Below are positions 1-64,000 of a stretch of DNA of 64,000 bases, piece by piece. The translations under genes and the position numbers were made by a program. How positions within the stretch are numbered: the first letter of the stretch is position 1; every line of letters begins with the position of its first letter. Source of the DNA: Bolinopsis microptera (lineage: Eukaryota; Ctenophora; Tentaculata; Lobata; Bolinopsidae); NCBI RefSeq assembly GCF_026151205.1, contig NC_087084.1, positions 844,312 to 908,311 of the forward strand, given 5' to 3'. The notes under the pieces are model-generated. The model worked only from the letters and a program-made list of their open reading frames with translations. It made no database searches and was not told the DNA's origin.

Positions 1-134
1 CACAGAAAAGTGAAGTTGACCCGTGCTTTCCATTAGTGAAATGTGAAAATACTACGGGGATCCTGAAGGTCTCACAAACAAGAACTATTGTATTACTAAC
101 TACAAGACATTACTACAACTAACCGTTACTTCAG
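1..134 (+). other. Intron of VPS13 (5' edge of window)
   Basis: Non-coding sequence ending in a usable acceptor at 134; no earlier VPS13 exon recognised. Confidence 0.5.
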
Positions 135-257
135 GTGGGGGAGACTAGATCTCCTAAAGAGTTGTTAGCAATGTCACTAGCTGAGTTAGAAGAAGCTGCC
201 TACGATAATTACCTGCTCAATCTTGAAAACTTCTACGTTAAAATGTTCAACAATAAG
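135..257 (+). CDS. VPS13: VPS13 exon 1 of window
   Basis: Acceptor TTACTTCAG and donor AATAAG/GTACAT frame 41 codons (phase 0 to 0). They contain LAELEEAAYDNYLLNLENF, a strongly VPS13-like segment of the groove rod. Upstream bases 1-134 look intronic. Confidence 0.75.
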
Positions 258-3200
258 GTACATTAAATAAAACTAAATTTAATATTATTAGTAACTGTTG
301 TTATACTGATCGCTTGTTTAAACTCAATCTAATAAAATCTTTAACCCTGAATCTTTAACCCCGGTCTAAGAACATGTCTGTCTGCACATTCCCATAGTTA
401 CTAGTGGTTACTAGTGGTTACCAGTGGTTACTAGTGCGTGGTTACTAGTGGTTACTAGTGGTTACAAGTTGTTACTAGTGGTTACTAGTGGTTACTAGTG
501 GTTACTAGTGGTTAACATTCCCATGAACAAGAGTAATTATAGGAAGATTGGGAGAACGATCTAGCAATAACACACGACTCCTTTATACTCTACCCTGTAC
601 GACTCAATATAAATCTGTCTAACTCTATCCTGCCTGACGATAAGAAGCTACCTAAAACCAAGTGCCGGGGACATCTGGACTCTGTTAAAGTTGTAATGTC
701 AGATGTGAAGATTCAGCATTTGTATAGGTTAGGGTTATTTAGTTTAGAGTCATTGTGTGTAGAATTGCTTTATTTCACATTTTCTCAATTAGAGAATAGT
801 TAAAGCGATTGAGAAAGTATTATTACAATATTGATAAAAGTAGCAGAAAACTCTTACTCGATAATAGACTGGTGCAGTCCGTAGATTGCGTGATGGTTGT
901 GAAGATGCCAACTTCTAAACCTCTCAATAGGTTCAATAGGTAGGTAGTATAATTACTAACAGTACACAGTACACAGTACACAGTACACAGTACACAGTAC
1001 ACAGTACACAGTACACAGTACACAGTACACAGTACACAGTACACAGTACACAGTACACAGTACACAGTACACAGTACACAGTATAACAATTGCACTGCCC
1101 AGGATAATAAACAGTTTACCAAAGTCGGAGCCAGCTGAAGTTAAGAGTAAAAACTCAGTGGTAGGACTAGATGATAACTGGGTAGACGCAGCTCAACTAG
1201 CTGCTGTTACTAATATAGTTACAGGTCAGAATGTTATTATAATGCAAGTTATATCAACAATTCCTGTAATGCTAGCACTAAACATCGTGATACCATTTAA
1301 ATTCCTTTATTTCTGGCAGCATTCTAAAGAAGTGAAGTCATTGTGAAGATGATAAACAATATAGCTAGATTATGTAGGTGTGCAAAAGGGTGTTTTCTAA
1401 AGAAACACTTAGCTTGTCCTCCTGTAGATCTGTAGATCTCTAGAAGAGGTATAGCAATTAATAACAAAGCAGAATGTGTTCAATGCGGGCTCAGCTGAGT
1501 TTACTTCCAGCTACCACTAGTTTACGAGACATTTATAAAATGAAAGTAGCGCGCGGCGCAATGTCAGCACCTCATCACGCGAGTAAAAACCGCGCGGCGC
1601 CATGTGTGAAATGAATATTTTCATGAGGCTAGCTTCCGCAACAAGCGCAATTTATTACAGCTTCTGTGAAAATATTCGTATGAAAGGTTTTTCTTAAGGA
1701 ATGTGTCGTCCATATTCCCATGAAACATCGGAAAAAGTTGTCCGATTGAAACTGATCAGGGAGTTAATTCCCAGCTTCTCCTATTATTACCCTGACTGTG
1801 TGGAAATCATGGTTAGCACCTTCACAAAACTTTCACTGAATTTCAGAGTCGCGCAGGAACTACAGACTAAAGAAGTTGAAACCTTGTGTTTCCTTTTCTG
1901 ACAATACCCAATCTTCTGACCGACCGACTACTGACTCCTCGACTCACAAATCTGGGTCTGAGAAGAAACTTGTGAAAGGGATCCTAAAAAGTAACACAAT
2001 TCAAAATCTAATACACCCGCTCCTTGAGCAAAGCTATTATGACAATTAGAAAATAAATTAGTGTTAACTCCCGTCTCCCTCCTTGAACAATCAATTTAGA
2101 AATGTTCACAGTTCCAACATTAAAACACCTAGTACTGACTATTTAATCCCAGGGAAAGTGTCCACACCCTCCGAAAATGCCAAATCCCCATTATCTGCTG
2201 TTTCCATCTCAACTGAGGCTTCCGACGATTTCTTTGACGCTCCAGACCACTTTTTAGTGGAGGAGGATGGACTGATAACAGAGGTATTTGTTTTGTGACT
2301 GATAACAGTTTTAAAAGAGCAAAAATTAGAAACTAATAGCGATTTTTACTGGTTCATTTATTTTGTATCTGTTGTGACGGAAAATAAATAAAGTATTCCT
2401 GGATTTACATTGAAAATGTATTTTTCAGAGGGAATCTCTGAATATAATCAGTCAGACAGTGCTTCTAGCAGACTTTACACTAAACGTTATTGTATTAGAC
2501 GTCGTAAAACAAAGTGAGTTATCTGCTGTTATAACGTTAGGGGGGGGGGGGGGGGGGGGGCACCATTAAATGTCACCCCGACCCTGAAAATGCCCGAATG
2601 TCGATGAAATTTTGCTACGAATTTCGAAGCTTTTTGATTAAGAGATTTAATGTGATAAACATTGTTATTTATTTCAGGTCGTTACGAAGGGAAAGTAGTG
2701 TTGAAGTAAACATTGTTAAGGTGTTATTTATTTCAGGTCGTTACGAAGGGAAGGTAGTGTTGAAGTAAACATTGTTAAGGTGTTATTTATTTCAGGTCGT
2801 TACGAAGGGAAAGTAGTGTTGAAGTAAACATTGTTAAGGTGTTATTTATTTCAGGTCGTTACGAAGGGAAGGTAGTGTTGAAGTAAACATTGTTATTTAT
2901 TTCAGGTCGTTACGAAGGGAAGGTAGTGTTGAAGTAAACATTGTTATTTATTTCAGGTCGTTACGAAGGGAAGGTAGTGTTGAAGTAAACATTGTTATTT
3001 ATTTCAGGTCGTTACGAAGGGAAGGTAGTGTTGAAGTAAACATTGTTATTTATTTCAGGTCGTTACGAAGGGAAGGTAGTGTTGAAGTAAACATTGTTAA
3101 GGTGTTATTTATTTCAGGTCGTTACGAAAGGAAGGTAGTGTTGAAGTAAACATTGTTATTTATTTCAGGTCGTTACGAAGGGAAGGTAGTGTTGAAGTAA

Positions 3201-6200
3201 ACATTGTTATTTATTTCAGGTCGTTACGAAGGGAAGGTAGTGTTGAAGTAAACATTGTTATTTATTTCAGGTCGTTACGAAGGGAAGGTAGTGTTGAAGT
3301 AAACATTGTTATTTATTTCAGGTCGTTACGAAGGGAAGGTAGTGTTGAAGTAAACATTGTTATTTATTTCAGGTCGTTACGAAGGGAAGGTAGTGTTGAA
3401 GTAAACATTGTTATTTATTTCAGGTCGTTACGAAGGGAAGGTAGTGTTGAAGTAAACATTGTTATTTATTTCAGGTCGTTACGAAGGGAAGGTAGTGTTG
3501 AAGTAAACATTGTTATTTATTTCAGGTCGTTACGAAGGGAAGGTAGTGTTGAAGTAAACATTGTTATTTATTTCAGGTCGTTACGAAGGGAAGGTAGTGT
3601 TGAAGTAAACATTGTTATTTATTTCAGGTCGTTACGAAGGGAAGGTAGTGTTGAAGTAAACATTGTTATTTATTTCAGGTCGTTACGAAGGGAAGGTAGT
3701 GTTGAAGTAAACATTGTTATTTATTTCAGGTCGTTACGAAGGGAAGGTAGTGTTGAAGTAAACATTGTTGTTTATTTCAGGTCGTTACGAAGGGAAAGTA
3801 GTGTTGAAGTAAACATTGTTAAGGTGTTATTTATTTCAGGTCGTTACGAAGGGAAGGTAGTGTTGAAGTAAACATTGTTATTTATTTCAGGTCGTTACGA
3901 AGGGAAAGTAGTGTTGAAGTAAACATTGTTATTTATTTCAGGTCGTTACGAAGGGAAAGTAGTGTTGAAGTAAACATTGTTATTTATTTCAGGTCGTTAC
4001 GAAGGGAAAGTAGTGTTGAAGTAAACATTGTTAAGGTGTTATTTATTTCAGGTCGTTACGAAGGGAAGGTAGTGTTGAAGTAAACATTGTTAAGGTGTTA
4101 TTTATTTCAGGTCGTTACGAAGGGAAGGTAGTGTTGAAGTAAACATTGTTATTTATTTCAGGTCGTTACGAAGGGAAGGTAGTGTTGAAGTAAACATTGT
4201 TATTTATTTCAGGTCGTTACGAAGGGAAGGTAGTGTTGAAGTAAACATTGTTATTTATTTCAGGTCGTTACGAAGGGAAGGTAGTGTTGAAGTAAACATT
4301 GTTGTTTATTTCAGGTCGTTACGAAGGGAAAGTAGTGTTGAAGTAAACATTGTTAAGGTGTTGTTTTATTTCAGGTCGTTACGAAGGGAAAGTAGTATTG
4401 AAGTAAACATTGTTATTTATTTCAGGTCGTTACGAAGGGAAGGTAGTGTTGAAGTAAACATTGTTCAGGTGTTATTTATTTCAGGTCGTTACGAAGGGAA
4501 GGTAGTGTTGAAGTAAACATTGTTATTTATTTCAGGTCGTTACGAAGGGAAGGTAGTGTTGAAGTAAACATTGTTAAGGTGTTATTTATTTCAGGTCGTT
4601 ACGAAGGGAAGGTAGTGTTGAAGTAAACATTGTTAAGGTGTTATTTATTTCAGGTCGTTACGAAGGGAAGGTAGTGTTGAAGTAAACATTGTTAAGGTGT
4701 TATTTATTTCAGGTCGTTACGAAGGGAAGGTAGTGTTGAAGTCCCTAATAAAGAATATCACAGCAACCTTTGTTAAAACAACCTGGATGCAGAAAATAGA
4801 GGCCTCTCTGGGGGAGATTACCATGCTGGATTGTTTTACTTCTGAGGAACCCTTACATCTCATATCATCCCCTCCTGACGGTTAGTTACTAGTGGTTACT
4901 AGTGGTTACTAGTGGTTACTAGTGGTTACTAGTGGTTACTAGTGGTTACTAGTGGTTACATCTCATATCATCCCCTCCTGCCGGTTAGTTACTAGTGGTT
5001 ACTAGTGGTTACTAGTGGTTACTAGTGGTTACTAGTGGTTACTAGTGGTTACTAGTGGTTACTAGTGGTTAAATCTCATATCATCCCCCCTGACGGTTAG
5101 TTACTAGTGGTTACTAGTGGTTACTAGTGGTTACTAGTGGTTACTAGTGGTTACTAGTGGTTACTAGTGGTTACTAGTGGTTACTAGTGGTTACATCTCA
5201 TATCATCCCCCCTGACGGTTAGTTACTAGTGGTTACTAGTGGTTACTAGTGGTTACCATTGGTTAATTTTGGTTACTAGTGAACTTTTGTTACAGCGGTA
5301 ACTATGACGTCACTATGCGTTGTGATGACGTAATGTTCAGGTAAACTGATCTCAATAGCAGCCCAGATGAATGACCCCACTTCACCTTACTTTGAGAACG
5401 ACTTTAAGAACACGGAGATTGCAGTTCTGGGCACATTCGACCAGATATCGGCTAAAATACACGTCGACTCTTTTTGTAACATCTACGAGTTTGGTGAGTG
5501 GTTACTAGTGGTTACTGGTGGTTACTAGTGGTTACTAGTGGTAACTAGTGGTTACAAGTGGTTACTAGTGGTTACTGGTGGTTACTAGTGGTTACTGGTT
5601 ACTAGTGGTTACTTAACTTTATATATAAACACCTCCGGACTACTGCTCTCTATACGTTTAACAAATTATAGTAGTAGTAAATCTTTCAAAGTACGAAATA
5701 TCTCTTTAAAAGAGCATCCTAGGCACCTTATAGATATCAAAACGCATAAAAAAGAAAACAAAAACATCAACCATCTTCTAACTTCTTCCACTCCTCCCTA
5801 TCTAAAGCTAAAAATCTAAGGTCTTCGAAATCAGTCAAATTCTTAAGTCTAATATCAAGATTTATCAAATTATAGTGAGATAAAAAAATAACAACCGAAT
5901 CAACTAATTGTTTCTAAACTATGATAAACCGTTAATACCTTAATAAAACCCAAATTCAAAATATTAAATAAATAATTTGTAGCAATGTCCGTGCTGCCCC
6001 AGTCAAGTGAGGAAGTATCTGGACTAGAGGAGAAGGAGGAGGAGAAGAGTGGGGCTGGTGGGGAAATGAAGAGGTACTCTTCTGATGAGAGCATTAATGA
6101 GGATCTTATCAAGGTAACTAATGGTTACTAGTGGTTACTAGTGGTTACTAATGGTTCCTACTTCCTAGTGGTTACTAGTGGTTACTAGTGGTTACTAATG

Positions 6201-9200
6201 GTTACTAGTGGTTACTAATGGTTACTAGTGGTTATTACTTTATTAGTGGTTACTAAAGTTTACTATAAGGTATTAATAGTTCAAACTGAAACTCCTTTTA
6301 ATGTTTTTGCACAACAAGAGTAGGAAATAATAAAACGACTTGTCGAACACATCAGTTCCAAGTAGAAAACATTTCTACTGTTTAAAAAGTGTCGTTACAG
6401 ATTCACGTGGCTGCCGTAGTGAACAACATTAACATAATCGTAGACAGCAGTCAGAGGACATATGCAGACATATCCATTACTAGTTGTAATGCAGAGGTTA
6501 GTGGGTATTTAATATAGTAATATACTAGTTACATACTAGTAATATTCAATGTTAATTACTTATGATTTTTAATTTAAATAACTTACTTACTTTAGGTATA
6601 ATAGGGTATAATAAGATAATAGTATAATGACGTCTCGTGGTATTACAATGACGTCACGTGGTATTATAATGACGTCACGTGGTATTGCAATGCCGTCACG
6701 TGGTATTACAATGACGTCACGTGGTATTACAATGACGTCACGTGGTATTACAATGACGTCATGTGGTATTACAATGACGTCACGTGGTATTACAATGACG
6801 TCACGTGGTATTACAATGACGTCATGTGGTATTACAATGACGTCACGTGGTATTACAATGACGTCACGTGGTATTACAATGACGTCACGTGGTATTACAA
6901 TGACGTCACGTGGTATTACAATGACGTCACGTGGTATTACAATGACGTCATGTGGTATTACAATGACGTCACGTGGTATTACAATGACGTCACGTGGTAT
7001 TGCAATGCCGTCACGTGGTATTACAATGACGTCACGTGGTATTAAAATGACGTCACGTGGTATTACAATGACGTCACGTGGTATTACAATGACGTCATGT
7101 GGTATTACAATGACGTCACGTGGTATTGCAATGACGTCACGTGGTATTGCAATGACGTCACGTGGTATTGCAATGACGTCACGTGGTATTACAATGACGT
7201 CACGTGGTATTGCAATGCCGTCACGTGGTATTGCAATGACGTCACGTGGTATTACAATGACGTCACGTGGTATTACAATGACGTCATGTGGTATTACAAT
7301 GACGTCACGTGGTATTACAATGACGTCACGTGGTATTACAATGACGTCACGTGGTATTACAATGACGTCACGTGGTATTACAATGACGTCACGTGGTATT
7401 ACAATGACGTCACGTGGTATTACAATGACGTCACGTGGTATTACAATGACGTCACGTGGTATTACAATGACGTCACGTGGTATTACAATGACGTCACGTG
7501 GTATTACAATGACGTCACGTGGTATTACAATGACGTCACGTGGTATTACAATGACGTCACGTGGTATTACAATGACGTCACGTGGTATTACAATGACGTC
7601 ACGTGGTATTACAATGACGTCACGTGGTATTACAATGACGTCACGTGGTATTACAATGACGTCACGTGGTATTACAATGACGTCACATGATAACTACAGG
7701 TGATAGTAAAGGAGAACACTACAGAAGTGAACAGCTCTCTCAAGTCACTAGATGTTAAGCAGCCTTCCAGTCACATTACCTACAACAATATACTCACTGT
7801 GGAGAGCAGTATCTACCAGGAGCTTATCTCATTCCAGATGGTGTGTAGTTTTAAACAGTGTAACCATGGTTACCGTGCAAAGTTCTAATTGATTACCCTA
7901 GTTAATTAACTAATTACTATTTATTTCAATGTTTGGGAATGAAACTCTTGGACCATGTTACCATGGTTACCTCTCCTCTATCAGATACAGTACCAGAAGA
8001 AGTTAGGGGAACTAGACCCCGACATGGAACTGAACATTAAGATGGGATCTCTTCATTTTATATTCCTCAACTATTTCGTACAGGTACTGTGGGTTTAGAA
8101 TATAATAACGTCATTTAAATGTAATGACGTCATTTAAATGTAATGACGTAACTTAATGACGTAACTGAATCTAGTGACGTCACTGTAATGACGTAACTTA
8201 ATCACCAAACTGAATCTAGTGACGTCACTGTAATGACGTCACACAATACCTCCTCAGAACCTGCTGCACGTGCTGGACGTGTTTAGTGTTGCGCGAGATA
8301 AGATGGTATCTGCGAGTATAGAGACAGCTAAACTAGCGCAACAGTCCACCACTTCCTCACTGGTAGTGCTAAACCTGGAGGTGGAGAGCCCGGTAGTGAA
8401 GATACCGCGCAATTCTACCAGTGTAGAGGGGTACAAGGTTAAGTTGGGAAACATTAAACTGCAAAACAAGTTCTCCTTGACAAAGAAAAAGACTATAAAA
8501 GATGTTATCTCTATTGAACTGTCTCACATTGCCGTCTCCAGGTACGAAAACTTGCCCAACATTTCAAAAATGTTTCACTATTAAAATTATTTTCGATTAG
8601 TACTTTTCTTTTCTAGTTTTTAGCGGAAACTCGATATTGCCAGGCAACCCGTGATACTGACGTCACGTGGTATTATGATGACGTCACGTGGTATTATGAT
8701 GACGTCACGTGGTATTATAATGACGTCACGTGGTATTTGAAGGATTCACGTGGTATTATGATTACGTCATGTGGTGTAATTAACTGTACATTTCAACAGG
8801 GTGATCCTGGGTAGCTACGGGGACGTTTTAAGAGAACGAGATATTTTAGAACCGTATGAGATGGAGCTGAAAATAACACGGTACCTCACTGAAGATGCTA
8901 ATATCAGTGTTAATACCACACTTAAACAAATCCACGCTAATCTTGGTAAGATGCTAATATCAGTGTTAATACCACACTTAAACAAATCCACGCTAATCTT
9001 GGTAAGATGCTAATATCAGTGTTAATACCACACTTAAACAAATCCACGCTAATCTTGGTAATACGCTAATATCAGTGTTAATACCACACTTAAACAAATC
9101 CACGCTAATCTTGGTAAGATGCTAATATCAGTGTTAATACCACACTTAAACAAATCCACGCTAATCTTGGTAAGATGCTAATATCAGTGTTAATACCACA

Positions 9201-12200
9201 CTTAAACAAATCCACGCTAATCTTGGTAAGATGCTAATATCAGTGTTTATACCACACTTAAACAAATCCACGCTAATCTTGGTAAGATGCTAATATCAGT
9301 GTTAATACCACACTTAAACAAATCCACGCTAATCTTGGTAAGATGCTAATATCAGTGTTAATACCACACTTAAACAAATCCACGCTAATCTTGGTAAGAT
9401 GCTAATATCAGTGTTAATACCACACTTAAACAAATCCACGCTAATCTTGGTAAGATGCTAATATCAGTGTTAATACCACACTTAAACAAATCCACGCTAA
9501 TCTTGGTAAGATGCTAATATCAGTGTTAATACCACACTTAAACAAATCCACGCTAATCTTGGTAAGATGCTAATATCAGTGTTAATACCACACTTAAACA
9601 AATCCACGCTAATCTTGGTAAGATGCTAATATCAGTGTTAATACCACACTTAAACAAATCCACGCTAATCTTGGTAAGATGCTAATATCAGTGTTAATAC
9701 CACACTTAAACAAATCCACGCTAATCTTGGTAAGATGCTAATATCAGTGTTAATACCACACTTAAACAAATCCACGCTAATCTTGGTAAGATGCTAATAT
9801 CAGTATTAATACCACACTTAAACAAATCCACGCTAATCTTGGTAAGATGCTAATATCAGTGTTAATACCACACTTAAACAAATCCACGCTAATCTTGGTA
9901 AGATGCTAATATCAGTGTTAATACCACACTTAAACAAATCCACGCTAATCTTGGTAAGATGCTAATATCAGTGTTAATACCACACTTAAACAAATCCACG
10001 CTAATCTTGGTAAGATGCTAATATCAGTGTTTATACCACACTTAAACAAATCCACGCTAATCTTGGTAAGATGCTAATATCAGTGTTAATACCACACTTA
10101 AACAAATCCACGCTAATCTTGGTAAGATGCTAATATCAGTGTTAATACCACACTTAAACAAATCCACGCTAATCTTGGTAAGATGCTAATATCAGTGTTA
10201 ATACCACACTTAAACAAATCCACGCTAATCTTGGTAAGATGCTAATATCAGTGTTTATACCACACTTAAACAAATCCACGCTAATCTTGGTAAGATGCTA
10301 ATATCAGTGTTAATACCACACTTAAACAAATCCACGCTAATCTTGGTAAGATGCTAATATCAGTGTTAATACCACACTTAAACAAATCCACGCTAATCTT
10401 GGTAAGATGCTAATATCAGTGTTAATACCACACTTAAACAAATCCACGCTAATCTTGGTAAGATGCTAATATCAGTGTTAATACCACACTTAAACAAATC
10501 CACGCTAATCTTGGTAAGATGCTAATATCAGTGTTAATACCACACTTAAACAAATCCACGCTAATCTTGGTAAGATGCTAATATCAGTGTTAATACCACA
10601 CTTAAACAAATCCACGCTAATCTTGGTAAGATGCTAATATCAGTGTTAATACCACACTTAAACAAATCCACGCTAATCTTGGTAAGATGCTAATATCAGT
10701 GTTAATACCACACTTAAACAAATCCACGCTAATCTTGGTAAGATGCTAATATCAGTGTTAATACCACACTTAAACAAATCCACGCTAATCTTGGTAAGTT
10801 TTATTGCGGGGCTCAATACGTTGCGGCTCATTTCTCAGTCACTGAGTATCTTCAATCTTGCTAGTATCATTCATTCGAAGAATATATCAAATTAAATAAC
10901 AATTATGTTCATTTTGAACGTTCATTTTTGTGGTTTAAGATATTTTGAATGATCGATATTTAAAAAAAGAGATATCATGATACGGTGTGATTAGTTCAAC
11001 ATTACAGGCTATGAAGACTATCACATGGCCTTGAAGATTTTGGAGGAAAACTTGGCGGAAACTGGAGACAGAGTTTTGGAAGTCACTCCGCAAGCAATCA
11101 TCACTAATGATGAGGTAATAACGTAAAGTTAATAAGTTGAGGTAATAACTTAAAGTTAATAAGTTGAGGTAATAACGTTAAGTTAATAAGTTGAGGTAAT
11201 AACGTTAAGTTAATAAGTTGAGGTAATAACGTAAAGTTAATAAGTTGAGGTAATAACTTAAAGTTAATAAGTTGAGGTAATAACGTTAAGTTAATAAGTT
11301 GAGGTAATAACGTTAAGTTAATAAGTTGAGGTAATAACGTAAAGTTAATAAGTTGAGGTAATAACGTTAAGTTAATAAGTTGAGGTAATAACGTTAAGTT
11401 AATAAGTTGAGGTAATAACGTTAAGTTAATAAGTTGAGGTAATAACGTTAAGTTAATAAGTTGAGGTAATAACGTAAAGTTAATAAGTTGAGGTAATAAC
11501 GTTAAGTTAATAAGTTGAGGTAATAACGTTAAGTTAATAAGTTGAGGTAATAACGTTAATTTAATAATTTGGTTTAAAAAAATAAAAGTTTTAGATTAGT
11601 TGAGTGATTTGCCGCGTAGTTTGGGGATAAAAAGAACTGCGGTAAATCTTTACTAGTGGTATTAGTAGTAGTATTAGTGGTATTAGTAGCTTCTTAATAA
11701 AGTAACAAGATTAGTTGCTCACTATTAATAAGTTGGTTATTAGTTTAATATTAATACATGTAGTCTGAATTAATAGCTGATTACTCACTATTAATAAGTT
11801 GGTTATTAGTTTAATATTAACACATGTAGTCTGAATTAATAGCTGATTACTCATGCTCTGTTTGATCCCATTCCCTCACTAATTAAGATCGTACCGTTAA
11901 TTTTTACATCAACTTTTACAAAGTATTTTCCACTGTTCGACTCAAAGATTACAATATTATCAAAAACTAAAATGTTCACAAATAAAGAGGTTGACAAATT
12001 AAACAAATTTTTATAATTCTGGTTTTTAAGTGACGTTACAAATGTATCCCATAGTTTTAACTTATTTTGTAAAACTATCTTTATAAATTTAAAACATAAG
12101 CCATGTACCCAAAAAGTAAACCATGCTGATCACTTTGTACTGTGTATATTACTTTCTTCTCACCGATCCTAAAAGACTAATTCCTCGTGGCATCACTGTT

Positions 12201-15200
12201 CCATCACTTAATATATACATAACTTGATCCTCTTGACAAACTCTTAATTCGAACAAACCAAACAAAAAAGGAAATTCTCAAAAGATTGTATTGTAAGAAA
12301 TTAAAATAACTTATTTCAAATGCCTTCTAATTCTTTAACGTAGATGAAGTGTTAACAACAGTGTTAGTAGTGTTAACAGTTCAATAGTGTTAACAACAGT
12401 GTTAGTAGTGTTAACAACAGTGTTAGTAGTGTTAACAACACTAGTGTTAACAAAACTACAATTAAATAAGCTCCTGAGATCATCTTGCTGCAATAAACTG
12501 CACGTAGAGCCAATTTAGTTAAACACACCTCAATAATGTACCTGTTAATCAGTAAAATAATCTGACGATCACGTGTGTTGTCATGACATCACGTGTGTTG
12601 TCATGACATCACGTGTGTTGTCATGACGATCACGTGTGTTGTCATGACGTCACGTGTGTTGTCATGACATCACGTGTGTTGTCATGACATCACGTGTGTT
12701 GTTATGACATCACGTGTGTTGTTATGACGATCACGTGTGTTGTTATGACATCACGTGTGTTGTCATGACATCACGTGTGTTGTCATGACGATGACGTGTG
12801 TTGTCATGACATCACGTGTGTTGTTATGACATCACGTGTGTTGTTATGACATCACGTGTGTTGTTATGACATCACGTGATGACTGCTTCTGCTTACAATC
12901 TGATAAGCAGTGTGAAGCTGAGAAGGAGGAAACAGGACTCCACTACTGCGCTACTACTAGGAACTGTTGGTTCAGGTGTTTTTTCAGGTATATCTGAGGG
13001 AGAGGGTTGGTTTAAGATCGTAACCTACTTGGGGGCCGGGGGGGGGTTTAAATTTTTAATTATTTCGTCACGTGGTGTAATTGAGTGTAAGAACTTACCA
13101 CACTTGGAACTGGATGATCCTGCCCCTGGACAGGCGGTACACTTCTCATTGTGAGCCTGGTCGCTGTAAGTGTCCGCTGGGCATATGGAGCACGTGTGGG
13201 CATCTAGCAGGAAGTTACCAGGTTCACAGCCTAGAGGGAGGGATTATTAGGGGGGTTACCAGGTTCACAGCCTGGAGGGAGGGATTATTAGGGGGTTACC
13301 AGGTTCACAGCCTGGAGGGAGGGATTATTAGGGGGGGGGGTTACCAGGTTCACAGTCTGGAGGGAGGGATTATTAGGGGGGTTACCAGGTTCACAGTCTG
13401 GAGGGAGGGATTATTAGGGAGGTTACCAGGTTCACAGCCTGGAGGGAGGGATTATTAGGGGGGTTACCAGGTTCACAGCCTGGAGGGAGGGATTATTAGG
13501 GGGGTTACCTGGTTCACAGTCTGGAGGGAGGGATTATTAGGGGGTTACCAGGTTCACAGCCTGGAGGGAGGGATTATTAGGGGGGGGGGGTTACCAGGTT
13601 CACAGCCTGGAGGGAGGGATTATTAGGGGGGTTACCAGGTTCACAGTCTGGAGGGAGGGATTATTAGGGAGGTTACCAGGTTCACAGCCTGGAGGGAGGG
13701 ATTATTAGGGAGGTTACCAGGTTCACAGCCTGGAGGGAGGGATTATTAGGGAGGTTACCAGGTTCACAGCCTGGAGGGAGGGATTATTAGGGGGGGGGTT
13801 ACCAGGTTCACAGCCTGGAGGGAGGGATTATTAGGGGGGTTACCAGGTTCACAGCCTGGGGGGAGGGATTATTAGGGAGGTAACCAGGTTCACAGTCTGG
13901 AGGGAGGGATTATTAGGGGGGGTTACCAGGTTCACAGCCTGGAGGGAGGGATTATTAGGGGGGGGGGGGGGGTTACCAGGTTCACAGCCTGGAGGGAGGG
14001 ATTATTAGGGAGGTTACCAGGTTCACAGCCTGGAGGGAGGGATTATTAGGGGGGTTACCAGGTTCACAGTCTGGAGGGAGGGATTATTAGGGGGTTACCA
14101 GGTTCACAGCCTGGAGGGAGGGATTATTAGGGAGGTAACCAGGTTCACAGCCTGGAGGGAGGGATTATTAGGGGGGTTACCAGGTTCACAGTTTGGAGGA
14201 GGGATTATTAGGGGGGGGGTTACCAGGTTCACAGCCTGGAGGGAGGGATTATTAGGGGGGTTACCAGGTTCACAGCCTGGAGGGAGGGATTATTAGGGGG
14301 GTTACCAGGTTCACAGCCTGGAGGGAGGGATTATTAGGGGGGTTACCAGGTTCACAGCCTGGAGGGAGGGATTATTAGGGAGGTTACCAGGTTCACAGTC
14401 TGGAGGGAGGGATTATTAGGGAGGTTACCAGGTTCACAGCCTGGAGGGAGGGATTATTAGGGGGGTTACCAGGTTCACAGTCTGGAGGGAGGGATTATTA
14501 GGGGGGGGGGGGGTTACCAGGTTCACAGCCTGGAGGGAGGGATTATTAGGGAGGTTACCAGGTTCACAGCCTGGAGGGAGGGATTATTAGGGGGGGGTTA
14601 CCAGGTTCACAGCCTGGAGGGAGGGATTATTAGGGGGGTTACCAGGTTCACAGCCTGGAGGGAGGGATTATTAGGGGGGTTACCAGGTTCACAGCCTGGA
14701 GGGAGGGATTATTAGGGGGGTTACCAGGTTCACAGCCTGGAGGGAGGGATTATTAGGGAGGTTACCAGGTTCACAGTCTGGAGGGAGGGATTATTAGGGG
14801 GGTTACCAGGTTCACAGCCTGGAGGGAGGGATTATTAGGGGGGTTACCAGGTTCACAGCCTGGAGGGAGGGATTATTAGGGGGGTTACCAGGTTCACAGC
14901 CTGGAGGGAGGGATTATTAGGGGGGTTACCAGGTTCACAGCCTGGAGGGAGGGATTATTAGGGAGGTTACCAGGTTCACAGTCTGGAGGGAGGGATTATT
15001 AGGGAGGTTACCAGGTTCACAGCCTGGAGGGAGGGATTATTAGGGGGGTTACCAGGTTCACAGCCTGGAGGGAGGGATTATTAGGGAGGTTACCAGGTTC
15101 ACAGTCTGGAGGGAGGGATTATTAGGGGGGTTACCAGGTTCACAGCCTGGAGGGAGGGATTATTAGGGAGGTTACCAGGTTCACAGCCTGGAGGGAGGGA

Positions 15201-18200
15201 TTATTAGGGGGGGTTACCAGGTTCACAGCCTGGAGGGAGGGATTATTAGGGGGGTTACCAGGTTCACAGTCTGGAGGGAGGGATTATTAGGGGGGGTTAC
15301 CAGGTTCACAGTCTGGAGGGAGGGATTATTAGGGGGGTTACCAGGTTCACAGCCTGGAGGGAGGGATTATTAGGGGGGGGTTACCAGGTTCACAGCCTGG
15401 AGGGAGGGATTATTAGGGGGGTTACCAGGTTCACAGCCTGGAGGGAGGGATTATTAGGGGGGTTACCAGGTTCACAGCCTGGAGGGAGGGATTATTAGGG
15501 GCCGGGGGGGGGTTACCAGGTTCACAGCCTGGAGGGAGGGATTATTAGGGGGGTTACCAGGTTCACAGCCTGGAGGGAGGGATTATTAGGGGGGTTACCA
15601 GGTTCACAGTCTGGAGGGAGGGGTTATTAGGGGGTTACCTGGTTCACAGCCTGGAGGGAGGGATTATTAGGGGGGGGTTACCAGGTTCACAGCCTGGAGG
15701 GAGGGATTATTAGGGAGGTTACCAGGTTCACAGCCTGGAGGGAGGGATTATTAGGGGGGTTACCAGGTTCACAGCCTGGAGGGAGGGATTATTAGGGGGG
15801 GTTACCAGGTTCACAGCCTGGAGGGAGGGATTATTAGGGGGGTTACCAGGTTCACAGCCTGGAGGGAGGGATTATTAGGGGGGTTACCAGGTTCACAGCC
15901 TGGAGGGAGGGATTATTAGGGGGGTTACCAGGTTCACAGCCTGGAGGGAGGGATTATTAGGGGGTTACCAGGTTCACAGCCTGGAGGGAGGGATTATTAG
16001 GGGGGTTACCAGGTTCACAGCCTGGAGGGAGGGATTATTAGGGGGGGTTACCAGGTTCACAGCCTGGAGGGAGGGATTATTAGGGGGGTTACCAGGTTCA
16101 CAGCCTGGAGGGAGGGATTATTAGGGGGGTTACCAGGTTCACAGCCTGGAGGGAGGGAATATTAGGGGGGGGGGGGGGGTTACCAGGTTCACAGCCTGGA
16201 GGGAGGGAATATTAGGGGGTTACCTGGTTCACAGTCTGGAGGGAGGGATTATTAGGGGGGGGGGTTACCAGGTTCACAGTCTCGAGGGAGGGATTATTAG
16301 GGAGGTTACCAGGTTCACAGCCTGGAGGGAGGGATTGTTAGGGGGGTTACCAGGTTCACAGCCTGGAGGGAGGGATTATTAGGGGGGGGTTACCAGGTTC
16401 ACAGCCTGGAGGGAGGGATTATTAGGGGGGTTACCAGGTTCACAGCCTGGAGGGAGGGATTATTAGGGGGGTTACCAGGTTCACAGCCTGGAGGGAGGGA
16501 ATATTAGGGGGGTTACCAGGTTCACAGCCTGGAGGGAGGGATTATTAGGGGGTTACCAGGTTCACAGCCTGGAGGGAGGGATTATTAGGGGGGTTACCAG
16601 GTTCACAGCCTGGAGGGAGGGATTATTAGGGGGGGTTACCAGGTTCACAGCCTGGAGGGAGGGATTATTAGGGGGGTTACCAGGTTCACAGCCTGGAGGG
16701 AGGGATTATTAGGGGGGTTACCAGGTTCACAGCCTGGAGGGAGGGAATATTAGGGGGGGGGGGGGGGTTACCAGGTTCACAGCCTGGAGGGAGGGATTAT
16801 TAGGGCATATTTCAAAACTGGTTCCACTTGGAGGAAATTTTAGAAATGCTTTTATCAATCCAATTTTGGAAATTTTAGAATGTTTGAACTTTATACTTTG
16901 AAAATCTGCAATATTGGAGACATCAATCTACTCTATCATGCAAAAATAGCTCATTCTATCATCGACACTAAAACAATCCTCAAAAGTGTGCTCTACTTCA
17001 TAACGTCTCTAGATTAGGCCTTTGCTTGAACTAAACCCAAATTTTGTGTGTTAGTATATGAGATTTCATTTTTACAGACTGATATAAAGCCCAATCAAGG
17101 AGAAAGAGCTAACATGGGGAAAATGTGGTTTTAAAAATTTTGTCACTCCGTAACAAAAAAGTGTAAAAAAGTTATCTATTCTCTTAACTACACGCCTATT
17201 CCATTCCATATTTTCTGAAGTATCTCAGCGACCTTACACTAAGATTTTCCAACATTTTCGATTGATAACATTATAATTTAAGAGGAGATATGATGAGCCA
17301 AACTTTGGTCACTCCGTAACGCTGTGTTACGGAGTGACAAATTCAAGGGACATTGTCACTCCGTAACGAATTTTTTTATTGTCATAAATACACCAAAGGA
17401 GTTTGCAACCTATGCAGACAGTCTTCTCAAGTCAATCAATGTCATGTATGTTGGAGATCTAGCCTCAGGTATGGAAGAGGAGTGCAGAAGGAAAGCAAGA
17501 CCAGTTCCAGGAACCTTGAAAGTGCACCACATTGTCCGTTCTTTCAAAGATAACAGCTGCATCCTTACCTTTAGGGACACGTCAGTTGATGGATCTTTGA
17601 TAAAGAAGAGTTTGCCGATGAATCATCTGCTCAGACGACTTCAACAACAGTTATTGGAGAGGAGGAAACACCATCATCTTCTAACAGCTGTGAAACTTAC
17701 AACATTGATCAATTCGTGATTGTTAACTGGGAGGGTGAACTTTACCCAGGAGGGTAAACTTTACCCAGGAAAAGTTATTGGCAAGCCAGACAGCAGTAAC
17801 CTTACCGTTAAGTGCCTTGTACCAGCTGGAAAACCTGGATCAATCTGGAAATGGCCTGACAAAGAGGACGTCCATGATTACGAACTTATTGACGTGAAAG
17901 GAGCTATTGGTATGCCGAAGCTTTTGCCGGGAACAGGGAGAAGAATAGAGTTTGAAGTACCTGAACTTGCTTATAAGTGGGGTGTAAAGGTTTAAATTTT
18001 CGTTAATCTGTGTACATTGTACAGTTTATAACTTTAAACAAATAAGCCCAGATTTTTAAACATTTCATTATGATATGTCACTCTGTAACAGATTCTTAAC
18101 CGAGTAATATTTGTAGAAAGTTAAACCAATGAGACTGATTTTTATGCAGTTGTTTATATTTTTCAAACAGTGATTTAAATGTGCTGTATTTTAAGGGAAA

Positions 18201-21200
18201 TTTACAGAGTTGTAAGCTCCAGGGTTGATTTTTTATCACATGATCGTATTTTTATTCATAATTGTGATCAAGACTTATATGAATTGTACCAGATTTGATT
18301 TATTTCACATCAATAAATTTGTGTGTCTACCTTGTTTAAGTGTTATCTATCTAATTTTGAAAAGAATTCTACTATTTAGAGCCAGGAACAGGATGAAAAA
18401 TGATGAAAAATTCGAGTGGAATGAGAGACTGTTTGATGCGTCACTCCGTAACAGTCACTCCGTAACAATCCCCAACATTTTTAAAGCCTCAAATTTTTTA
18501 TTCCTTTGGCAATACACACTTTTTCTTGATTAATTATTGAAGGAAAATGTCTGAAAAGTGCCTGGAAGCCGTCAAAATGCAACTTTCAAGAATATCTGAG
18601 ATAAAAATTAGGTCAGAATATGGGTGTACCAAAATCTTAAAATTTATCTAGTCACTCCGTAACGAAATTTCGACTTTTAATTACTCAAAAACGGATTGAT
18701 TTCTCACTATTTTCTTTGGCAGATATGTAAATCATAGGTTTGAAAAGCCTTAGAAACATAATTTAACCAATAATGAACCTGTTTTCTTGGACATTTTTCG
18801 GAAAAAATCGGTAAAATTGTCACACCGTAACATTCTATAGTTTTGAAATATGCCCATTAGGGGGGGTTACCAGGTTCACAGCCTGGAGGGAGGGATTGTT
18901 AGGGGGGTTACCAGGTTCACAGCCTGGAGGGAGGGATTATTAGGGGGTTACCAGGTTCACAGCCTGGAGGGAGGGATTATTAGGGGGGGTTACCAGGTTC
19001 ACAGCCTGGAGGGAGGGAATATTAGGGGGGTTACCAGGTTCACAGCCTGGAGGGAGGGATTATTAGGGAGGTTACCAGGTTCACAGCCTGGAGGGAGGGA
19101 TTATTAGGGGCCGTGGGGGGGGGGAGGTTCACAGTCTGGAGGGAGGGATTATTAGGGGCCGTGGGGGGGAGGGGGGTTCACAGTCTGGGGGGAGGGATTA
19201 TTAGGGGGGTTACCAGGTTCACAGCCTGGAGGGAGGGATTATTAGGGGGTTACCTGGTTCACAGTCTCGAGGGAGGGATTATTAGGGAGGTTACCAGGTT
19301 CACAGCCTGGAGGGAGGGATTATTAGGGGAGGTAACCAGGTTCACAGCCTGGAGGGAGGGATTATTAGGGAGGTTACCAGGTTCACAGCCTGGAGAGAGG
19401 GATTATTAGGGGGGTTACCAGGTTCACAGCCTGGAGGGAGGGATTATTAGGGGGGTTACCAGGTTCACAGCCTGGAGGGAGGGATATTAGGGGAGGTAAC
19501 CAGGTTCACAGCCTGGAGGGAGGGATTATTAGGGGGGTTACCAGGTTCACAGCCTGGAGGGAGGGATTATTAGGGGCCGTGGGGGGGAGGGGGGTTCACA
19601 GTCTGGGGGGAGGGATTATTAGGGGGGTTATCTTGGCATACACTTCTACTTTACTTTACAAGTTAACAGCAAATAGTGGGAATAGTTAGGCAGGAACATG
19701 TTTTGGACTTATAAACTTTTGTACCATGGTGACATTTTCCTTATTACATATCACCATGGTGATAATATCGTACACCATAATAAGCTAATGGATGTTACCA
19801 TGGTGATAATATCGTACTTAGTGTTGTACAGTCGTTGCCAGGCAAGCTGCCAGGTTGTTTAGCGGATCCAGCAGGGCACTCCTCGCACTTAGTGTTGTGT
19901 ACAGCGTCAGTACTGTAGTAGTTGTCAGCACAATCTTCACACTTGCCCTTGTTATCAAGGAACTTCCCAGCTGCACAACCTGGGGTATGTTTATACTTTT
20001 ATATAGGGTATATAGTAGGATATGTTTATAGTTATAGATAGTTTATATATAATATACTTTATAGTTATAGATAGTTTATGTATATATATATACTTCGAGT
20101 TTACTACCTGAGGTGAAATGTAGAAAAAGTATACTGTAAAGTACACTGTAAAGTACATTGTAAAGTACATTGTGTGTAGAACAACAGTTGAAGAGGAAGG
20201 TGTATAAAAGCTAACCAGCAAAACACTGCTCAGCACTTGTAGCCCCTCTGGGCACGTTAGTGACGGGTGTTTCACCAGGACACTCTACACAAGCTGCCCC
20301 ATCCACGCTGTAGGTATTTTCTGGACATTTCTCACATCCTGTCTCTGCGCCCGGCCTTTTTCCCGCTCCGCAAGATGTGATTTCTTGTGCGGTTTCAGTC
20401 GGTTCCTCCGTAACTATCTCAACTGCAATGAGAAGATACACTTAATCTCTACATGCCTTACCGCTCCAGAACTGAGAGAGCAAACAACAGCAGCAAAAAA
20501 GGGGGATGGTCTAGGTTTGTATGGGGGCTCATGACCCCCAACTAAATGTGAGAGGAGGAGTTATAGATAAGATGGTCTGTCCCCTGTATTGCTGCTGTTT
20601 TTACAGAGGGGGGGTGTCTCCCCCTGTATTGCTGCTGTTTTTACAGAGGGGGGGGGGTATCTCCTCTTGTATTGCTGCTGTTTTTACAGAGGGGGTGGGG
20701 TATCTCCCCCTGTATTGCTGCTGTTTTTACAGAGGGGGGGGGGTGTCTCCCCCTGTATTGCTGCTGTTTTTACAGAGGGGGGGGGGGGGGGGGGGGGGGT
20801 GGGGTGACTTCCCCTGTATTGCTGCTGTTTTTACAGAGGGGGGGGGGGTGTCTCCCCCTGTATTGCTGCTGTTTTTACAGAGGGGGGGGGTGTCTCCCCC
20901 TGTATTGCTGCTGTTTTTACAGAGGCTGAGGGGGGGGGGGGTGTCTCCCCCTGTATTGCTGCTGTATTTACAGAGGGGGGGTGTCTCCCCCTGTATTGCT
21001 GCTGTTTTTACAGAGGCTGAGGGGGGGGGGGTGTCTCCCCTGTATTGCTGCTGTTTTTACAGAGGGGGGGGGGTGTCTCCCCCTGTATTGCTGCTGTTAT
21101 TACAGAGGGGGGGGGGGGTGACTAGTTTAAACACTGCTGAGTATAAGTTGTATCTTAAAAGTGGTGTTATTAAATTTCAATTTATTATTATTATTGATAA

Positions 21201-24200
21201 TAAATAATAATTTATAACCTGAGTTTATTTATCAGCTTTGAAACGGAAAGTTGATATTCGTCCAACAACCACTTACTTGTTCCTGTTGTTGAGCCTGTGG
21301 GTGGCTCAGTTGTAACTTCCACATCTCTGATTGTCAGTCCGTCAATCTTTATACTTTTGATGATGTTTTCAAATTCTAGGGATTTTATTGATTTACACTC
21401 AATAAAAACTTTGTGTAATGTATATATGTATAATGTGTAATGTGTAATGTATAATGTATAATGTATTATATATACTATAGTATACATTATGTCAAGAGCA
21501 GGGATATGTTTTCATATTCTAAAATGTAATAATGGACTACTTTAGTGCATAAAATATAATACAAGTTAGGACGGAGCTTACCAATTTCGTCGGCACAAAG
21601 AAATTGGGCATTGTAGCCTTTATGATAGTTCGTGTTAAAACTTTTTGCGTTTGGAACAGCACCTTCTTCCAACGTCATAATGTAACAAAGCTCATCCTCA
21701 TCGCACGCTAGGATAAAACAAAATGAGTTTTCTCTTTCATCGGCTGATCTTAATATTTTGATAGTTAATATTATATTTCATTGTTGATTGTTTATGATTG
21801 TTTATCAATATAGTATACAGTAGTAGTTTTAATACTTTCAACACTACTATATAACAAATAATTTGAGATGATTCATCGATCCTGTTGATGGCGGTAAGCC
21901 GAAACTAGTCGAGACTCTGCGGATCAACCCGAGATACGTTGTATCACTGCTTAGTGCTTATGCTCAATGCTATCTAAAAAATCTTAAGATCCTAACGTAT
22001 TTTATCTTGGGAGGATTGCGGCTAATTAACACCCTTGCTGGACAATCTCTACTTTCCTTAACGTCAGCGAAAGCTTTATCAATACAGTAGTAGTAGTAGG
22101 TACTAATATTACCTTCAGTTCTTGTCTTGTCTGCATCATCCTGTGTACAATCATCGGGCAGGTTCACTCTGGGGTTGTAGCAGATTGGACAATTCTCTTT
22201 GCTATACTCATCTGCTACGGCGTATCCAGCTGAAATTACATTCGTTGGTTTAACTGCAGTAAATGATGTTGAACTTGATAAGTTGATATCCATAACAAAT
22301 AATTACATTCTTACAGTGGGTCAATATTTGAGCAGCACTATTTGAGTATTTGTCCTCTGCGGCGCACTAGGAGGCGCACTATTTGTCCTATGCGGCGCAC
22401 TAGGAGGCGCACTATTTGTCCTTTGCCATTAGGGAAAATACTCAAATAGTGATTTGCTCAAATGGAACTCAAATAGTACTAGGAGGCGCACTACCTAATA
22501 CTATGGTAACTAACTGTAACCATGGTAACTAGGAGGTGTACTACCTAATACTATGGTAACTAACTTTAACCATGGTAACTAGGAGGCGCACTACCTAATA
22601 CTATGGTAACTAACTGTAACCATGGTAACTAGGAGGTGTACTACCTAATACTGTGGTAACTAACTTTAACCATGGTAACTAGGAGGCGCACTACCTAATA
22701 CTATGGTAACTAACTGTAACCATGGTAACTAGGAGGTGTACTACCTAATACTATGGTAACTAACTTTAACCATGGTAACTAGGAGGTGTACTACCTAATA
22801 CTATGGTAACTAACTGTAACCATGGTAACTAGGAGGTGTACTACCTAATACTATGGTAACTAACTGTAACCATGGTAACTAGGAGGTGTACTACCTAATA
22901 CTATGGTAACTAACTGTAACCATGGTAACTAGGAGGTGTACTACCTAATACTATGGTAACTAACTTTAACCATGGTAACTAGGAGGTGTACTACCTAATA
23001 CTATGGTAACTAACTTTAACCATGGTAACTAGGAGGTGTACTACCTAATACTACTGTATTAGGACTACAATTACTGTTCGACATAGTTTGATCTGAAATT
23101 TTTATAAAATGATACAGAATTATACAGCAATTAACTTATAAACAATGACTACAAAGAATGTTTAGGCTGAAACGTGCTCAGGCTGGTTAGGGCAGAAACT
23201 AATAAACAGGATTGTTTATTACTTAATTAGTTTCAATTAATAGTTAATTAATTGTAACATGATGGATAAAAGTGTACGTACCATTTGATATCTTTATCAA
23301 AGCCAAACAAGAAAGAGCTAACAGAGTCATGACTTTCATCTTCTTGAGACTTATTTTTTAGTAAAAATTAAACACTAGTTATAAGCTTTCTAAAACTTTT
23401 CATTCTGCGCTAACTTTAACTTATAATTAAAATTAATAACTCACAAAAAAGGCTACTCTTTAGAATAACCCTCTATTTTCTCAGTTTTAACTCATTGCTT
23501 ATCTGGTTTACATTGGTTAGGAGATTTGTTTTGGACCATTGGGAGTCTCATATTTACGTTGACTGCTCTTTCACAGTTTATTATTAAGCTTTCAAGCAGT
23601 ATTATATATATACTTATTAAGTAAGTTAAGTAATTTCAACGATTTAGTGTACAAAGCTCATGATAGACGCTTATGGAGAAGCTATGGGTGAGTCGAGACT
23701 ACTCGGCCACTCGATTTTATGATTTATTTTCTATTATCCTGTGTTTGCTGTATATAGTTGATTAATAATTATATACTATTTTGTTTTCTATATTTTTTCA
23801 GACTTTTAGTCTAGTTATACATTAATTTATCATATTTTATTAAACTAAGGTGTAGTATTGCCACATCCCGGTTCAATTTGCAACGGAGTTTTATATTAAC
23901 AGGAAGCGATGTAACAGAGTCGATATATTTTAATGTTGCCATGGAGTGGCAAGTCCCCATACATCGTGGTCCGGTAGATTCATTGCGTCTTAATATATGA
24001 ACTTGATGGGCAACATTCTTTTGATGTTGAAGATATGCGAAGAAATCTTGGTGTGATCCCATAATAGGCGATGGTTTTCGTCCATGATGGAATCCTAGTT
24101 TTGAAACGTTAAGACTGCCCCAAATTGTAAACCAGGCATATCAGACACAATGGAAAGTCTTCTTCACAATGAGAACTGAAATGCATGTTTTGGGAGAATT

Positions 24201-27200
24201 TTCGGGCCACACCCTTTTTTGCCTTTAACGGCGATATTTTGCCCTATTTTCATATTATTTTTAATTTTTGGCTACCCTACTCTCAGTTAAACACACATTT
24301 CAATTTTATGCCATTTATTACAGAATAAGCCCTCACGCTAGCAAGCGAAGACTCATGGTTAGACTTGATCGGTTCAGCGCCGTGCGCCAATGAAAATTTA
24401 ATTCAGAATATCTCGCAAAATAACTTTGCGCAGTTATATTAGGGACGTGGGCGACATTTGGGTATGCAGGCACGTTCGCTCGCAGGCAGGCACGCACGAC
24501 GGTCGCAAGCTACCATATACGGAGAAAAAAAACCTCCTTTGCTAACCCTTGTCCTTGACTCTTTTGTGATTTCGGCACATGAGTCATGCTGTCATGGATC
24601 GGGAAAAAATTGCATAATTTATGCAAATTTGGCCTATCGTCCATTTTTGGGTTTTAGGCCTGCTGGGAAAATGACCATTTGCATGCACCTCTTGGGACTT
24701 TTAGCATGAACTGAGGTGTTCAGGAGTTAGATGAGACAAAAAGGAACAGTTTGCAATTAAAATTCATAACAAAAGGTTTTTTTTCCTCTTCATAATTTGG
24801 GGACTATTTTGAATAATTTTTGACTTTTTTAAAATGAGGACTCAAAATAGTTTGCTTAAGTTTTCAGAAGTCACAAACAAATCTCCCAACCCTTGAGGTA
24901 AACATACTAAGAGATACATACTACTACCATTAAAGGAAAATTTAGGAAATTGAGGAAATGAGGAGGGTTACTAACTGGGGCGTTTTTTTTGGGACACCCT
25001 GTATTCTACCGAGTGCAAATAAAAGTTCAGGAGTGACTACTTGGATCAAGAAGAATAGCGACAGTGAGGCTTAATAGGCAAATGCCTTCTTAATAGCGAG
25101 ACCATGATGTCCACAATCTGAGCTAATAATAGCGAGTCTGGCCGATCAATACAGGATTACAAAAGGTTACACCACAACAATGCAGGATTACAAAAGGTTA
25201 AACCACAAGAATAGAGAGGTTGCGCTGCTGTAACCCAGTATTGCTACCAACCAGGCTCCTCACAATACACTGGGAGAAGGTTATTCTCTCTCTCACAATT
25301 GGAATATTAGAATCCTTTGTTTTTTAATTAAATCCGGCCTGATCTGACCTTTTACATCATGACAATATGATTTGCTTGGATTAAACTGTATGTTAGTGGT
25401 GTGTAGAAAGAATAAACTAAATGAGCTATAGATATCAATATGAATATCTATACTACCCCAGTGTGTTGGGTTTGTGCACTGTACTGTACTACTGCACCAA
25501 TAGAGTGGCTAACAGGAAATTATATGACACATAAAATGGTAAAAGTTTCACCACACATTGACACACCCAGCTATAAAACTACCGAAAATAGCAAAACGGA
25601 GTCTACTAGTTACCATAGCAACCACAGCAACACTCACAGTAATACTTAAACATATCTGTGAGGGTAAGAGTAGGTTACCAGTCAAGTGGTGTTACCACAG
25701 CAACACTACCATATAAAGTAATGATACCATAGCAACACTACCAGATAAGGTAATGTTAGTGATTAAATTTCAAGTAACCGTAAAATTGAGTAAAATAATG
25801 ATCACGTGCAAAAGTAAAGCGAGTCTCACACTCCACCAGTAGTACAGTATAGATATATAGTATATTATAGTATAGATACAATATAGTATATTATAGTATA
25901 GATATATAATATATTATAGTATAGATATATTATAGTATACTATAGTATAGATATATTATAGTATACTATAGTATAGATATATTATAGTATACTATAGTAT
26001 AGATATATTATAGTATACTATAGTATAGATATATTATAGTATACTATAGTATAGATATATTATAGTATACTATAGTATAGATATATTATAGTATACTATA
26101 GTATAGATAAAGCCTTGCAAGTAAAATCCTCGCAGCTACAGCTGTATGTTGTAGTAAGCAAGATAATACACTATGTAGCTATGTGTACGGCTCATAAACT
26201 TAATAAATATTTGGTCTTTCCTCCGTACTACCATAGCGTTGGTAACTACTGGTATCCGCCTATATTGCCTAATATGGTAGTGTTACTATGGTAACATTAC
26301 CTTATATGGTAGTGTTACCATCCTACCATAGCGTAGGTAACTGCTGATATTCTCATATGAATTATAAGTTACTAAATTAGTCGGGTGGGAAACTTTCAAA
26401 CTGTGTAAGGTAGGTAACATACCGCGCGGTATTTAATAAAATATTTAAGTATTTACTGTTATTTGCAGGTTGTTTTAGAGTTTTAAGGTTTCTACTTAAC
26501 CTGCTGTACGGTTAGTCTCTACAGCAACTTAACCCCCTGCACCTCTCAGGTAGCACCTGCCCCTAAGAAACCCTCTGCAGATCTAGAGACCAGTGTGGAG
26601 AGTGAGGATGGTACTATAACTGGGGAGGGAGGAGTGGGGGATATCAGAGTAGAGGTACAGGTAGAACTAGCAGTGTGCCTCCTCTACACTGATGAGAAGA
26701 TACTGGTAGGTGGATTATATACTATGTGCAGTTGCAGTGGTCATTAAGATGCTTCTAGTGGTTGCTAGGTTACTGAGTGTTTGCTAGGTTACTGAGTGGT
26801 TGCTAGGTTGGTGAGTGGTTACTAGGTTACTGAGTGGTTGCTAGGTTACTGAGTGGTTGCTAGGTTACTGAGTGGTTGCTAGGTTGGTGAGTGGTTGCTA
26901 GGTTACTGAGTGGTTGCTAGGTTACTGAGTGGTTGCTAGGTTACTGAGTGGTTGCTAGGTTGGTGAGTGGTTGCTAGGTTACTGAGTGGTTGCTAGGTTA
27001 CTGAGTGGTTGCTAGGTTACTGAGTGGTTGCTAGGTTACTGAGTGGTTGCTAGGTTACTGAGTGGTTGCTAGGTTGGTGAGTGGTTGCTAGGTTGGTGAG
27101 TGGTTACTAGGTTACTGAGTGGTTGCTAGGTTACTGAGTGGTTGCTAGGTTACTGAGTGGTTGCTAGGTTGGTGAGTGGTTGCTAGGTTACTGAGTGGTT

Positions 27201-29524
27201 GCTAGGTTACTGAGTGGTTGCTAGGTTACTGAGTGGTTGCTAGGTTACTGAGTGATCGTTAGGTTACTAAGTGGTGGCTAGGTTACTGAGTGATCGTTAG
27301 GTTACTAAGTGGTGGCTAGGTTACTGAGTGGTTGCTGGGTTACTGAGTGGTTGATATGTTACTGAGTGGTTGCTAGGTGATTAACTCATGTTTCCTCTAT
27401 CCAGGATATCTCAGACCCACTATCGGGAAATAGAGAAGAAGATAAGATAATAATGTACTCTGAAGCAAGGAATGTAACCCTGGATTTGAGGATGTTTGGT
27501 GAGGGGGGCAAGAGAGTGGAGGTGAGGATATGGGACGTGAGAGTGGAGGACACTGACACTCAGGTCATGGAGTCCGGGATTCAGAGGTGGGTTTCACTTT
27601 CACTTTCGCTTTCACTTTCAATTATATGGGGCGTGAGAGTGGAGGACACTTTCACTTTCACTTTCACTTTTACTTATATCACGTTCCTAGTACAAACTCC
27701 TCGATGTACAATTTTGAACTCGAGGCTTCCTCCTTGTAATACGATCTCGGAAGGCAGGCCTCCCCTTTGCAATACGAGCTCGGGAGCGGGAGCTCTGCCT
27801 TCAGAGGTACTTATCGAGAATGACTCTGACCAAAGATTTGTAACGTCAAAATTTAAAAAAGTTTTTCTGGAAACTAATTTTGTTCACGTTTCATGCTACT
27901 CTGATATCAGCCGGTCGGTTCCTAGTCCGTACCTACATTCGGAAATCGGAAGGCTGTGATTGGTTCCATATACTACTTATAAAGAACGTACTAATATTTG
28001 GCCCTCAGATTTAGGATAAAGGAAAGTGCGATTTTTCGCGGAGAGCTGAAAATCGCGATTTGTCGCGGAGAATGGGGAAAATCGCGATTCCGCACATGCC
28101 GCGATTACCTTTGTCCTTGCTTATATGGGACGTGAGAGTGGAGGACACTGAGTCCGGGTTTCACTTTCACCTCCACTTTCGCTTTCACTTTCGCTTTCAC
28201 TTTCACTTTGTCCGGGTTCCCCTCTCTCCTCCTCCCCCTGCTTAGTAAAATTCTTCACATTCTTTACATTACTACCCACTAACCAGGATACTAGCACACA
28301 AGCAGCTAGCTAACGAAGAAGCTCACCTTATCACTAGTTTGAGCGGGACTAGCTCTGCTATACCGGCCAGACGTGCCATAAGTCTGGATCTACCCCAACC
28401 TATGGTATGTTGTAGTCACATGTTGTAGTCACATTTTGTAGTCACATGTTGTAGTCACATGTTGTAGTCACATGTTGTGGTCACATGTTGTAGTCTCATG
28501 TTGTAGTCACATGTTGTGGTCACATGTTGTAGTCACATGTTGTAGTCACATGTTGTAGTCACATGTTGTAGACACATGTTGTAGTCACATGTTGTAGTCA
28601 CATGTTGTAGTCACATGTTGTAGTCATATGTTGTAGTCACATGTTGTAGTCACATGTTGTAGTCACATGTTGTAGTCACATGTTGTAGTCACATGTTGTA
28701 GTCACATGTTGTAGTCACATGTTGTAGTCACGTGTTGTAGTCACATGTTGTAGTCACATGTTGTAGTCACATGTTGTAGTCACATGTTGTAGTCATATGT
28801 TGTAGTCACATGTTGTAGTCACATGTTGTAGTCACATGTTGTAGTCACATGTTGTAGTCACATGTTGTAGTCACATGTTGTAGTCACGTGTTGTAGTCAC
28901 ATGTTGGAGTCACAGGTTGTAGTCACATGTTGTAGTCACATGTTGTGGTCACATGTTGTAGTCACATGTTGTAGTCACATGTTGTGGTCACATGTTGTAG
29001 TCACATGTTGTAGTCACATGTTGGAGTCACATGTTGTAGTCACATGTTGTAGTCACATGTTGTAGTCACATGTTGTAGTCACATGTTGTAGTCACATGTT
29101 GTAGTCACATGTTGTAGTCACATGTTGTAGTCACATGTTGTGGTCACATGTTGTAGTCTCATGTTGTTTTCACATGTTGTAGTCACATTTTGTAGTCACA
29201 TGTTATAGTCACATGTTGTAGTCACATGTTGTAGTCACATGTTGTAGTCACATGTTGTAGTCACATGTTGCAGTCACATGTTGTAGTCACATGTTGTAGT
29301 AACATGTTGTAGTCACATGTTGTAGTCACATGTTGTAGTCACATGTTGTAGTCACATGTTGTAGTCTCATGGTTCGTGGTATGTTGTAGTCAGATAGATT
29401 CCTGTCTAAATAGAAAGACAGTTTCATGATACCTCCAATATTTACAGATGATAGCGACAGTGGATCTCAGTGAAGAGGGTGACATTATTGTGGACTCTAA
29501 AATAGAACGTACACCACCTGTGTG
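135..29524 (+). CDS. VPS13: VPS13-family bridge-like lipid transfer protein, spliced, partial (18 exons in window)
   Basis: VPS13 proteins are very large rods with a hydrophobic groove that move phospholipids between organelles at contact sites. The 18 exons join in phase into about 834 codons from the middle of the protein. Recognisable pieces, in order: the AAYDNYLLNLENFYV beta segment, an acidic DDFFDAP linker, the segment around LLADFTLNVIVLDVVKQ, a Glu/Lys-rich low-complexity linker (exon 8), the LNIKMGSLHFIFLNYFVQ strand leading into NLLHVLDVF (exons 11-12), and EDYHMALKILEENLAE (exon 14). These match the family by eye. The amino-terminal chorein domain and the C-terminal VAB, ATG2-like and PH regions are absent: the start lies before the window, and the end is not found after 29.5 kb. 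Intron 14 holds another gene on the opposite strand. Which paralogue (A/C, B or D) this is cannot be told. Confidence 0.85.
397..514 (+). repeat. GTTACTAGTG decamer array (VPS13 intron 1)
   Basis: About a dozen copies of a 10-bp unit with minor variants. The same decamer, in the same orientation to transcription, recurs in VPS13 introns 6, 7 and 8. Confidence 0.95.
543..727 (+). CDS. VPS13: VPS13 exon 2
   Basis: Acceptor AATTATAG, donor TATAG/GTTAGG; 185 nt, phase 0 to 2. It encodes EDWENDLAITHDSFILYPV and then RLNINLSNSILPDDKKLPK, matching the VPS13 pattern of a basic strand followed by PDxxKLPK and a beta segment. Confidence 0.75.
960..1083. repeat. CACAGTA heptamer array (VPS13 intron 2)
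   Basis: About 18 almost perfect 7-bp repeats lying just before the exon 3 acceptor. Confidence 0.95.
1103..1224 (+). CDS. VPS13: VPS13 exon 3 (3' end uncertain)
   Basis: The acceptor CACTGCCCAG completes the split AGG codon left by exon 2. The frame reads RIINSLPKSEPAEVK and continues through GLDDNWVDAAQLAAVTNIV. The donor ACAG/GTCAGA (phase 1) pairs with the phase-1 acceptor at 2,153. An earlier donor after 1,160 (GTG/GTAGGA) is possible but leaves phase 0, for which I see no partner. Confidence 0.55.
1225..2152 (+). other. VPS13 intron 3, no gene recognised
   Basis: Contains short CG-rich patches (GCGCGCGGCGC near 1,549 and a similar one near 1,590) and a 66-codon open frame at 1,701-1,901 with no recognisable similarity. 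It may hide a decayed mobile element or a short VPS13 exon. Confidence 0.4.
2153..2283 (+). CDS. VPS13: VPS13 exon 4 (acidic DDFFDAP linker)
   Basis: A TACTGAC branch-point-like motif precedes the acceptor TTTAATCCCAG. The exon encodes a Ser/Pro-rich stretch and then STEASDDFFDAPDHFLVEED, the acidic linker typical of this part of VPS13. The donor is GAG/GTATTT, phase 0. Acceptors at 2,099 or 2,111 are alternatives but are in phase 2. Confidence 0.6.
2429..2513 (+). CDS. VPS13: VPS13 exon 5
   Basis: Acceptor ATTTTTCAG, donor CAAA/GTGAGT (strong consensus); 85 nt, phase 0 to 1. It encodes TVLLADFTLNVIVLDVVKQ, a beta segment as found in VPS13 after the acidic linker. The following intron carries a 21-G run and then the decoy-acceptor array. 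Confidence 0.75.
2540..2560. repeat. Poly-G run
   Basis: 21 consecutive G in VPS13 intron 5, 26 nt after the donor. The length of such a run is unreliable in any assembly. Confidence 0.9.
2661..4712 (+). repeat. Minisatellite of decoy 3' splice sites (VPS13 intron 5)
   Basis: Units of 51 nt (or 59 with an AAGGTGTT insert) run up to the true exon 6 acceptor. Each has TTATTTATTTCAG, the first 30 nt of exon 6, then TAAACATTGTT. I count 38 decoys plus the real site. Read in the phase set by exon 5, each decoy gives ten exon-6-like codons and then TAA. Confidence 0.95.
4713..4880 (+). CDS. VPS13: VPS13 exon 6
   Basis: The real acceptor is the last of 39 near-identical ones. The phase-1 start joins exon 5 to give SRYEGKVVLKSLIKN, and the exon ends with TSEEPLHLISSPPDG. 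168 nt, donor GACG/GTTAGT, phase 1. Its first 30 nt are repeated upstream in the intron, and its last 24 or so nt are repeated downstream. Confidence 0.8.
4882..5280 (+). repeat. Exon-6-end/donor duplications within GTTACTAGTG array (VPS13 intron 6)
   Basis: Blocks of the GTTACTAGTG decamer are separated by three extra copies (near 4,959, 5,072 and 5,193) of the last 23-24 nt of exon 6 together with its GGTTAGTTAC donor. Small changes (GACG to GCCG, loss of a CT) mark the copies. Confidence 0.92.
5341..5493 (+). CDS. VPS13: VPS13 exon 7
   Basis: Acceptor TAATGTTCAG, donor TTTG/GTGAGT; 51 codons, phase 1 to 1. The segment from FENDFKNTEIAVLGTFDQ to KIHVDSFCNIYEF resembles the VPS13 motif where an Asn-Asn-Thr-Glu loop precedes a strand ending in a hydrophobic stretch. 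Confidence 0.8.
5494..5612 (+). repeat. GTTACTAGTG array starting at the donor (VPS13 intron 7)
   Basis: The donor GTGAGTGGTTACTAGTGG runs directly into the decamer array, so the first unit overlaps the 5' splice site. Confidence 0.9.
5613..5982 (+). other. Remainder of VPS13 intron 7
   Basis: AT-rich unique sequence; nothing recognised. Confidence 0.5.
5983..6113 (+). CDS. VPS13: VPS13 exon 8 (charged linker)
   Basis: Acceptor AATTTGTAG, donor AAG/GTAACT; 131 nt, phase 1 to 0. It encodes AMSVLPQSSEEVSGLEEKEE and a Lys/Glu/Ser-rich linker ending SINEDLIK. An in-frame alternative acceptor after CTGCCCCAG would shorten it by 20 nt but break the phase. Confidence 0.75.
6114..6260 (+). repeat. 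GTTACTAGTG/GTTACTAATG array starting at the donor (VPS13 intron 8)
   Basis: The donor GTAACTAATGG is itself a variant unit of the array. Confidence 0.9.
6401..6496 (+). CDS. VPS13: VPS13 exon 9
   Basis: Acceptor GTCGTTACAG, donor GAG/GTTAGT; 32 codons, phase 0. It encodes IHVAAVVNNINIIVDSSQR, a beta strand of the lipid-groove rod. The next intron holds the CRE/E-box minisatellite. Confidence 0.75.
6627..7690. repeat. 21-bp CRE/E-box minisatellite (VPS13 intron 9)
   Basis: About 50 copies of a 21-bp unit containing TGACGTCACGTGG, an overlap of the CRE palindrome TGACGTCA and the E-box CACGTG, followed by TATTACAA. A few copies have CATGTG or GCCGTC variants. The period is a multiple of three, so long frames stay open by chance. 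Confidence 0.95.
7700..7840 (+). CDS. VPS13: VPS13 exon 10
   Basis: Acceptor ATAACTACAG lies directly after the CRE/E-box array; donor ATG/GTGTGT. 47 codons, phase 0, ending in SSIYQELISFQM. There is no stop in frame and it joins cleanly to exon 11. Confidence 0.75.
7985..8083 (+). CDS. VPS13: VPS13 exon 11
   Basis: Acceptor CTCTATCAG, donor CAG/GTACTG; 33 codons, phase 0. It encodes DMELNIKMGSLHFIFLNYF, the most VPS13-like strand in the window. Confidence 0.85.
8105..8245. repeat. Degenerate TGACGTCA-bearing repeats (VPS13 intron 11)
   Basis: AATGACGTCATTTA, GTGACGTCACTG and AATGACGTAACTTA variants, related to the intron 9 array but without the E-box part. Confidence 0.8.
8258..8541 (+). 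CDS. VPS13: VPS13 exon 12
   Basis: The longest exon seen, 284 nt: acceptor CCTCCTCAG, donor CCAG/GTACGA, phase 0 to 2. It begins NLLHVLDVFSVARDKMVSAS. It contains VVLNLEVESPVVKIPRNSTS, the classic VPS13 pattern of a strand ending in a Pro-x-Asn-Ser turn, followed by a KVKLGNIKLQNKF strand. Confidence 0.88.
8657..8780. repeat. CRE/E-box repeats (VPS13 intron 12)
   Basis: About six copies of the intron 9 type unit (TGACGTCACGTGGTATTA), the last ones decayed. Confidence 0.85.
8800..8945 (+). CDS. VPS13: VPS13 exon 13
   Basis: The acceptor TTTCAACAG completes the split AGG codon. Donor CTTG/GTAAGA, phase 1. It encodes RVILGSYGDVLRERDILEPY and ends KQIHANLG. The last 50 or so nt plus the donor are the unit of the 34-copy array that fills the next intron. 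Confidence 0.8.
8897..10799 (+). repeat. Minisatellite of exon-13 end plus 5' splice site (VPS13 intron 13)
   Basis: About 34 copies of a 56-bp unit. The first copy is the exon itself; each later copy repeats the last 50 or so nt of exon 13 (ending CGCTAATCTTG) and its donor GTAAGATGC. Copies differ by only a few substitutions (for example GTTTATACC for GTTAATACC), so the expansion is young or homogenised. Confidence 0.95.
11008..11114 (+). CDS. VPS13: VPS13 exon 14
   Basis: Acceptor AACATTACAG, donor GATGAG/GTAATA; 107 nt, phase 1 to 0. It encodes YEDYHMALKILEENLAETGD. The family motif (E/D)DYxxLMKIL..NLAE is obvious. The donor motif GAGGTAATAAC is repeated about 17 times downstream. Intron 14 is 15.4 kb and contains the nested antisense gene. 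Confidence 0.85.
11111..11575 (+). repeat. Donor-seeded 27-bp array (VPS13 intron 14)
   Basis: About 17 copies of a unit beginning GAGGTAATAACGT and ending TTAATAAGTT. The first GAG/GTAATAAC is the real exon 14 donor. Confidence 0.93.
11720..11850. repeat. Two copies of a ~62-66-bp repeat
   Basis: Unit with CACTATTAATAAGTTGG, TTTAATATTAA, ACATGTAGTCTGAATTAATA. The same unit is present about four times at 43,655-43,920, marking the start of the duplication. Confidence 0.9.
12357..12450. repeat. GTGTTAACAACAGTGTTAGTA repeats
   Basis: A handful of imperfect repeats built on AGTGTTAACAACAGTGTTA, in the 3' flank of the nested gene. Confidence 0.8.
12568..12880. repeat. E-box (CACGTG) minisatellite
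   Basis: About 15 copies of a 20-21-bp unit TGACATCACGTGTGTTGTCA with GACGATCACG variants. It lies just 3' of the nested gene's stop codon, so it is probably in its 3' UTR or flank. Confidence 0.92.
12893..12993 (-). CDS. Cys-rich GPI protein exon 8 (GPI signal and stop)
   Basis: The strong acceptor CCCTCTCCCTCAG gives DIPEKTPEPTVPSSSA, then VVESCFLLLSFTLLIRL and a TAA at 12,893-12,895. Ser 304-306 are plausible omega sites. An inner acceptor at CACCTGAACCAACAG would keep the frame and shorten the linker. Confidence 0.75.
12893..23339 (-). CDS. Secreted GPI-anchored Cys-rich protein with ephrin-receptor-like modules (8 exons, complete)
   Basis: Predicted 324 residues; every intron interrupts in phase 1. 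Residues 1-19 are a signal peptide (MKVMTLLALSCLALIKISN). Residues 33-96 hold Cys 33, 36, 47, 60, 66 and 96, in a spacing (NCPICYN, ACDEDELCY) that could be a diverged Ly6/uPAR-type fold; this is uncertain. Residues 101-150 are a Thr/Pro/Glu-rich linker. Residues 150-291 form three Cys-rich modules of the ephrin-receptor/GCC2-GCC3 type (CEKCPENTYS, CVECPGETPV, CEDCADNYYS, CSICPADTYS). The C-terminus has a PSSSA stretch followed by a 13-residue hydrophobic end and no cytoplasmic tail, the layout of a GPI-anchor signal. A cell-surface receptor or binding protein is inferred; ligand unknown. The gene lies wholly within VPS13 intron 14 on the other strand. Confidence 0.78.
13099..13203 (-). CDS. 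Cys-rich GPI protein exon 7 (third module)
   Basis: Acceptor TTCCTGCTAG, donor TGTG/GTAAGT; 105 nt, phase 1 to 1. It encodes AHTCSICPADTYSDQAHNEK and CTACPGAGSSSSKC. The G-rich minisatellite of intron 6 begins within about 15 nt of the acceptor. A corrupted copy of this exon can be traced near 46.56-46.66 kb. Confidence 0.8.
13215..16802. repeat. G-rich minisatellite, left block (intron 6 of nested gene)
   Basis: About 85 copies of a 40-50-bp unit: TTACCAGGTTCACAGCCTGG, AGGGAGGGATTATTA and a variable run of G. On the gene's sense strand it reads C-run, CTAATAAT, CCTCCCTCCAG, 12 nt, GTAACC, i.e. branch-point, pyrimidine tract, acceptor and donor look-alikes in every unit. Confidence 0.96.
16803..18855. 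mobile_element. DNA transposon, 2,053 bp, 17-bp TIRs, ATTA target duplication
   Basis: The ends are perfect 17-bp inverted repeats (GGGCATATTTCAAAACT). ATTA flanks both sides (16,799-16,802 and 18,856-18,859); removing the element and one ATTA restores a normal minisatellite unit. Inside, the 13-mer GTCACTCCGTAAC occurs seven times exactly (17,142; 17,308; 17,326 inverted; 17,355; 18,440; 18,454; 18,651), with variants at 18,077 and 18,819. The superfamily is not assigned. Confidence 0.9.
17372..17995 (+). pseudogene. Decayed transposon-encoded protein, C-terminal part
   Basis: The frame from VINTPKEFATYADSLLKSI to RPVPGTLKVHHIVR resembles ORFs of animal transposons that carry a PGT-(R/K)-x-x-H motif. 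The end, reading LYPGKVIGKPDSSNLTVKC and SIWKWPDKEDVHDYE, resembles the Tyr-Pro-Gly-x-Val plus WKWP module at the C-terminus of such proteins. A 19-bp tandem duplication near 17,735-17,770 (GAGGGTGAACTTTACCCA and its near copy) and a frame shift near 17,600 break it; a TGA sits at 17,717. No catalytic core was seen, so a non-autonomous or dead copy is likely. Confidence 0.55.
18856..19622. repeat. G-rich minisatellite, right block
   Basis: About 18 further copies of the 13.2-kb array unit, after the transposon. Several have GGGGCCGTGGGGGGG inserts and copies truncated to GGTTCACAGTCTGG. Confidence 0.95.
19623..19817 (-). other. Unique flank of the array, 3' side of exon 6 (duplicated at 63.88 kb)
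   Basis: Contains ACCATGGTGA and TACCATGGTGAT short repeats. Bases 19,631-19,750 recur almost identically at the right edge of the window. Confidence 0.8.
19818..19979 (-). CDS. Cys-rich GPI protein exon 6 (second module)
   Basis: Acceptor CATACCCCAG, donor CTAA/GTACGA; 162 nt, phase 1 to 1. It encodes GCAAGKFLDNKGKCEDCADN and ends SLPGNDCTTL, with the same CxxC-YYS and CxxCPAGS spacing as exon 5. Confidence 0.82.
   Translation of the reverse strand, partial: VVQLGSSLITRASVKIVLTTTTVLTLYTTLSARSALLDPLNNLAACLATTVQH
19985..20110. repeat. AT-rich TAGTTATAGATAGTTTAT repeats (intron 5 of nested gene)
   Basis: Short imperfect repeats, TATA-rich; no coding content. Confidence 0.7.
20216..20422 (-). 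CDS. Cys-rich GPI protein exon 5 (first ephrin-receptor-like module)
   Basis: Acceptor TCTCATTGCAG, donor GCTG/GTTAGC; 207 nt, phase 1 to 1. Cysteines sit in the pattern CxxCP-N-TYS, CxxCPGxTP and GATSxxxC, the signature of ephrin-receptor-like (GCC2/GCC3) repeats. Confidence 0.85.
20596..21118. repeat. G-run minisatellite with CTGTATTGCTGCTGTTTTTA unit (intron 4 of nested gene)
   Basis: About 13 copies of a 38-50-bp unit: CCCCCTGTATTGCTGCTG, TTTTTACAGAG and 7-25 G. The G runs make it a strong G-quadruplex candidate on the + strand (the non-template strand for VPS13). Confidence 0.93.
21277..21375 (-). CDS. Cys-rich GPI protein exon 4 (Thr/Pro linker)
   Basis: The donor ACAA/GTAAGT is perfect. 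The acceptor AAATCCCTAG is the only one giving phase 1, though its pyrimidine tract is poor. 99 nt, ending VTTEPPTGSTTGT. Confidence 0.6.
21582..21707 (-). CDS. Cys-rich GPI protein exon 3
   Basis: Acceptor TTTATCCTAG, donor ATTG/GTAAGC; 126 nt, phase 1 to 1. It encodes ACDEDELCYIMTLEEGAVPN and ends QFLCADEI. The other two entry frames hit stops at once, which fixes the phase. Confidence 0.75.
21820..21960 (+). mobile_element. Small retroelement-like fragment with hammerhead-like motif
   Basis: Bases 21,824-21,866 recur at 31,843-31,885. Next come CTGTTGA, a GGC-GGTAA-GCC hairpin and GAAACTAGTC at 21,882-21,910, the layout of the hammerhead core (CUGANGA, stem II, GAAA, short stem III, UC), but with U instead of A at core position 6. 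It lies in intron 2 of the nested gene, antisense. Confidence 0.35.
22113..22229 (-). CDS. Cys-rich GPI protein exon 2
   Basis: Acceptor GTAATTTCAG, donor GAAG/GTAATA; 117 nt, phase 1 to 1. It encodes DEYSKENCPICYNPRVNLPD and ends DKTRTE. The open frame continues past the donor, but only this donor gives the phase needed by exon 3. Confidence 0.75.
22360..23055. repeat. AGGAGG-TACTACCTAATACTA repeat array (intron 1 of nested gene)
   Basis: About ten copies of a 59-60-bp unit with CTACCTAATACTATGGTAAC, TAACCATGGTAACTAGGAGG and alternating GTGTA/GCGCA. The array is preceded by short GGCGCACTAGGAGGCGCAC copies. Confidence 0.93.
23282..23339 (-). CDS. Cys-rich GPI protein exon 1 (signal peptide)
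   Basis: The ATG is at 23,337-23,339. It encodes 19 residues with one early Lys and a Leu/Ala core, then donor AATG/GTACGT in phase 1. No TATA box or other promoter motif was recognised upstream (23,340 onward). Confidence 0.75.
23340..25849. other. Upstream flank of the nested gene / VPS13 intron 14, no gene recognised
   Basis: Unique, AT-rich DNA. A minus-strand open frame at 23,811-24,062 (YLQHQKNVAHQVHILRRNES) and a plus frame at 24,458-24,709 have no family I recognise. GGGACACCCTGTA near 24,992 resembles an end of a Tc1/mariner-like element, but I found no partner. CAGGATTACAAAAGGTTA is repeated near 25,150-25,200. Confidence 0.4.
25850..26106. repeat. TATAGTATAGATATATTATAG satellite-like array
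   Basis: About ten copies of a 27-28-bp AT-rich unit that includes the palindrome TATAGTATACTATA. It can form hairpins or cruciforms. Confidence 0.92.
26107..26549. other. End of VPS13 intron 14
   Basis: Short repeats ACCATAGCGT(A/T)GGTAACT and ATATGGTAGTGTTAC, then the exon 15 acceptor. No gene seen. Confidence 0.5.
26550..26705 (+). CDS. VPS13: VPS13 exon 15
   Basis: The strong acceptor GCACCTCTCAG continues phase 0 from exon 14. Donor ATACTG/GTAGGT; 52 codons. A Glu/Gly-rich linker precedes DIRVEVQVELAVCLLYTDEK, matching the VPS13 strand that follows the EDYxxLMKIL segment. This supports the same gene resuming after the nested locus. Confidence 0.8.
26750..27380 (+). repeat. GAGTGGTTGCTAGGTTACT 19-bp array (VPS13 intron 15)
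   Basis: About 33 copies. Some carry TTGGTGAGTGG, a full 5' splice-site consensus, and GCTAGG, an acceptor-like step. Confidence 0.93.
27405..27586 (+). CDS. VPS13: VPS13 exon 16
   Basis: Acceptor CCTCTATCCAG, donor CAGAG/GTGGGT; 182 nt, phase 0 to 2. It encodes YSEARNVTLDLRMFGEGGKR and EVRIWDVRVED, as in VPS13 strands that describe a variant of a D-x-x-L-D turn. Pieces of its 3' end recur twice in the following intron. Confidence 0.75.
27595..28215 (+). repeat. CTTTCA repeats with exon-16-derived duplications (VPS13 intron 16)
   Basis: Hexamer runs at 27,595-27,617, 27,648-27,672 and 28,160-28,210 start 8-9 nt after the donor. Two copies of exon 16 sequence containing CGTGAGAGTGGAGGACACT (27,630 and 28,130) each lead into a CTTTCA run. 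The second also retains GAGTCCGGG, skipping the bases between. Confidence 0.85.
28287..28404 (+). CDS. VPS13: VPS13 exon 17
   Basis: The acceptor CACTAACCAG completes an AGG codon with exon 16. Donor CCTATG/GTATGT; 118 nt, ending in phase 0. It encodes RILAHKQLANEEAHLIT, a Ser/Ala-rich stretch and DLPQPM. The donor sequence itself starts the 13-bp minisatellite. Confidence 0.75.
28405..29375 (+). repeat. TGTTGTAGTCACA 13-bp array seeded at the donor (VPS13 intron 17)
   Basis: About 74 copies. The donor GTATGTTGTAGTCACATG is the first unit, and GGTATGTTGTAGTC recurs at the far end of the array (29,378). Confidence 0.95.
29448..29524 (+). CDS. VPS13: VPS13 exon 18 (3' boundary uncertain; last exon seen)
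   Basis: After acceptor ATATTTACAG the frame reads MIATVDLSEEGDIIVDSKIE, matching the VPS13 strand that starts Met-Ile after this point. The frame runs on to a TGA at 29,565-29,567. A donor GTGTG/GTTAGC at 29,525 is my preferred end, but it is weak. No further VPS13 exon was found to 64 kb, so the gene is either very long-introned, broken or mis-assembled here. Confidence 0.5.
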
Positions 29525-29567
29525 GTTAGCTGGGTTCAATAACATAATCACATTTAAGCTTTTATGA

Positions 29568-30600
29568 CCCTGGGTTGACTGCTGAAGGGCGACGGGTCTG
29601 ACATTAATTTTATCTTATTAAAACCTATATTCCAATAAAATTTAGTTTTAGTTATAATTCTATAAATATGCAAATATTAATTTACAGCTCTCGCAATACA
29701 TTAATTCTTAAAAATTTTAAATATGCCATATACGCTTAATTTAGATACCGATGCATGTATTACATATCAAGCTCATAATAACCAGAAAAAAAAATAACAA
29801 TAATATAAATTAAAAGCATGAAGCAAGTCCAAAACCAATTCAAAGCATGACACAGGTCTGAAACATTGTCACGGAAGCTGCAAGCTTATAACGTTTGATT
29901 CCACGTTTGTCCGTTATTATGCAGTCACCTTCAGGCGATGTCGACGGATCATGCGAAAAGGGTTTTGACAGCTGTGCCCTTACCATAATAACTGAACCAT
30001 TGCCTGATTACGTTTAAAATGATGTTGGATAGGTGACCACGCAAGCGCTCGCAGCGCGCATTTGTGTCCGCTCTTACAAATAGCGCTTTAATAATTTAGC
30101 TACCAAGACTAAATCGCGCGTTTACTAAAGTATCATTTTCCCTTCGGATAAAAGTGAACGTTACAACCGCGTGTAACCTGCTTCAATGGTTTGTGTGCAT
30201 GTGTGGTGGAGTGAGCTGTATAATGGAATGATTGAAGAATCTGTTTCTTTTGTGTTATATATATTGTGAGTGACAGGTAAATGTAAAAGAATCAAAGATA
30301 ATGGGGTACTTTTCAGAGGAAAGTGTTGAAGTTTAAGTCCTGCCAGTTAATATTGTCAGGTTGGTGTTGACCTCATGATAGAATCTTCATTGGATTTAAT
30401 TGAACCAGTGAACCTATTTTAAACCACGTGCAGTGACTGCTCAAGACCACGTATAATTCCATAGATTTGCCCCTTTATAGCGTAATTGTTGAGATGAGTG
30501 TGTGTCACAAATCGTCATCTCTGAGTCAACTTCTTAAAGAGAAGAATACATGGATATGGGCTGATGACCTTCACTATCGTCATGTTTTCAAGCAAGCATC
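29568..30600. other. Intergenic or intronic, no gene recognised
   Basis: AT-rich start and a CG-bearing patch (GCGCTCGCAGCGCGCATTTG near 30,043). Nothing coding was identified. Confidence 0.4.
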
Positions 30601-31843
30601 TGTATCTAATATTTTAGGTCACTGTCATTAGTTCCTTAGATTGAAAATCGTTTTGGTGATTCTCTAGAATGGAAAAGTTGGTTGATTCTAAGTGGTTAAA
30701 GGCTAAATCCTCAGCTCACATCCTTGTCACCAGCTAAGTATCAGCAACAAGCTCTCACGTTGTTAGTCGGTAGTTCTTACAGTTGAGATAAGATTGTGAT
30801 CATCTTGCTTCCATAATCACAGATTCTTGGGGTGTTAGGGATGTCCCAACCACACCAAGATGAAACAGCATCTCTGAATCTGCTCGCTAATAAAGCATAC
30901 CACCCTAGCTTTGAATGGGGAGACAGTTAGCCAAGCACCTGAACCCATGTTTCCTTGTACCTTGCATGACACCCAAGTATTTCATCCACTTCACTCATTA
31001 TCTCACAAGCTCCTTCTTCAAGCTAATTCTTTAACTAACTAGGCTGTTACTCTGCCCTTTATCTAATTTTTATCCAACTTCATCAGGGATGCATCCTGGT
31101 CATAATAGTCAACCAGCTCCTCTTTTATCTGAGTGACTCTGGTATTTCCTTTTTCCGCGATCTCTACTGCTCAACGCTAACCAACCACCCCTCATCTTAC
31201 AGGTACGCAGACATTCTCCTGTGCAGGTCAGTCACATTCCTCCAATAATTGCAGGAATGAACATTCTCTTGTACCTTCCTCACAATGGATGAAGAGTATT
31301 AATATGTTCTGGATGGTTCCATCACAAAGTCCAACCGAATGACAGAGGGCTTGTATCCAGATAGGGCTGCCGGAGTTCACTAGAGCAATTTTCTACAACT
31401 CTATTCTACATCCTTCACCCATTTTCTACTTTTATTTTTTGCATACGGCTCTCTAGCCTCCTCTCTCACCGATCATTTTCCCCAGATGATGCGCCCCATC
31501 GCATGTGATCCTCTAACCATATCTCCAATAAAAACATGGCTGCTGGTAGTAGCCTTTTTGGCCCTTAGGATAAGAATAGTCTTCATTTTTTGGGGAAGTA
31601 GCCCTAACTAGGACCGTTTTCAAACGAGTAAAATCCTACAACAGCCCGAGTTTCTTCAGAGAAACCTGCGGCTGCATCACCAACACACCCCTTGCATCAA
31701 TTGTAAGCTGTAGCCGCTGTTACAGGCCAGTATTCTCGGTATAATCCACGATGCTTATTTACATTACCCGATATCAAAGTTTGGTGTGGTAACTCTCTGC
31801 AGTGGCTCCTAAAATGTACAAAGGACTTTCTGTTACCAGCAAC
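30600..31843 (-). mobile_element. Left outer arm of a long diverged inverted repeat
   Basis: The reverse complement aligns by eye along its length with 38,455-39,640. Examples are AACATGGCTGCTGGTAGTAG (31,535) against the complement of 38,735-38,755, and TGTGCAGGTCAGTCACATTC against 39,000. It contains a decayed copy of the same retroelement-like ORF as the right arm (minus strand). The far end of the match is not sharp. Confidence 0.75.
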
Positions 31844-34800
31844 AGTTTTTATACTTCAACACTACTATATAACAAATAATTTGGGACCCCTAAACTGCAA
31901 CTTTACTCAAATTTGTCACTACTAACCCCCCCCGTGACTACATTAGAGACTCGCCGTCCAACAGGATCTTCTTGTGTTGCCCCAAAGATGAATCAATGAA
32001 ATTAAAGTGGCCGGTTCGGTGTCTTCGAATTATGTACCATTACGGATAATACAATGATTAAAAGATCCTCGACAGCTGAGAAAATGGACTTGTGTGCAAA
32101 CTGTGCATTGAAAAAACCCAAGTAAAAGATGAAACGGTATGTTGTATCAATTGTAAAAAAGTTGTTTCATGCCCTCTGTGTGGCTTCCTGTTCAAATGAC
32201 TCAACAGTGCTAGCCCAAGTCTAAGTCATTGCCTAATAATCCCTGGACCAAGTCTTTCTACACAGCCTTTTGTACAAAACAAGTTCGAACAAAAGTAAAG
32301 AACAACATATGGAAACTTCCTTATGTTGAATCCTTGCTTTACACATCATCAGTGAATCAGACTAGCACAACTAATGATCATGTTCAGTTCTTGACAACAG
32401 AGTAACACACTTAGCTAGTGATGTCACAGAGATTATAGAAATTATTGAGAATGTAATTGCTGGGAATCTATTAACATCCCTGTTATATCTCATCTCGACA
32501 CCCAAAGCACAGTGTACCTTGAACCAGCTACTGATCAGGTGAAACGTGTGGCTCGATGAAATAAGAACAAACCTTGCTGTTGTTACAAAAGGTGCTATGT
32601 TCCATGTAAATATCTAGAAAAGACATGGGTTGAGAATGCATCCAGTTCATAAGCAATATGTTGATAGTAAGGTGATCAAGTACTCCATATCAGCCAAACC
32701 CAAGCTGCACGAATAATCTGAGACAAGCTATATCACAGGTATAGCGCTAATCAACTGAAAAACAACCAAAGCAAAGATATCCCACTATATCTCATTGTTG
32801 GCTACCTAAGGATTTTAATAAGATCACAAAAAGAAAAGAACACCATCCTGAAGCCAAAATCCTACATTCTCACTCCTCAAAGCAACTCTTCACTGTTGAT
32901 GTTCGGTCCTTTGAAACCTCTCCGTCAAACCAAAATATCAACAACATCATAAGGTTGAGTGATAATATTTAGAATTTGCTATAGCGAAAGATAATAATAA
33001 CAGGTTTTCTTTTTTCCGGTTTAACTGTCTTGCCATGTGTAGACCAATTCATTACATAAAAGATGTAACACGTGTCAAGGCTTTGTCACTATTCCTAAGA
33101 CTTTGTAAAACGAGTTATGTGGGTTCACGCGCCGCCCCTGGACATGAAACTCACAATGTGATAAAAGGACAACAATTCAGAGGAGAAAAAATGTCTAATA
33201 TGCCCACATACTGTTGTATCAACTGCAAAAAGTCTGGCTCCACCTGATGATTTATGTAAACAGCGGCATTTTCTACTGATGAGTGTCCTTTCTTACCAGG
33301 TTCACAAAGAAAAACATAAAGCTCCCTATCTTATTATTCAAAAAAACTAGTTCCTCCATACCAATAGAAATTGCTTCAACTTCCGATAATGATCTGGAAG
33401 CTAAAGTCTAATAATAATGTGTGACGACATTATGTCTTACCTTCAAATCATGATTGTAGACGTTGCTATTGTAAACTGAAACCGGTTTATCTGACCAAAG
33501 CCATACACAAACAGCATTATAAAATCATATGGCTACAGTATTGTTCATGATTTCAGAGCAAAACAACAGAAGGTGCACTGCCCCCTCCCTGATTTACAAC
33601 ATGGCATTACATTTTTCTGTTTGTTAATTTGAAAAGTTCCGAACCTGACAACCTTTGAATCATCGCTGATCTATAAAGTGCACTCCTGCCCTGAAGATCC
33701 TTTTCCCTATGCATCTATCGAACTGGCCTTCGTCAAAGAAGTTCTTTGAGGAACTGATGACTTATTGGGTTCTGCAAGTCCTGAAAAGTGACTAAAATAC
33801 TAATTGGAGAGATTTCAATATTCACTCAGAGTCCAATTACTGTAAACTCAACAGAACTGCCTGCATGACCACCTCACTTATGTTTTCAAGCAACTATTGA
33901 AAATCCGAACCCACATGTGGAGAACTATTGACCTCTCTCTTTGACCAGAGTAAACTGATTGAAACGTCTACAATTGTAATCCTGAAAAAACTGTACCCTG
34001 ATATCACTTCCCCCATATTGCCACCAAGAATTCAAACTACCTCAAAAGCTCCTAAAACAATCCAATACTAACCACCGTAAAACCGTGGATTGTGATCAGT
34101 TGCGATTGATTTACTGATGTGTTCTCAGACTATGAATTGCAGACTGCTTTGTTGATCTTTTGTGAACAGTTTTTTCCAATGCATTGTAGTGTCCTCGATG
34201 AACATGCACCTTTGTCCTAAAGACTATAAGCTTTTGTTCCCCATGCTCCCTGTGTGATTCTGAGTTACAAAGATCAAGGAAACTTAAGAAGGAAAGCCTG
34301 ATAGAACTAAGCATAATATGAGGAGAACAGGATAACTCTTTGAAGTGATCCGAGATTGAAACAACAAACATGGCTACATCTTAAAAAACAACAGTATTAT
34401 AACTGTACTTGACAAAAATCAACATGAGTAAAGCATATATACATTGTCAATGTGAGCTCTTGACAACACAGAATAAACTCCTCTCCAGAATCAAAGATTT
34501 TCAAAACTTGCAGTGATTTAAATCACTATTCAATGAAAGAACAAGAACATTAGGAAAGATTTCCCCAGCATAGAAGATTTTGATGTTGATAAACACATTA
34601 TGAATCAACAGAACAATTCCAACGTGTAGTCTTATAATAAGTTGAACCATGCAACAAGATACTGTCTGAAATAATCTAAGAAAGTGAATCAGTGTGCACC
34701 ATCTGATTTTCTTCAACACTGTCCTCAAAGACAATATCCCAAGTTTCTATCCTGTCTTGTGCAAACTGTGACCAGTCTCTCTAAGGTCACATTCGACGTA

Positions 34801-36378
34801 TTGAAGACTGCTGACATATCCCCTACCATCAAGACCACAAACTTGATCCTCAAGACTTCAAGAGCTATCGACCTATATCTAACCCTCTTTTCTGATACTC
34901 ATCGCGAAGTTTGTGCTGAAAAAGTTAATACATCTGGCCTAAAAAATCTCAAGGTTCCACTGCAATCTGCCTATAAGCATTCCATTCTAACTAAGACCAT
35001 CTTGTTAAAAGAACAAATGACTACTGCTGGCAAAAGTGTTAGCCAAATCCACCACTCTGATCTCAGAGCCTCGATTTATCTGCAGCCTTTGACACATGGA
35101 ACAACAGAAAATTACTCAAAATTCCTTTCGAAAGATCCCTATCGGAGGTACTACTGCTCTTAACTGTTCAAGAGTTTCCTGGTAGGCCCACTCAAAGAAC
35201 CAGAAAGTCTCTTCTACTAGTGATTACGATCATACTAAATTGTGTGACCTCAAGGTTCGTGTTGACCGTGCTATTCAACATATCATCGACTCTGTATAGA
35301 CCATCGAAAATCTGGATTCAATGTGCCAAGAAAGGCAGCATGGAACCACCAGGTATATAAACTTTCAAACCTTGTATCAGGTAAATGTTTTCTTGCTGGG
35401 CATCCACATTGGTGAATTGCCTAGTCATACACCTGGATGTTGAAGATTGCCTTCAACTGAATCCGGACAAACACAAATACTTTATCACCGCCTCACCTCA
35501 GTTCTATACCGGTCAGTATAGGGGAGTTAAGCTATCAAAAATACCTGGATCAGATTTTCACACAACAAAGAGCCTTGGTGTTTCAAATTGCCATCATCTT
35601 ACCGTTTTGAGCCTCAAATCAATTCCCTCAAAAAGCATTGTTTCAGACTCCTTAGAATGTAATTAAGGAGAAAATATCTCTTTAGTAAAGCCAGCCAAGC
35701 TTATAAATAACAGCATCATTGTTCTGCAACATTGGACTACGCAATGCGCTTTAATTAGAATTAGTGACAACCGCATCCACCTACTCCCAACGCGTTCAGA
35801 TGCAGCTGCTAAACTATAGTAGGACTATATAAATATGATCATCTAGAGACACTCTGAAGACCTTCATGGCTGCCTATTATTACAGAATTCAATATAAGTT
35901 ATTGCTTCTGGTCTATAAATGTCTTAATGTTATGGGACCAGATATTTAAGAGAATATGTTTAAATATGCCAATTAATCATCATCTTTATCTATTTGACTG
36001 AACCAAGAGTATATTCCCAGTATGGAGAAAAGATCGTTTCAGAAGGTTGGGCCCTAAATTATGGAATGAGCCTGCCTCTTGAAATGAAGAATTGCATTCA
36101 CTGGAATCGTTAAAGTGTAATCTGAAAACGTTTCTTTTAAACGTCTTTTTGAAATTAATTAATATACTACTTTTCAACGTTTCTACTGTTAAGTGCATAA
36201 CCCTTAAACCTTGTAATTTTAGAGTATCAAGTCTTTACCATTTTCTATGGTTTGAACCTAAATGTGGATTGCTTTTCAGTTTCTTGTATCCTGACTTGTT
36301 TTCCGTGGCACACTTGTGCATTTAATTGTTGTGCCACTATAACTATAAGTTTAAATTATGATATTTATTAATAATACA
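31843..36378 (+). mobile_element. Decayed APE-type LINE (CR1/L2-like) inserted in the inverted repeat
   Basis: Non-LTR retrotransposon relic with many stops and frame shifts. Recognisable blocks in order: a zinc-finger-like ORF1 piece (SCPLCGFLF near 32,170), an endonuclease end (DFNIHSESNYCKLNRTA near 33,810), RT block with the DPQDFKSYRPISN-like motif near 34,850 and QSAYKHS near 34,970, CLQLNPDKHKYF near 35,450, and the LINE C-terminus (LLLVYKCLNVMGPD near 35,910; RLGPKLWNEPAS; SLESLKCNLKTFLLN near 36,095). It interrupts the left arm between TACCAGCAAC and TTGGCTCAATC, which are contiguous in the right arm. Confidence 0.8.
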
Positions 36379-37160
36379 TTGGCTCAATCTTTGGAATCTT
36401 TTAAGACTCTCTAAAACCTTTCCTATTAAGACTGTCCCTTATTCTTTCATTCAATGTTACTCAATATCAATGACACTACGAGAAAACATGGATATAAAAA
36501 TCAAATATATAATCAAATTAATCGTCGAAAAGATAACCTAATAAAGTGGATAATGGAGGGTTGAAATGCAACGATAACACTAAAATATTACTAAAGTATT
36601 CTTGTGAAAATTTGGCAGTATTTTGCTTTAAGTACGCTCGATTTTCATACTACGTGTAAATTTGCAATATGCCGGCGCACCTAAAATTGGTTCCATTAAG
36701 AATTAATTATTTTGCCCAGAATTTATACTTGATGCATTTAATTATTTGTTATTAATAGACGTAGAGGAGATGAATTTCGAAAAATGTTGTTATAGGTTAT
36801 AATATATAAATCATTATATGTTATAATTTAATAATATTATGATAATTTAATAACAATTAATATAGTGTATTAATAACCTATCAAAATTAAAATGCGCGCC
36901 GAGTTGAACCATTTGACGGTAAAATTTTGGTTTTACTAGTATCACATTTTAAAATAGCACTTAAGGACTTAATATTAAGGTCTTAAGGCCAGAAAAATCT
37001 TACTGCAGCTGCAGGAGCGTAGGCTTGTAGCGCGAATGTGTTACTGTGTGCTGCGCCGCGCACAGAAATTAGCTTCGCACAGTGACTAGATCGCGGCAAG
37101 ATGCCCTACTGTGCCTCGCGCGCTTCGATGAATTTACATCGTCAATTAAGCACTTACACA
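36378..37160. mobile_element. Left inner arm of the inverted repeat
   Basis: Pairs with 37,880-38,455 in reverse complement: TTGGCTCAATCTTTGGAATC (36,379), TTCTTGTGAAAATTTGGCAG and GATGAATTTACATCGTCAAT (37,127) all have close partners on the other side. Confidence 0.8.
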
Positions 37161-37879
37161 GTACAGCGTTGTAGCGATGCACTATCACTACTTTGTCGCG
37201 CGCCATCAAATTAAGCCTTCTCGCAACCGATGCAGATTGGCGAGATGCGAAGGATTGATATCGTGAATCAACATCGTTACCAAATTTAAGGTTTACCATG
37301 ATACTCTTAAAATTCTTGCTTCAAATATTAAGGTCTATAATAAAACAAGCAAAGAAAGTCTGCTAACTGCTGATCAATTTCCTTTATCCAAAGCCTTTTA
37401 TTCATTTGCGGCGAATTTGCAGTTGAACTGCAACTTAAAAAGGTTATGTGAACTGATATCAAAATATATTACTGCTAGCTGATAACGGCTGCCACTACTG
37501 TCCTTGTCGACTCTTGTTATATACTTATAATATTGAATCAAGTATTTTAAGAGTATCACCGTTTTTACTGGGCAGATGGGCCGCGCTCACCTGTCATTCA
37601 CCGCCTAGTCTCTATCAACATTAAAGCCTGGGTCCTCAGGTAACACCCCGTTAACCTAAACCTCGGCAACCCGATGTTCTTTAACTTGTCATACCTTGTA
37701 ATCGTATGACCTCCTGCGCACCGAAGTGCTGCGGCTCCCCCCTGTATCGTCGAAGACGATACACTATAGTGAAGCGACAGTGGGTCCACCACTGATAACA
37801 CCTTTAAAAACGGTGTCATGTTCATAAAATCCATACGTCAAAATTTGCACGCTGCACTTACTAAATTGTTTTTACTACA
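37161..37879. other. Spacer of the inverted repeat
   Basis: No convincing pairing across the centre. It has a small hairpin GTATCGTCGAAGACGATAC at 37,745. Open frames at 37,069-37,299 and 37,598-37,834 have no recognisable family. Confidence 0.45.
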
Positions 37880-39640
37880 CAGCTTGACGCCTAATTGACG
37901 ATGTAAATTCATCGCAGCCGCGAGGCACAATAACGCATTTGCGATCTAACTAACGGTGATACTATAAAAATATTCGTTCCATATATGTGGACCGACGATC
38001 GAATCCAACTCGGCCGCGTCCTGTAGTTGTAACCTACAATTCATAACTATAAACAATATTTTCGAAATTTATTTCTTACTCTACTAATCACGACTATTTA
38101 AATGCTCAATATAATTCTGCAAATAATTAATTCTTAAGGAACCAAATTGTAGGTGCGCCGCGCATATTCGAAAATTACACCGTAGTATGAAAAATCGACG
38201 CTAAAAGCAAATACTGCCAAATTTTCACAAGAATACTTTAGTAATTTTTTTAGTGATATCGATGCATTTTCAAATCTCCTTTATCACTTTATTAGGTTTA
38301 TCTTTTCGAACGATTAATTTGATTACATCTATGTTTTCTCGTATGTCATTGATATTGAGTTACTCATTGATGAAGAATAAGGGACAGTCTAAATAGGAAG
38401 ATTTTAGAAGAGTCTAAAAGATTCCAAAGATTGAGCCAATGATATGTTGCCTGGTAACAGAATCCTTTGTACATCTTAGACCACGCAAGAAGTTACTCCA
38501 CACCAAACTTGATAATCGTAATGGAATACAAAACGTGATATACCCTATAACAACTCTGGCCTGTACAGCCCGGCTACTAGCTTACAATTGATGCAAGCTT
38601 GGTGTGTGGATGACTCTGCAGCAGCAGTTTCTCTGAAGAAACTCGGCTGTTGTAGATTACTCAGTTGAACGGGTCCTAAGTTAGGGCACTTCCCAAAAAG
38701 TGAAGACATTCGTATCCTAAGGCCAAAAAAAATCCGCTACTACCAGCAGCCATGTTTTATTTTTGGAATACTGGATAGAGGAGGCATCATCGGACCTCAT
38801 CTGGGAACAGATGCCATCTGGACTGTGATAGGGGAGAGAGGCTGTAAAGAGTTTGTCAGAATTGCTCTTGATGACCTCAGGCATAACCAAAGCCATCTTC
38901 ATCGGTGGACCTTGTGATGCGCACCACCAGAACACTATTAATACTGTTCCTCCCATTGGAGAAGTGTCAAGAAAAAGTTCATGCCGCAATTAGTGGTAGG
39001 AATGTGACTGACCTGCACAGTGAAGTCTGCGCTACCACCTGGTAAATGAGGGGTGTTGACGTTGACCTAGAGATCGCGAAAAGGAATACCAGACGTCACA
39101 TCAAGATAACAGAGGAGCTGGTTGACCTCACTATGGACCAGGAAGATCCCTGATGAATTGGAGGATAAAATTAGATAAAGGGCAAAGTTCACAGCCTAAA
39201 GTTAGTTAAAGATTACGCTGAAGAAGGCGCTTGCTGATATAATGAGTGGAAGTGGATAGACTACTAGGGAGTTCACTTGCAACTGTACAAAGAACATGGG
39301 TCAGGAGCTTGGCTAACATGTGCTCCCTCACATTCAACAGCTAGGTATGCTTATAGCGAGCAAGACTTCAGAGATGCTGTTTCATCTCTAGTGTGGTTTG
39401 GGACATGCCCTAACACCCCCAAGAACTGTTATTCTGGAGCCAAGAATGATCACAATCATATCCCCAACTGGAAGAACTACCGTCATAATAACGTGAGAGA
39501 CTCTTTGCTGGAAGACCTTAGACTGACTCCAAGAATGGTGAGCTGAGTATTTACCCCTGTTAACACCTATAGAATCAGCCAACTTCCAACAAAAACAACA
39601 ATGCTGATATAAGGCTAGGCTCGATATATCAGCAAGAGGA
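37880..39640. mobile_element. Right arm of the inverted repeat
   Basis: Uninterrupted counterpart of the left inner and outer arms, diverged by many small indels. Together the arms would form a hairpin-like structure of roughly 1.8-2 kb per side, flanking a 0.7-kb spacer. Confidence 0.78.
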
Positions 39641-39960
39641 GTAAATGAGCACATTTGAGAGGACTTTTCTTTGACATGCGTATTTTCAATCCTAAATCGC
39701 CTACATATCAGAGGAAAGACCATGCACAGCTCTACACTCTGCACGAGAATGAAAATAGAACCAGTATGCATGAACATGTCTACAATAATTGAGAAAGGGT
39801 TCATTTTTGTCCTCCCCTGTATTTACCTACACAGAGGAATGGCACCTGAGGCCAAGTGTTTTTATAAGGAACTTGCTGTGTTGATAGCCACCAGACCAAG
39901 GAGACTACAGCCAGTGGATATTAACATCAGGACACGCCTGACATGAATAGAAAGACTAAA
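39270..39960 (+). pseudogene. Relic of a retroelement protein C-terminus with nuclease-like motifs
   Basis: The frames read EHGSGAWLTCAPSHSTARY, SEQDFRDAVSSL, CYSGAKNDHNHIPN and RHNNVRDSL. After a frame shift they read ADISARGVNEH (decayed) and GMAPEAKCFYKELAVLIATR. This is the order seen in a widespread animal transposon ORF: a SGAWLT motif, EFRDAL, a Cys/His cluster, RHNEVRD, an ADI-x-RG nuclease-like strand, and a G-x-x-P-E-x-x-x-F-x-K-x-L-A block. The Cys/His cluster is largely lost. No RT core was recognised upstream. Confidence 0.55.
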
Positions 39961-42603
39961 AGGAGTGTCGAGGTAGCCAGTTAGAGGTGTACATGGAAAG
40001 CCATAGAGCTGGACCGCCCCATATCCAATGTCTCCTTCAACCTGATAACTGAGGAGAAGAACTACGAAGATAGACGATATCGATTTTGCTCAGGATTAAC
40101 TTTGTGCTCTGCCCTATTGCATCACTTGATTTAATTATTGTATAATATTATATATACTGTTAACATTTTTCACTCTTCAATATTAAAACTAGCTCAATGT
40201 CAGTAGGTCGTTATAATTTTTGTGTCACACACAGATACCTAACAGGTATTATGATTATTATAACTGTCTGTATCAACCTTTTCGAATTGTTCTCGAAAAT
40301 TTTGTTTAAATTCCCTGGTAGTTTTTTCAAGGTATAATGGAATAATATTGTAAAATGTCTATTGTATAATATCATTATTTTTATGCTACATCAAGTATTC
40401 CATTTTTGATGATGTAGAAATATGATTGCAAGCCGAAGATGTAATTGATTTAATTGTCCATTCTTAATAAAAATTTTTTGCGTTACTATTCGTTTAAAAC
40501 AGCGTATTTATACATGTTTAGGAGATATTTTGAAGCAGTGCAACGATCTAAGTCGGAAAACAAGTCACACCAAAGCCCAGATGCTTTATTCACACACTGT
40601 ACTGATTAATGTACTCTCAACCTCTGCATCCCTGCAACATACTGACTTCTTACTTGTAACCTTTATTTATAAAAGTTATTTTAATCGTATACCTCAAGCT
40701 TTCCTCCACAGTTTCAACCAAACTTTTGAAACCACTGATTTATTGCTATACTTTATATTAACTGAGCAGTCTGAACCAAGTTTTGATTAAATGATTCAGA
40801 TTATGATAGTGAGATCATTTCGTAATTTAATCAACAATAATGACGCTGTTAATTTTGTTGCGTGAGACACAAAAACCTATACACAACCAAAATTTGACAA
40901 TAAACACTACGCCTTACAACGCTTAACACACACATTACACCTAGTACTCTAGGAGACAATGATCCTCTAACGGCCTGTGCTTTGTGAATATACCGAAATT
41001 AAACGTATACTAGTAAATGTATCTAATTATTCAACCTAAGAAAATCATTAGTTTATGCTAGTACCTGAGTGCGTAATAGTCTAGTAGATCGTATGTATAT
41101 CTAATATTATTAACAAAGCAGTTCCCCCTCTTAATAAAGTCACCTTACAAGTGTACTTTTTTGAATAACTTGTATCCGTTTTTCTAACATTTATTCGGTA
41201 ATTAGTTTTGGGTATTCTAAAGTTTAATGGCAAATTTCTGATGTTTTGCGATACTTACTCTGTTACTCATTTTGTTTGATGGAGGTTTTTTTACTCAACA
41301 CAGTGTCATAATCACTTGAGTCCATGCTTATTGTTGGCTGCATGTTGCAGCTTTATGAATTCCCTAGCGACCTTTTAGCAATGATGATTGTAAGAAGTTG
41401 TCAACAAGCTTTAGCTGGTGCTATTGTGCTCCTATTCAGTGGACATTTTATTAAATTGTTGTGACTGTTACCACATGTTCATGCAACTTATTGTACTGGA
41501 TTCGTAGGGCACAATATTAAAAAAGAGTTTATTTTTTACTCTCAAATGCCTGTACTGTTCATTGTGTTTGCCCGACTTTTGAATTTCTTGTTTTCCTTTA
41601 TCTTTTCAGCCCCTCAATTCTGATTTATTGAAGAGACAGTCTAGTTAAAAATGACCGTTCACATTATTATACAGGTGATCTGCTGAATGACAATAGCCGG
41701 GAGTGAGTAAAGTTTTAAAGTCATGAACAATTATCGATTCAATAGGACAATTTACAATAATTGACAGTTATGATGACTAAAATAGGTCTGGAGCTAGAGA
41801 AAATAAAATTAAATGATACAAGCTTGCTAATGCATTTATTCGTCCTACACATTTAATAATTCATTATGTTTATGTGAAACTATTCTCATACTCTCCATCT
41901 CCCTTTCTTCAGTTTATTTGTAAATTTTTTATAATTATGGCAGATATATTTTATTTTAATATATAGCAATGGCCAAAACCACATTGTACATGTTTGGTAT
42001 CATATTTATGTATGCTACTTATTACTAACGGTATATAATTTCCAAAAATTTTCGGCTCAAGTCAGGACGCTCGTCCCACGAGTAAAGATGTAACTAGTAC
42101 ATACTTTTAGATCATCTTACCACGTACGGTGAAATGGTGAAAGTTTTCTTCAGCCTGGTGTGTTGAGTGCTTCCAAAGTTTTGGGATCCAAAAATAATGA
42201 TCACCATGAACCCTACTTATATTATAACAAGAAACTTTATCACCCAACTCAATGATTCCCGAAATTTTGTATAAGCAGTTACGAAATATATATTATATAG
42301 TCTACAAACGGTCTCTGAAAGAAAAGATAATAATTCAACACAATCTTCTTACCTGTAATTAAAAGAGTCCATTCACAGTATATGGTTACTGTAGAAAATA
42401 TTTTGCCAGTGGACTATTTGAGGTACAATGATGTGAATTCTGACTTAACTTAGGTAAAATTGATTACACAATAGACATACTTCGGGTGGCAACGTCCTAG
42501 AGAGTTCGAGACGTTGCATCATTTATAAAAAAACATTTTCATAATTTTACAGATATTTCCAAACAGTTTACCCCCCAGTTCCATGGCCGGATATTATGCC
42601 AAA
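39961..42603. other. AT-rich region, no gene recognised
   Basis: Scattered short open frames (for example 40,530-40,790) without recognisable similarity; probably decayed mobile DNA and intergenic sequence. Confidence 0.4.
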
Positions 42604-42805
42604 ATTATTAGACGGAGGCCATTTCCCCGTAGATCCATACTCCGAATGATCCTCACCCCGTCCTACTGTATTAGACGGAATGAAGCTCTCCGGAATTTCA
42701 CGGAGATAAAATCCTACAGTATCAACAAAATTACCGTAGGAATGGTCTCCGTTCGTGGAACGCAAACTCCGAAAATATACATAGACGATCTCTCCGTCTA
42801 ATAAT
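42604..42805. mobile_element. MITE-like element, 202 bp
   Basis: 14-bp terminal inverted repeats, ATTATTAGACGGAG at 42,604 and its exact complement ending at 42,805. An internal ATTAGACGGA copy lies near 42,670. No coding capacity; the target duplication is unclear. Confidence 0.65.
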
Positions 42806-43654
42806 TATGGCATAAGGTCATTGTTTATTATTCGGATCCAAATTTTAGAGTGCTTCGAAGAAAGACAAGCTTTAGCATTAAAATTTACTGCGTGCCTTCG
42901 TGTAGTGGCAAGGAAATTCTTTTCTGAGTTCCGTAAAGCTGGAAAATTAGGATCCAGATTGAAGTAAACGATGAACACTATATTCATTAATCACGGTGTC
43001 GTAGCACCTATCACCATTCGCATGGGTTTATTTGATAAATTTTCCTAACGAGATAAACAATTTGCTTTTATATTAAATACTTTTCAAATTCACATCATAC
43101 TATACCCCGATAAGAGATCTATTGCAATATGTTGCAATGGAGTTTCTGAAAAGTATATCAAACTTCCATTTTTTTCATTTTATTGTGTTGTAGACGATCA
43201 CTGAATTCTACTCTTAGATTGTGCTTCATCAATTACATAAGATCACGCAGACTTGATGAAAATAGGAAGACGTGAACTAGATTCTGCTATGCTATTCTCT
43301 CTTTATCAAATAGCACAGGTTAATTAAATAAAGTCAAGGTAGCTTAAATAAACAATCTTTGAAACATATACGTCGTGTATTTTACTAAAGTTTGTTGGAG
43401 GATTGAAATTCACTTTTCACATCATCAACTACTTTCGCAGCTCAGAATGGTTAAATTTTAATCTTAAAGTAAATGCAATTTATTTTTCAATCTGCGCACT
43501 GACAGCATTTGTTTATTTTTGGATGTTTTGAATGGGAAAGAGTTTGATAGTTCAACAATCATGCACATCATGTTTTATGCACTCGTGTTTTACTCTCTCG
43601 ATTCTCCGTCTCCCTCATGTTTGATGACCGACCCAGTGTTCCATCCGTAAATGC
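42806..43654. other. AT-rich region, nothing recognised
   Basis: Unique sequence between the MITE-like element and the start of the duplicated segment. Confidence 0.4.
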
Positions 43655-43920
43655 GATTACTCACTATTAATAAGCTGTTAATTAGTTTAATATTAACACA
43701 TGTAGTCTGAATTAATAGCTGATTACTCACTATTAATAAGCTGTTAATTAGTTTAATATTAACACATGTAGTCTGAATTAATAGCTGATTACTCACTATT
43801 AATAAGTTGTTAATTAGTTTAATATTAACACATGTAGTCTGAATTAATAGCTGATTACTCACTATTAATAAGCTGTTAATTAGTTTAATATTAACACATG
43901 TAGTCTGAATTAATAGCTTT
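43655..43920. repeat. Four to five copies of the 62-66-bp repeat
   Basis: Same unit as at 11,720-11,850 but with twice as many copies. TTTAATATTAACACATGTAG and the following TCTGAATTAATAGCT are conserved in each. Confidence 0.92.
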
Positions 43921-43970
43921 ATTATTACTCATGCTCTGCTTTATCCCATTCTCCCTCACTCATTAAGGGG

Positions 43971-43990
43971 GCCGGGGGGGGGGGGGGGGC
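43971..43990. repeat. GGGGGCC(G)n insertion
   Basis: A G run with one CC interruption sits between two copies of CTCATTAAG; the first copy of the region (11,880) has no such insert. Confidence 0.85.
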
Positions 43991-44125
43991 TCATTAAGAT
44001 CGTACCATTATTTTTTACATCAACTTTTACGTTTTCCACTGTTCGACTCAAAGATTACAATATTATCAAAAACTAAAATGTTCACAAATAAAGAGGTTGA
44101 CAAATTAAACAAATTATAATAACTA

Positions 44126-44450
44126 GCAGGAACCCGTATAATATAACCCTAAACGGTGTCAAGACTCAAAATACTAAAATAAATATTACCTATTTAATTG
44201 GCGTTTTTGACACCACTTGGGGGTCCAAATTTTCGGTTCTAAAATCATTATTCCTTGGCCAATTTTTTATTTTTTCATGCTGATTTGAAGGCCATTAAAG
44301 CATTTGACCCAGCCAAAAAAGTTCCAGTTGTATATCTTTTACGGTTTATGCGGAAAGTCGTTAGTCGCGTTAAAGTTGATGCCGTGGTGTCAGTAAAATG
44401 GCACAGATATATATATATCGTCTCGCTTTATATATAGTAAGATTACAATA
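44126..44450. repeat. Left direct repeat flanking the RT fragment
   Basis: Starts TAGCAGGAACCCGTA. It is matched, in corrupted form, by 45,097-45,440 (TTAGCAGGAAACCCCGTA; TTGGCCAATTTTTT; AAAGTTGAT; GTGGTGT). Direct repeats around a Penelope-type RT suggest pLTR-like ends. Confidence 0.6.
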
Positions 44451-44627
44451 ATAATTAATAAAATCACTGACTAAAACTTCTAATTAAAATGATACTTGGT
44501 ACGCTCGCCCATTTTCACTGGTCAGTCTGAACTTCGGTTTAGCACGTTGTACACTTATTCACCTAAGTTTCCGAATTTTTTCAGTTTAGCAGAGTTAGTA
44601 CCCGTGTTTCAATAAAATCAAAAGATA

Positions 44628-44985
44628 TCAGGGGAGTTCTTTAATAATGTTATGGTCATCTAGAATACCGAACTTCCTGAAAACGTTATCATATTTCCTC
44701 AGACAACGTTTAATGCCTTTAATCAGTCTATCACGGCTATATCCTCTATCAATTAGAATTTTGAATATTTTGTGAAGATGGGAGGTAAAGATATCCAATC
44801 TAGTGCAAACATTACCATATCTAAGAACTTGACTTGAAAAAACGTTGTAGCCAACCTCGGTTGGGATGTTACTGTGAGGAAATGTAAGGGATACAACATG
44901 AAAATTAAAATCATCAGTTTTGTTATACACTGATATTTCTAGTCCTTCTGTGGAAATATTAATATTTAATCAAGGTAGGTATTTG
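44628..44985 (-). pseudogene. Penelope-like reverse transcriptase C-terminal fragment
   Basis: Reads VYNKTDDFNFHVVSLTFPHS, then NIPTEVGYNVFSSQVLRYGN, then FKILIDRGYSRDRLIKGIKR. The order DKxDDFxF, F-x-x-SNIP, AYxVxxSQLxRY and LLxxGYxxxRL is the end of RTs of a widespread animal retroelement group. Only the thumb side is present; the catalytic palm is absent. It belongs to an insert missing from the first copy of the region. Confidence 0.7.
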
Positions 44986-45089
44986 TTGGTGACAAACGGA
45001 TTTGAGCCATTCTCAAAGTAGGCTTTGACAATAGCATATGTTTGAAGAGCCTTACTGATAGTAATAGTTATACTTAAAACAAAATTTGC

Positions 45090-48000
45090 TAAAATTTTAG
45101 CAGGAAACCCCGTAAAATAAAAACCTCTAAAGGGGTGGTCAAGACTAAACCCAGCCAAAAATTTTTAACTTTTTAAATTTTCGCGTTTTTGACACCCTTG
45201 GGGTTTTTCCAAAAAATTTTGGGGGCCTCAAAAAATCAAAATTTCTTGGCCAATTTTTTTTTTTTTCCCATGCTAAAATTGGGGGCCCCAAAAAAGGGGC
45301 CTTTGCCCCCAGCCCAAAAAAGGGTTTCAGTTGTATTTCTTTTTGGGTTTTTTTCGGGGAAATTTTCGTTTTTAAAAGTTGATCCCCGTGGTGTTTTTTA
45401 ATAATGGAACGGATAATTTTTTTAATCGTCTGCTTTTTTTATATATTTTGTTTGGGGGGGTTTTTTAAGGGGGCGTTACAAAATAAACCCCATTTTTTTA
45501 AAACCCTTATTTTTTTTAAAACTTTTAAAATTTTTAAAAACTTTAAACCCCTTTTCCCAAAAAAATTAAACCCAGGCTGATCACTTTTTTTTTCCATTTT
45601 TTAAAAAAACAATGATTCCTTGTACATAAAAAACCCTTAAATTTAAAAAATAATTTTGGACCCTTTTGGAAAAAATTTTAAAATTCCCCAAACCCCCAAA
45701 AAAAAAAAAGGGAAAAAACCCAAAAAGATAGGTTTTTTAAGGGTTGTAATTGCTTTAAAAAAAGAAAGAAATTAAAAATAACTTATTTAAAAATGCCTTT
45801 TTATTTTTAACGTAGATTAAAAGTGTAAAACAAAGTTTTTGTAGTTTTCAACAACAGTGTTAGAAAGGGGTTAAAAACAAATTTGTTTTTAACCCCCACT
45901 AAAATTAAATAGTTCCTGAGATCATTTTTCGAAATTAACCCCACTTTGAGCAAATTTATTTTAAACCAAAACTACCCCCTAAAAATTTGGGTACCTTTTT
46001 AATCAGGACAAAAAAATTGCGATCAGGGTGTTTCATTGACACACGGGGGTTGTAAAGACTAATAAACGTGTTTTGGGTCAGGGACACCCCGGTGTGTTGT
46101 CATGCCGATCACGTGGGGTTTTCTTTTATCCCCCCCGGGGGTTGTTGCCCTGCCCAAAAAAAGTGTGTTGTCAGGCCCCCCCACGTGATGACGGGGTTTT
46201 TCATTGTAAGAAGTGTTAACCCTGAGAAGGAGGGGAAAAAGGGAATCCAAACTGCCTACCCCCCCTTGGCCCTTTTGGGTTTAAGGGGGTTTTTTAAGGT
46301 AAACTAAAAGGAGGGGGGGGGGTTTTAAAGGAAAACCTATGGGGGCCGGGGGGGGGGGGGGGGGGGGGGGAAAAACCTCAAAAGGGCCCAAAACCTTTTT
46401 CCACGACTTTGTTTTTTAAATTTTTCCCAATTTATTTGTACTTTGGGAAAACGGGGAGTCCCGTGGGAAAAGGACGTGACTTTGGTTGAAAACCGGGACG
46501 CCCGGGAAATTTGGGTTTTTGGAAATCATTTTAACCACCCGGGAAAAGGGGATGACCCCGGGCCCCCTGGACAGGGGGGGTTAAAATTTTTTTGGGGGCC
46601 GGGTCGCGGGAATTTTGTGCTGGACATATGGGGCAGTGTGGGCATCTACCCGGAAGTTAAAAGGTTCACAGCCGGGAAAGGGAGGGTTATTAGGGGGGGG
46701 GGGGGGGGGGGGGTTACCAGGTTCACGCCTGGAGGGGGGGGTTTTTAGGGGGGTTCCCGGGTTTCCCCGGGCCTTGGAGGGGGGGTTTAATTGGGGGGGG
46801 GTTCCCCCCGGTTTTCCACCCGGGGGGGGGATTTTTAGGGGGGGTTACCGGGGTTAACAGCCTGGAGGGAGGTTTATTGGGGGGGGTTCCCCCGGGTTCA
46901 CACCCTGGAGGGGGGGATTTTTTGGGGGGGTTCCCAGGTTCACACCCTGGAGGGAGGGTTTTAGGGAGGTTCCCAAGGTTCACGTGGGGGGGAGGGATTT
47001 TTTGGGGGAGGTTACCGGTTTTTCCCCGGGCCTGGAGGGGGGGGTTTATTGGGAAAGGTTACCAGGTTCACAGCCTGGAGGGAGGGTTTTAAATTTGGGG
47101 GGGGTTTCCCGGTTTTCCGGCCGGGGAGGGAGGGTTATTTGGGGGGGTTACCGGGTTTTCCACCTGGAGGGAGGGGATTTTGGGGAGGGTTCCCAGGTTC
47201 CCCGCCTGGAGGGGGAAATTATCAGGGGAATTTAAACCAGGTTAACAGCCTGGGGGGAGGGTTATTAGGGGGGGTTTTACCAGGTTCACGGGCCTGGGGG
47301 GAAAGGGAAATTTTGGGGGGGGAGGTTACCGGTTCCCCACCCGGGGGGGGGGGTTTTAGGGGGTTACCAGGTTCCCCGCCGGGGAGGGGGGGGCTATTGG
47401 GGGGGGGGTTACCAGGTTCAACAGCCTGGAGGGAGGGATTTTTAAGGGGGTTCCCGGGTTTTCCCCTTTCTGGAGGGAGGGATTTTTTTTTGGGCGGGTT
47501 TACCGGGTTTTAACAGCCTGGGGGGCGGGTTTTTTTGGGGGTTTTTACTAGGTTCCACCCTTTGGGGGGGGGGGGATTTTGGGGGGGGTTCCCGGGGTTA
47601 AACCGCCTGGGGGGGGGGAAAAATTAGGGGGGGGTTTTTCCCCGGTTTAAAACTTTTTGGGAGGGAGGGAATTAGGGGGAGGTTCCCAAAGGTTCACCCC
47701 GGATGGGGGATTATTGGGGGGGGGTTTATGGGTTTCCCCCAGCCTGGAGGGGGGAATTAGGGGGGTTACAGGTTCCCCACCCGGGGAGGGAGGGATTTTT
47801 TAGGGGGGGTTCCGGTTTACCTTTGGGAGGGAGGGATTTTTTGGGGGGTTTTCCCGGGTTTCCCAACAGTCGGGAAAGGGAGGGATTAGGGGGGTTCCCC
47901 CAGAAAACCAGTGGGGGGGAGGGGGTTTTTAGGGGGGTTCCAGGTTAAACACCCTGGGGGGGAGGGATTAAATTAGGGGGGTTCCAGGTTTTCCACCCGG

Positions 48001-51000
48001 GAAAGGGGGGGGTTTAATTGGGGGGGGTTTTCAGGTTTCACAGCCGGAGGGGAGGGTTTTTTGGGGGGTTCCCCGGTTTCCCAACACCCGGGGGGGGGGA
48101 TTATTAGGGGGGGTTACTGGTTACAGTTGGAGGGGGGGCTTAATTAGGGGGGGGGGGGTTACCAGGTTAAACACCCCTGGGGGGAGGGAAATTTTAGGGG
48201 GGTTCCCGGGGGTTCCCCACCCGGGGAGGGAGGGTTATTAGGGGGTTTTTCCGGGTTTTCCAGCCTGGGGGAAAGGGTTAAATTGGGGGGGTTTCCCCCG
48301 GTTCACAGCCTGGGGGAGGGTTTAAATTAGGGGCGCCCCCCGGTTTCCCAAAGGCTGGAGGGAGGGTTTTTGGGGGTACCTGTTACGCCTGGAGGGGGGG
48401 GATTATTGGGGGGGTTTTCCGGGTTTCCCAGCCTGGGGGGAAAGGTTTTATTAGGGGGGTTTTCCCCGGTTCCCCAGCGGGAGGGGGGGAAATTTTTGGG
48501 GGGGTTTACCAGGTTTCCCAGCTGGAGGGAGGGTTTTATTAGGGGGGAAACCCGGGGTTCACGTCTGGGGGGGGGGAAATTTATTAGGGGGGGGGGTTCC
48601 CGGTTTCACGCCTGGAGGGGGGTTAAATTGGGGGGTTTTCCGGTTTTCCACCCTGGAGGGGGTTATTAGGGGGGTTTTCCCAGGTTCACGCTGGGGGGGG
48701 GTTATTGGGGGGGGTTACCGGGTTTTCACAGCCTGGGGGGGAGGGTTAAATTGGGGGGGCGTTTACCGGGTTCACACCCCGGGGAGGGAGGGATTATTAG
48801 GGGGCCCCCCATGTTCACAGCTGGAGGGGGGGGATTTTTGGGGGGGGGTTTTTTAAACCAGGTTCCCCCGCCTGGAGGGAGGGGTTTTTTTGGGGGGGTT
48901 AAACCAGGTTCCACCCCCTTGGAGGGGGGGGTTTTATTGGGGGGGGTTTTCCCATGCCCACACCCTGGAGGGGGGGTTTATTTGGGGGGGGTTAAACCAG
49001 GTTCCCCGCCCCCCCGGGGGCTGGTTTATTAGGGGGGTTACAGGTTCACACCCGGAGGGGGGATTATTAGGGGGTTCCCCAGTTCACCCCTGGGGGGGGT
49101 TTTTGGGGGGTTTTACCAGGTTAAAACACCCCCTGGAGGGGGGAAATTATTAGGGGGTTACCTTGTTCACACCCTGGGGGGGAGGGATTATTGGGGGGGG
49201 TTCCCCGGTTCACGGGCTGGGGGGATGGATTTTTTGGGGGGTTTTTCCCCCGGTTTTCACACCCTGGAGGGGGGGGATTTTGGGGGAACCATTTTCAACT
49301 CGGAGGGGGGGTTTAAAACGGGGGGTTATAGGTTCCCCCACCCTGGAGGGAGGGGATTTTGGGGCGTTTTACCGGGGTTTCCCAACCCCGGGGGGGGGTT
49401 TTTGGGGGGTTTACCATTTTTCCAGCCTGGGGGGAATTTTTATTAGGGGGGTTACCGGGGTTCCCAGCCTGGAGGGGGGTTTTTTAGGGGGTTCCATTTT
49501 TTCACGCCGGGGAGGGGGGTTATTGGGGGGGTTTTCCGGGTTTCCAGCCCTGGAGGGTGGATTATTGGGGGGGTTTCCCGGGTTTTCAAACCCCGGGAAA
49601 GGGAGGGTTATTAGGGGGGGTTACCAGGTTTTCCACAGCCTGGAGGGGGAAATTATTGGGGGGCGTTACCAGGTTACCCCCTGGAGGGGGGTTTTTAATT
49701 GGGGGGGTTTTTACGGGTTCACACCCTGGGGGGGGGATTATTGGGGGGGTTCCCCAGGTTCACAGGCCTAAAAAGGGGGGGGAAATTATTAGGGGGGGTT
49801 CCCAGGTTCACGGCCTGGAAAGGAAAAGGGATTTTAGGGAGGTTACCAGGTTCAAACCGGGGAGGGGGGTTAAATTAGGGGGTTACCGGGCCCCCACCCC
49901 CTGGGAGGGGGGATTTTTAGGGGGGTTTTACCTGGTTCACAGCCTGGGGGGGGGAATTGGGGGGGGGGGGTTTCCAGGTTTTAAAGCCTGGGGGGGGGGT
50001 TTTATTGGGGGGGTTCCCGGGTTACAGTGGGGGGGGGATTTTTTGGGGGGTTCCCCGGGTTTCACAGCCTGGGGGGGAGGGATTTTTAGGGGGGTTTTCC
50101 CCAGGTTAAACACCCTGGGGGGGGGGAAAATTGGGGGGGGGTTCCCGGTTCCCAGCCGGAGGGGGGGGATTATTGGGGGGGTTACTAGGTTCCACCCTGG
50201 GGGAGGGTTTATTTGGGGGGGTTATTTTTTTAAACCTGGAGGGGGGTTTTTGGGGGGGTTATGGGTTTCCCACGTTGGAGGGGAGGGATTTTGGGGGGGG
50301 GTTATTTGGTTTTCACAGCCTGGGGGGGGATTTTTGGGGGGGGTTACCTGGTTAAAAGCCGGGGAGGGGGGTTTTGGGGGGGGGGGTTTTACCTGGTTCA
50401 CACCCTGGGGGGGGGGGATTATTGGGGGGGTTATTTTGGTTCCCCCACCCGGGAGGGGGGAAAAAATTTTGGGGGGGTTTTATTTGGGTTTCCCCCCAAG
50501 TGGAGGGAGGGATTATTTGGGGGGGTTAAATGGGTTCACGTTGGGGGGGGTTTTTTGGGGGGGTTTACAAAGGTTCCCAGCCGGAGGGAGGGTTTTGGGG
50601 GGTTACCGGTTTTCCCCAGTTGGGGGAGGGTTATTGGGGGGGGTTTACCAGGTTTCCCCCAGTCTGGAGGGAGGGTTTATTAGGGGGGCCCCCGGGTTTC
50701 CCAACCCCTGGGGGGAGGGATTATTGGGGGGGTTACCAGGTTCCCCCACCTGGGGGAAAGGGCTTATTAGGGGGGGGTTCCCCGGTTTCACAGGGGGGGG
50801 AGGGTATTGGGGGGGGTTTAACCCAGGTTCACGTGGAGGGAGGGTTATTGGGGCTTTCCCGGGTTTCCCAAACCCCTGGGGGGAGGGATTTTTTGGGGGG
50901 TTCCATGTTCCACCCGGGGGAGGGAGGGGATTTTTGGGGGGGGTTACCGGGTTTCCCGGGCCTGGAGGGAGGGTTAGGGGGGGGGGTTCCCCAGGTTCAC

Positions 51001-54000
51001 GCCTGGGGGAGGGATTTTTTTGGGGGGTTTTACCGGGGTTCACGGGCCTGGGGGGGGGTTTTATTGGGGGGTTAAAAGGTTACACCCTGGGGGAGGGTTT
51101 TTAGGGGGCGTTACCGGGTTTCCACCCCGGAGGGAGGGTTTATTAGGGGGTTACCGGGTTTCACAGCTGGGGGGGGTTATTGGGGGGGTTTCCCGGGTTT
51201 TCACAGCCGGGGGGAGGGATTATTAGGGGGGGGGGGTTACCAGGTTCACCCCCTTTGGGGGGAGGGTTTAAATTGGGGGGGGAAACCGGGTTTTCAAGCC
51301 TGGAGGGAGGGATTTTTGGGGGGGGGTTAGGGGGTTTTCCCACACCCGGGGAGAGGGGTTTATTGGGGGGGGGTTACCTTTTTTCACACCCTGGAGGGGG
51401 GTTTATTGGGGGGTTACCATTTTCCTACCCTTTGGAGGGGGAATTTTTGGGGGGTTCCGGTTTCACAGCCCGGGAGGGGGGGGTTTATTGGGGGGGGTTC
51501 CCGGGTTTTTCACAGCCTGGGGGGGGGCTTTTTAGGGGGGGGTTCCCCGGGGTTCACCCCGGGGGGGAAGGGAAATTTTTGGGGGAAAGGTTACCGGTTC
51601 ACAGTGGGGGGAGGGATTTTGGGGGGGGGTTAAACCAGGTTCACAGTTGGAGGGGGGGGTTTATTAGGGAGGTTCCCCAGGTTACACCCTGGGGGGAGGG
51701 GATTATTGGGGGCCCCGGGGGGGGGGGGGGGGGTTCCCCTTTGGGCGGGGGGGTTTTTATTGGGGGGGGTTAAACCGGTTACCCCCTTTGGGGGGGGGAT
51801 TATTAGGGGGGGTTCCCGGTTCCCCCGGCCTGGAGGGGGGGTTTTATTGGGGAGGGTTCCCCAAGGTTCCCCCAGCCGGGGAGGGGGGAAATTATTGGGG
51901 GGTTTTCCGGGTTTCAAAAACCCTGGAGGGAGGGATTTTTTAGGGGGGTTCCCCGGGTTAAAGGGCCGGGGGGAGGGATTTTTGGGGGGTTAAAAAGGTT
52001 CAAAAGCCTGGGGGGAGGGGTTTTTTGGGGGGGTTTTTTACTGGTTTCACGGGGAGGGGGGGTTTTTATTGGGGGGGGGGTTTACCAGGTTAACCGCTGG
52101 GGGAGGGATTTTTAAAAGGGTGGTTCCCGGGTTTTCCCCTTTTCTGGAGGGGGGGAATTTTTGGGGGGTTTTCCCGGTTCCCACCTGGAGGGAGGGTTAT
52201 TAGGGGGGGGTTTCCCGGTTCCAGCCGGGAAAGGGAGGGATTATTGGGGGGGGTTCCCCAGGTTTCCCCCGTTGGGGGGGGTTTTTAAATTAGGGGGGGG
52301 TTCCCAGGTTACAGTTGGAGGGGGGGTTTATTAGGGGTTTTTCCCCCGGTTTTCCCCCCGGGCCTGGAGGGAGGGATTTTTAGGGGGGTTACCGGGGTTT
52401 CCCACATTTCTGGGGGAAAGGGATTTTTTAGGGAGGTTACCAGGTTCACAGAGGGGGGGGGTTTTTTGGGGGGTTACCGGGTTTTTACACCCTGGAGGGG
52501 GGGAAATTATTAGGGGAGGTTTACCGGGGTTCCCCAGCTGGAGGGGGGGGTTAAAAAGGGGGGTTACCAGGTTCCCACCCTGGAGGGAGGGATTATTGGG
52601 GGGGTTTAAACGGGTTTTTACACCCTGGGGGGGGGGGGGATTTTAGGGGGGTTACTGGGTTCAAAAGCCTGGGAGGGGGGGATTTTTGGGGGGGGTTCCC
52701 AGGCCCCCCAGCCTGGAGGGGGGGGTTTTAGGGAGGTTACCGGTTCACACCCTGGGGGGAGGGATTATTGGGGGGGTTCCGGGTTTTCCCAGTGGAGGGA
52801 GGGATTTTAGGGGGGTTATGGGTTAACATTTGGGGGGGGGGATTTTAGGGGGTTTTCCCAGGCCCCCAGCTGGGGGGGGGATTTTTAAGGGGGGGTTTTA
52901 CCAGGTTCCACCGGGGGAGGGGGGGAATTATTGGGGGTTTTAAAACCCGGTTTAACACGCCTGGGGGGAGGGGAATTGGGGGGGGTTCCCCAGGTTCCCC
53001 ACCCCTGGGGGGGGGGATTATTAGGGGCCGGGGGGGGGGGGGTTCAACCCTTGGGGGGGGATTATTAGGGGGTTCCCGGGTTCCCCCCGCTGGAGGGGGG
53101 GGATTTTAGGGAAGGTTACCAGGTTCACAGTTGGGGGGGGGGGAATTATTAGGGGCGGGGGGTTTAAACCTTTCGGGGGGGGGGGGGGGGGGGGGTTTAT
53201 TAGGGAGAGGTTACCGGGTTTAAAACCACCCTTTGGAGGGGGGGATTTTTTTGGGGGGGGGTTCCGGCCCGCCGGGAGGGGGGTTTTTTTTTAGGGGGGT
53301 TCCCGGTACCCCTGGAGGGGAGGGGGTTTTGGGGGGGGGTTCCCCGGTTTCCCCGTTGGGGGGGGGGAAAAAAGGGGGGGGTTCCCTGGTTACAGCGGAA
53401 AGGGAGGGATTATTGGGGGGGGGTTACCGGGTTTCACAGTGGGGGGGGGATTTTTTAGGGGGGGTTTTCCCAGGTTCGGGGGAGGGGGGGTTTAATTTTT
53501 AGGGGGGTTCCCCCGGTTTCCCCCAGTTGGGGGAGGGTTAAATTAGGGGGGGTTCCCAGGTTCACACCCTTGGAGGGAGGGATTTTTAGGGGGTTTGGGG
53601 GGGGGGGGGGGGGGGGGTTCAGGGGGGCTGGGGGGGAGGGATTATTAGGGGGGGGGTTCCCGGGTTCACACCCTGGGGGGGGTTTTTAGGGGGGTTACCA
53701 GGTTCACGCTGGGGGGAGGGTTTTTAGGGGGGTTTTTCCCGGGTTCACAGCCTGGAGGGAGGGATTTTGGGGGGGGGGTTAAAGGGGTTCCGCCTGGGGG
53801 GGAGGGATTATTGGGGGGTTCCCAGGTTCACAGCATGGAGGGAGGGTTTTGGGGGGGTTTTTCCCAGGTTCACACCCTGGAGGAGGGATTGTTAGGGGGG
53901 TTTAACGGTTTCCCAACACCCTGGGGGGGGAAATTTTGGGGGGGTTTCCCCGGTTCAAAACCCTGGAGGGGGGAATTATTAGGGGGGGTTACCGGGTTTC

Positions 54001-57000
54001 CCCGTTGGGGGGGGATTATTGGGGGGTTTTTCCCGGGTTTTCCCCCGCCGGGGGGGGGATTTTTTTGGGGGGGGGTTAAACCAAAAGGGTCCCCCCTGGG
54101 GGTGGGATTTTTTAGGGGGGTTACCCGGTTTCCCCCCGATGGAGGGGGTTTTTTATTGGGGGGGGTTTTCCCCTTTTTCCCCAGTTTTGGAGGGGGGGGT
54201 TATTGGGGGGGTTTAAACCGGGGGTTTCCCACACCCGGAGGGAGGGTTTATTAGGGGGGGTTTTCCCAGGTTCCCCCTTTGGGAAAGGGGGGAAATTATT
54301 TTAGGTTCCAGGTTAAACCCCCTTAGAGGGAGGATTTTGGGGAAAGGGTTTCTGGTTTAACGGGGCCGGGGGAGGGTTTTTTGGGGAGGTTCCGGGTTTC
54401 CACCCCCTGGAGGGAGGGGTTTTTGGGGGGGTTTTACCGGTTCACAGCCTGGGGGGAAGGGATTTTAGGGGGGTTACCAGGTTCACCTGGGGGGGGATTT
54501 TTTAGGGGGTTTACTGGGGTTTTCCCCGGCCGGGGAGGGAGGGTTAATTGGGGGGTTTACCAGGTTCCCCACCCGGGGGGGGGGGTTTATTGGGGTTCCC
54601 CGGTTACCCCCTGGAGGGAGGGATTTTTGGGGGGGCCCAGGTTAAAGGGCCTGGGGGGGGGTTTAATTTGGGGGGCCCCCCGGTTTCCAGTTGGGGGGGG
54701 GGGGGTTTTTAAGGGGGGTTCCCGGTTCACACCCGGGAGGGAGGGTTTTTAGGGGGGGGTTCCCGGGTTTTCCACCCCCGGGGGAAAGGGATTTTAGGGG
54801 GGTTCCCGGTTCACGCCTGGGGGGGGTTTTTTTTGGGGGGGGGTTTTACCGGGTTTTAAACGGGCCTGGAGGAATTTTTGGGGGCCCGTTGGGGGGGTTA
54901 CAGCCCTGGGGGGGGGATTTTTTGGGGGGGTTACAGGTTAAAGCCAGGAGGGGGGGTTTTAATTAGGGGGGTTACCGGGTTCCCATTTGGGGGGGGGGGG
55001 GTTTTTGGGGCGGGGGGTTTCACGTTGGGGGGGGGGGGGGTTTTTTAAAAGGAAAGGGGTTTTACCGGTTCAACCCTGGAGGGGGGAAAAATTGGGGGGG
55101 GTTTTACCGGGTTTCACCCCCGGGGGGGAAAAGGGATTATTGGGGGGTTACCGGGTTCACACCCCCTGGAGGGGGGTTTAAATTGGGGGGGGGTTCCCCC
55201 GGTTCCCCCCTGGGGGAGGGTTTTTGGGGGGGTTAAAGGTTCCAGCCGGGAGGGGGGAAAAATTAGGGGGGATCCAAAATTCACAGCCGGGAGGGGGGGA
55301 TTTTTTAAAAGGGGGGTACCGGTTTTAAAGCCTGGGGGGGGAAAATTTTGGGGGGTTCCCGGGTTTCACAGCTGGGGGGGGTGGAGGTTTTTTTGGGGGG
55401 GGGGAAAAACCGGGGGGTTCACGGAAAGGGGGGGGGGATTTTTGGGGGGGGACCAGGTTCCCCAACCCCTGGGGGGGAAGGGGTTTATTGGGGGGTTTCC
55501 CCGGGTTTCCCCAGGGGGGAGGGATTATTAGGGGGGGGGGGTTTTCCCGTCTGGAGGGAGGGATTTTAAAGGGGGGTTCCGGGTTTACGTGGGGGGAGGG
55601 TTTAAAAGGGGGGTTCCGGTTTTTTTCACAGCCGGGGAGGGGGGGGTTATTAGGGGGGGTTCACGTCTGGGGGAGGGTTTTGGGAGGTTTTTGGTTTTTA
55701 CACCCCCTGGGGGGGGGGTTTATTTGGGGGGTTTCCCCCCGGGTTCCCCCCCTGGGGGGGGGTTTTGGGGGGTTTTCCAGGTTCACCCCGGGGGGGGTTG
55801 GTTTAAAATTGGGGGGGGTTCCCCAGGGTCCCCAGCCTGGGGGGGGAGGGTTAAAAAGGGGGGTTTTCCGGGTTTCCCCAGTTGGGGGGGGGGATTTTTT
55901 GGGGGGTTACCGGTTAACAGCCGGGGAGGGAGGGAATTAAGGGGGGGGGTTACCCAGGCCCCCCGGCCCGGGAAGGAAAGGGTTAAGGGGAGGGTTCGGT
56001 TCCAGCCCCTGGAGGGGGGGGTTTTTAGGGGGGTTTCCCCGGGTTTCCCCAAAAGTCTGGAGGGGGGGTTTTATTGGGGGGGGGGGGGGTTCCCAAAGGT
56101 TTTCCAAAACCCGGGGGGGGGGTTTTTTGGGGGGGGGTTACCGGGTTTTCCCCCCTGGAAAGGGGGGTTTAATTATGGGGGTTACCGGTTTCCACCCCCG
56201 GGAGGGGGGGTTTATTAGGGGGGGTTTCCCAGGTTTCCGGAGGGGGGGTTATTGGGGGGGTTTTCCCAGGTTCACGTCGGAGGGGGGGGGTTATTGGGGG
56301 GGTTTACCGGGGTTCCCTGGGAGGGGGGGGTTTATTGGGGGGCTTTTTCCCAGTTTCCCAAAAGGGAGGGGAGGGTTATTTGGGGGAAAAATTGTTCCAC
56401 CTGGAGGGGGGGATTATTGGGGGGGTTTCCCCGGTTCACGCCAAGAGGGGGGTTTTATTAGGGATTTTTACGGGTTTTCACCCCCTGGAGGGGGGGATTA
56501 AATTGGGGGGTTATGGTTAACCCCTGGGGGGGGGGATTATTTGGGGGGTTTTTTTACCAGGTTCCATTTTGGGGGGGGAAATTTTGGGGGCCCCCGTTCC
56601 AGGTTCCCCAGGGGGAGGGGGGTTTTTAAATAGGGGGGTTCCCAGGTTCCGTGGGGGAGGGATTATTAGGGGGGGTTCCCCTGGTTCCCCGCCTGGGGGG
56701 GGGGTTTTTATTGGGGGGGGGTTCCCCGGGTTCCACCCTGGAGGGAGGGTTTTTTAAAGGGGGTTTACCAGGAAAAAAACGGGCCGGGGGGGGGGGAAAG
56801 GGGATTTTTGGGGGGGTTACCGGGGTTTAAACCCCTGGGGGGAGGGTTTTTGGGGGGGGGGGGTTAAACCGGGTTTCCCAAAAGGGAGGGCGGGTTTTTT
56901 GGGGGGGTTTCCGGGGTCACCCCCTGGGGGAGGGATTTTAGGGGGTTTAAAGTTTCATCCCTGGAGGGGGGGGTTTGGGGGGGTTTCCCCGGTTCCCCCG

Positions 57001-60000
57001 GGGTTGGGGGGGGATTTTTGGGGGGGTTACCGGTTTCACACCTGGAGGGGGGGGGTTTTATTGGGGGGGGGTTACCAGGTTTCAGCCTGGGGGGAGGGTT
57101 ATTGGGGGTTTTTTCCCGGGTTCCCCAGGGGGCCGGGGGGGGTTAAATTGGGGGTTTCCGGGTTTTCCTTTGGAGGGGGGGGGGATTTTTGGGGGGGTTT
57201 CCGGTTTCCCCCAGCCGGGGAGGGGGGAATTTTGGGGGCCCCTTTGGGGGGGGGGGGGGGTTCCCCAGTTTGGCGGGAGGGATTTTAGGGGGGGTTCCCG
57301 GTTTCCCAAAACCCTGGGGGGGGGGTTTTTGGGGGGGGGTTCCGGGTTTCCCGCTGGGGGGAGGGATTATTGGGGGGGGTTTCCCAGGTTCCCCACCTGG
57401 AGGGAGGGTTAAATTGGGGGGGTTACCGGGTTTCAAACCCGGAGGGGGGATTTTTTGGGGGGGGTTTAAACCCGGTTCCAGCCTGGAGGGGGGATTTTGG
57501 GGGGGGTTCCCGGGGTTTTCACACCCGGGGGGGGAGGGTTATTGGGGGGGGGGGTTACCGGGTTTTTCACAGCTGGGGGAGGTTTATTGGGGGGGTTAAA
57601 GGTTCACGGGTTGGAGGGGGGGAAATTTTAGGGGGGTTAAGGTTCCACCTGGAGGGGGGGATTATTAGGGGGGTTTCCAGGTTACCCCCTGGAGTGAGGG
57701 ATTTATTAGGGGGGAAAACCCAGGTTCCCCCCTTGGGGGGGAAGGGGATTATTGGGGGGGGTTTTCCCTTTTCCCATACCCTGGGGGGGGTTTAAATTAG
57801 GGGGGTTTTCCCCGGTTCCAGTTTTGGGGGAGGGGTTATTGGGGGTTTTCCCTGGTTCAAAAACCCCTGGAGGGGGGAAATTATTAGGGGGGGCCCCGGG
57901 TTTCCCAAAGGTGGGGGGAGGGATTATTAGGGGGGGTTCCCCCGGGTTCCCAGCCTGGAGGGGGGATTATTGGGGGTTATCAGGTTCCCCCGTCTGGGGG
58001 GGGGGAAATTTTAGGGGGGGTTAAACCAGGTTCCCCCCTGGGGGGGGGAAATTAAAAAGGGGCCCGTGGGGGGGGGGGGGGTTTCCCAAAAGTCTGGCGG
58101 GAGGTTTATTAGGGGGGGTTCCGGGTTTCCCCCAGTTCCGGGGGGAGGGGGGGATTTTAGGGGGGTTTAAAAAGGGTTCCCCCAGCCGGGGAGGGGGGTT
58201 TATTGGGGGGGTTTAAACCAGGTTCCCCAGCCGGGGGGGGGTTTTTTTGGGGGGGGGTTTACCGGTTCCCCAGCCTGGAGGGGGGGGGGAAATTATTAGG
58301 GGGGTTACCGGGGTTTCCCCGCCTGGGGGAGGGTTTTTAGGGGGGTTCCCTGGTTCCACAGCCTGGGGGGGGGGAAAATTTAGGGGGGGGTTTTACCGGG
58401 TTTTCCCCCGGCCGGGGAAGGGGGGATTTTGGGGGGTTTAAAACCGGGTTTTCCCCCCAGTTGGGGGGGGGGAAATTATTGGGGGGAACCGGGGTTCCGC
58501 CTGGAGGGGGGTTTTGGGGGGGGTTTAAACCGGGTTCACAGTGGAGGGGGGAATTAAATTAGGGGGGTTACTGGGTTTTCACAGTGGGGGGGGTTTTAAT
58601 TAGGGGGGTTATTTGGGTTTCACAGCTGGAGGGGGGTTTAAATTGGGGGGGGGTTCCCTGGTTCCCCATTTGGGGAGGGGGGGTTTTATTGGGGGGGTTT
58701 ACTGGGTTTTCCCCCAGCTTGGAGGGGGGTTTTAATTGGGGGGTTTACCAGGTCCCAGTCTGGGGGGGGGTTTTTTTGGGGGGGGGTTCCCCGGTTTCCC
58801 CCAAGTCGGGGGGGGGTTTTTAGGGGGGTTACCGGTTCACCAGCCGGGGGAGGGATTTTTTGGGGGGGGTTTTACCGGTTTCCCACACCCCTGGGGGGAA
58901 GGGGGGTTTTTTGGGGGGGTTAACCAGGTCAGACCCTTTGGGGGAGGGATTATTAGGGGGGTTTTACCAGGTTCCCCCGCCGGGAGGGGGGGAAATTATT
59001 GGGGGGCTTTCCGGTTCCACCCTGGGGGGGGGGTTATTGGGGGTTTCCCCCTGTTAAACCCCGGGGAGGGAGGGATTTTTTTGGGGGGGTTTCCCCGGTT
59101 TTCCCCCGGGGGATGGATTTTTTTGGGGGGGTTCCCAGGTTACAGCGGGGGAGGGATTATTGGGGGGGTTTTCCGGGGCCCACACCCCGGGGGGGGGTTT
59201 AAAGGGGGCCCCCGGTTCAACCGGGGGGAGGGTTTTTGGGGCGCCCCCGGTTTCCCACACCCTGGAGGGAGGGATTTTTGGGGGGGTTCCCGGTTCCCAC
59301 CCCGGGAGGGAGGGATTTTTAAGGGGGGCCCCCTGGTTCCCAGCCTGGGGGGGGGGGGGTTTTTGGGGGGGGGGGGGGTTCCCGGTTAAACCCCTGGAGG
59401 GAGGGAAATTAGGGGGTTCCCAGGTTCACCCTGGAGGGAGGGATTTTGGGGGGTTCCCAGGCCCCCCGCCGGGGAAAAGAAAAGGGAAAAAAAAGGGGGG
59501 GGGGGTTCCCCGGTTTTAAACCACCTGGGGGAGGGGGTTTAAATGGGGGGTTTTCCAGTTTATAGCTGGGGGGAGGGATTATTGGGGGGGGTTCCCGGGT
59601 TTTCCCCCAGTCTGGGGGGGGGGGATTTTGGGGGGGTTTACCTGGTTCCCAGCCTGGAGGGGGGGTTATTCGGGGGGGGTTCCCGGGTTTTCCCGGGCCT
59701 GGGGGGGGATTTTTAGGGGGGTTACCTTTGTTTCCCCAGGCCTAGAGGGGGGATTTTTTTGGGGGGTTTTCCCGGGTTTTCACAGTAGGAGGGGGGGGAT
59801 TTTTTTGGGAGGTTCCGGGGTTCCCCCCGGAGGGGGGGGTTTATTGGGGGGCCGGGGGGGGGGGGGTTCCAGCCCGGGGCGGGGGGTTTTAGGGGGGGTT
59901 CCCGGGTTCCCGGCCTGGGGGGGGTTTAATTGGGGGGGTTCCCCTTTTCACAGCCTGGAGGGGGGATTTTTTGGGGGGGGTTTTACCGGGTTTTCCCCAG

Positions 60001-63000
60001 CCTGGGGGGAGGGGTTTATTGGGGGGGTTTCCCCGGTTAACGGCCTGGGGGGGGGTTTAAAAGGGGGGGGTTCCGGTTCCCGCCTGGCGGGGGGGAAATT
60101 ATTTAGGGGGGTTCCCGGTTACAGCCTGGGGGAGGGTTTGTTAGGGGGGTTCCTGGTTCAAGTGGGGGGGGATTTTTGGGGGGGGAAACCGGGGTTTCAC
60201 GGGCCTGGGGGGGGGGAAATTATTGGGGGTTCCCCCGGTTCCCCCAGGTTTGGGAGGGGGGGGATTTTTTTGGGGGGGTTCCCCCGGGTTTCACGCTGGA
60301 GGGGGGGAATTTTGGGGGGGGGGTAACAGTTTCCCGTGGGGGGGGGGTTTATTAGGGGGGTTCCCCCGGGTTCCAGCTGGGGGGGGGGTTTTAGGGGGGG
60401 TTCCGGGTTTTTCCCGTCGGGGAGGGGGGATTTTTGGGGAGGTTCCCGGGTTCCCAGCCGGGGGAGGGAGGGTTATTGGGGGGGGTTTACCAGGCACGTC
60501 GGGGGGGGAAAGGGATTAAAAAGGGGGGTTTTAACCAGGTTCACACCCTTAGAGGGAGGGTTATTGGGGAGGTTCCCCAGGTTCCGCTGGAGGAGGGATT
60601 TTTAGGGGAGGTTCCCTGGTTAAACCCCGGGGGGAGGGGGGGTTATTTGGGGGTTTTTTCCAGGTCCCAGCCGGGGAGGGGAGGGTTTTTTGGGGGGGTT
60701 AAACCCGGTTTCCCCCCTGGAGGGGGGGAAATTTTAGGGGGTTAAAAAGGTTCACCCCCTGGGGGGGGGGATTATTGGGGGGGTTTTTAGGGGGTTTCCA
60801 AACCCTGGAGGGAGGGATTTTTTGGGGGTTTTTACCAGGTTCAAGCCTGGGGGAGGGTTTAAATTAGGGGGTTTTAAGGGGTTTCCCCCAGCCTGGGGGG
60901 AGGGATTTTTTTGGGGGGTTTACCGGGTTTCCCCCGTGGGGGGGGGGGGGTTTTTTGGGGGGTTAAGGGTTTTCCACGGCCGGGGGGGGGGGTTAGGGGG
61001 GGGGGGTTAAACCGGGGCCCCAACCCCCTGGAGGGAGGGTTTGGGGGGGTTAAACCGGGTTCCCCAGGGGGAGGGTTTATTGGGGGGGGTTAAACCCGGT
61101 TTCCCACGCCTGGGGGAGGGTTTAAAGGGGGGCCGGGGGGGGGGGGTTAACCGCCTGGGGGGGGGGATTATTAGGGGGGGTTTACCAGGTTCACCCCTGG
61201 GGGGGAGGTTATTAGGGGGGTTCCCCCGGTTCACGGGTTTGGGGGGGGGGTTATTGGGGGGCCGGGGGGTTTTCCCGGTCTGGGGGGGGTTTTTTAGGGG
61301 GGTTTTCCCCGGGTTTCCCACCCGGGAAAGGGGAGGGATTTTTAAAGGGGGGGTTTTCCATTTTTCCCAAAACCCGGGGGGGGGGGGGATTTATGGGGGT
61401 TACCAGGTTCCCCAGTGGGGGAGGGATTATTGGGGGGGGTTTTAAACCGGTTCCCCGCTGGGGGAAAGGGGAAAAATTAAAAGGGGGGTTCCCCGGTTTC
61501 CCCCACCCGGGGGGAGGGAAAATTGGGGGGGGTTTAACAGGTTCCACCCTGGGGGAGGGATAATTGGGGGGGGGGGACCAGGTTCCCACCCGGGAGGGGG
61601 GATTAGGGGGGGGGGTTCCCGGGTTTCCCCGGCCTGGGGGGGAGGGTTTTGGGGGGGGTTTAAGGGTTTTTCACCCCGGGGAGGGGGGGAATTATTAGGG
61701 GGGTTCCCAGGTTTAAACCCCCGGGGGGGGGGAAATTATTAGGGGGGGGGTTCCGCGGGGGGAGGGAATTTTGAGAGGTTCCCATTTTTCACACCCTGGA
61801 GGGGGGTTTATTGGGGGGGGGTTCCGGGGTTCAAAAACCCCGGGAGGGAGGGATTTTTAAAAGGGGGGGGGTTTCCCCATTTCTGTAGGGGGGAATTTTG
61901 GGAGGCCCCCAGGTTCACCCCTGGGGGGGGGGTTTTTGGGGGGGGTTTAAACCGGTTCCGCCTGGGGGGGGGTTTTATTGGGGGGGTTCCCAGGGTTCAC
62001 GGGGAGGGAAAGGTTTAAATTGGGGGGGGGGTTCCCGGGGCCCAAAGGCTGGGGGGGGGAATTTTAGGGGGGTTCCCCAGGTTCAAGTTGGAGGGGGGAT
62101 TTTGGGGGGGGGTTACCGGGGTTCACAGCCTGGGGGGGAAAGGGTTTTTGGGGGGTTAAACCAGGCCCAGCTGGGGGAGGGATTTGGGGGGGTTTTTACC
62201 GGTTCCAGTTGGGGGGGAGGGATTTTTTAGGGGGGATTTACCTTTTTCCGTTTGGGGGGGGGGGAATTTTTTAGGGGGGGGTTCCGGTTAAGGGGAAAGG
62301 GGGGTTTTTGGGGGGTTCCCGGGTTACAGTGGGGGGGGGATTTTGGGGCCCGGGGGGGGGTTCCCCCCCTTGGGGGGGGGGAAATTATTAGGGGGGGTTT
62401 TACAGGTTAAAGTGGAGGGGGGATTATTGGAGGGGTTTAAACCAGGTTCCATTTTTGGGGGGAGGGATTTTTAAAGGGGCGGGGGGTTCCCCCGGGGGGG
62501 GGGGGGGTTTATTTGGGGGGGTTTTCCCGGTTTCACCGTTGGGGGGAGGGATTTTTTTGGGGGGGTTACCGGTTCCCATTGGAGGGGGGGATTTTTTGGG
62601 GGGTTCCGGTTCCCACCTGGAGGGGGGGGGTTTAAATTGGGGGGGTTTTCCCAGGTTCAACCCGGGGGGGGATTTTAGGGGGGTTCCCAGGTTCACGGGT
62701 TGGGGGGAGGGGGGGATTATTGGGGGGGTTCCCCAGGTTCCACCGGGGGGGTAGGGATAATTGGGGGGGGGTTAAACCAGGTTTTCACAGGGGGGGGAGG
62801 GTTTTAGGGGGGTTACCGGTTTTCACACCCGGGGGGGAGGGATTTTTGGGGGGGTTCCCGGGTTTTACGGGTGGAGGGGGGATTATTGGGGGGGTTTAAA
62901 GGGTTAACAGGGGGGAGGGGGGATTTTTTAGGGGGGGGGGGTTCCCCCCAGTCTGGGGGAGGGTTTTTTAAGGGGGTTTAAACCATTTTTTCCCCACCGG

Positions 63001-63370
63001 GAGGGGGGTTTTATTTGGGGGGGGTTCCCCGGTTCACGGGGGAGGGGGGTTTATTGGGGGGGGGGGGTTAAATTTTCTGGGGGAGGGTTTATTAGGGGGT
63101 TTTCCCAAGGTTTCAAAAGCGGGGGAGGGAGGGGTTTATTGGGGGGTTTACCGGGTTTCCCAGCCTGGAGGGGGGTTTTTGGGGGGGGTTCCCGGTTCCC
63201 CAGCCTGGGAGGGTTATTAGGGGGGTTACCCGGGGTCCCCCAAGCCTGGGGGGGAGGGTTTTATTGGGGGGAGGTTACGGGGTTCCCCCCGGGTTGGAGG
63301 GGGGGATTTTAGGGGGGTTCCGGGTTTTCCCCCTGGGGGGGGGGGAAAAAAATTGGGGGGGTTTTAACCG
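45090..63370. other. Corrupted, neighbour-smeared sequence block (probable assembly artefact)
   Basis: Throughout, bases are replaced by runs of the adjoining base. In unique DNA the clean TTGATGCCGTGGTG (44,377) appears as TTGATCCCCGTGGTG (45,379). In the array the clean TTACCAGGTTCACAGCC becomes forms such as TTCCCCGGTTTCCCAGCC. Clean units return abruptly near 63,375. Length and base content of this block should not be trusted; it stands for the G-rich minisatellite plus about 1.5 kb of its left flank. Confidence 0.85.
46060..46670 (-). pseudogene. Smeared remnants of nested-gene exons 8 and 7 and the E-box array
   Basis: TGTGTTGTCATGCCGATCACG (46,094), ACGTGATGACGGG (46,181), CCCTGAGAAGGAGGG (46,218), TGGACATATGGGGCAGTGTG (46,620) and GGGCATCTACCCGGAAGTTA (46,640) line up with 12,640-13,215. 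No usable reading frame survives. Whether the genome holds a second intact copy cannot be told. Confidence 0.65.
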
Positions 63371-63374
63371 GCCC

Positions 63375-63876
63375 AAACCCTGGAGGGAGGGATTATTAGG
63401 GGAGGTTACCAGGTTCACAGTCTGGAGGGAGGGATTATTAGGGGAGGTTACCAGGTTCACAGTCTGGAGGGAGGGATTATTAGGGGGTTACCCAGGTCCA
63501 CAGCCTGGAGGGAGGGATTATTAGGGGTGGTTACCAGGTTCACAGCCTGGAGGGAGGGATTATTAGGAGAGGTTACCAGGTTCACAGCCTGGGGGGAGGG
63601 ATTATTAGGGGAGGTTACAAGGTTCACAGCCTGGAGGGAGGGATTATTAGGAGAGGTTACCAGGTTCACAGTCTGGGGGGAGGGATTATTAGGGGCGGGG
63701 GGTTCACAGTCTGGGGGGGGGGGGGGGTTATTAGGGGCCGTGGGGGGGGGGGGGGTTCACAGTCTGGAGGGAGGGATTATTAGGGGAAGTTACCAGGTTC
63801 ACAGCCTGGGGGGAGGGATTATTAGGGGCCGTGGGGGGAGGGGGGTTCACAGTCTGGGGGGAGGGATTATTAGGGG
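63375..63876. repeat. Clean right end of the second G-rich minisatellite
   Basis: About 11 intact copies of the unit (TTACCAGGTTCACAGCCTGG etc.), ending with the same truncated GGGGCCGTGGGG-type copies as the first array's right end. Confidence 0.95.
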
Positions 63877-64000
63877 GTTATCTTGGCATACACTTCTACT
63901 TTACTTTACAAGTTAACAGCAAATAGTGGGAATAGTTAGACAGGAACATGTTTTGGGACTTATAAACTTTTGTACCATGGTGATATTTTCCTTATTACAT
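63877..64000. other. Copy of 19,627-19,750 at the window edge
   Basis: Near-identical to the first copy, with GGCAGG to GACAGG, one extra G and GTGACAT to GTGATAT. Exon 6 of a second copy of the nested gene, if it exists, would begin about 70 bases beyond the window. Confidence 0.9.

What the first reader, a model, noticed from the sequence alone, without database searches (positions are those of the whole stretch)
135..29524. Splice-site-seeded minisatellites as a locus-wide pattern
At least seven VPS13 introns (5, 6, 7, 8, 13, 14, 17), and in a looser form 16, have arrays that begin within a few bases of a splice site or contain it. Introns 5, 6, 13 and 16 also carry duplicated exon ends. 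This suggests a mechanism that repeatedly slips or re-copies at exon-intron borders, for example R-loop or lariat-primed synthesis, or selection that allows expansion only where each unit stays splice-compatible. I know no named class of repeats for this.
Basis: inference. Interest (0 to 1): 0.85.

Follow-up and report, generated by a model that had tools for sequence, protein, structure and literature searches.

The report
Splice-site-straddling minisatellites in comb jelly
In a comb-jelly gene many introns are filled with short tandem repeats that include or touch a splice site; this matches a repeat type already described in lancelets, and its closeness to splice sites is mostly what one expects when repeats grow inside very short introns.

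Summary
In a VPS13 gene (one 647-aa open frame over 14 exons), 7 of 15 introns carry an array spanning a splice site or within 4 nt of one. The assembly fits the ctenophore Bolinopsis microptera.

A named class exists: amphioxus "mirages", minisatellites spanning exon-intron boundaries. And seeding at splice sites is not needed: with arrays collapsed to one unit, 13 of 15 introns are 73-382 bp, and blind placement that may overlap exons predicts 11.6 boundary arrays of 66; 12 are seen (P=0.51). Outside VPS13: 5 of 46 against 7.3. Evidence the other way: VPS13 donors 6 against 2.1 (P=0.009; P=0.10 with one shared unit counted once), and 12 against 3.1 if units may fall only inside introns.

Mirages recur in dynein genes (65 bp x12, 55 bp x2) and a nested gene. 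Several arrays differ strongly in copy number between two copies of this locus. Best reading: mirage-type minisatellites, tolerated because the outer splice site still works (inferred; no RNA).

The parts
2429..29524 (+). VPS13 exons E5 2429-2513, E6 4713-4880, E7 5341-5493, E8 5983-6113, E9 6401-6496, E10 7700-7840, E11 7985-8083, E12 8258-8541, E13 8800-8945, E14 11008-11114, E15 26550-26705, E16 27405-27586, E17 28287-28404, E18 29448-29524; also E1 135-257 and E2 543-727; E5a ends at 2283 (start unresolved)
   Evidence: E5-E18: one open frame, GT-AG junctions; PF25033 E=2.2e-23; E1-E2 PF12624 E=1.2e-11, below its cut-off
2656..4742 (+). Intron 5 array, 51-bp unit x39, spans the E6 acceptor by 30 nt; units hold TTTATTTCAG plus the exon start
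   Evidence: TRF, edge, 39 copies counted; an upstream copy gives a stop after 10 residues
4885..5281 (+). Intron 6 array, GTTACTAGTG x~39, with copies of the E6 end and donor between blocks
5497..5613 (+). Intron 7 array, same 10-bp unit, starts 3 nt after the donor
6113..6275 (+). Intron 8 array, same 10-bp unit, starts at the donor
6626..7686 (+). Intron 9 array, 21-bp unit x50.5, ends 13 nt before the acceptor (not counted as touching)
   Evidence: an exact 17-mer of its unit has 41 matches, 33 here and 8 in the noisy C1 copy
8892..10798 (+). Intron 13 array, 56-bp unit x34, spans the E13 donor by 54 nt of exon; units hold exon end + GTAAG
   Evidence: stop after 65 nt if the first donor is skipped
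11111..11571 (+). Intron 14 array, 27-bp unit x17, starts 4 nt inside E14; units hold GAG|GTAATA
27587..28286 (+). Intron 16 with partial copies of the 3' part of E16; in the second copy of the locus (L025 6064-6240) the exon end + donor is repeated
28407..29371 (+). Intron 17 array, 13-bp unit x74 (133 in the second copy), starts 2 nt after the donor
13214..19576 (-). Acceptor-spanning 41-bp array (86 + 17 copies, interrupted at 16806-18855) of a gene nested in VPS13 intron 14 on the other strand; reaches 17 nt into its exon 13230-13099
13099..23339 (-). Nested gene, 7 exons resolved (23339-23282, 22229-22113, 21707-21582, 21375-21277, 20422-20216, 19979-19818, 13230-13099); a further 3' exon by eye
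   Evidence: one open frame with GT-AG junctions; Ephrin_rec_like PF07699 E=4.4e-16

Best explanation
These are mirage-type minisatellites: tandem duplications in the short introns of a minisatellite-rich locus, some of which happened to include or abut a splice site and then grew by slippage or unequal exchange. Shown here: the arrays, their edges, the short collapsed introns, absence from the dynein exons examined, strong copy-number differences of several arrays between two copies of the locus, and the same architecture in other genes of the genome. Inferred: that the outermost splice site (first donor, last acceptor) is the one used, so each extra copy is spliced out and nearly neutral; that slippage or unequal exchange is the growth step; and that no process aimed at splice sites is needed. 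An array at a boundary is then mainly a matter of short introns, plus purging of arrays from exons.
For: Boundary arrays are as frequent as blind placement predicts: 12 of 66 against 11.63 (P=0.51); outside VPS13 5 of 46 against 7.34. Introns are short: dynein median 198 bp; 13 of 15 VPS13 introns are 73-382 bp after collapse. No array of score 60 or more lies wholly in 64,050 bp of dynein exon, about 31 expected. At the six donors with touching arrays, the frame meets a stop within 2-65 nt if the donor is skipped, and an upstream intron-5 acceptor gives a stop after 10 residues, while first-donor/last-acceptor use gives one open frame. Window copy against second copy: 13-bp 74.2/132.9, 19-bp 32.7/9.5, 33-bp 2.4/13.7, 66-bp 2.1/4.0 copies, while E16 and E17 are 99.5% and 97.5% identical. 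Same architecture in dynein genes chosen without regard to repeats: L006 65 bp x12.1 and L012 55 bp x2.0, each exon end + donor.
Against: In VPS13 alone the donor side is in excess: 6 against 2.14 (P=0.009); units up to 30 bp 5 against 0.95 (P=0.0008); with the arrays sharing GTTACTAGTG counted once 4 against 1.93 (P=0.10). Pooled donors are 9 against 4.87 (P=0.039) before and 9 against 5.81 (P=0.11) after the nested gene was treated apart. Within 30 nt VPS13 shows 12 against 8.09 (P=0.011), and within 12 nt the pool shows 17 against 12.56 (P=0.06). Against a null confined to intron interiors there is an excess (12 against 3.07, P=1.5e-5), so the conclusion rests on letting units overlap exons. 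Blind placement does not explain why neighbouring introns share one unit, nor why window 1-30000 is 51% repeat against a mean of 4.7% in 18 dynein stretches. Two small arrays have the same copy number in both copies of the locus. No RNA data.
Confidence: 0.7

Rival explanations
1. A process aimed at splice sites (R-loop, lariat-primed or donor-directed copying) starts arrays at exon-intron borders.
For: Donor-side excess inside VPS13 (6 against 2.14, P=0.009; short units 5 against 0.95); three successive donors (introns 6-8) carry one 10-bp unit; a C4 locus pair repeats a putative exon end + GTTAGT with the same unit.
Against: Not reproduced in 46 arrays of other genes (donor 3 against 3.67; short units at donors 0 of 34 against 1.69). 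No clear strand bias of splice motifs in 35 dynein arrays that do not touch a splice site. The 10-bp family also lies antisense near acceptors (L019 CAP-Gly exon, L023 SRCR exon; acceptors by eye) and 139 nt from the donor in intron 1.
Confidence: 0.13
2. The repeats are kept because extra donors or acceptors help splicing of these introns, for example by raising local U1 binding or allowing stepwise (recursive) splicing at CAG|GT units.
For: Intron 5 holds 40 YAGGT sites in sense and 0 antisense; introns 13 and 14 hold 34 and 17 donor-like sites; intron 15 holds 31 YAGGT in sense, 0 antisense, without touching a splice site.
Against: For introns 5, 13 and 14 this is what any boundary-spanning duplication gives. 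Several arrays vary widely in copy number between the two copies of the locus, which suits near-neutral turnover better. Boundary arrays are no more frequent than blind placement overall.
Confidence: 0.08
3. Assembly artefact: array lengths or boundary copies come from misassembly.
For: The assembly holds an indel-rich second version of window 4160-14686 on C1 and a noisy repeat region at window 46706-64000; gap closing with long reads is stated for B. microptera.
Against: The noisy C1 version carries nearly the same copy numbers (56-bp 34.1/34.1, 27-bp 17.1/17.1, 21-bp 50.5/49.2), as a single long read would. Boundary-spanning arrays also occur in dynein loci.
Confidence: 0.05
4. The introns themselves are new, made by tandem duplication of AGGT-bearing exon segments or by insertion of mobile intron-like elements.
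For: Tandem genomic duplication is a documented route of intron gain (PMC3443670 passages), and mirages were proposed as such a route (PMC3087553 passages).
Against: The arrays sit in introns that also hold non-repeat sequence. Intron age in VPS13 was not tested, since no other VPS13 gene structure was compared.
Confidence: 0.05

Closest known systems
Mirages of amphioxus (Adh3, globins BflGb6 and BflGb9, TnC, PGBD5; passages of PMC3087553 and PMC3902484; the 2002 paper that PMC3087553 cites for the name is not held)
   Same: Minisatellite-like tandem units spanning a 5' or 3' exon-intron boundary, unit lengths from 10 to about 160 bp, AG/GT signals in many units, length differing between haplotypes, frame kept if the outer splice site is used
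   Different: Different phylum (ctenophore, by inference); larger copy numbers in the spanning arrays here (34-39) than the 6 and 3 units given for the BflGb6 haplotypes; several introns of one gene affected; splicing not checked by RNA here
Intron gain by tandem genomic duplication of AGGT segments (PMC3443670 passages; PMC4974935 search listing)
   Same: Tandem duplication that includes splice signals
   Different: Here the duplications sit at existing intron edges and lengthen introns; no new intron was shown
Ordinary hypervariable minisatellites (recalled, from no call)
   Same: Head-to-tail units of 10-66 bp with large copy-number differences
   Different: Some units include coding exon ends and splice signals

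Membership tests
mirage minisatellites | tandem units span an exon-intron boundary | tested here: met
   introns 5, 13, 14 and the nested gene in the window; L004, L006, L012 elsewhere
mirage minisatellites | both 5' and 3' boundaries can be affected | tested here: met
   donor: introns 13, 14, L004, L006, L012; acceptor: intron 5 and nested gene
mirage minisatellites | many units carry AG/GT splice signals | tested here: met
   intron 5: 40 YAGGT; introns 13/14: 34/17 donor-like sites, 0 antisense
mirage minisatellites | length instability between haplotypes | tested here: inconclusive
   13-, 19-, 33- and 66-bp arrays differ strongly between the window and the second copy; a 32-bp (2.0/2.0) and a 27/29-bp array (2.5/2.5) do not; whether the second copy is a haplotype or a duplicate is not settled
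mirage minisatellites | regular splicing is not disturbed | not testable with these tools
   no RNA; the open frame is only consistent with it
mirage minisatellites | somatic instability (reported for Adh3, per PMC3087553) | not testable with these tools
   needs reads or PCR from tissues
   12 of 66 against 11.63 expected; other genes 5 of 46 against 7.34; but VPS13 donors alone 6 against 2.14
intron gain by tandem genomic duplication | intron absent in relatives, present only where the duplication is | not tested
   no relative's VPS13 gene structure was compared

The most novel reading that the evidence does not exclude
The unit GTTACTAGTG, which by eye resembles a weak splice donor, may spread from donor to donor by microhomology-guided copying. 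It sits at three successive VPS13 donors (introns 6-8) and, mixed with repeated putative exon ends and GTTAGT, at a pair of C4 loci. That would be a minisatellite that homes on splice donors. Its antisense and mid-intron copies speak against a strict form of this.
Probability: 0.07. Interest if true: 0.75.

Novelty: new member of a known kind. Interest (0 to 1): 0.4.

Why it matters
In the papers seen here, mirages are reported from amphioxus. Finding them in what is very probably a ctenophore, in VPS13 and in dynein genes picked without regard to repeats, suggests that boundary-spanning minisatellites can arise in distant lineages with short introns and active minisatellites, and that splicing tolerates dozens of near-identical donors. 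The collapsed-intron null is a useful caution: closeness of a repeat to a splice site says little when introns are about 150 bp long. The locus is also a natural test of how the spliceosome picks one of 34 donors or 39 acceptors.

Tried and rejected
Rejected: that the C1 copy (C1:13521552-13532314) is a paralogue. Its nine matched exons (E6-E14) are 85-93% identical with many indels, like the whole aligned stretch, while array copy numbers nearly match. Rejected: coding use of the repeats; skipping the donors gives stops. Not upheld as a rule: donor over acceptor bias. A hand tally of exon-containing arrays gave 7 donor to 1 acceptor (one-sided P=0.035) and edges within 4 nt gave 9 to 2 (P=0.033); the nested gene then added an acceptor case, leaving 7 to 2 and 9 to 3, P about 0.09 and 0.07 by my arithmetic. 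Tried with little gain: direct repeats flanking GTTACTAGTG blocks as an insertion signature; 13 of 24 blocks show one at shuffle P<=0.015, but 10 of these lie in the two related C4 loci.

Rows dropped before counts: dynein introns under 70 bp (15 of 228); TRF rows under score 60, overlapping rows merged; the unresolved stretch E2-E5a, nine arrays of VPS13 intron 14 inside the nested gene. Of those nine, the two 41-bp arrays were merged into one and a 19-bp x2.2 array inside the insertion (17730-17770) was left out, giving 7 nested-gene arrays; their distances and collapsed lengths were worked out by hand and typed into. Of the dynein loci, 12 were sampled and two with long uninterrupted frames served as queries; C4:10.07 Mb, C1:0.83 Mb, C4:1.32 Mb and C4:1.22 Mb were not fetched.

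Literature: mirages in ctenophores were not found (0 papers; 203 papers with 3 of 4 terms, 10 listed; 9 listed; 1 unrelated paper); the library is partial.

Full report
What is there. The window lies on contig C13 of a 264.65-Mb assembly in 232 contigs. C1, the longest of the 11 contigs whose length I saw, has 26,206,493 bp. A published table gives Bolinopsis microptera 265 Mb with a largest chromosome of 26.2 Mb (PMC11797021 passages); 13 chromosome-scale scaffolds and about 254 Mb by k-mers are given in PMC10232365 (passages). The scaffold numbers differ (232 here, 346 in the table), so the species is a strong inference, not a proof.

Exons of the + strand gene were placed by eye and checked for frame and GT/AG signals. 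E5 to E18 (14 exons) give one open 647-aa frame with a VPS13_M match; E1-E2 match VPS13_N below its cut-off. Tandem arrays came from TRF. Of 15 introns, 13 hold at least one array (score 60 or more) and 7 have an array whose edge spans a splice site or lies within 4 nt of it: intron 5 at the acceptor, introns 6, 7, 8, 13, 14 and 17 at the donor. The finding's list is confirmed, and intron 16 holds partial exon copies.

Is it more than chance? Each array was collapsed to one unit and that unit placed at random. If units may overlap the exon, 4.37 of 29 VPS13 arrays would touch a splice site by chance and 7 do (P=0.086); if units may only fall inside introns, 1.27 are expected (P=4e-5). The difference arises because 13 of 15 introns, once collapsed, are 73-382 bp, so little interior is left.

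Independent genes. To leave the locus that prompted the question, I sampled dynein heavy-chain genes, found by the AAA_6 domain without regard to repeats: 18 stretches of 10 kb in 12 loci. Gene structures came from a spliced-alignment script with two long uninterrupted dynein frames of the same genome as queries. Of 213 introns of 70 bp or more, 31 hold arrays, 39 arrays in all, and 4 touch a splice site against 5.38 expected. L006 repeats 53 nt of exon end plus donor about twelve times (65-bp unit), L012 twice (55-bp unit), L004 reaches 12 nt into the exon (36-bp unit x2.3), and in L009 a 10-bp array ends 2 nt before an acceptor. The gene nested in VPS13 intron 14 on the other strand (Ephrin_rec_like repeats) adds 7 arrays, one spanning an acceptor: the 41-bp array at 13214-19576. 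All together 12 of 66 arrays touch a splice site against 11.63 expected (P=0.51), or 3.07 under the interior-only null (P=1.5e-5).

Results against this reading. In VPS13 alone the donor side is in excess, 6 against 2.14 (P=0.009), and for units up to 30 bp 5 against 0.95 (P=0.0008). Within 30 nt VPS13 has 12 arrays against 8.09 (P=0.011); within 12 nt the pool has 17 against 12.56 (P=0.06). Pooled donors were 9 against 4.87 (P=0.039) and 9 against 5.81 (P=0.11) once the nested gene was treated apart. Introns 6, 7 and 8 share one unit, GTTACTAGTG, so they are not independent; counting that family once leaves 4 against 1.93 (P=0.10). In the other genes short units touch donors 0 of 34 times against 1.69 expected. 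The array of intron 15, not at a splice site, holds 31 YAGGT in sense and 0 antisense. I treat the donor excess as local and unproven as a rule, but it is not zero evidence.

What selection does. No array of score 60 or more lies wholly in 64,050 bp of dynein exon, about 31 expected at the intron rate, so selection removes them there. At boundaries they are neither clearly enriched nor clearly depleted. If the donor of introns 6, 7, 8, 13, 14 or 17 were skipped, the frame would meet a stop within 2-65 nt, and an upstream acceptor of intron 5 gives a stop after 10 residues (intron 16, whose donor has no touching array in the window, runs 370 nt). That fits use of the outer splice site, which I infer and could not test.

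Turnover. A second copy of E15-E18 lies at C13:917.5-921 kb; similarity to intron 14 (70-96%) begins near window 43.66 kb. Several arrays differ: 13-bp 74 against 133 copies, 19-bp 33 against 9.5, 33-bp 2.4 against 13.7, 66-bp 2.1 against 4.0; the 50-bp array (11.5 copies in the window) gives no TRF row in L025. Two small ones do not differ: 32-bp 2.0/2.0 and 27/29-bp 2.5/2.5. E16 and E17 are 99.5% and 97.5% identical, E15 90.9%, E18 97% over 68 of 77 nt. The second copy also has an extra 59-nt copy of the E16 end with its donor. Whether it is the other haplotype or a real duplicate is open. The C1 version of window 4160-14686 is different: over one 4998-column stretch 392 gap columns and 235 mismatches, exons alike, with nearly the same array copy numbers. 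I read it as unpolished long-read gap fill, consistent with the gap closing named in PMC10232365.

The shared units. GTTACTAGTG x3 has 207 matches in the genome. Eight dispersed regions were read. A pair of C4 loci (L020, L021) repeats a putative exon end and GTTAGT between blocks, as VPS13 intron 6 does, but the L021 frame has no Pfam match. In L019 (CAP-Gly) and L023 (SRCR) the array runs antisense to the exon and lies just upstream of its acceptor, placed by eye. So the family is not restricted to donors. An exact 17-mer of the 21-bp unit of intron 9 has 41 matches, 33 in that intron and 8 in the noisy C1 copy; the likeness of arrays in introns 11, 12 and 14 was judged by eye.

Comparison with what is known. 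PMC3087553 (passages) describes minisatellite-like duplications of intron-exon boundaries in amphioxus globin genes, called mirages after earlier work on Adh3, at 5' and 3' boundaries, with AG/GT in many units, unit lengths 10-160 bp and haplotype length differences; PMC3902484 (passage) adds PGBD5 and TnC. The arrays here meet the three structural features tested; instability between haplotypes is likely but unsettled, and splicing and somatic instability could not be tested. The 2002 paper is not held. Searches for the same in ctenophores showed nothing relevant in the rows listed from this partial library. I file it as a new member of a known kind, in a distant phylum and at a larger scale.

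Noticed in passing
window 46706-64000: A 17-kb stretch of the nested gene's 41-bp unit in very noisy form (TRF about 63% match), like unpolished long-read sequence; it suggests a far longer array in the second copy of the locus.
   Followed up: partly
L001/L002 (C1:13521552-13532314): Indel-rich second version of window 4160-14686 on another contig, probably a gap-filling artefact of the assembly.
   Followed up: yes
window 43655 to C13:920953: Second copy of VPS13 intron 14 to E18 in the same contig, haplotig or real duplication.
   Followed up: partly
L006 4439-5206 and L012 5770-5879 (coding-strand coordinates of each locus): Two different dynein genes carry a mirage at what by eye is the same conserved exon end (LPxNLKxLFRxVAM), chance or a shared hot spot.
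   Followed up: no
C13:733-817 kb: Several further VPS13_N matches on both strands, a possible local family of VPS13 genes.
   Followed up: no
window 16806-18855: A 2-kb insertion with repeated TCACTCCGTAAC motifs splits the 41-bp array; by eye it looks like a mobile element.
   Followed up: no
window 387-524: The intron 1 GTTACTAGTG array is flanked by a 10-bp direct repeat ACATTCCCAT (shuffle P=0.015), like a target-site duplication.
   Followed up: partly
window 30000-43600: This neighbouring stretch is only 0.2% tandem repeat, against 51% in window 1-30000: the repeat-rich part has a sharp edge.
   Followed up: no
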